Source of the DNA: Odontesthes bonariensis
Taxonomy: Eukaryota > Chordata > Actinopteri > Atheriniformes > Atherinopsidae
Direction: 5' to 3'
Assembly: GCF_027942865.1 (NCBI RefSeq)
Contig: NC_134508.1
Location: 39,677,466-39,741,465, forward strand
DNA: 64,000 nucleotides
Position numbers and translations under genes: made by a program. Shown here one piece after another: positions 1 to 64,000 of this stretch (positions are counted from its first letter, which is position 1; the number at the start of each line of letters is the position of its first letter). The notes beneath the pieces were generated by a model that was not told the origin of the DNA, searched no databases, and saw only the letters and a list, made by a program, of their open reading frames with translations.

Positions 1-709
1 GTCTACCTGAGACAAAGCCCTGAGCCCAGGACACAGCGGTAGTAGTCTTTCCTTTCTGGGTTACGGGGAAGTTTTTTTCTCTTTCCATATCTCACACTGG
101 TCAGATCCTCAGAGAGAATGAGGTGCGGATGAGCTGTGTTTGGATCCAGAATCACAGGTGCATCAGAGACCATCTCTTTCATTTTGCTCCAGATGTTGAA
201 GGTCAGGTTGCCCAGATGTTTGGCCACATCAATCAGAGCTCCTGAGACCAGCTGTGGGTCCTCCAGCAGGCGGCGATGTTGGATTCTTTCCATCGTAGTC
301 TGATAGCTCTGAAGAAATGAGACCTCTGCAGCTCTGAGCGCCTCCTCCGTGGCTCTGATCATATCTGAAAGAGCTGCTATCTCTCTGCTCAGAGCCTCAC
401 TCTTCTCCTTCATCACCTGACTCTTCTGCTCCTCTTCCTCCCTCAGAGCACTAATCCTGGCCTCCTCTTCCTCCTGTAGAAACTGGTGCAGCTTTTTGAA
501 CTGCTTCCTAATCTCTGTCTCGGTGTGTTTGGCCTGGACCCCAATGTGTTCTGCTGTTAGGTCAAAGTTTCCTTTAACCTGGTTAAAAAGATTCCGTTTC
601 TCCTGTAGGAGCCACAGTGATCTCTGCAGCTCTTCTCTGTAATCCTGCACAGCCTCATTGATGGGGCTGAATCTGTGGTTCTTTTTACAGATTTTACAGA
701 TTAAACACA
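1..709 (-). pseudogene. TRIM-family pseudogene copy 3 (5'-truncated, frameshifted)
   Basis: The minus-strand frame starts at the last Cys pair of the B-box (VCLIC), continues through [11 protein letters not shown], a full coiled coil and the linker, and enters the PRY part of the PRY-SPRY domain (LDPNTA, LSEDL, NPER). It is clearly paralogous to the intact TRIM at 2280-3659 but more diverged than the inverted copy. The RING and most of the B-box are absent. Near position 15 two bases are missing relative to the intact gene (TCA--GGGCTTTG where GAG-GGC-TTT is expected). This shifts the frame and ends it at a TAG at 3-5, so the SPRY core cannot be made from this frame; homologous sequence may continue past the window edge. 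A TTTCAG tract sits just upstream of the homologous start and could be an acceptor. Called a pseudogene by inference. Confidence 0.8.
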
Positions 710-2279
710 CTGAAATAACAAAAAGCAGAGGTGGAAAAGGTAGATGCTTTATTGAAGCAGAAAACGTCCAGTTTAAGTATGTAATAAATCCTTAAAGTCA
801 GTCAGTCAACTATTACATTTATTTAGTTTATACATGTGAACTGAACATAAGTACAAGCACAAAGGTAATTACAGATAATTCTTCACAAGACAAATCTAAG
901 GGGGTGTGAATGATTTGTTTGTGAAATTGTGACACTATTCACAAACTTCAGCTACATGAATCTGCATTAATTCTCAAGCTTTGATTTAATCTGACTAAAT
1001 TAAAAATATATGTATGAAAATACATTTGATTCCTTGATTATCCATATGAAAGTCTGAGTCGTTTTTCTTTTTTTTTAAGTTTTAAGAGTAGAGTTTGAAA
1101 CAGCTGGTTCGAGCCTTAACGACGTTTATATGAAGGTTTTCTGAACGCATAAATGAAAGAAAAATAATCTAATGGGGTTTAATATGTAAAGCTGTCAAAT
1201 AAAACACATATCTGCCTCTGAAATGTAGTGATGTGGAAATATAAAGTTATGTAAAACAGTAAAGAACACTACTCATTATGGATGATGTGTGAACAATCAG
1301 GAATAACACATCAGATGTAACTTGTTTTTTAGAATGAGCTCATTCTGTCTGACTGATTTCACCATCAAAGTTACATTTGATTAAATAAAAGTTTGAATTG
1401 TGATACAATCCCCAAATGGTGATCGGCAATAGAGGAAATACTTTGCAACAGACAGATAAATTCATACTTTTCATACTTAGAAACATGAAGTTCCACAAGG
1501 CCTGAATGGACTCCATACGGGTGCAACATGTTTTATCTCTGCTGTACAGAAAGACACATTTTACATCCATTTCAGGCTTGTTAGTCTGTTTGACTCAGTC
1601 TGAATTTAAGCTTTTTTTTATTTTCTGTTGATAATCTTACTCTCATTTTCACAGTTTGGAATTTACTGGGTCAGAAATCTTGAATTTAAGCAGTTTTGTT
1701 TCCCAGTTGAACAACTGTGCCACCTTCTGGCCAGAGCTGCGACTGTCACCGAAATAAAGCAGGAAGACACGTCTTAAGGCTTTTAATGTACTGTTTTAAG
1801 ATTAATTTCTGATCCATTTAACCCTGATTTCACAATTCAGAGCTAACAATGTTTAAAGATACAAGATTTCTGCTTTAGCTGATAACGAAAAACAGCTCGA
1901 AGGGGTCGTATTAGATAATCTGTTTTAGTTTTCAGACCACTGATAATCGAGAATAAGGCAGCAATCTTATTTGTTGGACCAAGGGCAAAGACAAAGCCTG
2001 TCTTTATGAAACAGCAGCGGGAGATAATCTTCATCTTTTTGTATTTTTCAGATCAAAACATGCACCTTGAAAAAGAAATCTAATGTTCCCGTTTGGTGCC
2101 ACAAACTGACACTGTGATGTCTATTCATGGGAGATTTTGGGCTTGGGAGTAATTATCCAGAATTATGGGTTAAACTGGCTCAAATTTAAGGTCTATGTCA
2201 TTATTTTTAACATGTTATGGCACATTCTATTGCTCTGTTTTAATATCACTGTTGTAAAGAAACCATGCTCCTTGAAAGG
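710..2279. other. 3' flank of the intact TRIM gene
   Basis: AT-rich sequence downstream of the minus-strand TRIM gene, duplicated in the right arm at 18277-19925. Short reading frames here (for example 1340-1570 and 1843-2034) have counterparts in the other arm only because the DNA is duplicated; no domain is recognisable. It may be a long 3' UTR. An AATAAA on the minus strand at 748-753 is a possible polyadenylation signal, conserved in the right arm. Confidence 0.5.
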
Positions 2280-3659
2280 TTACACTTCCGGTAATATCCT
2301 CAATGGGAGTTCACCTCCCGTGTAAAAGACTGGAAACAGTCTCTCAGTGCAAGTGTGTGTTAAGTTGTGAATGTGTGTGTTTGTTTCAGCATCAAAGAAT
2401 GACACTCTTCCTCTCTCGCAGTCCAGATGAACGCTGATCACCTGCAGCTTCCTCTCAGGATGAAAAGTGGAGGGATCCTGAGGGGAGATGATGATGTGTT
2501 TGCCTTTAGAAAAAGCAACGGCCCACATTCCAGACTTTACATCAGTGCGTCCCTTCCTTCTTAAAGTTTCTGCTGCAACGCCAACAAACCAGGCGGTGCT
2601 CTCTCCAACTGCAACAGCCCAGCTGTGGGTGCCGGAGTCAAAGCCCTCAGAGGCCAGAACCATGCCGTGATACTCAAACCTCTCGGGGTTCTCAGGCAGA
2701 GTCTGTCTCTGTCCGCGTCTCACACTCATCAGATCCTCAGACAGGATGAGTCCTGCTTCCGCTGTGTTTGGATCCAGAATCACAGGCGTATGAGAGACCA
2801 TCTCTTTCATTTTGCTCCAGATGTTGAAGGTCAGGTTGCCCAGATGTTTGGCCATATCTATCAGAGCTCCTGAGACCAGCTGTGGGTCCTCCAGCAGGGG
2901 GCGATGTTGGATTCTTTCCATCCTAGTCTGATAGTTCTGAAGAAATGAGACCTCTGCAGCTCTGAGCGCCTCCTCCGTGGCTCTGATCATATCTGAAAGA
3001 GCTGCTATCTCTCTGCTCAGAGCCTCACTCTTCTCCTTTATCACCTGACTCTTCTGCTCCTCTTCCTCCCTCAGAGCACTAATCCTGGCCTCCTCTTCCT
3101 CCTGTAGAAACTGGTGCAGCTTTTTGAACTGCTTCCTAATCTCTGTCTCGGTGTGTTTGGCCTGGACCCCAATGTGTTCTGCTGTTAGGTCAAAGTTTCC
3201 TTTAACCTGGTTAAAAAGATTCCGTTTCTCCTGTAGGAGCCACAGTGATCTCTGCAGCTCTTCTCTGTAATCCTGCACAGCCTCATTGATGGGTCTGAAT
3301 CTGTGGTTCTTGTGAGATTCTGAGTCCCTGCAGATGAGACACACAGGCTGCTGATGGTCCAAACAGAACAGTTTGAGCTTCTCAGAGTGCAGACTGCAGA
3401 GATCCTCCGACTCTGTTGCAGATTTCCGATCTCTCTCCCGTAAAAAGGCCTCACACGTGTTTTTTAACACCAAATTACACTGCGGGTGTTCACTTCCAGA
3501 GGCAGCCTTACAAACGGGACACTCACGCATTTTTTTCTTTCTCCACCACCTTTTCAGACAGTTTTTACAAAAGCTGTGGCTGCATGGCAGGAAAACGGGC
3601 TCTCTGAACACGTCCTGGCAAACAGGGCAGGAGAGCTCTTCCTCTAATCCTGAGGCCAT
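2280..3659 (-). CDS. TRIM family E3 ubiquitin ligase, RING/B-box/coiled-coil/PRY-SPRY (A33/TRIM35/TRIM39-like)
   Basis: An intact 459-residue single-exon frame with the full class IV TRIM layout. The RING has C11, C14, C26, H28, C31, C34, C47 and C50 (C3HC4). B-box 2 has C88, H91, C99, H102, C107, C110, H116 and H119. A long Glu/Lys-rich coiled coil spans about 125-250, and PRY-SPRY spans about 290-459 with LDPNTA, LPENPERF, WFVGVA and LDCERGRVSFFD. TRIM proteins of this class are ubiquitin ligases: the RING recruits E2, the coiled coil dimerises and SPRY binds the target. Many fish members act in innate immunity, but a role here is inference. The start is supported by [14 protein letters not shown], the usual N-terminus of this fish subfamily, and by reuse of the same ATG in all copies. 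Orthology to a named mammalian TRIM cannot be settled. It is the only undamaged copy in the window. Confidence 0.93.
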   Translation of the reverse strand: MASGLEEELSCPVCQDVFREPVFLPCSHSFCKNCLKRWWRKKKMRECPVCKAASGSEHPQCNLVLKNTCEAFLRERDRKSATESEDLCSLHSEKLKLFCLDHQQPVCLICRDSESHKNHRFRPINEAVQDYREELQRSLWLLQEKRNLFNQVKGNFDLTAEHIGVQAKHTETEIRKQFKKLHQFLQEEEEARISALREEEEQKSQVIKEKSEALSREIAALSDMIRATEEALRAAEVSFLQNYQTRMERIQHRPLLEDPQLVSGALIDMAKHLGNLTFNIWSKMKEMVSHTPVILDPNTAEAGLILSEDLMSVRRGQRQTLPENPERFEYHGMVLASEGFDSGTHSWAVAVGESTAWFVGVAAETLRRKGRTDVKSGMWAVAFSKGKHIIISPQDPSTFHPERKLQVISVHLDCERGRVSFFDAETNTHIHNLTHTCTERLFPVFYTGGELPLRILPEV

Positions 3660-3950
3660 TTTGTAATCACACCAGACAGAAAGTCTAAACAGGAAGTAAG
3701 ATGCTTACTTCTCTACACGAGTCGTTTTCAGTCTGATTCGTGGTGTCATTCAAAAACTCAAGTTCAGCGACTGAAGTCTGCAGCAAGTTGAAATACACTC
3801 TTCTGTAGCAGTCCTCCCTCGGCTGGAGTTTAAATTTTGAGTTTGCAAATATTGTCCTAATTTCAGCGTGTGGGTCTCTTATCAGAGGAAGAACTTCTGC
3901 TTCCTGGTTCATGTCATGTGATTCATGACATACGTGGAGTTTTGTCATGG
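3660..3950 (-). promoter_or_regulatory. 5' flank of intact TRIM gene, duplicated module
   Basis: The first ~110 bases upstream of the ATG (3660-3771) recur, with few changes, upstream of the chimeric RING frame at 4515-4628 and again in the right arm. They hold an AGGAAGTAAG motif (ETS-like core GGAA) about 30 bases before the ATG. No TATA box is clear. A frame at 3685-3948 has no recognisable domain. Promoter or 5' UTR function is inferred from position and from duplication together with the first coding segment. Confidence 0.4.
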
Positions 3951-4039
3951 AGTGGAGGTGCTCTCACTGTACAGTCTACTATCTTGTGGCATTTTCACCA
4001 CCATTCAGAGAAGTAGAAGTATGATTTTTATTCAGTTGT

Positions 4040-4396
4040 GTAAAAAAAAGAAAGTACACCCTCTTTCAATTCTAAGATATAACATATCAGGAGACAATGG
4101 AAAAAAATTGCTGATCCATATCAGGTCTAAATATTAGGAAGATACAACTACAGGTGAACAACAACACATGACATATTCCACCGTGTTATTATTTATTTAA
4201 CAAAAATAGTCAAAATGCAGAAGCAGTGTGTGAAAACACATATTTATTGCTTTCATGGGAGGGTAAGAGGGCAAGTAGCTGTGTTACTCATCAAATGTCA
4301 TCAATGTCCTTTGGACAGACCAGACCAAAGTGGAGATGTTTGGACATAATGCACAGCAGCACGTTTGGAGAGAACCAAACACAGCATTTTTTTCTT
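4040..4396 (+). mobile_element. Tc1/mariner-derived fragment (left arm)
   Basis: At 4318-4389 the plus strand reads [20 protein letters not shown], matching the WTDE(S/T)K-x-LFG-(N)-x-VWRKP block of fish Tc1-like transposases around the second catalytic Asp. The flanking AT-rich DNA (AAGTACACCCTCTTTC, TTTAACAAAAATAG) resembles common fish Tc1-derived repeats. It abuts the duplicated RING exon at its AAAAAAATG end, so the break lies exactly where the TRIM homology stops. It is only a fragment and no terminal repeat pair was found. Confidence 0.6.
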
Positions 4397-4516
4397 TCTC
4401 CACCACCTTTTCAGACAGTTCTTACAAAAGCTGTGGCTGCATGGCAGGAAAACGGGCTCTCTGAACACGTCCTGGCAAACAGGGCAGGAGAGCTCTTCCT
4501 CTAACCCTGAGGCCAT
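4301..4516 (-). pseudogene. Chimeric RING-Tc1 frame, left arm (truncated TRIM 5' copy)
   Basis: Residues 1-44 are identical to the start of the intact TRIM ([11 protein letters not shown] to WWRKKKM) and then switch to 27 residues encoded by antisense Tc1 sequence, ending at a stop: 71 aa in all. The RING keeps C11, C14, C26, H28, C31 and C34 but loses the last Cys pair (C47, C50), so a normal two-zinc RING cannot form. It has its own copy of the ~110-base upstream module. An identical 71-aa frame is in the right arm at 9347-9562. Most likely a dead partial duplication; expression as a small peptide is only a possibility. Confidence 0.7.
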
Positions 4517-4899
4517 TTTGTAATCACACCAGACAGAGAGTCTAAACAGGAAGTAAGACGCTTACTTGTCTACACGAGTCGTTTTCAGTCTGATTTGTGG
4601 TGTCATTCAAAAATTCACGTTCAGCGACTATTATTATATATATTATTATATAGAACTGCTTGAAAGTAAAATTTCTTGCCATCATTTGTTTCACAAATTT
4701 ATACAACAAACTGAATTACTGGAGGTTAAAATGACTGGACGTTATCCAACAAAAAAGAATGTCACAATGACTGATCCTGAAAGACGTTTAATTTTCTTTT
4801 ATACACCAGCCTGCCTCTTGAATATTACCCAGATACATCTCCAGCTGCAAAAATGGCTCTTCTCCTAGGATGGAGACGCTGTTGGGCTTATTCGTGGTC

Positions 4900-5462
4900 C
4901 TCCTAAAATCAACAGCTGCGGTGATTATTCCCACACCAGGCCACAAAGTGGTCGACCACCTCTCTGCCTCTTGTCCTTCCTTCTCTGGTTACCTGTCAGA
5001 TTTTATTACTAATTTTAAAAGCTTTGAATAGTTGGACGGTTGCCTCTGTCTATGATCTGTGAACTCCTTACTCCCCTGATTGCTGCTTACACGGCCAACT
5101 GTTTAATATAACTGACCTGTTCATTAGATGGAAATGAATCCCTGCATCCTCCTAAAAATCACTTTATTTTGAGGCTTTTTCTTAAAAGTAAAACCCCACT
5201 TTCATAAGTGATTTCATATGATCTTAGAACTATTAAAAAGTTATATCTAATTAGAAATAGTGCAAGTTCTGTGCAATCTGTTGGTTTCCTTAGCCAGGAA
5301 ATAGTTTTTGAATTGGCTCTGTATGAATGAATTGGATTATGATTACAATGAATGGAACTCCAATTGGCCAGAATTGGACTTTATTATTGAAGTGCCCTGA
5401 GATCACATTTGTTGTAATTTGGCATTATATAAAAATAAAACTGAATTGAATTGAATTGCAAG
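4900..5462 (+). mobile_element. LINE 3' end (L2/Rex-like), left arm
   Basis: Decayed coding traces near 4985-5100 (LPVRFYY, ICELLTPL) resemble the C-terminal tail of fish L2/Rex-type reverse transcriptases. They are followed by the typical fish 3' tail: AAGTGCCCTGAGATCACATT, then ATTTGGCATTATATAAA and a run of ATTGA repeats to about 5458. The reverse complement is present at 8399-8960 in the right arm, so the insertion predates the inverted duplication. Confidence 0.55.
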
Positions 5463-5732
5463 TGAAACATATCAAATGTGGAAAAAGAAAAGTTTATTTT
5501 AAAAAACATTTAAAAGAAAAACTGACATTATTCTGTCTTGGAAAACACTGCAGGTAGAAAACATGATACTGGTTGCTGAAAAACTGGCAGAAGTGGACCT
5601 TCCAACGTGACAGTGGCAGGAAGTATTCAGCTGAAGTCGTCGAGAGATTAGTGGTTGGAACCACAGACCAGAAGAGACGAAACAGAAGCCTTCAAACCTG
5701 CAGATCATCCCAGAATAAAGTCCAATTCTCCA

Positions 5733-6018
5733 GTGGAGGCATGAAGAAAGCAGTCGTGAGTACCATAACATACAATTAATACATTAAAACCGACCTGGAC
5801 AATAATATTTTGAGATCCAGGTATTTTGATCCAGATGTCTTCACCCTGTGTGGGAAAACTCCCCCCATTTCCCTGTGTCCGGTACTTTTCCACTATAGGC
5901 CTCATCCCACCTGTTTTGACTACCCCTGTAAGCATTTAGTGTTTTAACCCTTCACACCGTGTGATCAATGCTTGTTCCCTTCAAAAAGGAGTGTATCAAC
6001 TCTGAATAAGCACAATGA
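5733..6018. other. Spacer segment, nothing recognised
   Basis: First part of the 2.4 kb unique spacer between the two palindrome arms. No gene, repeat or RNA is recognisable. Confidence 0.4.
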
Positions 6019-6345
6019 TCAAGATTACTTTATTGTCATGTAGTCATTGTCACACGAAATTACTCCTCGGCATTTAACCCATCCAGGTTGGCAGCTGTTG
6101 AAAACACACATGCACAGGGTCACACACTCATGGAGACAGATGCCATGTACACTGGAGCCGTGGGCAGCCAATCACAGCGCCCGGGGAGCATGGGGGTACG
6201 GTGCCTTGCCTTGCACCGCGGCCATGAGGTGGACTGCCACCCCTCCAGCTGTCAGTTCACCAATCTGAGCAGTGGGAGTGGGAACTGAACCGCCACCCTT
6301 CAGGACGACCCACTGTCACCACTGAGCCACGGCCGCAGAGGCATA
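6019..6345 (-). repeat. tRNA-derived SINE in palindrome spacer (decayed)
   Basis: Read on the minus strand it begins with GGCCGTGGCTCAGTGG (tRNA A-box-like head), followed by a degenerate B box (GGCGGTTCAGTTCCC). A conserved body follows, including GGTACCGTGC-type sequence, GCGCCCGGGGAGC and the AACCCATCCAGGTTGGCA block seen on the plus strand. A second, better preserved copy lies at 15007-15356 inside the LINE. Confidence 0.75.
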
Positions 6346-7720
6346 AATAAGCATAAATGTGTACAGTAAAAGGTGATATTAAAACCTCAGCAATATCAAA
6401 CATACCTGATTTGTCCTTGGAAGAATAACTTTTGAATAGAATTACCTTTTAATTGACACGTAAAACCGTTTCTTATTTTAAATGTAAAACATCAGCAGCC
6501 TTACATCCCACAGAAGACACAGCAGTACCAGAACAACTCGCGGACCAATGTAACCCCTCAGAAGAAAGACCAGAGGTGCCTTCAACATGGAGGAAATTAA
6601 AGAAATACATGACGCCAAAACACCACCGCCAATACAAAGAGAAAACCATCAAGAGAGAAAGAAACAGCAGCGTTTAGAACTCGCACACAAGTCTCGTCAA
6701 CAGCTTGTCAACTTCAAATGAATATAAAATCTTCTCCATACGTCATATTATATCCACATCAATAAAATATGATTCAAATTCATATAACTTTAGTTCATCT
6801 GTATATTTTCATCCTGAACAACTGCACTGCCTGAAAGTATCAAGTGCATTGTTCTCACAGCTGTTAACAGCATTAATGTGTCATTCAGATAAGAATATGA
6901 AGATATGTTCCTTCACAAATTATCATTGCATTGATTTATGTGTTTAAATAGAATAAATATTAAATAACTAAATAACACACTCGTTTGGATTCTTTTATCA
7001 AAATAAGGTTAAAGGGTGATTTTCTTTAAACAAATTGAAATATTGTTGATATCTGGTGTGAAATTTGAATATCTGCAGTAAAATTCTTGTTATGTCCATG
7101 TTATGGTTTGTTATTTTTGGTTTGTTATTTTTGTCATTTTTATACATCTATGGTTTGTATTTACTTGTCAGATATGTCAGATTACATTCTGGTTGTCTGG
7201 ATTAGATTTAGATTTTAGAAATTAAACTTGTTACAAAGAGAAATCTATGAGGAAGCATGTTCCAGGAATCCAGATTATTCAATAAGAATAAAAATGTATT
7301 TGTGAATATTTAAAATTCATAACCCCACGCATGGCGGCAAAAGTTCTGCCAAGGACAAATAATCTGAAATGAGTATTTTAAAGGGCTGATTTGATGTTTA
7401 TCTGCGCTGCACATCCAGCATCATCACTGATAATGATCACTTTTTTGGTTTTGACAAACTGAGTATGATATCTTAAAATGTAGTTTCTACTCATAAAGAA
7501 TGTTACTGTGGAAAAACTGCACCTACGGTTCTGATTAGTACGACTGTAATTTTGACCATAAGGAATGATATTAGAGGTCTTTATGTAAAGCAGTTTACAC
7601 AGTAAATGTTAAAGCAGCTGTCCATGGACACGCTGTACTGATTCAGAAGGAGTCCTGCAATGAAAAGTGTCACCTCTGAAGAAAAGTAAGTTTATGGTGT
7701 GTGTATTTAGGAAACAGCAC
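6346..7720. other. Spacer segment without recognisable gene
   Basis: AT-rich unique DNA. A 74-codon frame at 6453-6677 is Lys/Arg/Gln-rich at its end but matches no family I know. No terminal repeats were recognised. Confidence 0.35.
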
Positions 7721-7977
7721 TTTAAAGGACAAGACCGTTTTTTTGACATTGGGCCCTTGATTTCACATTATAACATGATGTTCTACTCACCCCTGCTTGT
7801 TGTTGGTAATTTGGAGCTGTTCCGAAGATATTCGAGAGGCGTCTGGCTGCTCTCTTGAGATATTCGGCCACGAAACGGTTTCCTATGGGCAACGTTATAC
7901 AGGCACAAACTATGCTGTTAATAATTTATTAATTACTGTACACTAGCACTGATAACGTGGAGGTGTGTCGCTTACTT
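7721..7977. mobile_element. Possible truncated TTAA-type MITE
   Basis: Starts at TTTAAAGGACAAGACCG and runs through ATTGGGCCCTTGATTTC and CTACTCACCCCTGCTTG, a sequence style shared with the TTAA foldback element at 30691-31380 (AAAGGGATAG start, ACTTACCCCTGCTG inside). No matching right terminus was found before the hairpin element at 7981. Confidence 0.35.
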
Positions 7978-7980
7978 AAA

Positions 7981-8124
7981 AAAATCCGGGTTACTGTAAT
8001 TTTGAATTTTTGTCGTAAAGTCTGTGTGTGTTTGTCTGTGGGCTGTCTGTGGTAGTAGCACGATGATGACGTCAGTAACACCCACTTTACGACAAAAATT
8101 CAAAATTGCAGTAACCCGGATTTT
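7981..8124. mobile_element. 144-bp hairpin MITE at the inner palindrome junction
   Basis: Terminal inverted repeats of 41 bp (7981-8021 and 8084-8124), starting AAAATCCGGGTTACTG, match with one mismatch (T/C at base 17) around a 62-bp centre. It ends two bases before the right palindrome arm begins at 8127. No coding capacity and no clear target duplication; superfamily unknown. Confidence 0.85.
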
Positions 8125-8398
8125 CATGGAGAATTGGACTTTATTCTGGGATGATCTGCAGGTTTGAAGGCTTCTGTTTCGTCTCTTCTGGTCTGTGGTT
8201 CCAACCACTAATCTCTCGACGACTTCAGCTGAATACTTCCTGCCACTGTCACGTTGGAAGGTCCACTTCTGCCAGTTTTTCAGCAACCAGTATCATGTTT
8301 TCTACCTGCAGTGTTTTCCAAGACAGAATAATGTCAGTTTTTCTTTTAAATGTTTTTTAAAATAAACTTTTCTTTTTCCACATTTGATATGTTTCACT

Positions 8399-8960
8399 TG
8401 CAATTCAATTCAATTCAGTTTTATTTTTATATAATGCCAAATTACAACAAATGTGATCTCAGGGCACTTCAATAATAAAGTCCAATTCTGGCCAATTGGA
8501 GTTCCATTCATTGTAATCATAATCCAATTCATTCATACAGAGCCAATTCAAAAACTATTTCCTGGCTAAGGAAACCAACAGATTGCACAGAACTTGCACT
8601 ATTTCTAATTAGATATAACTTTTTAATAGTTCTAAGATCATATGAAATCACTTATGAAAGTGGGGTTTTACTTTTAAGAAAAAGCCTCAAAATAAAGTGA
8701 TTTTTAGGAGGATGCAGGGATTCATTTCCATCTAATGAACAGGTCAGTTATATTAAACAGTTGGCCGTGTAAGCAGCAATCAGGGGAGTAAGGAGTTCAC
8801 AGATCATAGACAGAGGCAACCGTCCAACTATTCAAAGCTTTTAAAATTAGTAATAAAATCTGACAGGTAACCAGAGAAGGAAGGACAAGAGGCAGAGAGG
8901 TGGTCGACCACTTTGTGGCCTGGTGTGGGAATAATCACCGCAGCTGTTGATTTTAGGAGG
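8399..8960 (-). mobile_element. LINE 3' end (L2/Rex-like), right arm
   Basis: Inverted copy of 4900-5462, with the ATTGA-repeat tail at 8400-8420 and the same decayed C-terminal reverse transcriptase traces. It was carried here by the inverted duplication, not by a new insertion. Confidence 0.55.
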
Positions 8961-9346
8961 ACCACGAATAAGCCCAACAGCGTCTCCATCCTAGGAGAAG
9001 AGCCATTTTTGCAGCTGGAGATGTATCTGGGTAATATTCAAGAGGCAGGCTGGTGTATAAAAGAAAATTAAACGTCTTTCAGGATCAGTCATTGTGACAT
9101 TCTTTTTTGTTGGATAACGTCCAGTCATTTTAACCTCCAGTAATTCAGTTTGTTGTATAAATTTGTGAAACAAATGATGGCAAGAAATTTTACTTTCAAG
9201 CAGTTCTATATATATAATAATATATATAATAATAGTCGCTGAACGTGAATTTTTGAATGACACCACAAATCAGACTGAAAACGACTCGTGTAGACAAGTA
9301 AGCGTCTTACTTCCTGTTTAGACTCTCTGTCTGGTGTGATTACAAA

Positions 9347-9562
9347 ATGGCCTCAGGGTTAGAGGAAGAGCTCTCCTGCCCTGTTTGCCAGGACGTGTTC
9401 AGAGAGCCCGTTTTCCTGCCATGCAGCCACAGCTTTTGTAAGAACTGTCTGAAAAGGTGGTGGAGAAAGAAAAAAATGCTGTGTTTGGTTCTCTCCAAAC
9501 GTGCTGCTGTGCATTATGTCCAAACATCTCCACTTTGGTCTGGTCTGTCCAAAGGACATTGA
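9347..9562 (+). pseudogene. Chimeric RING-Tc1 frame, right arm
   Basis: Encodes the same 71 residues as 4301-4516: the first 44 residues of the TRIM, lacking the last RING Cys pair, then antisense Tc1-derived sequence. It is preceded by a copy of the ~110-base TRIM upstream module including AGGAAGTAAG. A product is not established. Perfect conservation between arms reflects recent duplication or arm-to-arm conversion and need not mean selection. Confidence 0.7.
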
Positions 9563-9825
9563 TGACATTTGATGAGTAACACAGCTACTTGCCCTCTTAC
9601 CCTCCCATGAAAGCAATAAATATGTGTTTTCACACACTGCTTCTGCATTTTGACTATTTTTGTTAAATAAATAATAACACGGTGGAATATGTCATGTGTT
9701 GTTGTTCACCTGTAGTTGTATCTTCCTAATATTTAGACCTGATATGGATCAGCAATTTTTTTCCATTGTCTCCTGATATGTTATATCTTAGAATTGAAAG
9801 AGGGTGTACTTTCTTTTTTTTACAC
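9468..9825 (-). mobile_element. Tc1/mariner-derived fragment (right arm)
   Basis: Inverted copy of 4040-4396. The transposase trace ([15 protein letters not shown]) reads on the minus strand. It directly follows the truncated RING segment after AAAAAAATG. Confidence 0.6.
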
Positions 9826-10685
9826 AACTGAATAAAAATCATACTTCTACTTCTCTGAATGGTGGTGAAAATGCCACAAGATAGTAGACTGTACAGTGAG
9901 AGCACCTCCACTCCATGACAAAACTCCACGTATGTCATGAATCACATGACATGAACCAGGAAGCAGAAGTTCTTCCTCTGATAAGAGACCCACACGCTGA
10001 AATTAGGACAATATTTGCAAACTCCAAATTTAAACTCCAGCCGAGGGAGGACAGCTACAGAAGAGTGTATTTCAACTTGCTGCAGACTTCAGTCGCTGAA
10101 CTTGAGTTTTTGAATGACACCACGAATCAGACTGAAAACGACTCGTGTAGAGAAGTAAGCATCTTACTTCCTGTTTAGACTTTCTGTCTGGGGTGATTAC
10201 AAAATGGCCTCAGGATTAGAGGAAGAGCTCTCCTGCCCTGTTTGCCAGGACGTGTTCAGAGAGCCCGTTTTCCTGCCATGCAGCCACAGCTTTTGTAAAA
10301 ACTGTCTGAAAAGGTGGTGGAGAAAGAAAAAAATGCGTGAGTGTCCCGTTTGTAAGGCTGCCTCTGGAAGTGAACACCCGCAGTGTAATTTGGTGTTAAA
10401 AAACACGTGTGAGGCCTTTTTACGGGAGAGAGATCGGAAATCTGCGGAGGATCTCTGCAGTCTGCACTCTGAGAAGCTCAAACTGTTCTGTTTGGACCAT
10501 CAGCAGCCTGTGTGTCTCATCTGCAGAGACTCAGAATCTCATAAGAACCATTAGCCCCTTTCACACTGAGGAAGAACCCGCGTTTAATTTGCGAATTTAG
10601 TGTGTCCGCTGTTCCTTTCACACTGACGATCCGGGCTGGGGTGTCAACTCGATTCGCCATTCGACCCGCGTCAGACCCTAGTCTT

Positions 10686-11654
10686 TAGGGGTGGGCGGAT
10701 CGATTTAAAATATCGATAGTATCGATACTAACGTTGCTATTGGGTATTAATCGATACTTGTGTGATGAGATCAATTCTTCTTTTTTGGGGGGGGCTTTTT
10801 ATGCCTTTAATGGACAGACAGTTGGAGAGAGAGACAGGAAGCAGGGGACAGAGAGATGGGGAAGACATGCAGCAGATTGCCACCCCAAAAGGGAAATTTA
10901 AGTTTGAAGTTTTCTATAAACATTTCTGAGTTCCTTAATAAAAGTATTTTTATTTGCCTGTAAACTTTGTCCTGTGTTAATTATCATCATAAACATGATT
11001 AATTAAAGGAAAACTTACATATTTAATTAAAGCTGCAGTCGGCAGGTTTTCAAAATTGCGAGTCTAAAGTCGGAAAATTCGAACTGATACAACTTTCAGG
11101 TCCCTCCCCCAACCTCTAACAAGCTCCGAATCGCCCCCCAAACCCCTCCCCCTCTGTGGACGAGGTTGTGCACGTGAGTTCACACCAGTGTGAGCGCACA
11201 CAAGCTGGGGCAGACTCACGCTCAGCACCGTGTGCACAAGCTGTGATTGACAGGTAGGATTCCTTCACCCTAACTTGATTGGTTAAAAACAGCCTGGAGC
11301 GCTCGATTTTTGCAAGCATGATTACAGGCTTCAGAGGGAGCTACAGATTTCGTTATTTTTACTAAACAGCCTATTTAATATTCTACTTCCAGAATCCCAT
11401 GACAGTTCAAGCTAATATGACTAAAAAAAAGTTGCCGACCGCAGCTTTAAATAATCATAAAAATTCAAGTTTTCATTCAAATTTGCATATTGATGATGCA
11501 TTCACTTAATAAATTATGATACATTGATCTCCCCTACACAAAAGTAGATGGTAGTAGTAAAAAGTATCGGTATTGGTATCGGTATCGGCAATACTGGCCC
11601 TGTATTTACTTAGTATTGGATCGATACCAAATTTTGCAGTATCGCACAGCCCTA
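10686..11654. mobile_element. Non-autonomous hAT element, 969 bp
   Basis: Termini TAGGGGTGGGCGG and CGCACAGCCCTA are imperfect inverted repeats. They are flanked by a perfect 8-bp target duplication CTAGTCTT (10678-10685 and 11655-11662), the hAT signature. Subterminal ATCGATA-type repeats are visible at both ends. No transposase frame is present. A TTAA-type MITE (11027-11450) is nested inside. Confidence 0.92.
11027..11450. mobile_element. TTAA-flanked MITE nested in the hAT element
   Basis: TTAA at both ends (11027-11030 and 11447-11450) encloses inverted termini AGCTGCAGTCGGCA and TGCCGACCGCAGCT, with one mismatch. The TTAA duplication points to piggyBac or Kolobok type. No coding capacity. 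Confidence 0.8.
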
Positions 11655-11777
11655 CTAGTCTTTTTGCCGAGCCGAATTTGATGTGAAAGCAATTGACGCG
11701 GGATGGACGTGGGCGTGGCGTTACGTGAGGAGTTTAAAACTTCAAGTTTTACTCTGCAAGTTCGAGACATTTTCAAG

Positions 11778-12015
11778 ATGGCCAACTGGGGAGACAAGGA
11801 GGTCCGCGAGCTCCTCAGCCTCCGAGCAGAGGACGTTATATACCGCCACATGTCGGGGACGGTAAGAAAGATGGACCTCTGTTTGAAGGGCTGGCGAGAA
11901 AGATGACAGAGCGCGGTTTCCCATGCAGCAAGGTGCAGGTGAGCAACAAACTGAAAGCCATGAGAAAGAAGTTCCATGCGGTTAATGACCACAACGGCAG
12001 GAGTGGCAGAGGGCA
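11778..12015 (+). pseudogene. Harbinger Myb/SANT-like DNA-binding protein fragment
   Basis: From the ATG at 11778 the frame reads MANWGDKEVRELLSLRAED and then a Trp-containing helix (CLKGW) to a stop at 11904-11906. In a shifted frame the domain continues as MTERGFPCSKVQVSNKL and KAMRKKFHAVNDHNGRSG. This is the Myb/SANT-like fold of the Harbinger accessory protein, which binds element ends and brings the transposase. A frameshift near 11900 splits it, so the copy is dead. Confidence 0.75.
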
Positions 12016-13533
12016 ATTGCACTGGCCTCAAGGTGTCCAGCCATCGTTGGTTTGAAAAATTTGATGCAGACAGGTGTGTTTAGGCCTACCTCCGACGCAT
12101 GGGTTGTGCCTACGTCATTGTACACGCCCAGCATTTTATGTGTTTCGTGTGACGCTCTGCCACTAGGCAACGCCCCCGGAACTCGGCTTCAGGCGGCACA
12201 GATCACCTAATACGCCAAGATTTCACATTGCTCGACGCGGGATGAAGTGGCAATTTGGACCTGCAGAGATCACTGTGGCTCCTACAGGAGAAACGGAATC
12301 TTTTTAACCAGGTTAAAGGAAACTTTGACCTAACAGCAGAACACATTGGGGTCCAGGCCAAACACACCGAGACAGAGATTAGGAAGCAGTTCAAAAAGCT
12401 GCACCAGTTTCTACAGGAGGAAGAGGAGGCCAGGATTAGTGCTCTGAGGGAGGAAGAGGAGCAGAAGAGTCAGGTGATAAAGGAGAAGAGTGAGGCTCTG
12501 AGCAGAGAGATAGCAGCTCTTTCAGATATGATCAGAGCCACGGAGGAGGCGCTCAGAGCTGCAGAGGTCTCATTTCTTCAGAACTATCAGACTACGATGG
12601 AAAGAATCTAACATCGCCCCCGGCTGGAGGACCCACAGCTGGTCTCAGGAGCTCTTTTTTTTTCTTTTTTTTAACCCCTTGTCCTGTCCAGCATTATGGT
12701 AGCAGAATTGAAATCTGAATACCGTTTATCCCAAACACATTTGCTATTGGAAGGGAAGCTTTATGAATGTAAATCTCCCCTTGATGCCCATCAACTCCTT
12801 ATTTATTTATTTATTTATTTATTTTTGTTACAATACTTAACATGTGATAATGACGAAGCAGCTTCCCAGCCACCACAGACCCCGAACCAGCAGGACAACT
12901 CCTCCTCCTGGCCCAGGCAACAGGGGTGTGGAAAGACCCCTCCCCTCGCCCCTCTGGCTCTTTGATATTTTCTAATAGTGAGCATTTAAAATTGAGGGGC
13001 AGGCAACCTTGTGGAACTGGGAGCGTGGCCTACATACCCAAAGAGCCCCGCCCACCAGATACCACTCAGTGCTACCACCCCCCAAGACCTAATGTGTGTG
13101 TGTGTGTGTCTCATGAGTGGTGATGTCTAAGGTGTAATTAAAACAAGGGCGGGGGGCTGCAGAGTACAGCAAAGGGGACCACCTACGTGGACCCATCCGC
13201 TGCACCCCGCAGAACACACCCGCCCTCAAAACCCTACGTGTGTGAATGTGTGCTGTGTACAGGAGCTAGAAGGGAGAGGGGTATGGGGATCTAGAAGACC
13301 GGGGGAGAGAGGCTCCCCCGAAGAGGGCAGCCACATAATGGCTGCAATAGGCACCCCTGTTTCCTGTGACCTGCCACAGAGCAGGATGGCTCGATGTTCA
13401 CCAGGTCGGGGCCCGCAGCGTACTCAGGGAGCCACAACCCAAAGGCACGACCCGAGAGGCCACTAGACACCTGAAGCCCCCCCAGCACACAACCAACCGC
13501 CCAGAGTGGCGGGACAGCAACACACCACCCCCA

Positions 13534-14785
13534 CTATGTGATAAAGCTAATGAGCGGGGACCAGAGAGAATGAAATTCAGCCAATTGGTCTTTTGAGGAG
13601 GCAGACATCGTTTCAATGCTAATATAATCTAAAAGAAAAATTCTAAACTGGTTAATACACAGATTGTTCTTTGCTTTCCAGTTCATAAGAATAGTTTTCT
13701 TTACAATACATATCACTGTGAGGACCATGTGTGCTGAGTTAATTTCCATGTTGATGTTGTCCAAGTCACCCAGTATGCACAGAGTGGGGCATGCAGGAAT
13801 TCTACACTCTGTGCAATGTGAGCAGATATTTGAGTGTGTTAGACCCATCCTGAACATCCTTTGTCCTGTTCTGTGAAGGATTTTGTATTGTATGAGCTGC
13901 AAATTAGGATTTTGAGTCATTCTGAAGGTGTTAAAACATATTTGTGGCCAGAGGTTATGGTTTGAATTGGAACTGAAGGATAGATCTGCCTCCCATTTTG
14001 AGGATGGTAAAGAAATTGTGTCATCCATCTTAGACAATAATTTATATATTTCTGATTGCAGTTTTGGTGTGCAGATGCTTAAAAATTCTGCTACTCTAAT
14101 GGGGAGTTGTAAGTCTGGTTTGTGGAGGATATATTTCTTAGTTATTATAGACTTAAGTCGTTGGTATTCTATAAACTTATTGCTTCCTATCCCATGTTGT
14201 GATATGAGCGCATCGAATGAAATCAAATTTCCATTTTGGATAATATGTTCCAGATGTTTTAGTCCTTTGTTCTTCCAAAGAGTAAAGTTTAGCATTTTTT
14301 TGTTTTGCAGGATGTTAGGATTGTTCCAGATGGGTGTAAGTTTACACGGGAGAAGTGAGGACTTTGTAATTTTAAGAAATTCCCAACAGGCTGTCAGAGA
14401 GGTGCTGATGTTAATGCTTTTGAAGCATTTGTGATGTTTTACATTTGGACTAATAAGTGGCAGAGTTTTCCAGATTATCACATAATGCTTGTTCTATATT
14501 TATCCATGGTTCATCTAGTGGGCTAGATTTAAACCATTTTGATATATATTGTAACCTATTGGCTAAGAAATAGTGCTGAAAATTAGATAAATCTAATCCA
14601 CCACTGTCCTTGGTCTTCTGTAGAGTTTTTAAACTAATACGTGGTGGTTTGTTTTTCCACAGAAATTTGGAGATGCATGAATCTAGTGACTTAAACCAAG
14701 TAGCAGCTGGTTTTATGGGGATCATTGAAAACAAATAGTTAACTTTTGGTAATACCATAATTTTAATGGTAGCGACTCTCCCCAT
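13534..14785 (-). pseudogene. LINE ORF2 C-terminal region
   Basis: Frames at 14450-14785 (MGRVATIKIMVLPKVNYLF, FLWKNKPPRISL, GGLDLSN) and 13534-14481 (KMLNFTLWKNKGL, HLEHIIQNG, RLKSIITKKYI) match the long region after the reverse transcriptase in L1/Tx1-clade ORF2 proteins. They overlap in different frames, showing a frameshift near 14470. The second frame is the longest surviving piece of the element (315 codons). Confidence 0.85.
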
Positions 14786-15006
14786 AAGTGATATGGGTAA
14801 TGACTTCCAACGAGTGAGATCATCCTCTACTGTCTTTAAGAGTTGAACATAATTTAGCTTTGTTAGCTCTGAGAGCCTGGAGGAAATGTTTATGCCTAAA
14901 TATCTAATATTTCCTGTAAAGTGATAGCAGGTATATTATTGAAACTACAGTTGATGGGCAGAACTGTGGTCTTAGACCAGTTGATAGAGTAGTCAGAAAG
15001 TGCTGA

Positions 15007-15356
15007 GAATTTAAGATTAAGATTAAGATCCAATTTATTGGTCATGCATACACACAAAATTTGTCCTCCGCTTTTAACCCATCCAGGTTGGCACCTGTTG
15101 ACACACACGCACAGGGTCACACACTCAGAGACAGATGCCAACCTGGAGCGGTGGGCAGCCATGAAGCGCCCGGGGAGCATGGGGAGCATGGGGGGTACGG
15201 TGCCTTGCTCAAGGGCACCTCAGCCGTGACAAGGAGGTGGACTGACACCCCTCCAGCTATCAGTTCCACCAATCTTTTTTGAGTGGCGAGAGTGGGAATC
15301 AAACCGCCAACCTTCCGGTTATTGGACGATCGACTCTAACCACTGAGCCACGGCTG
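15007..15356 (-). repeat. tRNA-derived SINE nested in the LINE
   Basis: Minus-strand head GCCGTGGCTCAGTGGTTAGA (A-box-like), then AACCGGAAGGTTGGCGG and GGTTTGATTCCC (B-box-like), a conserved middle containing GAGGTGCCCTTGAGC, and a tail ending in repeats of ATCTTA near 15015-15030. It is the same family as 6019-6345. It sits where the LINE should encode the catalytic (F/Y)ADD motif. No target duplication was recognised. Confidence 0.85.
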
Positions 15357-16900
15357 AATGTGATCTGAACTTATTTTATGTTCAATATTTTTGGGATGGA
15401 TGCCTTTAATATTTCCATCTTGTCTGATAGCAGCTGCTAAAGGTTCGATGAAGATGGCAAAAAGTGAGGGTGAAAGTGGGTAACCCTGTCTGGTACCTCT
15501 CTGCAGACTGAAGCTTGGAGAAATTTGATCATTTGTCCTGACACATGCATTTAGGGAGCTGTATAGTATCCTTATCCAGTTAATGAAGTATGACCATAAC
15601 CCGAATTTGTTTAACGCTGCAAATAAGAATTTCCAGTTAACTTTATCAAATGCTTTTTCAGCATCTAGACTCAGAGACAATTGTGGTTTCCAAGTTGTTG
15701 ATGGTAGAATAATTGTTAGCCCGATTCTTTATATTGGAAGCCCAAGAACCAGTTGGAGCAGTCTTAAGTTAAACAAAGTATTTATTGGAGGTCACAGGTC
15801 AAGTATCAGCGCTGGACTTGGAGATACAGAGTTCTCGCATGAAATCCGTCCGACCAAGTCCCGAGATCCGGAAACATTTCATATTTATGTTCACCCTTAT
15901 CTCAGAGGTTGTACCTACACTTGACAATGCATCATTGAATATTTACTCATGATGTGAGCAGGCCATCCACCGTCTTCGTCATGTTCTTTGGATGTGATAA
16001 GCGATGTGTGTGTGTGAGTGTTGTTTAAGGCGTGCATCTACTGCACCAGACCTATCTGTCCTAAGAGGCGCTTTATCTGACCCAGTTATTTTATCCCGCT
16101 ACGTCATCTTAAAGTGTTGGACATACATTGCGTTGTATGAGCAGAGTGTAATGTACAAACTAGGAACATAGATTATCTAGAGAACTACAGAATATGACTA
16201 CATAAAGTCTAAGAATAAAGCCAATTTATAACAAATCTATGAGATTAATTAGTCTGCTTGTGTTAGTGGATGAGTGTCTACCCTTTATAAAACTTTTCTG
16301 GTCAGGATGTATGATAAGGGGAGTTATTTTTTCTATTCTTTTGACGAGGGCTTTGCAAATTATTTTGAGGTCTACATTTATTAGTGATATTGGGCGGTAG
16401 CTGGATGGAAGTACAGGGTCTTTTCCTGGTTTCTGTAAAAGGATAATGTTAGCAGAGTTCATGTTAGGAGATAATCTGCCATTCTCCTTGACTTGTAAAA
16501 CTATTTTGTGAAATGTAGGTTCCAAAACAGTCCAAAATTCTTTGTAGAACTCAGCTGGAAAACCATCTGGTCCTCGGGCTTTGTTACTAGGCATATGTTG
16601 AAGGGCTTCATGGAGTTATCTTGTTGAGAGAGGTGAATCCAGAGCCGTGGCCTGCTCAAGTTGTAATTTTGGGAGGTTGATGCTACTAAGAAACTGATCT
16701 ATGTTTCTGTCTGGTGGATCATTTTGTGATGAATATATAGTTTTATAGAAGTCCCTAAAAGCATTGTTGATTACATCAGGGTCATGGGTAATATTTCCTT
16801 CCGAATCCCTAACCGAAGAGATTGTTGTTTTCTCTTTGTTTACCTTTAATTGATTTGCTAGGAACCTTCCAGATTTATTGCCATGCTCAAAATTCTCCAA
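15357..16900 (-). pseudogene. LINE reverse transcriptase region (ORF2), broken
   Basis: Three blocks on the minus strand: 16616-16900 (pre-RT region); 16226-16594 (ARGPDGFPAEFYKEFW, LLQKPGKDP, SYRPISLINVDLKI, FIKGR), which holds RT motifs 0-2; and 15361-15680 (LSLDAEKAFDKVNW, QRGTRQGYPLSPSLFAIFIEPLA), which holds motifs A and B. The catalytic YADD/FADD block expected after IKGI is missing at the SINE junction. The solo-LTR-like insert splits the middle. Confidence 0.88.
15702..16233 (-). mobile_element. Solo-LTR-like insertion in the LINE, 532 bp
   Basis: Inserted between LINE codons for NLID and STTWK. On the minus strand it starts TGTTATAAATTGGC and ends TTATTCTACCA, i.e. TG...CA, and carries an internal AATAAATACTTTG polyadenylation-type signal in its last third, as retroelement LTRs do. 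No internal retroviral genes are present and I could not find a 4-6 bp target duplication, so the class is uncertain. Confidence 0.6.
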
Positions 16901-17209
16901 GCGAAGTCTTTGTATCAGGAACTGTGTTTGTTTATCAATAATTTCATTTAGTTCAAGTTTAGCTTTCCTTAATTCATTCAGTATGTGTTCCTCTTTGGAG
17001 GCACTGTAGACAACTTCTAATGATTTAATCCTGAGTTCTAAATCTGATACTTTCCCTCTTTTTCTTATTTGATGAAAAAGAGATTATTTTGCCTCTCATA
17101 ACTACTTTTCCCGCTTCCCAGAGAACACAAGCTGACATTCCTGGCAGGTCATTATTTTCTAGATATATAGACCATTCTCTTTTGAAATAATTAATAAAAT
17201 CAGGGTCTT

Positions 17210-17680
17210 TTAGTAATGAATAAATCTCCAATTTCTAACTGGTGGTGTAACTCTGTTATTCTTCAGTGTGATAGAAACTGGAGCGTGATCACTGATAGTG
17301 GTGGGTTGGATTTTGGTGTCTGAAATATCACTCATCACAGAACTGCTAACTAAGAAATAAGCTATTCTTGAACATGAGTGGTGTACTGCTGAGAAGAAGG
17401 TGTACTTTCTGAGAGTGGGGTGGTGGGAGCGCCAAGCATCACAAAGACCAAAATCATTCATATATTGTTTTACAACATTTGTGGACTGCCAGTTCCGCTG
17501 ACTTCCTGTAGTACTGCACCTGTCCACTCCTGAGTCAGATACCATGTTAAAGTCCCGTCCTATGATGAGTGTGTTATCTGAATGATCAGAGAGTGAAGTG
17601 AAAAAGGAGTGGAAAAACGAGGGGTCATCAACATTTGGGCCATATATATTAGCATAGACTCATATTTTGGATCAATAAGT
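17210..17680 (-). pseudogene. LINE endonuclease C-terminal remnant
   Basis: The minus-strand frame 17210-17545 contains RNWQSTNVVKQYMNDF, DAWRSHHP, YTFFSAVHHSCSRIAYFLVS and the diagnostic SDHAPVSI of apurinic-like endonucleases of LINEs. The upstream catalytic residues are absent because the insertion is 5'-truncated at the target duplication. Confidence 0.85.
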
Positions 17681-18276
17681 TCTCAGGAGCTCAGATAGAT
17701 ATGGCCAAACATCTGGGCAACCTGACATTCAACATCTGGAGCAAAATGAAAGAGATGGTCTCTCATACGCCTGTGATTCTGGATCCAAACACAGCGGAAG
17801 CAGGACTCATCCTGTCTGAGGATCTGATGAGTGTGAGACGCGGACAGAGACAGACTCTGCCTGAGAACCCCGAGAGGTTTGAGTATCACGGCATGGTTCT
17901 GGCCTCTGAGGGCTTTGACTCCGGCACCCACAGCTGGGCTGTTGCAGTTGGACAGAGCATCGCCTGGTTTGTTGGCGTTGCAGCAGAAACTTTAAGAAGG
18001 AAGGGACGCACTGATGTAAAGTCTGGAATGTGGGCCGTTGCTTTTTCTAAAGGCAAACACATCATCATCTCCCCTCAGGATCCCTCCACTTTTCATCCTG
18101 AGAGGAAGCTGCAGGTGATCAGCGTTCATCTGGACTGCGAGAGAGGAAGAGTGTCATTCTTTGATGCTGAAACAAACACACACATTCACAACTTAACACA
18201 CACTTGCACTGAGAGACTGTTTCCAGTCTTTTACACGGGAGGTGAACTCCCATTGAGGATATTACCGGAAGTGTAA

Positions 18277-19944
18277 CCTTTCAAGGAGCATGGTTTCTTT
18301 ACAACAGTGATATTAAAACAGAGCAATAGAATGTGCCATAACATGTTAAAAATGATGACATATAGACCTTAAATTTGAGCCAGTTTAACCCATAATTCTG
18401 GATAATTACTCCCAAGCCCAAAATCTCCCATGAATAGACATCACAGTGTCAGTTTGTGGCACCAAATGGGAACATTAGATTTCTTTTTCAAGGTGCATGT
18501 TTTGATCTGAAAAATACAAAAAGATGAAGATTATCTCCCGCTGCTGTTTCATAAAGACAGGCTTTGTCTTTGCCCTTGGTCCAACAAATAAGATTGCTGC
18601 CTTATTCTCGATTATCAGTGGTCTGAAAACTAAAACAGATAATCTAATAAGACCCCTTCGAGCTGTTTTTCGTTATCAGCTAAAGCAGAAATCTTGTATC
18701 TTTAAACATTGTTAGCTCTGAATTGTGAAATCAGGGTTAAATGGATCAGAAATTAATCTTAAAACAGTACATTAAAAGCCTTAAGACGTGTCTTCCTGCT
18801 TTATTTCGGTGACAGTCGCAGCTCTGGCCAGAAGGTGGCACAGTTGTTCAACTGGGAAACAAAACTGCTTAAATTCAAGATTTTTGACCCAGTAAATTCC
18901 AAACCATGAAAATGAGAATTAGATTATCAACAGAAAATAAAAAAAAGCTTAAATTCAGACTGAGTCAAACAGACTAACAAGCCTGAAATGGATGTAAAAT
19001 GTGTCTTTCTGTACAGCAGAGATAAAACATGTTGCACCCGTATGGAGTCCATTCAGGCCTTTTGGAACTTCATGTTTCTAAGTATGAAAAGTATGAATTT
19101 ATCTGTCTGTTGCAAAGTATTTCCTCTATTGCCGATCACCATTAGGGGATTGAATCACAATTCACACTTTTATTTAATCAAATGAATAGTGCAGAAGATT
19201 TAAGTAGCCCTATTGGATTAGAGCATTTTTAAGCTTGTTCAAGTTGAGTCAAACTCTGTAACTTTGATGGTGAAATAAGTCAGACAGAATGAGCTCATTC
19301 TAAAAAAACAAGTTACATCTGATGTGTTATTCCTGATTGTTCACACATCATCCATAATGAGTAGGGTTCTTTACTGTTTTACATAACTTTATATTTCGAC
19401 TTCACTACATTTCAGAGGCAGATATGTGTTTTATTTGACAGCTTTACATGTTAAACCCCATTATATTATTTTTCTTTCATTTATGCGTTCAGAAAACCTT
19501 CATATAAACGTCGTTAAGGCTCGAACCAGCTGTTTCAAATTCTACTCTTAAAACTTAAAAAAAAAGCAAAACGCCTCAGACTTTCATATGAATAATCAAG
19601 GAATTAAATGTATTTTCATACATATATTTTTAATTTAGTCAGATTAAATCAAAGCTTGAGAATTAATGCATGCATATAACTGAAGTTTGTGGATCGTGTC
19701 ACAATTTCACAAACAAATCATTCACACCCCCTTAGATTTGTCTTGTGAAGCATTGTATGTAATTACCTTTGTGATTGTACTTATGTTCAGTTCACATGTA
19801 TAAACTAAATAAATGTAATAGTTGACTGACTGACTTCAAGGATTTATTACATACTTAAACTGGACGTTTTCTGCTTCAATAAAGCATCTGAGAACCCTTT
19901 CCACCTCTGCTTTTTGTTGTTTCAATGTGTTTAATCTGTAAAAT
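18277..19944. other. 3' flank of TRIM copy 2
   Basis: Inverted counterpart of 691-2279, with about 80 bases near 19186-19270 that the left arm lacks. No gene is recognised. The TTTCAG tract found at the left outer end (near 712) is TTTCAA here. Confidence 0.5.
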
Positions 19945-22415
19945 GACTCTGAGCCGCATCTTTGTTGAAGAAAGTGTGACGATGACCCCGTTTCACAGAT
20001 TAAAACAGATTTGTGGATCGGACTTGTGTCGAACCACTGCCTGAACCAGATCCATGTTTAAAGATAGAACAATCATTTGGCTTTATTGTTTTATTAGTCT
20101 GACATTACTCTGCTCAGACCTTTGCTCTCCATGGAAATCCCACTAGTGTTTGATGGATCGGGTGATTCAGCAAAACACGTATGCAAACCAGTGTGCACAC
20201 CACCGGGCTGGTCGCCATAGTAACTAGGCTGGGGGCAAGGCTGCTGTCGCTGTGACTCAGCTTGTTGCCGGGTGAATCAGTAAAAAACACCCAGACAAAC
20301 TCAACATCTGAGCGCCTTGTGTTTATATGCTTGTTGCTATAAGACACAACAGCTGACTTGGACTGAGGCTCTGTCCCCGTCTGTCTTTTTTCTGAAGAGG
20401 TAAGGTGCCCCATCAAGGAGCAGAAGTCACCGAGCCATCCAAACGGCCCCCAACGCCACAGCTAAAGGGCTAGATGACCTCTTGTTTTTGTTAAAAGAAA
20501 AAAATTAACACAAACAGAGAGGAAGGGCCAAGTGATAAGGCCAAGAGGAGGAACTGTGATTGGCTTTAGTATGAACAGCCTGCATTTAGGATAAAATATG
20601 AATTCAGTTATGACAGAATACTATCATCAGTGGCTCATATTCCAGTGGTTTCCTGTTGCTCGACCCAATTGAAACACACTCAAAAATGCCACTTGAATAT
20701 CCAAGAAATACACACTTTGAAATAGTATTAGGCAAATATAGTGACACTGTTAAGTGTGTTTTAGTGTTTAAAATTGGAAATTGTACCTTAAACTGCACAC
20801 ATCTCTGGAGTTTATTAGGGTCAATTACCTAAAGTGGCCTACATGCAAACTATTTACAAAACACAGTGTTCAGTGAAAAAAAGAATTAAATATTCACATC
20901 GTTATTTGCCTCAATGTTAAGGTGAAAACAAACACACTCTGGTTTCTTAGGTGCTGTTTTCCTTAAAATAACTCTCCATACACTTAATTTACAAAAAAAA
21001 TATGTGAATGCTACACAGAATTTTATGGCCTTATAACAAATAATTTCATTGTGGGGTTCTTAAATTCCAGTTGAACTGAGATGAAAGTCGTATAGCAACA
21101 GCACAATAGCAACAGTAAATTGTCTTGTGTGTACTCAAACTTGCAAAGAGAGAGGAGATGGATAGAAATGTATAGGAAAACAATTGGTCCTGCTTAGTTG
21201 TTCCTGCTGCAAAATGAAGACAGCCAGCGTGGTGTTGATTAAAGCACGATCCTTAAGTATTTTGTGGCAGGCAGAGTGGTTTCTCTGAAGCCAAACGTCA
21301 CGTGGTTCAGTACAGACAAGTCTTGCAGGTGAGTAAAATATCTAAGTCAGGGAGCCCTCGGCACAAAGCACACATAGCTTTATGATCCAGCTGCCGCTGA
21401 ACATCACTGCCCACCTACACTCTGGCGGCCTAAAGTCCGGATAAATAAGGAAAAAGCTGCACAGCCGAAGGGGAATTTAATGAAAATGGAGTCAGCATTT
21501 TTTAACCAATGTTTTCTTGTAGCCTTGGCCTTTATTTTCTTCATTAAAAATCATAATTTCCACTTTTATATGATTCACTTGCCAGAGTAAACGGTGTATA
21601 GGGTGATTATGTGTATTTACCTTCTGTATATTCTGTTTATTAATACGTGTTTCCACTAATTCATTTACCGACAAACTGGACTCTCTTATCAAACCGCATC
21701 CACTTCTCTGTTAGTCTTTTTAAAAGTTTCCTTACCTTTGTCTGCTTTTGCAAAATGTTTTATTTTACCTTCAGTGACTCCGCCCCGCCTAACTGCCGCG
21801 TCCTCAACGCACAACAACCCTCCACCATTCAAGAGACACGCAGGAGCATCAAGAGAGCACAACTCTGCGTAAACCGGAAGTAGAACGACCTCAAAAATAA
21901 CAGTCCGAGCAAAGTAAACATTTCTTTTAGTGATTAGTTTAACAATTTAACATGAATAGAAATGAACTTATTTACTTATTTTAAGTTCAAACTAACAACA
22001 GTTATTTACAGATAAATACGTTACATAAAAATGATACATTAGATATAAAATAATGCTGCATTTTCACCAAAATATGAAGTGTTTACTGATCTTGATGTTG
22101 TTTAAATATACATAGTGATCCACCAGCTGCCGATCACAAACACTGATTGATAGACTGAAATATAAGCTATTTATTTCTAAGCTATTTATTTATTTCTAAA
22201 TAAGATTTAGAAATAAATTCTTATCATATAGATATGCATTTGTATGTGTCGTACAATAATAACCCCTCACTTGGCTATTATCAGTATTTATAGATAATCC
22301 ATTATATTCCATATCTAATAGATTGGGATTTTATTTAATGATATTTCTGTTATTTTTCATGTGCAGTGTGTTTCAGTTATTATTTTCCAGTACTGAGTGC
22401 TAGTCTTTACTCTTT
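19945..22415. other. Intergenic DNA, no gene recognised
   Basis: Lies between the palindrome and mtss1. A 100-codon minus-strand frame at 20114-20416 has no known domain. No repeat boundaries could be fixed. Confidence 0.35.
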
Positions 22416-22490
22416 TGTTGCTGTAACTTTTTGGAATTTCTCCTTGTTGGATGAATAAAGGTCTATCTTATCTTATCTCAATCCCTTTTA
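22416..22490 (+). repeat. LINE/SINE 3' tail with TCTTA repeats
   Basis: GTTGCTGTAACTTTTTGGAA, then GAATAAAGGTCTATCTTATC and further TTATC units: the common 3' terminus of fish non-LTR elements. The body upstream is not recognisable. Confidence 0.5.
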
Positions 22491-22851
22491 ATCACATAAA
22501 GACCATAACAACAGATCTGTGGTCACCAGTGAACACAGTGTGAAGATGTTTGATAAAACACTGTTGTGCTTTGGTAAAGTGTATTCTTTTCAGGGCTCTT
22601 TGCAGGTCTTGAAATTTTGATTTTAGGAATAAAAGAAGTTAGTTTTTTATTATTGACTGTGGAAATTCGTGATTAGATCAACAATATCTACAAATAACAA
22701 AAAAAATCTTTGTCTGTAATGGTAGGTCATCATCATCGAACTTTATTTCAGACACACAGAAGTCCATTCATTTGAAGAGCAACAATAAAATAACAAAAAA
22801 CACAATATCTCATCTCATAAAGTCTACAGTGATGTAGTTAATACAAGCACA

Positions 22852-22852
<1 letters not shown>

Positions 22853-22943
<91 letters not shown>
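22853..22943. repeat. (ATCT)n microsatellite
   Basis: About 22 uninterrupted tetranucleotide units over 91 bases. It ends about 850 bases before the mtss1 start codon, just before the CpG-richer first-exon region. Confidence 0.98.
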
Positions 22944-22949
22944 GTTGGC

Positions 22950-23787
22950 TTTTACTTTGAAACACTGTACCGGATGTTTTCTTCGTCACTTCGCTTACCT
23001 TCACGCGGGGCTCCCGCACTCATTCACTTCAGGTTAGGACTCCTGTAGGAGTAACGTTCGGAAAACGGCCACCCGCTTCGTCAAAACTTGCAAGAAAACA
23101 GAGCGAAATCACTTGGATACACCTCTGGAGACACCGACTGAGGGTTTCAAATCCAAGCTGGACACCAGATAAGAGTTATTTGGACCAACCGATTGATCGC
23201 GGACTGTGCGCGCGCGTATGTTTGTGTTCGCGTTTGGACACACGCACGGTCACAGGTTGCTAACGGAGTTACTTAACCACTCACTCCAGCTAGCCAAGTT
23301 AGCAAGGAGCGGTTAGCTGTGCTTTCCGTTTACTGGGACTAAAACCAGCCAGAGGCCAGACTCTGAAACCTGACAGACGTTTTCCAGACAGTCTGCTGTA
23401 TGATTCAGTCATGATGTGGTGTTTTTTGGGACGTTTATCAAGTTGGCCGGCGTTTAGCATCGGCTGACTACAGCCATACGTTAGTGCGAGCTGCTCCGAT
23501 CTGGATTTTACTCCCGTGTGTGTTTTTCCTAGTTTTTTTTCCTCCTTTTCCACTGGTGTTTTTGGTCGTTTCTTTTAAAGTAGACTTTGCCCTCGGGGTG
23601 TTGTAACTAACCCCGCAGCCACCCACCCGCCGCCCCCTGCACTAAATAAAAAAAAAAAGCCTCTATTGATTCCTCTGTTGGAGTATTTAAAAACTCGCCT
23701 TGAAGTTTTTTGGGGGGAGGTAAGGAAAAAAAGAAAAAGTTTACGTGTTGGGAGGTTCAGGAGGATTTTTTTCCGAGCCTGTGGAAA
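22950..23787 (+). promoter_or_regulatory. mtss1 promoter / 5' UTR, CpG-richer region
   Basis: GC content and CpG density rise compared with the surrounding AT-rich DNA (CGCGGGG, CGCGCGCGT near 23211, CCGCCGCCCC near 23630) and fall off before the start codon. A promoter with a long 5' UTR is inferred from position. No TATA box is evident and no transcription start can be fixed. Confidence 0.55.
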
Positions 23788-23859
23788 ATGGATGCGGGTA
23801 TAGAGAAGGAATGCAGCGCCTTGGGAGGGCTCTTCCAGCTCATCATGAACGACATGAAG
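23788..23859 (+). CDS. mtss1: mtss1 coding exon 1 (I-BAR domain start)
   Basis: Encodes 24 residues: MDAGIEKECSALGGLFQLIM, then NDMK. The EKECSALGGLFQ block is the hallmark N-terminus of MTSS1; MTSS2 has Gly in place of that Ser. The ATG has a good context (AAAATGG) and is the first ATG in a frame that stays open upstream. The exon ends in phase 0 at AAG followed by the donor GTAAAT. MTSS1 is an actin-regulating scaffold whose I-BAR (IMD) domain binds PI(4,5)P2-rich membrane and induces negative curvature; its C-terminal WH2 motif lies beyond this window. Paralogue identity (mtss1 versus a fish-specific duplicate) is not certain. Confidence 0.9.
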
Positions 23860-25929
23860 GTAAATAACATGTTCAATTTACTTGTTTGTTCCGTACTAAT
23901 AATCTCCCTCGATTTCTCTCATCGCCTTTTATGCTTTTACGTTTGTATTTACAAAAGTTGATCTGCACGCTTTGCACCTTTAGACGCATTTTCCACTTTT
24001 TGGGATCATCTTTTTGCATCATTTTCCGGCCATTTGTCATCATAGTTTAGTATTTTATGTGCAGGCTCTTCTTGTAAAGATCACGGTTTATGTGCTTAAT
24101 GACACAAAGGCGTTCATGGAGTTCCATTCATTCCTAATGGAGATTTCCTCTATTGCTTCACTTAACAATTACAGTCACCCGAATAAAATGTCCATGTTTG
24201 CATTTCCTCCTAACTTGATGGCTTTCATAATCTCATACTTCATGGACTGAGTCATAACGTGCTTACAAGCTGGAAACTATGCTTTAATAGGTCATAATCA
24301 ACAAATCATGACAGCGGAGATGCGTATAAACATTGACATTTTGGTTACAAATAACTGGATGTTGAATATGAGGATGTGAGTGCTGGTGATGTTGATTGGG
24401 TAATGACTGAGCTGAGGTTAAAGCTGGAATTGGGCCATCTGAGAGGGTAACAGGGCTGGATGGGGGTGGATTTTACCAGCTGTGCGCTCTTTGATGTTTG
24501 TCAAGCGGCTGCCCTTTTCTGTCTGTCTGTCAGTGTTTCACTGCTCTCAGATGTTCATCGTTAGCAGCTCTCTTTTCGAGTTGCATCTTTTTTCCTTCTT
24601 CTTTTTGACCAAAACAACCAGCAGAGACTGGTGCTGTTGGGGTTGTTTGGGGGAAATATCTGTGCTAACTGGAGACTGACTGACTCCTTTTACTGGACAG
24701 TTTTATCGCTTTTCAGAAAAGATTCAGATGAATTCATTTTCTTGGAAAATCTTCTCTAAAATCACAAAAAAACAGTTGAAAGGCTCCTGGTTTTGCTACT
24801 ATCAGTTTTTATTGAATGTGTCCTTTTATAATCTAAGCTATCAGTGCTGTTTGCTGCCTGAAATGTTCATTATTGGAGAGATTATAGTGCTTATTGACAT
24901 GCTTTCTGGAAAACGGTGTACACTGCATTACAGTCAAAATACCTCAGTAATGAGATGTGTTAGTTTGCTTCCACCAAACTCACTGTAATCTTCGTGTTTG
25001 TCACCTGTCTATAAGACTTACACAAGATTTAATCATTTGTATAAAAGTGATGAAATATTAGTTGCTATTTTCATTCATTATGATATTACCAGGTGTTAAA
25101 AGAGCGGCGCTATCACTGCAGAGCTTCAAGTTGCCCACAGATTAAAATAATCAAGCTTATTAGAGTCAGTGTTTGTGTCGTTAACCACAGTTCCCAGGGA
25201 ACATGTCATCAAAGTGGTGCTGTACTGGGATGAGCACAGACATTAGGGAATGGGCTGACGTAAAGACTCGAAATGTTCTTCTGAAACAAAGAGTTACTGA
25301 CCTATATGTGAGGCAGTAAAGGGGAAGTGATGCCGAAGTTTTTCAAACGTGGGTACACCCCCTTAAACGAGCCAATTAAAGTGTTTTCCAAAGCTCATGA
25401 AACCCGGACTAACACAGCCAGATAATGCAGCTGATCATTGAATCACTCCTGCATGTATTCACTCAGATGGGCCATCTTTTTGTAAACATGGTAAAGCTAA
25501 AGTGTGTTTATATGCAGCCAAAACTCCCAAGAAAAGCCGCATTCATACACAAGTGTTTGTATTTATTTATTCAGACTGAAATTCATTTGTGGTCACATGA
25601 AATGTTTTCACACTGCGTTCTGATAAAACCCTGATTTAATAGCTGGAGCATCATCTGGCAAACTCACCATTCAATTACCGGTACCTGAAAGATGGCGTCT
25701 GTGCAGTAAATTCGGTTAGCCCATACTTACATGCACAATGATTTCCCGCAGAGAAAGTTAGATGCAACGAATGTCTTGAACAATTTCAGTGCCTCAAATT
25801 CAGTGTGGGATTGTGGTTATTGCACATATTTTTCACTACATCCTACAAATGCTTCGAGCTCCACTTCCGCTGCAGCATCTCGGTAAAGTATGAGCGGACA
25901 TAAATTATGAAGGCACCAGACTGGTCATA

Positions 25930-26669
25930 AGCCACTTTCGGACTGTAGGAACCTTTGGCAGTTCTTATAACCTTTTAATCCACGGGGCCGTTTTCTCCCG
26001 CATTCGGACATACAGGAACTCGGGACCATCTCCCTCAGTTCCTATAACCCTTTCAGCTCCTTCTCCGAGGCTGGGTCTTTTCAGGGTTCTATAGGAACAC
26101 ATCTGCCGGAGGTGTTTGGTGGTCGGTAGCTACGCCCCTTGTCATGCAGTCACGGCTGAAATTTTTCCTCATACGACACAGACACAACGGCGCGTGTTTA
26201 ATAAGTTAAACTTACACGTTGTCTCCTTTGCCTGCGATACTCTGCTCTCCTTTCTTCCTTCATGAAATGAAAAAGTATCGCCTTCGCTCGATCCTTCGTC
26301 TCCTGACTCTCTCTGTGAGCTCTTCCAGCCTCGATATTAGACGCCTGATGTGATCGTCCATGATTAATATCACCATCATGCAGACCATGAACACAGTGGC
26401 CTCCTAGCTCTCCATATTAGCTTCTTTGTGGTGTTTTTTCTTCTCTCCTTACTTTTACCGGGTTTTGTTTTGTTGTTGAATGTGGCGCTAAAGTAACACG
26501 TCACTGACGCAGACGGCTGCGCGCGGCGCATTAGTCCCGACCTGGTCCCGACTTATGTGCGAATGCAGACTGAAACAGTTCCGCTGGGGAAGGACAGTTA
26601 TCAGAACGAAATTCGAGGAGGACCGTTCTTATAACTGCGTTCTTAGAACGGCTCTGTCCGAAAGCGGCT
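25930..26669. mobile_element. Harbinger-type MITE, 740 bp
   Basis: Inverted termini AGCCACTTTCGGAC and GTCCGAAAGCGGCT, with one mismatch, flanked by a 3-bp duplication ATA (25927-25929 and 26670-26672). A 3-bp target fits PIF/Harbinger. Internal segments repeat the theme GTTCTTATAAC. No transposase. Confidence 0.8.
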
Positions 26670-26790
26670 ATAGTTGGCTTTGGGTGCTAGCTTTGTTGTG
26701 TATATGAAGCTACGAGGTGCAGTTGGGGATAAATGAAGTGGAAGAAATTAGTTTCCTGTTGGTGTGGCAGCAGATAAACCCCTCGCAGAG

Positions 26791-26841
26791 CGGCTGCTGC
26801 ATGATCTCGGCTGCTGCATGATCTCGGCTGCTGCATGATCC
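26791..26841. repeat. 17-bp tandem repeat, three copies
   Basis: Three head-to-tail units of CGGCTGCTGCATGATCT (last base C in the third), ending two bases before the target duplication of the hAT element at 26852. Confidence 0.95.
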
Positions 26842-26851
26842 CGGCTACGAC

Positions 26852-27812
26852 TAGGGGTGCGCGATCTGACGATATAAAATCGTGACTGGCGAGGATGACT
26901 GGAGAATCGCAGGCGATCTACCAAATTAGAGAAACCGTATAGATCGCCTTTGCCAATCAGCGCAACGATTTATTTTTTTCTTTAATGCTGGTTCCCGCCG
27001 ATGCGGCAGACGTAGGGCGTCCTTAACCTAACCGACCAATCATAGCTAACTGTGCGTCATGACACTTTCTTACGCGCCTCCATGTTGTGTTTGTAAATAC
27101 TTAGAAAACGCATGGACAGCCATGGCTGAAAGCCAAGCAGACGAGCTGGTGAAGAAGAGGAAATCCACCTCTGTAATTTGAAATTGGTTCGGGTTTTCTT
27201 CTACCCTAACCCACTGCTGCTGGTCCACATCAGGAATGGGAACAGCAGCAGCGGCACCATCCACGGCACATCCATAGCGGCGCACGGGAGAAACTCACGG
27301 CCAGCAGCAGCACTCTGGGTCGGATGAGGAAACCGCTAGCTCGTAAGCTAACTACGGTGCAAGAGAAAAGGGATGCACCGCGACCGTGACAAACATTACA
27401 CAGTTGAAAAGTATTCCTTTAGGGTGCTCTGGTGATGGCAGTGCGTGACTGTGGCTGCAGTAAATGAACATGCAGCTTTGCTCATCTGTTGCTAAATGGC
27501 ATCATGAGGTGGAGTCAAGTCGTCATCAGTGGTTCGTTTTTCTATTTCCGGTTGCTTCACTCACTGTGTCAGATGTCATCAATTAGATCATTATTTTTCA
27601 TCTTGAATTGGGTTACAGTTGAATTACAATGTGTTGATTGCCAAATTCTTTCTTTTACTCCTTAGCTCTTCTGTGGTTCAGCATGTCGACTTAACTCTAC
27701 TGTAATTGGTCTTTTTTTTTTTTTGGATGGAAGATCGTGATGAAAAAATCGAAATCGTGATTTTATGCAAAAAAATCGTGATACAACATTTTTTCCATAT
27801 CGCCCACCCCTA
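26852..27812. mobile_element. hAT element with decayed BED-finger gene, 961 bp
   Basis: Termini TAGGGGTGCGCGAT and ATCGCCCACCCCTA are inverted repeats, flanked by an 8-bp duplication GCTACGAC / GCTACAAC (26844-26851 and 27813-27820; one mismatch). Subterminal AAAATCGTGA repeats occur at both ends. The size and termini resemble the hAT at 10686, so the two are related non-autonomous families. Confidence 0.9.
27122..27300 (+). pseudogene. BED-type zinc finger remnant of a hAT transposase (ZBED-like)
   Basis: From the ATG at 27122 the frame reads MAESQADELVKKRKSTSVI, stop, NWFGF. This matches the start of ZBED1-like hAT transposases (LVKKKxSxSVIWxWFGF), with the Trp codon turned into TGA. The Cys and His ligands are not recoverable downstream, so only the first part of the finger remains. 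Confidence 0.65.
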
Positions 27813-28292
27813 GCTACAACTGAACGTGTAAATTACATTTACAAGTCATTATAGATGTAAACAATTTACTTGGAACGGGGGGGGGGGCTGTTAGAGCAAT
27901 AACGAAGCTGTTTAAGAGCTGTAACACTTTTTACATTATTAACTATTTACATTAACAACCAGTAGGTGTCGCAATTCAATGTTATCAATGCCGTCCTTTA
28001 ATGTCTGAGCCTGGCAAAGCATTATTACTTCGGTTTAAAAAAAATAAAATATTTTTTTTTGTTTTTGCGAACGTTGGCAAGGCGGCAGTGCGAGTGTGCT
28101 AAGGCGGCCGCCTTGACTATAATGCGCTGCGGGAAACACTGCAGTCAAAAGCCAGATGTTAAAGGGTAATAATGGGTTTTTTGACCAATACAAAAGGCTT
28201 AAAAAGTTGGTTAGGGTGTTTTTATAGCCAATGATGTGATGATCGTTTTGTTCTGGCAACACAGCTCTGACCTGTTGGAGCAAGAAAACTTA

Positions 28293-29039
28293 GGTGCTGT
28301 TTACACATACCCGGGTATTTTGATAAACGCATATTTTCTAACCTTCGTTTGCAAAAATAACTAGGTGCACACATCCCCGTTTTTAAAAAAAAAAAACACG
28401 TCTACATTGATCAGCATAAATACGCTATCAAGAGCTGTTAAATTACGCCAAGCCTGACGGTGGCAGTGTTAGAACAATGAGAATTCCACACAAGCCAATC
28501 AGAAGCCTAATAGAGAACCGCTGACAGGAAGAACTTCCAGATCCTTTTCAAGAAGAAAGTATGGCGCCAGGCTCATGTGTGTGGACTGACAGCGAGACTG
28601 AGTTACTTTTAAACGTTGCGCTGGACTATAAAACTGCTAAAGCCCTGAAAATTGTATGACTGTAATTTTCAAAATCACACAAGAGAGTATAGCTCTCAAC
28701 AACAGAAATGCTGCTAGTACCTCCATGCTTTCCAGATAAACAATGGACGGAGAGAATGGCGTTTTCACGCTAGCATCCTGCCAACATGGCGGATAGGGGC
28801 GGGGCTCTGTACTATGACGACAACTCCTCATTCTCAATTGCCCAAAACTCCGTTTTTGTCTCTTTCAACCAGTTTATACACAAACGCTAAACTGAGTTTT
28901 TAAAAAATCTCCACTTTTGCCAGAGTTTTTTTATGCTTCGTTTTCGGAGGAAAAAACTCCGTTTGTGTATAAACGAAAGGCACAAACGAAGGGAAAGGTC
29001 TTCGTTTATCAAAATACCCGGGTATGTGTAAACAGCACC
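28293..29039 (+). mobile_element. Harbinger-type element copy A, 747 bp
   Basis: Long perfect terminal inverted repeats begin GGTGCTGTTTACACATACCC and continue through CGGGTATTTTGATAAACG. They are flanked by a 3-bp duplication TTA (28290-28292 and 29040-29042). At 28561-28659 it encodes a Myb/SANT-like start (VWTDSETELLLNVALDYK), the Harbinger accessory protein, cut short by a stop. Confidence 0.92.
28561..28659 (+). pseudogene. Harbinger Myb-like protein N-terminal fragment
   Basis: MAPGSCVWTDSETELLLNVA, then LDYKTAKALKIV and a stop. The Trp-Thr-Asp-x-Glu-x-Glu-Leu-Leu-Leu pattern is the first helix of the Myb/SANT-like domain in Harbinger accessory proteins. The rest of the gene is deleted. 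Confidence 0.6.
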
Positions 29040-29103
29040 TTAACCTCAAGGGCTGCTCCATGGGAGGCTTCCATGAATCAGATGTTCTGAGCATGGAGAA
29101 TAA

Positions 29104-29680
29104 GGTGCTGTTTACACATACCCGGGTATTTTGATAAACGCATATTTTCTAACCTTCGTTTTCAAAAAAAACTTGGTGCACACAGCCCCGTTTTTAAAAA
29201 AAACCACGTCTACATTGATACGCATAAATACGCTATCAGGAGCTGTTAAATTACGCCAAGCCTGACGGTGGTATGGCCGGGCTCTGTCTGCCAACAGAAG
29301 CTCCGCAATTGCTGCTCTCCACGCCGTAATGCGCCTTTGTTGTTCAATACATTGTATGACTGTAATTTTCAAAATCACACAAGCGAGTATAGCTCTCAAC
29401 AACAGAAATGCTGCTAGTACCTCCATGCTTGCCAGATAGGGGCGGGGCTCTGTACTATGACGACAACTCCGCATTCCATTCTGAAAACTCCGTTTTTGTC
29501 TCTTTCAACCAGTTTACACACAAAGGCTAAACTGAGTTTTTAAAAAATCTCCACTTTTGCCGGAGTTTTTTTTTAGCTTCGTTTTCGGAGGAAAAAACTC
29601 CGTTTGTGTATAAACGAAAGGCACAAACGAAGGGAAAGGTCTTCGTTTTTCAAAATACCCGGGTATGTGTAAACAGCACC
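29104..29680 (+). mobile_element. Harbinger-type element copy B, 577 bp
   Basis: Same termini as copy A, flanked by a TAA duplication (29101-29103 and 29681-29683), so it is an independent insertion only 64 bases from copy A. It lacks about 170 internal bases present in copy A, including the Myb-like start. Both share the TTCGTTTTCGGAGGAAAAAA block. Confidence 0.92.
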
Positions 29681-30690
29681 TAAGTCATCACCTCCAGGTG
29701 TTTCTAAGCAGTTTTTACAGAGAAGTGTGATTGCTGTCACGTAGAAGGTGTGGTGCTGTTTGCTTGGTCTGTAACACTGTGAGAGTGACATACTGTGAGA
29801 GTATGCCAGGTCACCAATATTTACTTGAATGATTGCATAAAAGGATTAACGAATTTTACCTGCTTGAACAATTGCGGCCTTTTTTAAAATATCCTCTGAT
29901 AATTGGTAAATGCCTGAGGGAGCGCAGGGGTTTGTCAGGGAGGTACTGATAAACCACAGATGATGATTCAGTCTTCAGAAAAAACAGAATATTGTGTAAG
30001 AGTGGATCCTCTAATGACTCACAGGAGTCGTGGTTGCAATTCTGTAAATTATTTTTGATGTCCGGGTCCAAAAAACCCGCTTGGTTGGTGTCGGGTGAAA
30101 CTGTATGCTACCTGAGAGGCTACCGGTCAGAGCTCTGTAAGATGGAGAATCCAAGGAAAATGTGGGTGTTCTCATATTCAGAAGTTAACACATTTTGCAT
30201 GCAGCGTGATGGAACTTGCAGACATCCTGTAGTGAGAACAGTGAGCAGCACACATGAGTCACCTCTGCTGTCAGATAACAAGGAAGAGGGATGGTTTGGT
30301 GGATTGTGTGTGTGAAATGAGCTGTGTGTGAGTTTCAGAGCTTGTGGCATCATATCCTGGTATTTAACCAGCATGGCACAGAACCAATAGGGGCACTCCT
30401 GCCATCTGCTGCGTGGACACACACACACAGAAGTCATGTCTAATTAAGTAGAGAGTTGCTGTTCAGATAAAAGTCTCCTCAGGGCACCATAACATGCCAT
30501 TAAAGAGCTCACACTCTTTAATAAGCAAAGAGACATGAGGGCGCAGAGGCTTGTCGCTGATTGTAGGTCATTTTGTAAACTTAACAGAACTGCCTTTTAT
30601 AGTCAAGGAGATGATTTTAACACTGACATTAAAGCCATATGTGGTAGTTATCTTCTGATACCCTGGATTTTTATTTTCTGGAGATATTAC

Positions 30691-31380
30691 TTAAAGGGAT
30701 AGTTCGCCTCTTTTGACATGAAGCTGTATGACATCCCATATTAGCAATATCATTTATGAACATTGACTTACCCCTGCTGTGTATTGTGAGCCGAGTTCCA
30801 GCCTCGTTTTGGCGTTGACGAAGGTAGTCCGGCTAGTTTGCTAGGGTCACGAAAATAAAGCGTCTTGCTTCTCAAAACAATATGCGTTCCAAAGAGTAAT
30901 ACATTTGCATCACAAAATCGTCCCTCCAGAAAAAGTCAGACCTCACATCGCTTGGCGCTATTTTTGCCTCCCTTGATATCAATGCGTTCAGCCACCTAGC
31001 GATAGCTGCACCTGTTACGGTGTTTACTGCTCGAAAGCAAGGGACTGCTCAGTCTGCTCTTCGGTCTGCATAGTTTACACAGCCCGTAGTGACAAAGGTA
31101 GAGAGAAATAGCGCCAAGCGATTGTGAGGTGTGACTTTTTCTGGAGGGACGATTTTGTGATGCAAATGTATTACTCTTTTGAACGCATATTGTTTTGAGA
31201 AGCGAGGCACTTTATTTTCGGGACCCTAGCAAACTAGCTGGACTACCTTCGTCAAAGCCAAAACGAGGCTGGAACTCGGCTCACAGGACGCAGCAGGGGG
31301 TAAGTCAATGTTCATAAATGATATTGCTAATCTGGGATGTCATACAGCTTCATGTCAAAAGAGGCAAACTATCCCTTTAA
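30691..31380. mobile_element. TTAA-flanked foldback element, 690 bp
   Basis: TTAA at both ends (30691-30694 and 31377-31380) encloses very long inverted arms, about 275 bp each (30695-30970 and 31103-31376), that match with scattered differences. The end sequence is AGGGATAGTT(C/T)GCCTC. It could fold into one extended hairpin. The TTAA target suggests Kolobok or piggyBac type. No coding capacity. Confidence 0.9.
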
Positions 31381-31693
31381 TGCAGACCAAGAGGGACGAC
31401 TGAAAGCACAACACCAACGTCCAAGGTCTGAAGAAAAATACACTTTAAAAGTCACACGAACTGCAGCTTCAATGCATGAACTGTAACGTGGACACACATG
31501 TAACCGCTATGGAGAAGATGAGATGATACTAACATTGCTTCATTACTGTAGCTAAAAGCAGGGATTGTTGTCAGCTTCATGAAGGTGCGTAAGTCAAACT
31601 TTGCCGTGAACATGCAGTGTAACCGAGTGTCTCTGCAGCCATTTTTATCAAGAGCCCATTCTGTGCTGCAAACAGCCTGTGTGCTTGAATGAA

Positions 31694-31804
31694 ATATATA
31701 GGCTAAGCATTGGTCTGAAACACGCTGGAGATATATAGGCTAAGCATTGGTCTGAAACACGCTGGAGATATATAGGCTAAGCATTGGTCTGAAACACGCT
31801 GGAG
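31694..31804. repeat. 37-bp tandem repeat, three perfect copies
   Basis: Units 31694-31730, 31731-31767 and 31768-31804 begin ATATATAGGCTAAGCATTGG and end CACGCTGGAG without visible differences, implying recent expansion. Confidence 0.97.
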
Positions 31805-32258
31805 GCATGCTGGTCTGGTGAAAGGTGTTATTATTGGAGGTTATTCATGTAATTTTTAGCTTTAATTCATGACCAGGAGATCTCACCTGCTGTCAGAGCT
31901 GCAGTCAAATTTGTGATTGTAATGATGCTGCATCCTGTGGCTCAAACTGTAAGCTTGTTACTGTCACTTCAGACTGTGACATGAGACGTAAAACCAGATC
32001 ATTCTGTTGGTATTCCGCTTACCCGGCTCCATATTTTTGTCCCTGCATTCTGTAAATGACTACTGTGGTGTGGTCAGCAGTGTGACAGACCTTCTGCTGA
32101 CTGTTGGTTAAGCCTCAACGTTGTTCCTTCCTCTCCATGCTCCTACACTGTCTTGTCTTTATGCAGCACAACTCCAATACTTAGTTTTTTCCTGGGATGC
32201 AGATTTTGGTTTCCACTGGTCAGACAGCTGCAGTTCAGAATATCCAAGTTAAAGTACC

Positions 32259-32639
32259 TTAAAGGTGGGGTATGAGATCTTGGAAAAACGGTTCCTGCAA
32301 GCTATATTTTTGAAAATACACAACCTTGCTTCTCCCTTCAGCCCACCCCTCGAAACCACGCCTTCAAAACACATGAACGAGTCACGAGTCTGTGAACGCG
32401 CAGGGGGGAGGGGTGAGGGGGGCTGATTGTTGATTGGCATGTCAGAATCCAATAGAAGTAACTCTCATCATTACTTCTATTGGTCAGACATTTCCTCTTG
32501 CTACACCCTCTACAATGGACTAAAATATAATTTTTTTTTCCAAACATTCTCTTTTAGTGGGTGCAATGGGGTCATGAGGAGGTTTTCAGACAATATGATA
32601 AAAAAATGCTCCAGAAAACATCTCATACCCCACCTTTAA
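32259..32639. mobile_element. TTAA-flanked MITE, 381 bp
   Basis: TTAA at 32259-32262 and 32636-32639 with inverted termini AGGTGGGGTATGAGAT and ATCTCATACCCCACCT, a perfect match. The interior is not coding. Confidence 0.9.
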
Positions 32640-34969
32640 CTTAGCTGTCTGAGCAGGTAATTTTTTAAACCAAAAGCTGTGTCGCGTTAGAGTTTTCAAG
32701 TGGCTCAGAGTTTGGTTTGTACCCAAGGTGATAGTTTAATTGAATATACTCTTGTTTACAGTCTGTGGGTGCAGATGAATTGGTTATCAGACATTTTGAT
32801 ACGAAAATACATCACAGCTCAGATGAAAATCCAGCCTGCGGCAGCTTCATGGGCCCTTTCAGTTCTTCTGGAGAGAGGGCTTATTGATTTCTGTCTAAGC
32901 TATATTAGGAGTGACATTATGAGATATCGACCTTCCACACTCCTTCATCTCTACTTGCACCTATCCCTCCATCCTGATATGCTGAGTATGCTCCTTCACT
33001 CTCACCTCCAAGCTCTTATTTGTTTACCTCCATCCATCACATTCCGACTCCTGTCTTTTTTTGCTCTTTCGCTCCTTAAATACTTGGTGTTTTTTCCCTT
33101 TAAAACTCCATCTTTCGTGTTTAATGTATTTGTGGGAAGAATTTGATTGATATTTGAGTATTTGGTTTATAGACTTTAACCACTGCAAATGTTTTGGCGT
33201 GTCAGGGCAAGCGTACCTCATAAAAGTATAAACTGAGCTAGTTGAAGGATCCTTGCTCTCACTGCTGTGTTTTACAGAGATACTTAAAGATGAAATCCTT
33301 CAACAGCTGAAATGTACAAAGCTCCTTTAGAAGCTATACCTCCCAAATTTATGACAACTGCAGAATCGGACCAAAAGAGAAACGCAGTGTGAGAATAGGT
33401 GCTCTTTTTTCTTGAATGATGCAAGGACAACATTTCTGATAGGAAAGTATGCCAAACGAACATCCAAAACACAACAAAGTTAAAGTTTGATTTTGTTTTT
33501 GCAAAACTATGATACCAAACGGAGGAATGTAGGATTGCAACTAAGCTAACGAGGTCAGTTAAGTTGCCAAACAATCCCACTGTGACAGAAAGGGTTTGTT
33601 TTTTTGGCCACCATGGCTACAAAACTCAAACATTGTACAAATAAATGTTGTGATACAGAGCAAACAGTAAGTGTAACACAACCGGGAGACAAAAGCTTCC
33701 TTTCTGTGTTTTCCAAAGCTTCCTCTCTCTGGGCTTCGCTCCATCTCCGACCTGGATAAGGTCCGACATCACGGTGAATTGATATTCCTGATTAGAACAG
33801 CAGGGTTAATCACTCAAGCCATGTGGATAATAAGGAAAAGTGGAATGGTCTGCCACGTTCTCCACAAGCTTGGACTCTTTCTGCTTAAGGATGAGGAACT
33901 GTGTTCAGAAAATCCTCAGAATTCATCGTTAAATGGTTTCGGTACTCAGGGCTGTTCTGTGCCCTTTATCTCTTATCTGGCATAAATGCCCACTTTTCCT
34001 GGTTGGCTGGAATTTTGTTGTGTTGATCAACAACTCAAGCCTTGTTTTTCCCGTTTACACTGGATTTTTATCTTTCAGTTGACAGTAACAGATTGCGAGG
34101 AGAAACTAAATTAGACAAAAATGGAATCGCATTAGACTTGCCGAGTCAACCTTTGAGGGAACTGAGCGTTTAACATAATTATTCTCACCTCTGCTTTTCA
34201 TGCTATGACAAGTAGAAATGTAAGAAAGTCTGTTGTTAAATCTTGCTAGCTTGACTCTAAAGGAAAATGTCACTCCGATTACAGTCGACCTGCCCTCATC
34301 TCCCCGGAGGTTTTCAAGTGACAACTTGCATATGTGTTGTCACGATTTTATACATGAATCTTGTGCGTGCATGTCTGTGTGCGTGTCTTATCTGTCCTGC
34401 GGTGTATTCTGAAGGTGAACTGTTAATAAGAAAGCAGCTGTGGTGTGTGTGGAATAACAAATGGCTTTCCACAGTGAGCCAGACACACACAACACACACA
34501 CAGACCTAATTACACACTAGATCTAGAGGCCATAATGCAATGTAATGTCTCATCACTGATATGATACGGTGTAGTTCCTGATAGTTTGTGTGGGAGTGGC
34601 TGACTGCAGAGAGCATTCATTCCTTACAGGCAAATAGGCAAGTTCAGGTGAATGTGGGTGTGGACACGCTCAGAATTTTCACATTTTTCTGCAGAACTGG
34701 TGAAACGTAAAGAAATACGTCTCATGGAAATTCACATATCAATGTAAAGTGTGTCATTTCAGGGTGTCGATGCTGTTTGGAAAGCAGGGGGGAAATGAGG
34801 GCAGAAACAGGGGGTGAGTTGCTGCTCTCAAATTGGATGTTACAAAACAGCAGTTTTGTCAGTAAAATATCTTCGAGATGGGATGTCGTATCCTGGCTCA
34901 AAGTGCAAAGCCCTGGTTCTCAAGGACTGAATACGGTCGCAAATCCTTCGCAGTAAAAGTTGAAGTGGA

Positions 34970-35275
34970 CTTTTTATTTTACTTCGCCCTTTTCCGAGTC
35001 AGGGGGAAACTTTGACGCCTCTTGTTCGATGGTCTCTTGGCGGGTTTTCTTCCGCCTCCGGGTAGATCGCGTAACACGATTTCTGATATTTGTCGTCGTG
35101 TTTCCACAATATTTCAGTTTAGTTTTACACAGCTTGCAGACAGAGTGGCTTTTGTCCAAGTCATTTTTACCTTCAAAATCATAGAAGCTGATGTGCTTTT
35201 TGTGCAGAGGGTGCTCGGAGGCGAATTTCTCGCCTGCTTCCAAGTTCCACCTTTTTGTATCAAAGTCAAGTTTTT
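34970..35275 (-). pseudogene. BED zinc finger N-terminus of a hAT transposase (ZBED-like)
   Basis: The minus-strand frame contains ISFYDFEGKNDLDKSHSVCK, then LCKTKLKYCGNTTTNIRNRV. This is the BED-finger pattern of ZBED/hAT transposases, with the Cys-x2-Cys pair present (VCKLC). The first His ligand expected in NLRNH is Arg (NIRNR) and the second is also absent, so the finger is defective. A stop follows 89 codons after the Met at 35243. No terminal repeats were identified around it. Confidence 0.7.
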
Positions 35276-35489
35276 ATCGCTGTAAATGCAATATGATGCA
35301 GAATGGACCACGTCTAAAGATAGATTTTACCCCCCAGTTCACTATATATGTTGTGATGCATTTTAATTCAAACTTGCAAGAAACTGATGAAGATGGTTGA
35401 TGGGAAATATTAGGCTAAAGATTTTAATGGTGATCCCTAAGCTATCTGGGCTGATCTCAGTATGTGTTAATATCTTGGTTTTGGTAAGA

Positions 35490-35635
35490 ATAGGCAAGGC
35501 AAGGCAAGTTTATTTGCACAATATAACAACAAGGTGATTCAAAGTGCTTTACAGATTCATTTAAACAGTAGAAATAAAAAGCATGAATAAAAGGCATGTT
35601 GCCGCGCTACACTCAAGGCATACAGAATAAAACAA
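35490..35635 (-). repeat. Fish LINE/SINE 3' tail (L2-like), minus strand
   Basis: GGCAAGGCAAGTTTATTTGC followed by GATTCAAAGTGCTTTACAGA: the reverse complement of the common fish 3' end AAAGCACTTTGAAT...AATAAACTTGCCTTGCC. Only the last ~150 bases are recognisable. Confidence 0.6.
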
Positions 35636-37251
35636 TCAGATTATACTTTGACCCTTTTCACGCAGCCATTATGCTATATTGGCACGATCCTCGTTAAACT
35701 GCCATTGTTCAGAGATTGTATGGAGTGTGGAAATACTTATGAGCAATCCAGCTCATGAATCGGGAACACTGCATGTAAACTATTTAAGTAAGTTGAAGGG
35801 ATCAGCACGCTGAAAGGATGTAGGCGATGAGGTCGCACGGATGAGTGCAGCTTAACAGAGGGTGTGGATTTGTCTCACTCACGCTCAAACCTCTGTATTA
35901 TTGCATACCGATAAGGGTTCAGTTTTTCTAAGTGGAATGTCTTGCAAGCAGTTCAACGGTAAATCAATTTTTTTTTGAGCTTTTAAATTCAACTGTATAT
36001 CTAAAAAAGTGAGAATTCTTCAAGGTATTAAATGCAAGGAAGAAATATTTGAACAATTTTGATAGCGCATGCTCTTTTGTGAAAGTGTTATTCACAGTTT
36101 ACCGAAATACAGAAATAATGAGGAGAAACAGAAATAGAAAAGTCACATATAGATCAGCTGCCGTTTAGTTCCTCTTCTCCACATCAACAGGAACACATGG
36201 TAGCAGTTTAAAGAAGACAAAGATGATGAAATGAGAAAGAAAAAGAATATAAAATCACATTCTTCTTAATTTCAGACCGTAAGATTGCTTTTAGAAATAT
36301 TCACTGAGTGAAGCGTATTACATGAATTCAGGGATTGGGAACTTAAAGATGCCACAGCTTCATTAACTATCTGCTTTAATTCTCGCTGTTCCTTCACATG
36401 AAAACTGCATAGAAAACACTGCTGTCAGCGTTCCAGATGTAGACACCTTGGATCTATTGAATAAGTGGCCCCCACTTTGCTCTTTGAAACAGATTTGCTG
36501 TATAATTCTGTTGTATTCATTAAGGCTCCCCGATCATAGCCACACAGACACATCTCAGATGATAAAACTGGGGGAATATAGAAAGTGAAAGACTCCCTCT
36601 CTGTCATGCATGTGACAAAAAACCTGTTGCTAAGATAAGATAATGGTTTTGGGCTGAACAGCTGTTATAAAGCATACATTTAGTCCTCTTTTTAATGCTC
36701 TCCACCTTTGGTCTGTCAGTTTGGACTGGAGGGAGTAAATTTGTCAAAATTCCTGCGTGTATAATTTAGAAAAATCTAAATAGATGAGTCATAACAATGT
36801 TTTCACAAGTAAAGAACTAGTTGAATGTAAGAATAGTCGTGTTTGCTTCCTTAGGAAAGTAATTTATATCTACAAAGTGACAGGGTACTCTTTTGCATGT
36901 GGCACCGCCATGTGTCTACAGAAAGGACAAACCAAACAGTGGCTCTGCAGAGGGCCTTTCATGTTTTCAGCAGCCATTGTAGTTTCTCTCTAAATGTTTG
37001 AAAAGCACAGGGTGAGGCAGAGGTGTTTGGTTAGTCGAAATTTTCCCAGTGGATGTTACCAAACCCCACAGACTGTTAGTTTTAGTGAGATTCATGCTTC
37101 GTGCTCTTGTGATTCTTCTTTTGTGCATTTAATGATACATCACTAAAAAGTCTGCTTTGCCAGTGTGGCTTTATCTCTGTCAGTCTGATGTTGGAGAGAA
37201 AAGACCGACAGCCCAGCCATGCCTCCTGAAGTCAGCCTGCTGCTGTGGAGA

Positions 37252-37287
37252 GGAAGAGGAGGAGGAGGAGGAGGAGGAGGAGGAGGA
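37252..37287. repeat. (GGA)n microsatellite
   Basis: Purine triplet run of about 12 units, interrupted once near its start. Confidence 0.95.
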
Positions 37288-37953
37288 TAATTTATTGACT
37301 GAGCCCTCCTTGTCCCCATCAGCCTCACTGAGGGCTGCATGGCCGCAGTTTACACCACAAGATCTTAGTATGGAAATCAGCTGATTCAGCCTGGAAGCCA
37401 GGAGAGCTGAAATGTGACTCCAACGATTGTGAGCAACCTGAATTATTTCAGCGATCACATGCAGATGTGCTGAAGCGGAGTGGTTCATAGGAGCTCCCCT
37501 CGCATAGTGATGGAGTGAACAAAAACAAAGCTTTTTGTAATAGTTGCGGTAATGAAGAAAGAAAAGGTTGTTGGTTATGTAAGTACTTGGAATGTGGGAT
37601 AAAAGGGATGGGAAATCCTCTGTCTTTTTAACTTAGGCATCCCCTCCAGGCATTCGGTACACCCTTTAAACCTCATCTGTGTTCATCATGAAAACAGTTG
37701 CTCCGACTTCATATGTAACTCTATACCCTTTTGTCTCATTTATTGTGCTCGAAAATATTCAAATCAGTCCAACATCTATTCTATCTCTTCGGCTCCTCTG
37801 TCTGCAGCTGGACTCTTTGGTTTGACTAGAAAGAAAGCCGATATGTCACTAATGTTGGATAAACCTTGTTCTTTCTCACCATCAGGTCCAACAGGATTGG
37901 TTCTTCAGGTCTATTATAGCTGTGGCTGCCTGAACCTGCATGGTGAAAATACC

Positions 37954-37971
37954 GGGGGGGGGGGGGGGGGG
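37954..37971. repeat. G18 homopolymer
   Basis: Eighteen consecutive G residues; length in the assembly may be unreliable. Confidence 0.9.
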
Positions 37972-40699
37972 TGCCTTTATTAAAAACACTATTTAGCAGG
38001 TAAAGGATCACACAGTTTGCTGTGGAACACACGGTGTGCCGTGGGCAAACCATTAACCTGGTGTTGACGCTACTTTCCCTTCTCCCTCCTTTTTTTTTTT
38101 CTTTTTGGACCAACCAGTGATGCTCAAACACGATCCTAAACAAACCCTCAGCCTGCTGTTTAAACAGTCCCGACCTCTCCACCTCCAATGCTCTTTTGTT
38201 GCTTCACCACAGTTCCTAAAATGTGGTGACTTTGAGTCATAATGACCAGAGCAGTGGATAACATGGCTCGCGTGTCTTTGAATGTGTATTTTTTGACACT
38301 TAATCAATATTAGAATTACTTCTAAACTTCAGTAGTGCTTTGTTGTGGAGAATAACTCCAGGTTTAAGTCAGGCTACAGATCCTGCTGGTAAATATTGTG
38401 TGAGTTTACAGAGCCTGATGTTTCTGCGGCATATAGGTGATAGCCATGAACACACACACTCACTACAACTACTCCCAGCCCCTCATCTATAATCTACACC
38501 TAAAAAAAGAGATTTTGTGGTTGACGTTTTGTGTTTGAAGTCCTGATATTAATATTTCTTCATATTTAACATCCTGCAGCTGCAATTACTCAATATTTTA
38601 GTACAATCAACCACCAAATCCCAGGGAAAATATGCCTAAATCTGCTCAACAGAGCACCCAGTGTGGATCAGTCTGTCACTAAGTGTATTAAATCTGGAAT
38701 TTCCTCCTGTTTGAGTAGCATCTACATAGACCCAGGAAGTCTCTCTGTTTATTTTATGAATCAAACTTTGCAGATGGAGCTGTTTCCAAACATAATTTAT
38801 CATGACATCTGGAAAGTTTTGGGCTTTTCATGGGATTTATTTACATTAAGAATGCTCATTAAAACATACTCATAAAATAAAATGGATAAATGATTCATAT
38901 ATATGTGGATGGAACTGATATCCTACACTAAGCCTAAATGTTGTTTTCACCTAATAAGAAAAGCATGAAACGGGTGGTAACTAAACAGTATTAGTCATCT
39001 TTTCTATTGTGAGGTTTCACTTTCAAACAGGTTTCAGTGGAATCTACACTGTCACATTGTTTCGACACCTGATTATTTATGATAAGATCTGTATCGGTAG
39101 TCCCACGTGTGTGAAGCTTGTATCTTTCCACTCCATGGACCAGTTAATTAGAAACGGAGGATAAAACGAGGGCTCAATTTTAGTCGTGTACGCTCTTTCG
39201 AAAACAAGCTCCAATTCGGCCACTTGTGACACTGAAGGTTCTTATCAGATCAACATCTGCAGTCCCAGCATATTCTTATCTGTTTGACTGCTCCACAGTG
39301 AAAGTTTGAGCAGTGTGGTAAGTATACTTCTTTGAGTATGCACAGGTCATAGGTAACTGCAGTTTGGATTGAGAAGCTCTTAGAGAAGCTGACAGAAACA
39401 TAACTGAGGTTCAACTCTAAAACCTATTCACTGGAATTTACTTTCAATGAAAGATACTTTGCGCTGTCAATAAAACTCTGCTCCAAACAGTTCCCACTTT
39501 ATCTAGAAGGTACAACACAAACAGCATTTATGTGGCAATGATCTGCACGCATGGCTGTACATGCTAAATGAATACTGACAGCAGCCGTGTGCATATACAT
39601 ACTCACCAGTAGTCATGTTCAAACCTGTTTTAAATCCTGAAATCATTTTCCGGCTGTTTTACGACAGACGCCAGCGTACATATTTACATCAGCAGCGATG
39701 GGAGAAGCACATGGATGTTTTTCAGCCCTTCAGGGGAGATGTTAGCTGCCGCTGGCCACAGATGCAGTAAGGAACACAGTTTCTAGTAAATGCTAAACTC
39801 AAAGCTACGTCACCCCTTTTCGTGCATTCATGGCTGGATTTATAGAGTCTTTTATTTTTTACAATTATTGTCCCCATAGTCAGTTTTTTTTAAATTGCTT
39901 TTCCCCCTTTTTTTTCCCCCTTATTGGCGCTGGTTTACGGTCTCCCTTACCCTACCTGTTCTGACTCCTGGTGTTATCTTGGGCTCCATTATAAATACTG
40001 CATTGTGGAGGATGCTACAATGGAAATGGAGCTTGGCAACTACGGTCACGGTCCAGAGCATCGTGGGGCAGCACCGCCGTATAGTGAAACCACAGTTTAA
40101 AGATAAAGTGACTGAAGGTTGCTGCTCTTCATGCTGCAAACACCGCTGTGTCAGTGTGCCTTTCCTACACACAAGCTGAGAGATATTTTTAACTACCTTG
40201 AGTGTGGTTTAAGCCTCTAAACAAGGCACAAGTCCATTAGCTTTAATGCCAGCTAAAGCTTACTTTAACACCGTAAGTAAGCTAAGAAAATTAAAAACCT
40301 CAACAGTCAAGTAAATGAAAACATCTGGAGCAAACTTTCCACCATCTTGGGATGCTGGAAATCATAGTACCTGTAAATCTTACGGATGATATCCCTGGAG
40401 TCTGCCTCCTGGAAGGGAAACTATTGAAAGATGGTGCGTTTTCTTATGTTTTTACCCTGTCAGATGTGTCATACATTCAGCAACAAACCTTAAAGATACT
40501 CTAGAAGAAGATTAACTTCTTCACACTTTAAAACAGAGTTCCCACAGGACAGTGGCCTTACCTCATACCCATCAGCCTTCACATTGTCTAACTCTACTGG
40601 CTTTGAAATGCATCTCTGGTGTTTTTTAGTGACACTATTAATGTACTTTTAGGTATTTTTGAATTTGGTCCAACTGTTGTGACAAGCTGCTTCGTCCCT

Positions 40700-41300
40700 T
40701 TGAGGTATTTAAATTGTGATGGACATTTTCTTTTATTGGTATTAACATTTCTCATTCTCACATATTGCATTTCCTTCTAAACATGTTCAAAAAGGAGGTG
40801 GAAGTATAAACTAATATATTCCTACCCATTACATGACTCAATTTAACAACTACTTTTACATTTTCCCAACTATTTACAGTAATTACACTTTCAAAACAGC
40901 AAAAGAACAGAACAAACAACAATATATACAACAATATTTCTGTATTTTTACAGTGTCATTACTGTCCTGGATTAAACGGGCGCTCTTCATCTTGATATTT
41001 ATTTAAAATACTCTTTTAAAATGATTTATGTTTTTACTTTGCTTGCATTTATCTATTAGATTATTCCATAATTTTATCCCTGAAAATGAAACACACACAT
41101 AATTCAGCTCCCCTATTTAAATATATTCCAAACAATTTCTTTATTTTATTTGGAAGTAAGTTATTTCTTGCTTTGAATATTATTTGTGCTTTTTTAAAAC
41201 GAATCAGATCCTGAAGTTTTTACGGCTTTTGGTTCATTTGTGTTTTGTTTATATCCAGCGTTATTTATTAATCTGATGTTTTGTTTTTAATTGAGAAAAT
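40700..41300 (-). mobile_element. LINE 3' end, decayed, minus strand
   Basis: Minus-strand traces KAQIIFKARNNLLPNKIKKL and LCVCFIFRDKIME, followed after stops by a KHKSF-like tail. These match the C-terminus of fish non-LTR reverse transcriptases (KARNNLLP...NLWN...INxFKK). A non-coding 3' end with AATAAAAG near 40735 follows. Several stops and frameshifts. Confidence 0.5.
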
Positions 41301-42648
41301 GTCTGCAGTATTTTACGCGCCACTTTTTTATTATTAAATGACACGATACGTGTTTATCAGTTGATGTAGCTGCATGCAGTCTGATCCGTAAATGTTAACT
41401 AGCACCGGCCTGTTGAGTTTGCAGTGAGGACTTTAATAGAAAAGTGATCAGAGTCGCTCATTCGGACAAGAAGCCAACACATTCGGCTGGATTGCTGCTC
41501 TGGAAGTGGCTTAAAATTCCCAACGACAGGTCTTGCGTGCTGACTGATGAATCACTAGCTTACGCTTACTGGTTGAATGCATAGTCGAATGAAAGACCTA
41601 AATAAGGTCGGTCTAGACTCTGGAAAGGTCAACAGGGAAGCGTTTTCACCTTCCTGAGGGCTCGCGTCCACCCTTCCCATGGCTCTGTATCCTTTCTTTC
41701 TGTCGGTCAGTAGAGCAAGTCAGAATTATGGTGGTAGGATTAGACACTGATAGCAGGTAACTACACACACACACCCACACAAAAAGTAACCGTATCCCTG
41801 GTAATGTTGTCAGGTTGATTTAGCAGATAGGATAACAGCTCTGTCTGTCCGCTATACATGGAGAGCTCAGGGTGTGTGAATGGTTTACTGTGTCTGCACG
41901 GGTGGAGCATGTAGACTATTTCCACTCAGTTTGAGTTTACGTAAAGTAAGGAAGCATGACCATTATTAGTTCCCAAAGCTTATCACAGATAAAATCAGCC
42001 AGTTATGAGGGAAGTGTTTGTCTCCTGTCCTTGAATTTTCTTTTTACCCACCAACAAACATACAGTATATACTGTTTAACCAGAGCTTCACTGACTAATT
42101 GACTAATTTGTGTGGCTCTGTAAAACCTTCATGCTCAGACTAACATCAGATGCCACCACCTTTTTTTTGTACAGTTTTTCGCCTGTAACAGCTGAAATTA
42201 AGTGGAGACATAAAAATAACCATCCAGCCAGATGGGAGTAGACAGCTGTTTTGATGGCAGCTGTTTAGGGAACACTTTAAAACCACCAGTGACCCCCGAG
42301 GGTCACTGGAACCTAATTTAGCAACCACTGCTCCAAAGCTCTTAGTATAAAAGCCTCAGTGGACCCTGATACACTTTGTCTGTGGTCTTTTTAGCTCTGC
42401 CTGCTGCTCAACCAGTACTGGGATGTTTTGTCTGCAGCTTACTGTGACATTCCTGGCAGCAACAACAAGTCTTGGGAGGATTTTTGGTTGAGGCGAGAAG
42501 TGGTGAAGGAACAAGAAGGGCCTTCCAAGAGCTACACATGTAATAATACAAGCAGGAGTTGCATACTAGGTTTGTACTCTGACATTCCTCTTCGGGGTGA
42601 TGTTCAGTGTCCGCTCTGATGTAGAAAAAGCAGAAAGTTAAATTTATT

Positions 42649-43479
42649 CAGTGTTTCCCACAGATGTGAAGGCAATGTGGGGGGGGGAATAAAAATTCTT
42701 CAAAATAACTCCTTCGTTAATAATTGGTCACACAGAACTTTATTGTATTAACACATAAGAACCCAGACCCATTTCTACTTAAATGAAAATTAAGGGGGTT
42801 ATAACACAGACTAAATACACCACATAGACCACATTTCAGATTTTTTTTTCCAAAATACCACCCCCCACTGTCAGAGATCTGTAATGTGACATATATGTCA
42901 CATTGGGAGTTAAGAACCTGGATAATTTCTCCATCAAGGAAAATGATGGGGGACGTAAGGATGTGTGACACCTGTGTCACAGGTGTGTCTTATCTGCAGA
43001 TTTTCACATCTTCATTGTAAACAAATTAATAACATAGCTAATTACACTGGTCGGACTGTTCAGCTGTTTCAGACTGATACCTCCGGTTCAGGCTGGTCCT
43101 CATCCTCAACACGCACGTTTCTTTTTCAATCGCGGAAAATATTTTTCAATACTCATCTGGATTGAAGCTGCAAACATTCAGTGTAAGAGTTTAAAAAAAC
43201 TACTTTATTTGATTCACAGCTGCTAGTGTTTTGACCTCAACAACCCAACTACATTTTTTTTTTTTTACGGAGGGGAGGGGCTGTGTGTGAGTAGGCTATG
43301 CGAGAGAGACGCGAGGGACAGAGAGCCGGAGGGAGAGCAGGGAAAGGAAATGCAGCTTAACGAATATGAGTATTTTTTAAGTAGCGTTAAAAAAATAAAA
43401 AATAAAGAAACGCAATATGTGGCGGCCGGTGTTTAATCTGTGGCGCACCGCCACGAATTAGTCTGTGTGGGAAACACTG
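42649..43479. mobile_element. hAT-like element, 831 bp
   Basis: Termini CAGTGTTTCCCACA and TGTGGGAAACACTG, the classic hAT CAGTG...CACTG end pair. An exact 8-bp duplication was not found; only TTATT is shared at the flanks. It contains a G9 run, a perfect 22-bp palindrome (42883-42904) and a GAGAGAGACG-rich segment. No transposase. Confidence 0.75.
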
Positions 43480-43807
43480 TTATTAGAGGGAAGTCGAGAG
43501 TGAGAGCCGAAGTCCCAAAAAGAACAGTAGAGGTGTAATGTTGGTCATAAATGTTTTTGTGTATCTCTGTCTTAGGGTCATGATTTGACCTCAAGCTGAG
43601 CTGAAGAAGCCTCTGCCTGAACACGCTCCGTTGTTTCAGCTCTCTGTTATTTAGAGGATGGGCAGTATCGTCCATTATGTCCATCAACTTGTGCAGATTT
43701 CTTCTCACAGAGCCCACTTTCTTAGTTAGTTTACTCAGTTTCTTTGAACAATATGAAAAGAAATTAGATGGTGTCTCATTGGCCGTAATTCTTGGAGTAA
43801 AATTCAA
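43480..43807 (-). pseudogene. Possible LINE ORF2 C-terminal remnant
   Basis: The frame on the minus strand (43433-43807) reads KLSKLTKKVGSVRRNLHKLM, DIMDDTAHPLN and FRQRLLQLSLRSNH. The order Arg-Leu-HPL-...-R-RLL-L resembles the C-terminal region after the RT in fish L2/Rex-type LINEs (DxxHPLH...RLL). The match is pattern-level only. It adjoins the hAT element at 42649-43479. Confidence 0.4.
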
Positions 43808-44790
43808 AGTGGTTGCACGGCAGTAAAATCGCTGTCCTCGCTGTTTATTTCACTGTTTTCTGCACATTAATCTTCTGGCAGATTGATACAGAAACATGCA
43901 TCGTTTGCATGAGATGAGTTTTTGAAAGACTTCAGATACTTAGATCACTTAGTTCTACCATTTCATTTATTACTACTAACTGAAGCTCTGAATAACAGCT
44001 TTGCTACAAATGCTGTGAATTACACCCTTTTCAGTTTACCCTGATTGTACCTCATTAAGTTTACGTGTCAGCATATGTATGTTTTTTCATTCATCATGAT
44101 GAAATACAGGATATTTTTCCTTTGCTCACTGAGATAAATAAAGCTTTAGAGAGCAGTCATTTTCCTGTTCATTCTTTTCATTCCTTTCCTGCTTCTATGT
44201 ATCTCAGGTTCACTGTTAGTTATTCACTGGAGGCATTCATTCAATCACCTGCAGTATTTCATCACACAGTGCTAAATCCCTGCAGCCAGTAAACCTGTCA
44301 GTCACCTGCTGTGTGCATGTCTGGCTATCTGTGAGCCCGGGGCCGGCTAACAGCTTTAGCGGTGTGGAGCTAAGAGGCTAACGCTGTTGTGTTAGGGGTT
44401 AAATCGGTATTATCCTCTCTTCGGTGGACCAGCAGAGACTGAGGACACTCAGGGTGACTGGGTTCAGGAAAATAGATGGAGAGAAAGTGGGATTCAGGCC
44501 TCTGTTTCAACAGGGTTTTTCCTGCATTTTTAGATTCAGTAACCAGAACACCACACCAACAGCTGTTGGTCACAGATGCAACTCAAGGTCAGAGCCTTCA
44601 GCCCGATCCAGCCTCGGATTACATAATCAATCAGCCGCTGTTACAAAATGCAGATACGAGAGCAGCTTTTACCCCCTAGAAGTCGGCACCGGAGTATATT
44701 TTAATATCTGCCTGCAGGATATTGAAACCATCTTGTTATTTAGAGCTTCAAGGTCTACTTGATTAATCGGTTCATATAAATTGTTGGTTG

Positions 44791-44792
<2 letters not shown>

Positions 44793-44836
<44 letters not shown>
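44793..44836. repeat. T44 homopolymer
   Basis: Forty-four consecutive T residues; could be the poly(A) of a minus-strand retroelement, but no element body is recognisable next to it. Confidence 0.9.
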
Positions 44837-44840
<4 letters not shown>

Positions 44841-46113
44841 GTGCATATTGAAAGTGACGAAGAATGTGGGGTCCTTAGACGGATGTATGGAAGCAGTCAT
44901 TACAACACCAAATGGGTGGTAATATCTTATGGAAAGAGTTAAACATACTTGTGGAAATAATGAGCTCAGAGTAAAAGATGCAGTATCACGGAGAATCAAC
45001 TACAGCTGCATGACAGCGACATTGTGTTGCATGTATTAGGCCTAGCTCCTTTCTGTTAGTTTCCCCATGTTAATGATCAGCTCCAAGTTCCCAGCCTCTG
45101 CTCTAATGTGAAGTCAGACAAGCCAAAAATAACACAAGTCACTCAGCTGCTCATTGTTTTCCTGCAGTTTAGAGCTGTTGCTCAAAGAAAATTGGAGGTA
45201 GATCTATAATCCTCGTGTCCTCTGACATTCTGGTGCCCGATTGATTTGGTGATTAATGATTAGTCGGGACATAATTATAAATCGGGTGACGAATTCAAGG
45301 AAAAACCTGACTCCAGTGTTGGAGGGATTCGGTGGCTTTGTTATGCTGCTTGTCAGCTTAGATCAATAGGGGAGAAGATCACTGCAAATCAATGCAAAGT
45401 TGTTCTGAGTGGTCATCTTTATTCTTTGATAAAGCATTTATTTCTTGCTGAGATTGATCTCTTCCATGATGATGACAAAACACCAAAATGACTGGATATC
45501 ATTGGGAGAAACAGTGTTTAGCAGCACTGCCCAGTGAAACTGTTCTGACTGCCATTTATAAAGTCACTTTATCATGTTTTTTGCTTTAACTTGTTAAACT
45601 TGTTGTTCACAACAACTGAACCAGTTAAATATAAAAACAAGTGAAAAATCGGATGCTCAATAAACCAAATATGAATGAGTTTTCTGTCTTTCAGTCAAGA
45701 GCCTCCACTTTCACTAACAATTTCTTTTTTCTTTTTCACCATTTCTGCATTTCTGAGTAGAAATTAGAATCAATCTGGTATTTATTTTGGTCTTCAACTC
45801 TTATAAAAGCTCCAGTGTTATAATTCTTATATCTGAACTCCTTATTAATGTTGCTGTGAAGTCCAAAAATTTCACTAATATTATTAATTAGCTGAGCAAC
45901 ATGACACTTACATCTAAGAGCAGCTGAGACGCACTATAGCTCTGCACAATTGTTGGTATGAAGTAAATGTTGTTGAGCTTTGGGACTGCCGGTTAAACTT
46001 GGGGATTCCCATCAGTTTGACACCTGTGATGCTTTACTCTACCCTGATATGACTTTTGTTTTGATTTGGTGCTGTATAAATAGAATAAAAATGATTTTCT
46101 TTCCCCCCTGCAG

Positions 46114-46175
46114 GCCAGTTATCCTACCTGGGAGGACTTTGTAACCAAAGGAGCCAAACTACAATCGCAGCTCAA
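46114..46175 (+). CDS. mtss1: mtss1 coding exon 2
   Basis: Encodes ASYPTWEDFVTKGAKLQSQL plus the first two bases of a Lys codon. It is preceded by a pyrimidine tract and CAG and followed by donor GTAAG (phase 2). The SYP-x-WEDF and KLQSQL blocks are diagnostic for the MTSS1 I-BAR domain first helix. It joins exon 1 in phase 0 and exon 3 in phase 2 without loss of frame. Confidence 0.93.
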
Positions 46176-46541
46176 GTAAGAATGCATTCAAACTCACTTG
46201 TCAAGGTTTATGACAAATCTGACAACGCTACATTTAAAGTGTTTTTTCTTGCCTTTAGTGTATTTTGTTTGAAAGTCAGCAGTCACATTGAATCCATGAA
46301 AGACATCTATGAGGTGCCACCAGGGACATAAATCAGAATTAACTTCCATATACACATGTGAAATTAAACTCTTCCACATACTATACTCAAAACCTTGCAC
46401 AAACACTAGTGAAAAGCTCTCACATAAACTAGTGAAAACATTTACCTCTTATATAACCTACTCAAAAGCTCTCATACACACTACTGAAAAGCTTTCATAT
46501 ATACTAGTGAAAAGCTTTACCTTTCATATATACTAGTAAAA

Positions 46542-46710
46542 ACCTCTCATACACATATGTCAAACCTCTCATACACATATGTCAAACCTCTCATACACAT
46601 ATGTCAAACCTCTCATACTCATATGTCAAACCTCTCATACACATATGTCAAACCTCTCATACACATATGTCAAACCTCTCATACACATATGTCAAACCTC
46701 TCATACACAT
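46542..46710. repeat. 22-bp minisatellite, about 7.7 copies
   Basis: Unit ACCTCTCATACACATATGTC plus AA is repeated seven full times with almost no change, then breaks off in the eighth where Harbinger sequence begins. Looser CTAGTGAAAAGCTCTCA-like repeats precede it from about 46405. Confidence 0.95.
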
Positions 46711-46877
46711 ATATACACAAACGCTAAACGGAGTTTTTAAAAAATCTCCACTTTTGCCGGAGTTTTTTTTATGCTTCGTTTTCGGAGGAAAAAACTCCGT
46801 TTGTGTATAAACGAAAGGCACAAACGAAGGGAAAGGTCTTCGTTTATCAAAATACCCGGGTATGTGTAAACGGCACC
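46711..46877 (+). mobile_element. Harbinger-type element copy C, right end only
   Basis: Matches the last ~170 bases of copies A and B, from TATACACAAACGCTAAAC to GTGTAAACGGCACC, followed by TAA. The left two-thirds is replaced by the minisatellite. Confidence 0.88.
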
Positions 46878-49016
46878 TAAGTGTGTCAGATGTGCAAAAA
46901 CAAACAATTTAAACCAAACATTTTATTATAAAATTTCATCATGGAAAATGTAAAACAAGCCTTAACAAAGAAGTCCTTTTACTGTTATTTAGAAATCTTG
47001 AACTAATGAGGGTTGATCCATGGCAGCATGACAGCAGTGACCACAGCATCTGCTGACCTCCCAGACAACAACAAGAGAGAAACAATTCATTATCACAGCT
47101 GCAAAGACATGCCGAAAAAAACTTGGGCTACTTAATTAGTTAAAGACCAGTCAGCTAATGCCTCACAATGCCAAAAAATTTTGTAATTTCATCAATTTAC
47201 CAGAGAAAATACTTCAGAAATACCAAAAATGTATTAAATGTATTATCACTAGACCTATATAGTATTTTGGTAATGTTTTAAAACCTAACAATCAAAACAA
47301 CTTTACATAATGTGACCTGACAATTAAAAGTTAACAGACTTTAGTGAAATGATCACGTTAATTACCTCACGTTAGCCTCCGTTACCAAGCTTTAAGCTAG
47401 GTCCCTAAATCCATTCCATTTTTAACATCAGTATCGACATTTCATGCTAACCAAATGTAAAAATAACGATGTCTAAGAGTATACTTCTGATAGCTTATGC
47501 TTAAAAATGTAAAAAAAAAAACGTTTACAATGCTGTTATTTCATTAACTTACCAGTAATTGTTCTTGACAAGCAATTGAGGTTAATGGAGCTGCGTCTCT
47601 TGTTTGGAACTATTGGCGTCTCCGTGACCCACGTGACTTCCGCATTCCTTTCTTTCTATAGAAGTCTATGGGAGTGTCGCCACTCTCTTTTTACACCACT
47701 CTGATGTTAACTAAAACAAGGTTTTACATAATTCATAATGCGTTAACATTTCGTCCCAAATAGGAAGAATTCAGCCATAAACACGTCTTTCACTGTGGGT
47801 TTAGTTAGGGACTAAGATTCTGGCTGATCTAACATGTATTGTTAGCATATAACCCTGAAACAAAAGGTGGGTTTCATTCTGCTGAATAAGACTAATGTAG
47901 CTCCTCATAAAATTTGATCCACTCCATGTGTTGAGATTAATTTATGTGCAGATGCTCTTTATTTCCACCTGTTAAATGTCTAAAGGGCTTGTTTTCCTTT
48001 ATAGATATTAAAATGTTTTGTAGGAATGATAAGAAATGTTGCTTTTACACGTGTATCTGCACATTAAAGCAGCATGAACTCACTGAACCAAGACCAAGTG
48101 AAGCTTCTGCTCAGTCAGATTTTGGGTTTAGTTTTGTCAATGTGTGTCACTGTGAGTTGTCCTCCAGCTCAGTCAGTCAGTTATTAGTGGACTGGATGAT
48201 TAATAATTTATTTGCACATCTGAAACTTCAAAGAAACATGGAAGAGTGTTTTAATTTTTAAAATAGTTTTGTTTCCCCTTTACTTTATCGCTCTCATTCT
48301 AATGAGATTATGATGGGTTTTAGTTATTGAGTCAAAGGCAGGAATAGCTGTAAACTGCATCCCTACACATGAAGACGGTAGGTGTGTGCATGTGTGTCAG
48401 AGTCAAGTCTTTGGTCTTACTTTGAAAGACAATTTCCAATGAGGTCAGACGGACACACACAGTCATTACCCCTTAAAATGTAGGAAGATCAGGTGTTGGC
48501 TATAGAAGCGTAGACTTGACTGGTAAAAGACACGCAGACAAAAGGTCCATTGATGAAGATGATGTGTGTCTCAGAGGGTCTCCAGTTGCACTCCCAACAC
48601 AGGCCTTTGAAGGCTAATGGCCTCACATGTGGCTCCACCAAAAGTCCTTCAAATTACACCAAATGGAGGTTTGTTTAAGATGCGTTCTGAGTTTTGTCGG
48701 CCTGCTGCTGTGTTTCTTTAGGATCTCGTTTTTTTGTTGGGTTACACAGTTTTCTAATCCTCCTCCAGCTTCCCATCTGAGAACACATGTCTGTTAGAAA
48801 GCATCACCTCTCTGGAAGGAGGACGACTTGTGTTAGGATTCAAGTAAAAATCATTTTCTTTTGGTATCTCAGGATTATTTGAAGTAGCAAAGGACGTCTG
48901 GGAGACTTTGTGTTAATTTACCTTCATTAATATAAAAAGAAGTTGTTTAACTTTTCCAATGAGACATGGATTTGATGGATTTTGATGATTATAAATGTTT
49001 TTTCTTTTCTTTTCAG

Positions 49017-49090
49017 GACAACCATCGTGGTTACTGGAGCCTTCTTGGATGCTTTTCAGAAGGTGGCTGACATGGCGACTGGAACCAGAG
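49017..49090 (+). CDS. mtss1: mtss1 coding exon 3
   Basis: After one base completing the Lys codon it encodes TTIVVTGAFLDAFQKVADMA, then TGTR and the first base of a Gly codon. AFLDAFQKVADMAT is near-invariant in MTSS1 and MTSS2. Acceptor TTTTCAG, donor GTGAGG (phase 1). Relative to the mammalian form, VVTG replaces VAAA and Gly replaces Asn before TRG. A 61-base CA repeat starts inside the donor-proximal intron at the seventh intronic base. Confidence 0.95.
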
Positions 49091-49094
49091 GTGA

Positions 49095-49096
<2 letters not shown>

Positions 49097-49157
<61 letters not shown>
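49097..49157. repeat. (CA)n microsatellite next to the exon 3 donor
   Basis: About 30 uninterrupted AC units beginning six bases after the exon-intron junction of mtss1 exon 3. Confidence 0.98.
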
Positions 49158-49161
<4 letters not shown>

Positions 49162-49976
49162 TACACAGTGTGGTCCACACACATGCAGTTTTATAAATCT
49201 AGCATTGGAATATTCTTTTTATTTAGCTGTGGAAATGGCACTCGTGATCGGGCTATGACTAAACTTCAGCTCTGTTTAGTCAGGGAGAGGGAGGAGTGAG
49301 CAGCAGCATGAATGAGCCGTTAACACGTCCATGGTGTTGTTCCTGTGGTCTGTTGGCGAGAGACAGATGAGACACTCCATAGCGTCAAACTTTCTCTCTG
49401 AACGATCATTTCACATACAAACGTTACACAAAGCATCGCAGGTTGTGGGTGGTTTTTGACATGGCAGGAAACTGAAGATGCAAGATGTATTCTGGACGGG
49501 GCTGCTGCTGTAATCGGTTGCAAGCCAGACGCATTAAGATGGAAGCCATCAATCACCATAATAAACCGACATCTTGCATCTCACACAGTGAAACAAGAGA
49601 AGTGTTTTCCCTTGTGATCTTTTTCCCTGTAGATCCTGAGATCAAGGTGAAAAATTGGCTCCATCTACTCTGTGGAAAGACTTAGTAAATGATATAATAA
49701 TATGTAGAAACCATTGTGCTACCGGATTATGAACTGCTCCAGGAAAAAAATCCCTCGCCAGATCTTACTTCATGTTTCTTTAAGACTTTAATGCCAAGTT
49801 GCTTTGGCTGTTTTGGCCATTTTTCTCTTTAACCTTTTCCTTTTTCCTGCTAGTCTTCCTGTGATTCTTTCTGCCTCAATCCAGTGAGTCTTTCTGCAGC
49901 TGCCTTGTTTAACCCTGGATTATGTTACACACATTTTAGTTGAATTACTCTAATATTACATGACATACCAGGTTAG

Positions 49977-51138
49977 TTAACCCATTGGCGCCTAAAGCAC
50001 CTGCAAAAAAGGCTGCTCAATGCCTAAGCCAGTTTTTAGAAAAGGTCCCCAATGCCTGAGGGTTTTTTTTAACTAAAAACAATTAATTGAAAACACCTAA
50101 GAAAAATTAAAAAAAATTTCGCTGGCTGGATTGTATTACTTTTTTTTAATCAATGTTGGACATTTGGTTCATGTAGTTTTGCTTTATGATTCAGGATAAT
50201 ACCCAATGCTGCTATTTATTATACTACTATTACTATACTGTTACTATACTATAACTAAATCATAATCATAATATCAGCAATAATAATGAATGATAAAAAA
50301 ACCCTGCAATATATCTTGCATTGTGCAGTTATACTGTATACTTCAGTGACACGACTTCTAAAAGATCATAGTTGTCATACTGCAGTAATTCGCACCGGGC
50401 TCTCTTTTTTTTTTTGACATAAGGGCAACGCCACTCAAATAAGAATGAGAAGTCGTCAGAATGCAGCGCAAGAATAAATAATTACATCATGTCGAAACGA
50501 TCTCGTGCCATCACTCGGGCGACATTTGTCTGATACAGCCACTTACTCTGCCTCCAGTAATCCCGGCGAGTTGGTAGTTTGATTATTCCAAAAGTTAGGC
50601 AGAGACCGATGAAAGATTTCATCTCCTGCTTTGACACGGGGCTCCACTTCGAGTTGAATGGTGTGTGGCCGCGCGCCTGATCCGCATATAAATTTGTCTG
50701 TGTCACCAACATATCCCAAACTTCATCAGTGAAAATATGCGAGAACACATCTAAAGGACTTGCATCTTCAGATATTGGCACCTTCAGCCCCGGTGTACGA
50801 GTAAACTTTTGTTGACGTCGGGTGCGAAATCCAGCGGACTGCCTCTCTTCCTCTAATAAATTCTGTTGATCATTCCCTTCCAACTCCACACTTCCATCGC
50901 TGTCACAGTATGTCTCGTTAACCGCAGCCATTGTAGCCGAGCTGTCAAATTAGCTACAAACGCACTATTACAGAACAACTAATCGAAAACAACTACCTCA
51001 TGTGTATTTGAACCAATTATTGTGCATTACATGCTGCATTCGTCTTGAAAATAATGATAAATGAACAATGTTGCGCTACGCAACAACCGGCGTTAGGGAC
51101 AATGTTGCGCTACGCAACATCCGGCGTCAATGGGTTAA
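49977..51138 (-). mobile_element. piggyBac element, internally deleted, 1162 bp
   Basis: TTAA at 49977-49980 and 51135-51138, with inverted termini CCCATTGGCGCC and GGCGTCAATGGG (one mismatch). It retains the transposase N-terminus on the minus strand (50482-50931). Just inside the right end a 34-base unit containing GTTGCGCTACGCAAC is present twice, probably transposase-binding subterminal repeats. Confidence 0.95.
50482..50931 (-). pseudogene. piggyBac transposase N-terminal fragment
   Basis: A 149-codon open frame. After an acidic N-terminus (SDGSVELEGND) it enters the piggyBac transposase domain: FTRTPGLKVPISEDASPLDV, FTDEVWDMLVTQTNLYA, KQEMKSFIGLCLTFGIIKLP, DYWRQSKWLYQT and VARVMARDRFDMM, then a stop. 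Full transposases are around 550-600 aa and carry the catalytic Asp triad after this point, so the deletion removes the catalytic core. The frame itself has no stop, suggesting a recent deletion derivative. Whether this N-terminal part is made is unknown. Confidence 0.9.
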
Positions 51139-54100
51139 GACAGTCGTTATCAGTTTAATACTAATATTTTGAATCAAGTTATACACTTTACATATATTTG
51201 CAAATCAACATTACGAAAACTTTGAACTTCATTACATTTCTTGCTTAAAAATGAGTGCCAGCAGTTTTTTGTTTAGATGAATAAACCCTCTTGGTTGGGT
51301 TGGATGGAATCCAGTAAGTGTAGCTCACACTCACACATATTGATGATAAAATAAATGGACATATCTTCTTTTATTCTGTACATTTTCCTTCCCTTTTAAA
51401 ACCTTACAAACCTAACCTACTTTTCCACTAAAACAAAGAGGTGGACTGCAGCTCAGCTGGAGATTGGTGTGTTAGTTGTGGCTCATGTAATCTTGAAGCG
51501 ATAGGATTTATGGTAAAGCAGACCTCCTCCCAAACTGGCACTGATGCTCAACAGGCTCCAAAGAGCGCAGTCTGTAGTCCCAGAAGAGTTTGTACACCTG
51601 TTTTTGAAACGTGCTTTTGTACTCCTGAAGACCTCTAAGCATGCTTTGATGTGTAAGATCTCTGGACTTGTCCGTGTATATATTTTCTGCCGTAGCCGCC
51701 TCGGGTCTCTCACCAGATTTTGAGCCAGGGAAGCATTAGTGAGGCTGGACACTGATGCAGGTTTGTATGACTCAGCTTGTGGTCAGCATTCCAGGTTATA
51801 ACAGGATCTTTGTCAGCAAAATGCTCCGATAAACTAGGAGAACAGAACCTTTACTCACTTAACCCGTGTGCTAATAATGTTTTATTTTATTAGATTGATA
51901 AATGTTGATCCTTTTTTTTTTTTTTTGGCCCACTTCTGACATAAACCGATTATCCGATCTTGTGCGTATAAAGCATTAGTTTTTAGGCCATCAGACACAG
52001 ACTGCTGCCTGTATAATACAGAAGGATGTGGACTACCAGTGTGTTCAGAGCCTGGAATGATTATGTAACACTTAGATCAGTTGGTATTTAAAAGAAAATC
52101 CAATAACGTGTGTGTGTGTGTGTGGGAGGTGGATTATGGCCACTCCCCTCCATGGAAGCCTCAGCAGACCAGCTCTGTCATATTTGAGTGTTTGTTTATA
52201 AAAATAGAAAATCACATGCAAAGGAGCAATGCGTGACTAGTTAGCGTTCGGTGGAAATTTGTGTGTGGTGACCGAGGAGGCTGGCAGCTGAAAGAAAACC
52301 AAACTCAGACAGAATGGACCCGTGAAGTCATTTAGATACAGAGGTTCGTGTGAAATATGCAGCTTGAGGCAGCTTTAGATCACATTCTGCAGCACATGAC
52401 ATCACTTTAAGCATAACAGCTGAAAATTTCAACAGCGTGGTACCATAATGCATCATCTGTGTAGAAATAGAAGAAATTTATAGATGTTTTCTAGCAAAGT
52501 CCGAGTCAGGACAGCTGCTTAGTGGAGCGATAATCAAAACATCGATTTTAAATGAGAGATTTTGTTTAAATTCAGTTCATAAAGTGATTTATTGCTTAGT
52601 TAAGATGTCTTTAGTTGAATATGTGGTAACATCTGCAGCAGACTGTGTACATGAACCCCAAAGACTCAATGCTATAACTTGCTTTGTTTATAATGCTTTG
52701 TTTTATGTCATTCATTTCTTAATGTCAGAAAGAAATCGGAAAGAAAAGGAGAGACTATTTTTTCAACCTAACCTCAGCCGTAGAAAAATAATTCTTGCTC
52801 TGTTTGTTGTCACTATTGGTCTGTTTTTCTGTTTGTCGGTCACTGTTGATTTTGTGCAATTTGCACGTTGACGGAGACGACTTACCCAAAGTGTGGCATT
52901 ATTCCACAAATGCCTCTAACATAACAGAATGCGCTCCAGCGCGCTAACAAAGGTGGAGAAGAACATGACTGTTTAACATGAATGTCAACAAGTCTAGATT
53001 TAGAATATTTTTTAAATGAGCTTTGCAGTCGTTTAATCAGGAAGGAAATGCAGAGTTGGTTAGACTCGGCTCAGTTCATATCTGGGTTAAACTTGTTGCC
53101 ATCTGTTTGCGTTTAGCTTATTGTAACGCTAATAGGGCCTTCACACACTACATGTTGACCATGCACATTCCACTGTTATCCGTGCGCGTGCTAATGTGCG
53201 TGTTTAGCGTGTTTTGACAGCTGTCTCCTCCTCCTTCATTCTCTCTCCCAGCTTATCGGACTGTCAGCTGCTGAGTGTGTGACAAAGATAAAAGAAAAAT
53301 GAAGCAGCTGAAAATAGGAATGCCGCGCGCTACCTATTTTCAGTACTTGATTCACACTCGTACTCTTAGCTTTGTCAGCTCTTAGCGCCGTGTAAAACGA
53401 CTTGATCGTTTCCTCCCTCTCAGCTCATTACAGCACCCTCGGGGCGCTCACCAGAACCGGTCTGGTGGGTTTGTGCGTGGGATTCGTGGTTGGTTTCCAC
53501 GGTAATGCTCATGTTCTCGTCTTGCTTTGATGAGCGAAATGGAAGACGCTGTGTGTTTGAGGATTGTTTTTCAGGAGAAACAAACTCACAGAGGCATAAC
53601 TGGCAGCCTGGTGCCTTGCTCAAAGGTACGCCAGTTGCACCACACACCTGTTCTTAGAACGTCCCATTATGTATTTTGGCGTGAGCTGACTTTTATTGTA
53701 GTTATCCGTGTGCGAGCCTGATAGACCATGACAGCATCCTCGTGCTGTCAACATTGGTAACATCAGTTCTTCAATGCAGCCAGAACCACAAGTGACATCA
53801 GATTAATCCAAATGTTAAATATTGTGATCAAGGATTCCTGATCTGTGACATTTGTGGATTGGAGCAGTGACTGACGTTTTGGCGTGCCGCTTCATCAAAG
53901 ACAAAACCATATCACAGCTCCCATCCTCATGTTTTTGGTCTTTCTTTTTCCATCTTTTTTCACAGCTGTCGGGGACAGATTTTCGGGGGTTGAGCACAGA
54001 TGATTATGTGTTGCTTTATGTGTGTTTTTCTTTCTTTTTTTTTTTTTTAACCTGTACCTGGTCATTTTTCAACAGGAAGCATGTCTCGACTATGTTGGCT

Positions 54101-54370
54101 CGTGGAAAGCGGTGAATTTTAGTACCTCCTACATTTTGTGCACATGTGCATATACATTTGCACCAGATCTAGACACAAGGCAGTAAAACGTTGATAAAGG
54201 TAATAATGCACTTAGGGAATGCAGTACTGTTTCAAATTTAGAAGTTCTGAAAACTTGGCATCTTTTGCCTCCATAACTATCAGTTATTGTGTTTTTAATG
54301 AGGAGTTTGATATGTAAACGGTGATTCTGCACACAGAATACATGCATGCCTCGTCTCAATGTCTACGTGC

Positions 54371-54416
54371 CTGTGGTATGAAATGCGCTATATAAATAAA
54401 GATGCCTTGCCTTGCC
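54371..54416 (+). repeat. LINE-type 3' tail
   Basis: GAAATGCGCTATATAAATAA followed by AGATGCCTTGCCTTGCC: a standard fish non-LTR terminus. Confidence 0.55.
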
Positions 54417-54439
54417 TACGTGCTCTTGACATTTTACAT

Positions 54440-54840
54440 CTCTCACCCATCACTGTTCATAACACCAACGCGTTGGATGGTCCTCCTGGACAGTACGTAG
54501 GCTAAGACACTGGTATATTCTTGTTTCAAAGCCTGTTCTTGGTCTACTTCTGTCTTACCTCTCGAACTTCCTCCATCTGAGGAGTTCAGGGCCTCATAGC
54601 CTTCGTTCACTGGATTTTTTTCTATTATTTTCAGTTCCAAGGCTGCTCCCTTTGCCTGGAACGAACTGCAAAAAGACTTGAAACTTCATGACTTCAATGG
54701 TCCCATTGGAGGCTTTAAAAAAATGCTGGATGACTTGGAGACTGATTCATCTGTTTGTAGATATGTCTATACATTTTTATCTCTTTTAGCCACATTTTCC
54801 TTTTTCTTTATAGCCACCAGTAAATAAATGTGAATTATGT
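54440..54840 (+). pseudogene. LINE ORF2 C-terminal fragment (Rex/L2/CR1-like)
   Basis: The frame from 54636 to the stop at 54825-54827 reads SKAAPFAWNELQKDLKLHDF, NGPIGGFKKMLDDLETDSS. This matches the AAP-x-x-WNxLQ(K/x)xLKL...FK-x-x-LxDLE end of fish Rex/L2-type reverse transcriptases. Upstream sequence (54440-54635) has related but broken coding traces. Confidence 0.7.
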
Positions 54841-57039
54841 AAGTAAGAAACTGATGAGGAGGGGGTGTGTTATGGGGTCTTGAATGCTGTTTGTAGTTTC
54901 CTGTCATTTAGTCATTGATTGCTTTTTACAGATTGACACCTGATCAGTCAGTGTGCTGATGTCAGCTCTTCTTCGTGGCTGTTTGTTGGTGCGTTGAGTC
55001 ACAGCAGTTTGAGTTTACACCAAATTGAAATGGATTAGATTTCATACAGATTGCTCGCTCCATCCATCCACCCGTCTAATTTATTCTGAAGCCTCTTCAT
55101 CCTTTTCCTCTTTATTTCACAGTGTTATAAATAAAGGCGCCAGTGGGAATTGAACCTGTATCAACTGCTGAATGTATCATCCTTATTTCACCACCTTTAA
55201 AAACTCATCACTGTAAACACAACTTCAGTTATGAGCTTAATGGTTAAGCGTGACAATAATTAATAAGTATTAGAGTTAATACTTGGCACAAGTCTTATCA
55301 TAATCAGCTGATTTTCGAAGTAGGTTCCCCTTGTCTCTTCTCTGGTGATTCCACATGACTGGTTTCCCTGGCAACTGAGGAACCGTTGACGTCTTTGGCA
55401 TCATGGGGCTTTCAAAGCACACACACATGTACACGCACATCACAAGACAACCCACTGAGTCCTGAATAATTCTAACAGAGGCTTCCTAAGGTCCACACCC
55501 CGCATGTTTTTTAAGGTTTGCTCCATCGCGACTGGTCAGTTAATCAATAATTAAGTCAATATGAAGAGAGGCAAAGGTTAAATGCTTTAGGAGCAGCGAG
55601 TGTTTCAGTCTAACTCTTCAGCACACATAATAGTATATATAGTATAGTTTTTTCCCCTTAATATTTATGTTATAGAGTTTCAGTTTGGAAAAATCACAGA
55701 TTTGACAAAAATCTGTGATTTACAGTAGAAAACAAGAGGTTAGAAAGTAGATTCAGAGGAAGGGAACAACCTGTGTAAAGAAAACATGAATTAATTCACG
55801 CTTACACACGCTGAGGGTTTACTGAAAGGGCCACAGTATGAGCGGTGAGATGGAGACGAGAGCTGGAAAATCTCTGGGAAAAGGAGGGTGAACAGTTCTC
55901 TCTCTGTCTCTCTGGCACCATGTCTTTGGAAAATAGAGGAAAATTATAAAAGATCTGACCTTTCTCTTCTTTTTTTCTTTTTTTTTCCCCTCCTGGAGAA
56001 GTTTCAGTGCTTTTTGGTCACAACATTCACGCTACAAATCTTCTACATATTTAAGAAAACTTGGCTAAATCTTTATGAAAATAACATCAAAGCTTACAAG
56101 AGAAAAAAGTAACGTAGGACCAGCAAATGTATTGTCTATATTGAATAACCTTAAGGGGAAAAACACCACAAATGTGCCCTTTATTTTGCTGTTAGGGGCT
56201 CCTGTGCTCCTGTTATTGGTTTGTTTATGTGTTGTTAGTTAACCAATGCTTTAAATAAAAGATTGGAAATGATTTAGCTGAAATAAACCTGTCTCCTGCC
56301 TCATTGAATGAAAATGTTTCACTATCACACAAACCCAAAGAAACTCTGTTTTTATGGACACGTCTGTATTAGACCTCACTGAGGCTCTTGCGGCCTTCCC
56401 ATCAGGGTGGAAACCACAACAGCAGCATATTTAAGGTACCGAGTGGAGTTTGGATGTTTAGTTGTGCTACAAAGCAGTAGATCTTTGTTCTGTTTGTGTC
56501 GGGTGACAGGGTACAGTGGTGCTTGTAGTGTTTCAACCCTTAAAAGTAATCAGATTTTCATACAGTGGTTAAAATTAGGAAAGAGATCAGAGTAAAGCAA
56601 ATTAGATAAATATGTTATTACTTGATTTTAAAATGTTTTTTATTTAGGGTAATGATTAAATACAACATAATCAGTGAGCCAGTTTTGACCCCACATGCAG
56701 AAATAACTGCAGCTCAATGTTCTTGATAGATTTCTATCAGTGCTGCTCTTTAGCTTTCAGGACTTTTTATGCGTTATTTTGTGAAGAATAGCTTCAACTC
56801 TTGGATGTTTCCTCACAAGAATGGCTCACTTCAGGTTCTTCCACATTTCTTTGAATAACTAAATTCTTCTTTAAGTGGTCTCTGATCTAGTTTCTGGGTA
56901 CATTTCCTGCAGCATTTGAATCAGCTGAAGGCTTTTCAGAGAATTTCTTGGACAGCCCAATAATAAATAATAACACAATATTCATCTATGAAACCAGATC
57001 AGTTGGTCAGACTACAAGCATTTCTTTAAGACGTAAAGA

Positions 57040-57385
57040 CCTGGATGACGCAGAATTTCCTGCTTCTAAATGTTGCCTTTGGACCCAAACGCTTCAGGGA
57101 AAAACTGCCTAGCTATATACTTACTTTAGATGGCATTTCCTTGGCTAGTAGTACTACAGTGAGGAATCTTGAAGTTATTTTTGACCAGAATCTATCCTTT
57201 GACACATATAAAACAGGTTTCCAGGACTGCCTTCTTTTACCTTCATAATATTACCAAAATTTGGAACGCCCTGTCTCACAGTGGGGCAGAAAAACTGCTC
57301 CATGCATTTGTTACTTCAAGACTGGACTAATGAAATGTAGTGTTTTACTTTGTTTAAACATGTTTTTTTTTATCAAACCAAAAGG
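57040..57385 (+). pseudogene. LINE reverse transcriptase fragment (Rex/L2-like)
   Basis: Reads FGPKRFREKLPSYILTLDGI, SLASSTTVRNLEVIFDQNLS and then, after a frameshift, FQDCLLLPS / NITKIWNALSHSGAEKLL and HAFVTSRLD. These are the VRNLGVIFD, HLRNI and LVHAFVTSRLDYCN blocks following the catalytic core of fish L2/Rex-type RTs. A stop replaces the Tyr after SRLD. Inactive. Confidence 0.8.
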
Positions 57386-58539
57386 TTTTCCAGCAGTCTT
57401 TCGGCTTGTAGATGTGTTCTTAGGCAAACTGCTAATCCATAGTTATCAATATCCACCTAATGTTGTTTTCATAAGCATGGAATTCGCTCGACATTAGCAT
57501 TACCGGTCATGTTGAAATGTCATCCACAAATGGATGCGTGGATGGAAACTAGACGTGACATTCAAAAAGAATCTGAATGTGTCTGATCTCGTCTGAAGTA
57601 ATCTCTGCTCCACACATGTCTGAACACAAAAAGAGGGTTAAGTGTTCAATACTTGGCTGCATAACAACACACGTGCAAATATACACGTGTGGAAACAACA
57701 ATGAGGCATGCATCTGAACAGCATCCATGCACCATCACGTGCAACTAAACTATTATATTTAAAGCAACACTAGAGAAGTCTGTGAACCTCAGAGCTGATT
57801 GTGCTTCTGACTCGTTTTGAAGTAAATCGTTATTCATTATGCACATTCTGTGGCCACTTCGGCCATAACAAATACATTTTAGGGACAGACAAATACCACT
57901 GTAGCAAATGCAGGTAGGAGCTGCAAGATGAAACTATTTGAGGAAGTGGGGTAAAAATGTTCAAGTACATTTTTATATTTTGTATGCAAAACATCAGAAT
58001 GGATTTTACTGCTAAAGAGAAAACCAGGAATGACGGACAGATGCAGAGCTAGCTTAGTTGTTGTTGTTTTTAAGTTAGAACTGATCACTTGTTCTGTCAT
58101 GTTTGTTTTGCTTGGCTCCGTCTGCAAAGTTGTCATGTGGGTTTATGATCATGAAAAGAATATGATCAATGCCTCCTTTTGTTCTGCGAAGGCTGTGAAT
58201 CGAGAGGGGATTGAAGCTGTGGTGGATTCCTGTAATTAGACTAATGTTTACATACTCCAGAATTTACGTATCAGTTGAGCAGTTTTTGCAAATTTAATTT
58301 CAAAGTCAAGTTTAATGCCTCTCAAAATGTTATCTTGCATCACATGACACTAATACATACAATGTGAATTATAGGCGTTAGATATGTTGTGCGCATGCAT
58401 CAGTTTCACATAAAACGTGCTTCAAAGATGCTTCAAAAAGGTCAGAAAAAGCAAAGTGTATCACAGAGACAAAACTTTTGTGTGAGCATGTTTGTTCATC
58501 TCGTATATCACAGTTCATAGAAATATGCAGTCCTGGGGC

Positions 58540-58800
58540 TTCTGGGGGTGTACATGTATGGCTGTGCATGTGCAGGGCTCAGATGGAAATTTGTTTTTAC
58601 GACTGTGGTGATAGATCCCAGAAGTCTGGGGGTGCCAAAGCGCACAAAATGACCAAATTCAAGGTCCAACTTTTACTAAATAATTTAAAGGATGAATGTG
58701 TTCATTTTAAGATATGTGCTGTTATTGATTACTGTTGTTCTCTTACTATTATAAATGTAGTTTTAAGCAGTTATCATCGTTTTAGTGTTGTATTTAGTGC
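58540..58800 (+). repeat. Diverged repeat, copy 1 (uninterrupted)
   Basis: Shares GTATGGCTGTGCATGT, GCAGGGCTCAGA, CCCAGAAGT and AAAATGACCAAA-type blocks, in the same order, with 59498-59585 plus 61103-61210. It lies inside a 146-codon frame (58478-58918) of no known family. In copy 2 a hAT element is inserted. Confidence 0.7.
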
Positions 58801-59585
58801 TTTAGCTTTGACCTATCAAGCAGAAAAATACTTTTATAGGTGCAGGGCTGTCGTGGCTAATAGAAACATTGATGAAAAATATCAAAATATGATGGAATTG
58901 ATGATTCAAAAGAGCTAAAGGCTAACTATAGTTAACTCTAAACACGAAACACTAAAGCTCATATCCAAGCTCCATCTCTATAACCAGATTCCATAATGAG
59001 GTCAATCTTAGCCAACAGTTAATAAATACTTGTTGGAAAAATGTAATACTATTTGAGTAAGAGATATTTTTTCAGCCAATGTCGTCATTGCTACATACAT
59101 TAGCAATCGTCTGCCTATTTCTTAATCCAACAGACACAAATCTTTAAACTCATCCCCTTGAAGTATTGTTTGTGTAAGTCGAGAATTTATTCTCTTTTAG
59201 GCTGTGATTTGGTCTTCTCCTCAGAGGCTATTTAGCTGCGATATGTTTGCTGCCTGTAGCTGGTTATTGTAGACCAGGTAGCGTGCGGTGAACCTGTTTG
59301 CTGAAAAAACAACTGCTTACAGCTGCTTGAAGGCTAATTGGTGCAGAGCACAAACCAAAAATGGAAACCAAAATAAGCTAGAAGGCCGAAAATTACTGAA
59401 TAGGTCTGTGATCAATTCAGTTAATCTCTACCATTTAATCTTTAATTTATTTAAATACAGCTGTTATTTGTCATTTGCTCTAGCAGGACAACAAATGTAC
59501 CCGTATGGCTGTGCATGTTGCAGGGCTCAGAGGGAGATTTGGTGCTACAACCCAGAAGTTTAGGAGGGCCAAAGAGCCAAAAAAT

Positions 59586-61102
59586 TAAGGCCCGACCGAT
59601 TATCGGCCCCACCAATATATCGGGCCGATATTTAGCATTTTGGGGATATCGGCATCGGCCATACTTTCCATAAATTTCCACCAATAAGTTTACATAATTT
59701 TCACAACCAATTTTCCAGCCGTTTCGTTCTGAACGCGTCTTCTGCTCTCGCCACTTTGAGTTCATGAGCATTGCCCCGCCCGTCACAACATCGGATTTGT
59801 TTGGCACACGGAATACAACCAATCAACACGCAAGGCTGCGAACGGTTTCAAGGCGGCCGTGGCGCAAGTTGGGGGCGGGGTGGCTACTGAACGCTGTGAG
59901 CGGTTTCAAGGCGGCTGCGGTGCAAGTGGGGCCACGGTGGTGGCAGTACTACTTGAAGCAGAGAGAACAAACTCCCTTCAAGGGAGTTTGTTATAACCCT
60001 TTGTTATAACCCTAACCCTTATCCCCTGCAATAAGTCACAAACACACCAACGTTACAAAAGCACGGCAGCACAACGTCTTTATTAGTGTATACAACTAGT
60101 GAAAATGGTCCATTTGATCTGTGTAAAAACGCAAACCTTTAGCTCACGTAAGGATAACCAGAATGACAGCGAATACTCCTCACTGAAACGGTTGTCCATA
60201 AAACAGTCTCAGCATAGTGTACAGTAATTTTTAAACCCCCACATGGAAACGTGAACGTGTCTGTAGTTCTACACGAAAGGTGGACTGAAAGCCATGGTCA
60301 ATGAAGCCCAAATAAAACGTGTTTGTGTTTGTTCCTGAGACTAACCATTTGTTAGTGCAAGCCTGCTAGCTACTTGGTAGACTGCCGGTGTGAGAGCCTA
60401 TCTTGTTCCGTAACAACTGGTTACCCAGCACGTTAGAACCAACGGTGATTGGTCGTAATGTCCCTCTTAATTAACTTTAATAGAATTAAGTTTTGGCCAG
60501 TCCTTGCGTTTCAAACATCTGGAGTAACATCTTGTTACGGGTAGCCAGACAGGCTGTCACACCACCACCAAGTAGCTAGCAGGCTTGCGCTAACAACCAT
60601 GGTGTTAGGTAAACAACTTCATGAAGCCGCACGCGACGCGACTCTGGCTTAAAGGTACATTGCACGTTTAGCCTATTAGTTACTTTATTATGCGTTGCTA
60701 AGCCCTTTGACCATTTAAACACGCCCAGTGTGATATCAAAGTGCTAGCAGTTGGCCGATCTGTAGGGAGTTTGTCCAAAGTATATATTCAAGTATTCTCA
60801 TAGCAGGGAGTGATTTATTTTTTTATTGATAATTATGTATTTATATTATTATTTTATTTCCCGTTTTATTCCAAGTTAAGTTTGGCTTTATTTTACAAAT
60901 GCTGCTGGCAGCTCCCTGCACTTTTCATTTTTACAATTAAAAAGACTTAATGGATATGAAAGTTTGTGTCAGTGTGTGCTATTTTTAATTTATCGTGAAT
61001 AATGTTTCTATTTATCGGTTGCACATATCGGTTATCAGCCTCCCATTTCCAGAATTATCAGTATCGGTATCGGCCCTGAAAAAACATATCGGTCGGGCCC
61101 TA
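59586..61102. mobile_element. hAT element, 1517 bp
   Basis: Termini TAAGGCCCGACCGAT and ATCGGTCGGGCCCTA, with CGATATCGGC-type subterminal repeats at both ends, and an 8-bp duplication CAAAAAAT / AAAAAAAT (59578-59585 and 61103-61110). It contains a 27-base near-perfect palindrome (59966-59992) and a nested MITE (60350-60595). No transposase. Confidence 0.88.
60350..60595. mobile_element. Foldback MITE nested in the hAT element, 246 bp
   Basis: Inverted ends TGTTAGTGCAAGCCTGCTAG and the complementary CTAGCAGGCTTGCGCTAACA, extending inward through CTACTTGGT and, less exactly, to CCGTAACAA / TTGTTACGG. Flanks ACCATT (60344-60349) and ACCATG (60596-60601) may be a target duplication. Confidence 0.8.
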
Positions 61103-61506
61103 AAAAAAATGACCAAAATTCTCTTAATTTGACCTGTTTTACTACAGAATTTAAATGATAAACTGTGTTTATGATATGAAACGTGCTGTTACTAGTTTTT
61201 TTTAAACATTCAAATATTTAAAATACAGATTCAAATTTTAATTAGTTAATAGCAACAACATTAGCTGGCTTTTGAACTGAAAGCTTAAGCAGCTCGGTAT
61301 CAAACATTGCATCATAGACTTTTGAAACATCTACTTTATGCATTATCACAACATTAAAGTCTTAAATGTTATCTGAGCTCAGAGCTTGAGGTGCAACAGG
61401 GAGGGAAAGGCAAATAAAACAAGCACATCTCGACACACCTCAACAATTAACCCACACCCTTTACCAGAGAGCATGTCTTTGTGTGCTTTCCCACCCTCTT
61501 TTTGTC

Positions 61507-61508
<2 letters not shown>

Positions 61509-61570
<62 letters not shown>
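61509..61570. repeat. (GT)n microsatellite
   Basis: About 31 uninterrupted GT units. The reading frames across it on both strands are low-complexity artefacts. Confidence 0.98.
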
Positions 61571-61572
<2 letters not shown>

Positions 61573-62614
61573 TTTATGATAATATGTATTTTATAGCAAA
61601 CAGGGCAGAACTGAGAGGGAATGAGATGGAACATGAGCAAGAAAAGATGGAGGACAGAGAAAAGTAAGGGGAAAGATGGATGCAAAAAGGGGAATGTGAG
61701 AAGATGTGTAGAGTCTGATGAAATAATAGAAGATAAATAAGGCTTTTTTTTTTTTTTTTTTAAACCAGTAAAGGTTTCACACTGTGATCACTTCCTGTTA
61801 GTACTTGACCTGCTGGATGAGCAAACGCACACCTGATAAGTCATTTTTCATTTGAGCTTTCCTTACTTTACATGTCGGCCATGTTTCAGTTTTGCAGCCT
61901 GCGCGTGTGTGTGTGTGTCTTTGACTCTTCCTGTTTCCACCCCGTGCAGCTATTAGATTTAGATATTCAAATAGCTTGAAATTAGTGTGTGTGTGTGAAC
62001 TCTCACAGTACAAACTTTCACTTGGATCGCATTGCAGCCGAATGTTGTGGATGAAATGAAATGTCACAGAATTTTTGCCTCACGTTTTCAGTGTGATGAC
62101 TCAGAAGAATCACAGACTTGGAAAGCTTACTTCAACATTGAAGATAACAAAAAAAAAGCTAAATTTTGCACTACCTCTTCAACACCAAAATGCTTTGATG
62201 AGTAGATTTGTCATTTTAACAGAAGATGTCGGGCCTACATACAGACTGATGGCCACAAAGAGGCCATTATTATGAGCTTGCCTCTCTGTGTGTGTGTTTA
62301 TATGAACATGACCTGTTGTAGAAGTCATGCTTCTTTCCTTCCAGTCCATCTCCCACTCTGAGTCAACCTTTATGTGGCATCAAAACTGATGCACAACTCT
62401 TACAAACATTAATTTCCTCAATTTGCTATTTTTTTACACGTCTTGCAGGTGAACAAATCATGACATCTAATCAGACTAAGACACAACCACCATTTTAGAA
62501 GTGAGTCAACATGAAAAAGAAAAGCTTCTATCAAAACATGTTAATGAGCATTTTACATGTATGCATTATTTCTGAGCTGTACAACCTGATATGTTTGATA
62601 TAAAATAATAACGT

Positions 62615-62910
62615 GGCCCATCCTGCTCTTTATTCTGCTCTTTATTCTATCTTCAAGAAACTCTTGAATACCCAGCTCTTCAGAGAGCATCTCCTATCAC
62701 TTACCCTGTACTTCCCTACCCCTTCTACTGCACTTTATCTCTGTACTTCCCTCTATGTCTGCACTCTATCTCTACACTGTCACCCCTGACTGAGTCTGAC
62801 TAGTAATTTCCTTCTATGTAGCTTATTGTTATCTTTGATGTTAGCTGTAATGTTATATCCTCATTTGTAAGTCGCTTTGGATAAAAGCGTCTGCTAAATG
62901 CATAAACAAA
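62615..62910 (+). mobile_element. LINE 3' end fragment (fish L2/Rex type)
   Basis: Coding-like start (CCCAGCTCTTCAGAGAGCAT, the QLFREHL motif at the end of ORF2), a CT-rich segment, and the very common fish terminus GTAAGTCGCTTTGGATAAAA followed by GCGTCTGCTAAATGCA. Confidence 0.7.
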
Positions 62911-63870
62911 AACACTAGCACTAGCACTAAACTTTTACTCGCTAAACTCTCCCAACCACAACCTGGAAATATTAGGTCTTATATGCATGCCAATCCTATT
63001 GTGCATATTCAGACAAATATTTCTGCAGTGTGTAGATTTTTTGTGTTTGAATGCACAAGATCGTGGTGTCTAAAACATGGTGAAATGGTGTTAAAGCAAT
63101 TAGTGCTGTGTAAGACTGGTTGTCGGCTAATTACACACACACAAGCCATCCATGTCACATAAAGTTTTACTCTTGAGTGCACTCTTGTGTTGCGTCATAG
63201 CTCCGTTAAGTGTTTGTGTATGTTGGTGTGAAATCTGATCAACCCAAGCTGGGTGTGAAAAGACGCGGTCACCATCTTACATAATTCATTAACAAAATGA
63301 GACACTTGAGCCCTCGTACGTCGTCTCAACACACATTACAACACTCATCTTAAGATCTTAATCAGATTGAGTTCTTAATGCGTCTCTAGTGTGAGGTATG
63401 GATGGCACACGCACCCACAAATACACACAGCTTTATTGCAGTTGTGATGCAGAGCCACAAACACAATGTACATATTAAATGAGTAAGAAATTGCTATATA
63501 AATTGGTTATAATGCACAGCTGAAGTGAAAGTGGAATATTTCTACACAACTGACGCACTGGCACAAGACTGTTTCAAATCCTTTCTCTTAATTTCTTTTG
63601 GACACAAACTTGTGGAACAGATTCAGTGAGAGATTCCTCACATGCTTTGGGAGCTTCAGACAAATTACAAACATGCAAGATGGAAATATTTTAGGTGTCA
63701 CGTCCGTTTCAGCAGTTAACAGAAAAGGAGCTCAGATGCTAACATTTATGGGGTTATTATTTGAGTTGGATTTAGCTTTTGGTGCTCCAAAACTCATCTT
63801 TATTTAAAGATATTATTTGTTTTCATGTCATTTCTGTCCTTTTCTCAAAACAAAACTCTGATTTTTGCAG

Positions 63871-63955
63871 GTGCTACCAAGGAGATCGGCTCAGCGCTGA
63901 CAAGGATGTGCATGAGACACCGCAGCATCGAATCCAAACTCAAGCTGTTCACCAC
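63871..63955 (+). CDS. mtss1: mtss1 coding exon 4
   Basis: Completes the split Gly and encodes ATKEIGSALTRMCMRHRSIE, then SKLKLFT and two bases of the next codon. EIGSALTRMCMRHRSIE is the conserved I-BAR block (EIG as in MTSS1; DIG in MTSS2). Acceptor TTTTTGCAG, donor GTAAG (phase 2). Together the four exons give about 98 residues of a ~250-residue I-BAR domain; the rest of the gene lies to the right of the window. KLKLFTT, versus KLRQFSS in mammals, is a divergence. Confidence 0.95.
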
Positions 63956-64000
63956 GTAAGATAAACACACACACACGCAGTAGATACAGTAGTGTCTGAT

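Follow-up and report, generated by a model that had tools for sequence, protein, structure and literature searches.

An inverted duplication of a TRIM35-like gene block in the silverside Odontesthes bonariensis

Introduction

How does a gene copy come to lie in reverse beside its source, and what becomes of it there? A TRIM locus of Odontesthes bonariensis raises this question, and we examined it in a window of 64,000 nucleotides (the whole stretch of DNA analysed here, from contig NC_134508.1). The locus is a compact natural record of an immune-type gene copy that appears to have been born inverted and then to have died. It presents an identifiable source arm, an inner breakpoint at base level, insertions dated after the duplication and a stepped divergence between the arms.

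Related arrangements are known. The LWS opsin genes of guppies and their relatives include an inverted tandem duplication, with intergenic distances of 3,329 bp in guppy and 3,718 bp in swordtail, and opsin hybrid genes or homogenisation have been ascribed to exchange between the copies (PMC2527612, PMC3087554). Zebrafish chromosome 23 carries an inverted duplication of ftr58/ftr59 (PMC2657112). Fold-back inverted duplications have a disomic spacer of 766-70,466 bp (median 3,428), with 2-8 bp of microhomology at 13 of 21 junctions and insertions at 5 of 21 (PMC3907307). On mammalian sex chromosomes, palindromes are kept alike by arm-to-arm gene conversion (PMC8981503, PMC3723533). Both this kind of duplication and its mechanism are otherwise known, with precedents in fish. 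The initial annotation of the locus called palindromic duplication rarely shown so directly, which overstates the case, as fish inverted duplications are described in PMC2527612 and, within a TRIM family, in PMC2657112.

Results

Self-comparison of the window identified two arms, A and B, homologous in opposite orientation. Four inverted pairs make up one duplicated block: 3304-5732 against 8127-10550 (99.3% identity), 2863-3260 against 12258-12655 (99.0%), 1374-2875 against 17681-19184 (98.7%) and 691-1375 against 19257-19944 (95.5%). This match is far beyond chance. Arm A covers 691-5732 on the plus strand, and arm B, which carries insertions, covers 8127-19944 on the minus strand, with the TRIM gene copies of the two arms head-to-head. 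The unduplicated spacer between them (5733-8126, 2,394 bp) consists of a dispersed repeat up to 7725, a truncated foldback element at 7722-8124 and then 2 bp. It is single-copy at the locus except for a 315-bp stretch of dispersed repeat that is 77% like one inside the second insertion of arm B. The initial annotation had described a palindromic duplication with unequal arms, reverse-complement copies of about 5 kb around a 2.4 kb spacer, and both the four pairs and the spacer length agree with it. Its breakpoints and its three interruptions of arm B (two large insertions and a small one of ~73 bp by self-comparison coordinates) are accurate to a few bases.

An assembly artefact, in which two alleles or a chimeric read were joined in inverted orientation, might be suspected where the innermost 1.9 kb of the arms is identical save for one microsatellite indel, and public gene models offer little independence, as they seem to derive from the same assembly. 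We consider such an artefact very improbable. The window contains no N and the locus lies within a 46.5 Mb contig; the arms show graded differences of up to 3.5% and two large private insertions; the inner junction cuts through two mobile elements in a specific way and carries 2 extra bases; and the outer flanks of the two arms are unlike each other. The inverted duplication in the present O. bonariensis assembly is real.

Searched against the entire assembly, with very common words skipped, the outer block at 691-2282 matches nothing but the two arms. We had considered that the outer 685 bp, where the arms diverge by 3.5%, might be two LINE copies, with the outer break lying in repeat homology, and rejected this on the same search result; the LINE 3′ end proposed for both arms likewise finds no support. 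A Tc1 remnant, also proposed for both arms, was not confirmed: three inner-arm frames outside the RING fragment match nothing in Pfam, and we leave the dispersed repeat there unnamed. No conserved RNA reached Rfam gathering scores in 1-21000, and no tRNA was reported in the window.

Arm A carries an intact, single-exon TRIM35-like gene of 459 residues (2283-3659, minus strand). RING, B-box, PRY and SPRY all exceed Pfam cut-offs within one open frame. Its coiled coil is placed by homology only: Pfam TRIM_CC has no match to the arm A protein at E 0.001, and its matches to TRIM1 and to the pieces of arm B, each taken separately, fall below cut-off. Among the best 120 of 7,710 matches in a protein search, Leuresthes tenuis protein P0003 is 93% identical to the arm A protein and is likely, by sequence, to be its orthologue. 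The corresponding gene in arm B is broken (10204-18273, plus strand), with one nonsense codon and its RING, B-box, PRY and SPRY domains scattered over three pieces at 10204-10551, 12258-12659 and 17683-18273. Compared against L. tenuis, the 10 columns at which the two proteins differ comprise 7 changed on B, none clearly on A and 3 unassigned. The SPRY ends were first annotated as near-identical (2 changes in 191 residues), and this holds with our count of 3 in 197, one of them at the edge of a LINE.

A duplicated TRIM 5′ fragment, containing the RING start, occurs at 4384-4629 in arm A (minus strand), where 8 of its 246 bases differ from 3527-3772. As the initial annotation noted, the fragment is present in both arms; the arm B copy (9234-9479, plus strand) has no mismatch to that of arm A. 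The fragment duplication predates the inverted duplication. A neighbouring TRIM pseudogene, TRIM1, lies at 1-710 on the minus strand and continues beyond the window as far as about -231. Its coiled-coil part is ~99% like the intact gene and its PRY part ~80% (79.5% against arm B), and the outermost 20 bp of arm A encode in-frame TRIM1 B-box residues, VCLIC.

Two large insertions interrupt arm B. Insertion 1 (10551-12257, 1,707 bp) stands in place of 43 bp (3261-3303 of arm A) and holds a 432-bp repeat with another copy ~2 kb to the left of the window; its longest frame has no Pfam match. Insertion 2 (12655-17681, minus strand) is bounded by an 11-bp target-site duplication, CTCAGGAGCTC, at 12644-12654 and 17682-17692. 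A T-run at its left edge agrees with an element on the minus strand, and RVT_1 is found in two pieces above the Pfam cut-off, together with a weak endonuclease match below it. With a target-site duplication, an A-rich tail and reverse transcriptase, insertion 2 is a LINE-type retrotransposon. Because of the target duplication and the empty site kept in arm A, the LINE landed after the duplication. The arm B gene was lost through the 1.7 kb insertion with its 43-bp loss, the LINE insertion and the nonsense codon, and the source gene remained intact. The claim that one gene is whole and the other destroyed by insertions is thus supported, with destruction placed after duplication.

The inner junction is informative about which arm came first. 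A dispersed repeat runs across the border of arm A and spacer (4857-7725), and in three copies on other chromosomes (C7, C25 and C21) it continues across 5732/5733, at 88-96% over 160 query bases; one copy has an 11-bp insertion 10 bp away. Further border-spanning copies were listed in the genome search. Arm A is the progenitor and arm B the derived copy, since the repeat passes from arm A into the spacer just as its other genomic copies continue; the in-frame TRIM1 residues at the outer end of arm A fit this polarity. The inner junction of arm B severs this repeat on one side and a foldback element on the other, with 2 extra bases between.

The foldback element is a palindromic mobile element (7722-8124) lying in the dispersed repeat at a TTAA (7722-7725). 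The repeat ends at 7725 in 14 of 14 scored copies, and element copies start at 7721-7722 in 9 of 25 cases and at 7709-7720 in the other 16; repeat end and element start (about 7722) overlap in the TTAA, and the other end of the element is lost. TTAA target sites mark piggyBac elements. When 40 of 1,246 candidate copies were scored, all 39 of the others matched to 8124 and went on past it, which is where the arm B junction cuts the element. Symmetry extends to query base 1 in 36 of these 39 and to bases 50, 53 and 68 in the other three. The retained 144 bp core folds strongly (z -13.2), and none of 200 shuffles folds as well. The inner joint of copy and spacer is non-homologous, a cut foldback element set against a second dispersed repeat. 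The missing foldback half was found neither elsewhere in the window nor, at laxer settings, in 19901-30000, and the right flank is single-copy except for two ~80-bp matches. We therefore have no support for the spacer and the right flank having been contiguous before the duplication.

Mismatches between the arms fall in steps towards the spacer, from 33 of 1008 in the outer tier (96.7% identity) through 16 of 2086 in the middle (99.2%) to none in the 1,894 compared bases of the inner tier (100%; arm A 3839-5732, plus strand), where the arms are separated by a single 4-bp TA-repeat indel. A model with two change points, at 1675 and 3839, beat a single rate by a BIC gain of 39.6, and none of 20,000 random placements gave a stretch of 1,894 free of mismatches. 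The steps are not accounted for by coding constraint. In non-coding bases only, the counts are 33/1008, 6/716 and 0/1894; with counts entered by hand, Fisher tests gave p 0.0008 for the outer tier against 1701-2282 only and p 0.0004 for 6/716 against 0/1894.

This pattern, within one genome, suggests arm-to-arm gene conversion. The steps could also arise if mutation rate varied along the block or if its outer part had been replaced from elsewhere. In principle, the outer tier might mutate unusually often, or a paralogue missing from the assembly might have converted it, and the stepped divergence is known from one genome only. We find either explanation doubtful, given that the assembly search turned up the outer block in its two arm copies alone, that the steps remain in non-coding bases alone, and that a substitution-free run of 1,894 bases is far outside a uniform rate.

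The initial annotation further suggested palindromic duplication as a mode by which TRIM genes expand. We scanned for inverted pairs in 200 kb of a large TRIM array on the same chromosome and in 84 kb around the locus. At thresholds of at least 400 bp and at least 85%, the 25 longest of the 64 inverted pairs in the array all have separations above 88 kb; at thresholds of at least 200 bp and at least 80%, the eight closest of 97 are all 610 bp or shorter. The array thus lends the idea no general support.

Discussion

We think it probable that a 5 kb TRIM35-like block was copied once, in reverse, beside itself, after which arm B decayed and gene conversion followed. In this history, the hairpin-forming foldback element would have been the site of a break or of a stalled fork, producing a free end, which could have folded back or switched template to 5732. 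Copying would then have proceeded outward from 5732 to 691, leaving the 2.4 kb spacer as a loop, and the end of the new copy would have been joined to unrelated sequence at 19945. Conversion between the arms may later have reset 1675-5732, and a more recent round would have reached just the innermost 1.9 kb, which lies between the spacer and both insertions.

The main competitor in the order of events is a direct tandem duplication first, followed by a small inversion of one copy. The local TRIM family has been amplified in arrays, and TRIM1 is evidence of older direct copies next door. Still, this route requires two events and more breakpoints, and at the locus neither the whole block nor the spacer is seen in a direct copy, the sole match of the spacer outside itself being the 315-bp stretch in insertion 2. 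It is unlikely in our judgement, and we retain a single inverted copying.

As with the guppy LWS opsins, a fish gene here has an inverted copy a few kb away, but the opsins lie tail-to-tail and both copies are opsin genes, whereas the silverside TRIM copies lie head-to-head, one is dead and the breakpoint has been dissected. Like zebrafish ftr58/ftr59, it is an inverted duplication within a fish TRIM family, although those are finTRIM genes with introns and the silverside gene is single-exon and TRIM35-like. The single-copy spacer of a few kb recalls the fold-back duplications of PMC3907307. Those are large rearrangements in humans, accompanied by terminal deletions, translocations or rings and frequently showing inverted microhomology, whereas the silverside block is interstitial, 5 kb long and without it. 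The silverside junction, with 0 bp of microhomology and 2 extra bases, is a point against a fold-back scheme. Sex-chromosome palindromes share the inverted arms and the very high identity near the centre; in contrast, the silverside arms are near-identical over the inner 1.9 kb only. Set against the arm identity above 99% that marks gene-converting palindromes, the inner and middle tiers lie above this level and the outer tier, at 96.7%, lies below it.

It is possible, and we suggest it tentatively, that the conversion zone has been shrinking, covering first 1675-5732 and then only the spacer side of the two insertions, with the copy beyond left free to decay. The tier borders at 1675 and 3839 fall at neither insertion. 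If the zone did shrink in this way, mobile-element insertions would determine where concerted evolution of gene copies gives way to independent evolution. The locus raises two testable questions: do palindromic foldback elements trigger inverted gene duplications, and do insertions bring conversion to a halt?

Finally, a public gene model, P0016, splices the broken arm B copy together again despite the loss of the gene. Its exons are exactly 10204-10509, 12288-12566 and 17680-18273. Taken at face value, arm B would still be expressed, with both insertions spliced out as introns; both introns are GT-AG, every exon is in phase and the nonsense codon is left out. We regard expression of this kind as most improbable. 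P0016 lacks some B-box and coiled-coil residues and may be a homology-based prediction only, and all 7 assignable amino-acid changes are on arm B. A public gene model can thus show a broken copy of this sort as a coding gene. Two of the four splice sites of P0016 look weak, as judged by eye against the splice-site consensus.

Results and Discussion

When the window was compared with itself, the block at 691-5732 (arm A) was found again, reversed, at 8127-19944 (arm B), the two being separated by a spacer of 2,394 bp (5733-8126). Four matched pieces make up the alignment, and their identity is 99.3, 99.0, 98.7 and 95.5% in order from the spacer outward. Three stretches are found in arm B alone: 10551-12257, standing in place of 43 bp of arm A; a LINE of 5 kb (12655-17681); and a piece of about 73 bp in the region of 19185-19256. 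The LINE insertion postdates the duplication, as CTCAGGAGCTC flanks it on both sides in arm B and occurs once at the matching place in arm A. The window occupies 39677466-39741465 of contig C3 in the O. bonariensis assembly (945,434,557 bases in 187 contigs). Elsewhere in this assembly the right flank of arm B (19945-20544) has two short matches only.

The source of the duplication can be read at the inner end of arm A. Positions 4857-5732 are part of a dispersed repeat, for which the assembly gave 5,721 candidates at first look, 40 of them scored. Copies on contigs C7, C25 and C21 cross 5732/5733 at 96, 93 and 88% identity over 160 query bases; the one on C21 carries an 11-bp insertion at 10 bp from the border, on the side of the arm. 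More copies spanning this border are present in the genome search table. Because genome copies run through 5732/5733, the border of arm A with the spacer is native, and the start of arm B at 8127 is therefore a cut in the dispersed repeat. At the outer end, the last 20 bp of arm A carry in frame the residues VCLIC of TRIM1, the neighbouring TRIM pseudogene, which fits a view of arm A as the original at this end as well.

The TRIM35-like gene of arm A (2283-3659, minus strand) encodes an uninterrupted protein of 459 residues with Pfam RING, B-box, PRY and SPRY matches; the Pfam coiled-coil model did not match it. A protein of the grunion Leuresthes tenuis, also of 459 residues, is 93% identical to it (32 differences). 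The family here seems normally to have a single exon, since 10 of 13 hits longer than 150 residues in 200 kb of the large TRIM array on the same contig, C3, are single near-full-length matches. The arm B counterpart (10204-18273, plus strand) is split into three pieces and carries a nonsense codon. Ten amino-acid columns differ between the arms; with L. tenuis as comparison, seven are changes on arm B, three, including the nonsense codon, cannot be assigned to an arm, and none is clearly on arm A. The public gene model P0016, named TRIM35-like, is encoded letter for letter by three pieces of arm B, which it draws as exons separated by GT-AG introns of 1,778 bp and 5,113 bp. The two insertions and the nonsense codon are thereby removed, and we take the model as a prediction artefact; that arm B is expressed as drawn has a low probability.

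A TRIM 5′ fragment is found in both arms, in two copies each. These differ at 8 of 246 bases within arm A and 9 within arm B, whereas copies compared between arms show 0 and 1 differences, so the fragment predates the inverted duplication.

The final part of the spacer is a palindromic element (1,246 first-look candidates in the assembly), 39 of whose 40 scored places lie outside the window. All 39 outside copies match as far as 8124; in reverse, 36 are symmetric out to the query start and three to query bases 50, 53 and 68. The window copy retains the core only (query 82-225), whereas every other scored copy extends further, and it is therefore truncated at 8124. It is followed by two bases, CA, and then by arm B. 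Folded as DNA, the retained 144 bp core reaches -45.6 kcal/mol, against a shuffle mean of -12.9. The left end lies at about 7722 (9 of 25 scored copies start at 7721-7722, 16 at 7709-7720), and all 14 scored copies of the dispersed host repeat have their end at 7725; the four bases TTAA are common to both. A search of the rest of the window, and a laxer one of 19901-30000, did not find the other half of the element. The element is high-copy across the genome and inserted at TTAA, its 39 scored copies being 97-99% identical to the window copy, and from its sequence it looks like a young foldback family.

The inner joint is non-homologous: it has a filler of 2 bp, lacks microhomology, and links the hairpin-prone element, in reverse orientation, with a point 2.4 kb upstream. 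The events inferred are a break or a stalled fork at the element, followed by copying through fold-back or template switching. Quasi-palindrome fragility is reported as an origin of breaks in PMC3855049. Fold-back events described in PMC3907307 have spacers of 766-70,466 bp (median 3,428). The spacer here falls inside that range, while the absent microhomology speaks against that exact form.

Divergence between the arms is stepped. There are 49 mismatches in 4,988 compared bases, omitting gap columns, the 43 bp missing from arm B and an additional mismatch at the edge of the LINE. With segment borders of our own choice, the counts are 24/683 (691-1375), 9/325 (1376-1700), 7/1162 (1701-2862), 4/398 (2863-3260), 5/526 (3304-3838) and 0/1894 (3839-5732). 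A change-point model with two points (1675 and 3839) gave a BIC gain of 39.6, compared with 36.0 for one point and 34.4 for three. In 20,000 random placements no run reached the observed longest mismatch-free stretch of 1,894; the maximum was 1,298. The steps are not due to coding constraint, as non-coding bases alone, with counts entered by hand from the full comparison, keep the order of tiers (33/1008, 6/716 and 0/1894). The outer block has no match elsewhere in the assembly beyond the two arms. Arm-to-arm gene conversion explains this most simply. Both sites of insertion fall within the middle tier, and the whole of the clean tier is on their spacer side; this suggests, without proving it, that conversion was later restricted to the uninterrupted stem.

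TRIM1 (1-710, minus strand, extending out of the window) is uneven in its likeness to the intact gene. Its coiled-coil stretch is about 99% alike (4 differences in 398 bases common to all three copies) and its PRY part about 80% (79.5% against arm B); the SPRY part lies left of the window with broken frames. TRIM1 is thus a sharp chimera, which looks like a second conversion tract, of direct-repeat type. A remnant of an older TRIM is present about 3.2 kb to the left of the window. The large array at C3:2560001-2760000 holds its 13 TRIM hits in two orientations, and the longest inverted pairs there, 12 in number, measure 3.4-3.9 kb, with 96-97% identity and separations of about 88-181 kb.

Fish already offer described cases of inverted gene duplication, namely guppy LWS opsins (PMC2527612, PMC3087554) and zebrafish ftr58/ftr59 (PMC2657112). 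The phenomenon is already known in fish, and the present case adds a well-resolved example. Of 169 papers matched in the TRIM35 and tripartite motif literature, none of the six listed mentions Odontesthes.

Elsewhere in the window, a DDE_Tnp_1_7 transposase fragment (Pfam E 5.6e-21), which we take to be of piggyBac type, lies at 50485-50949 on the minus strand. At 46384-46712 several tandem arrays overlap, whose unit lengths include 22 and 75 bp.
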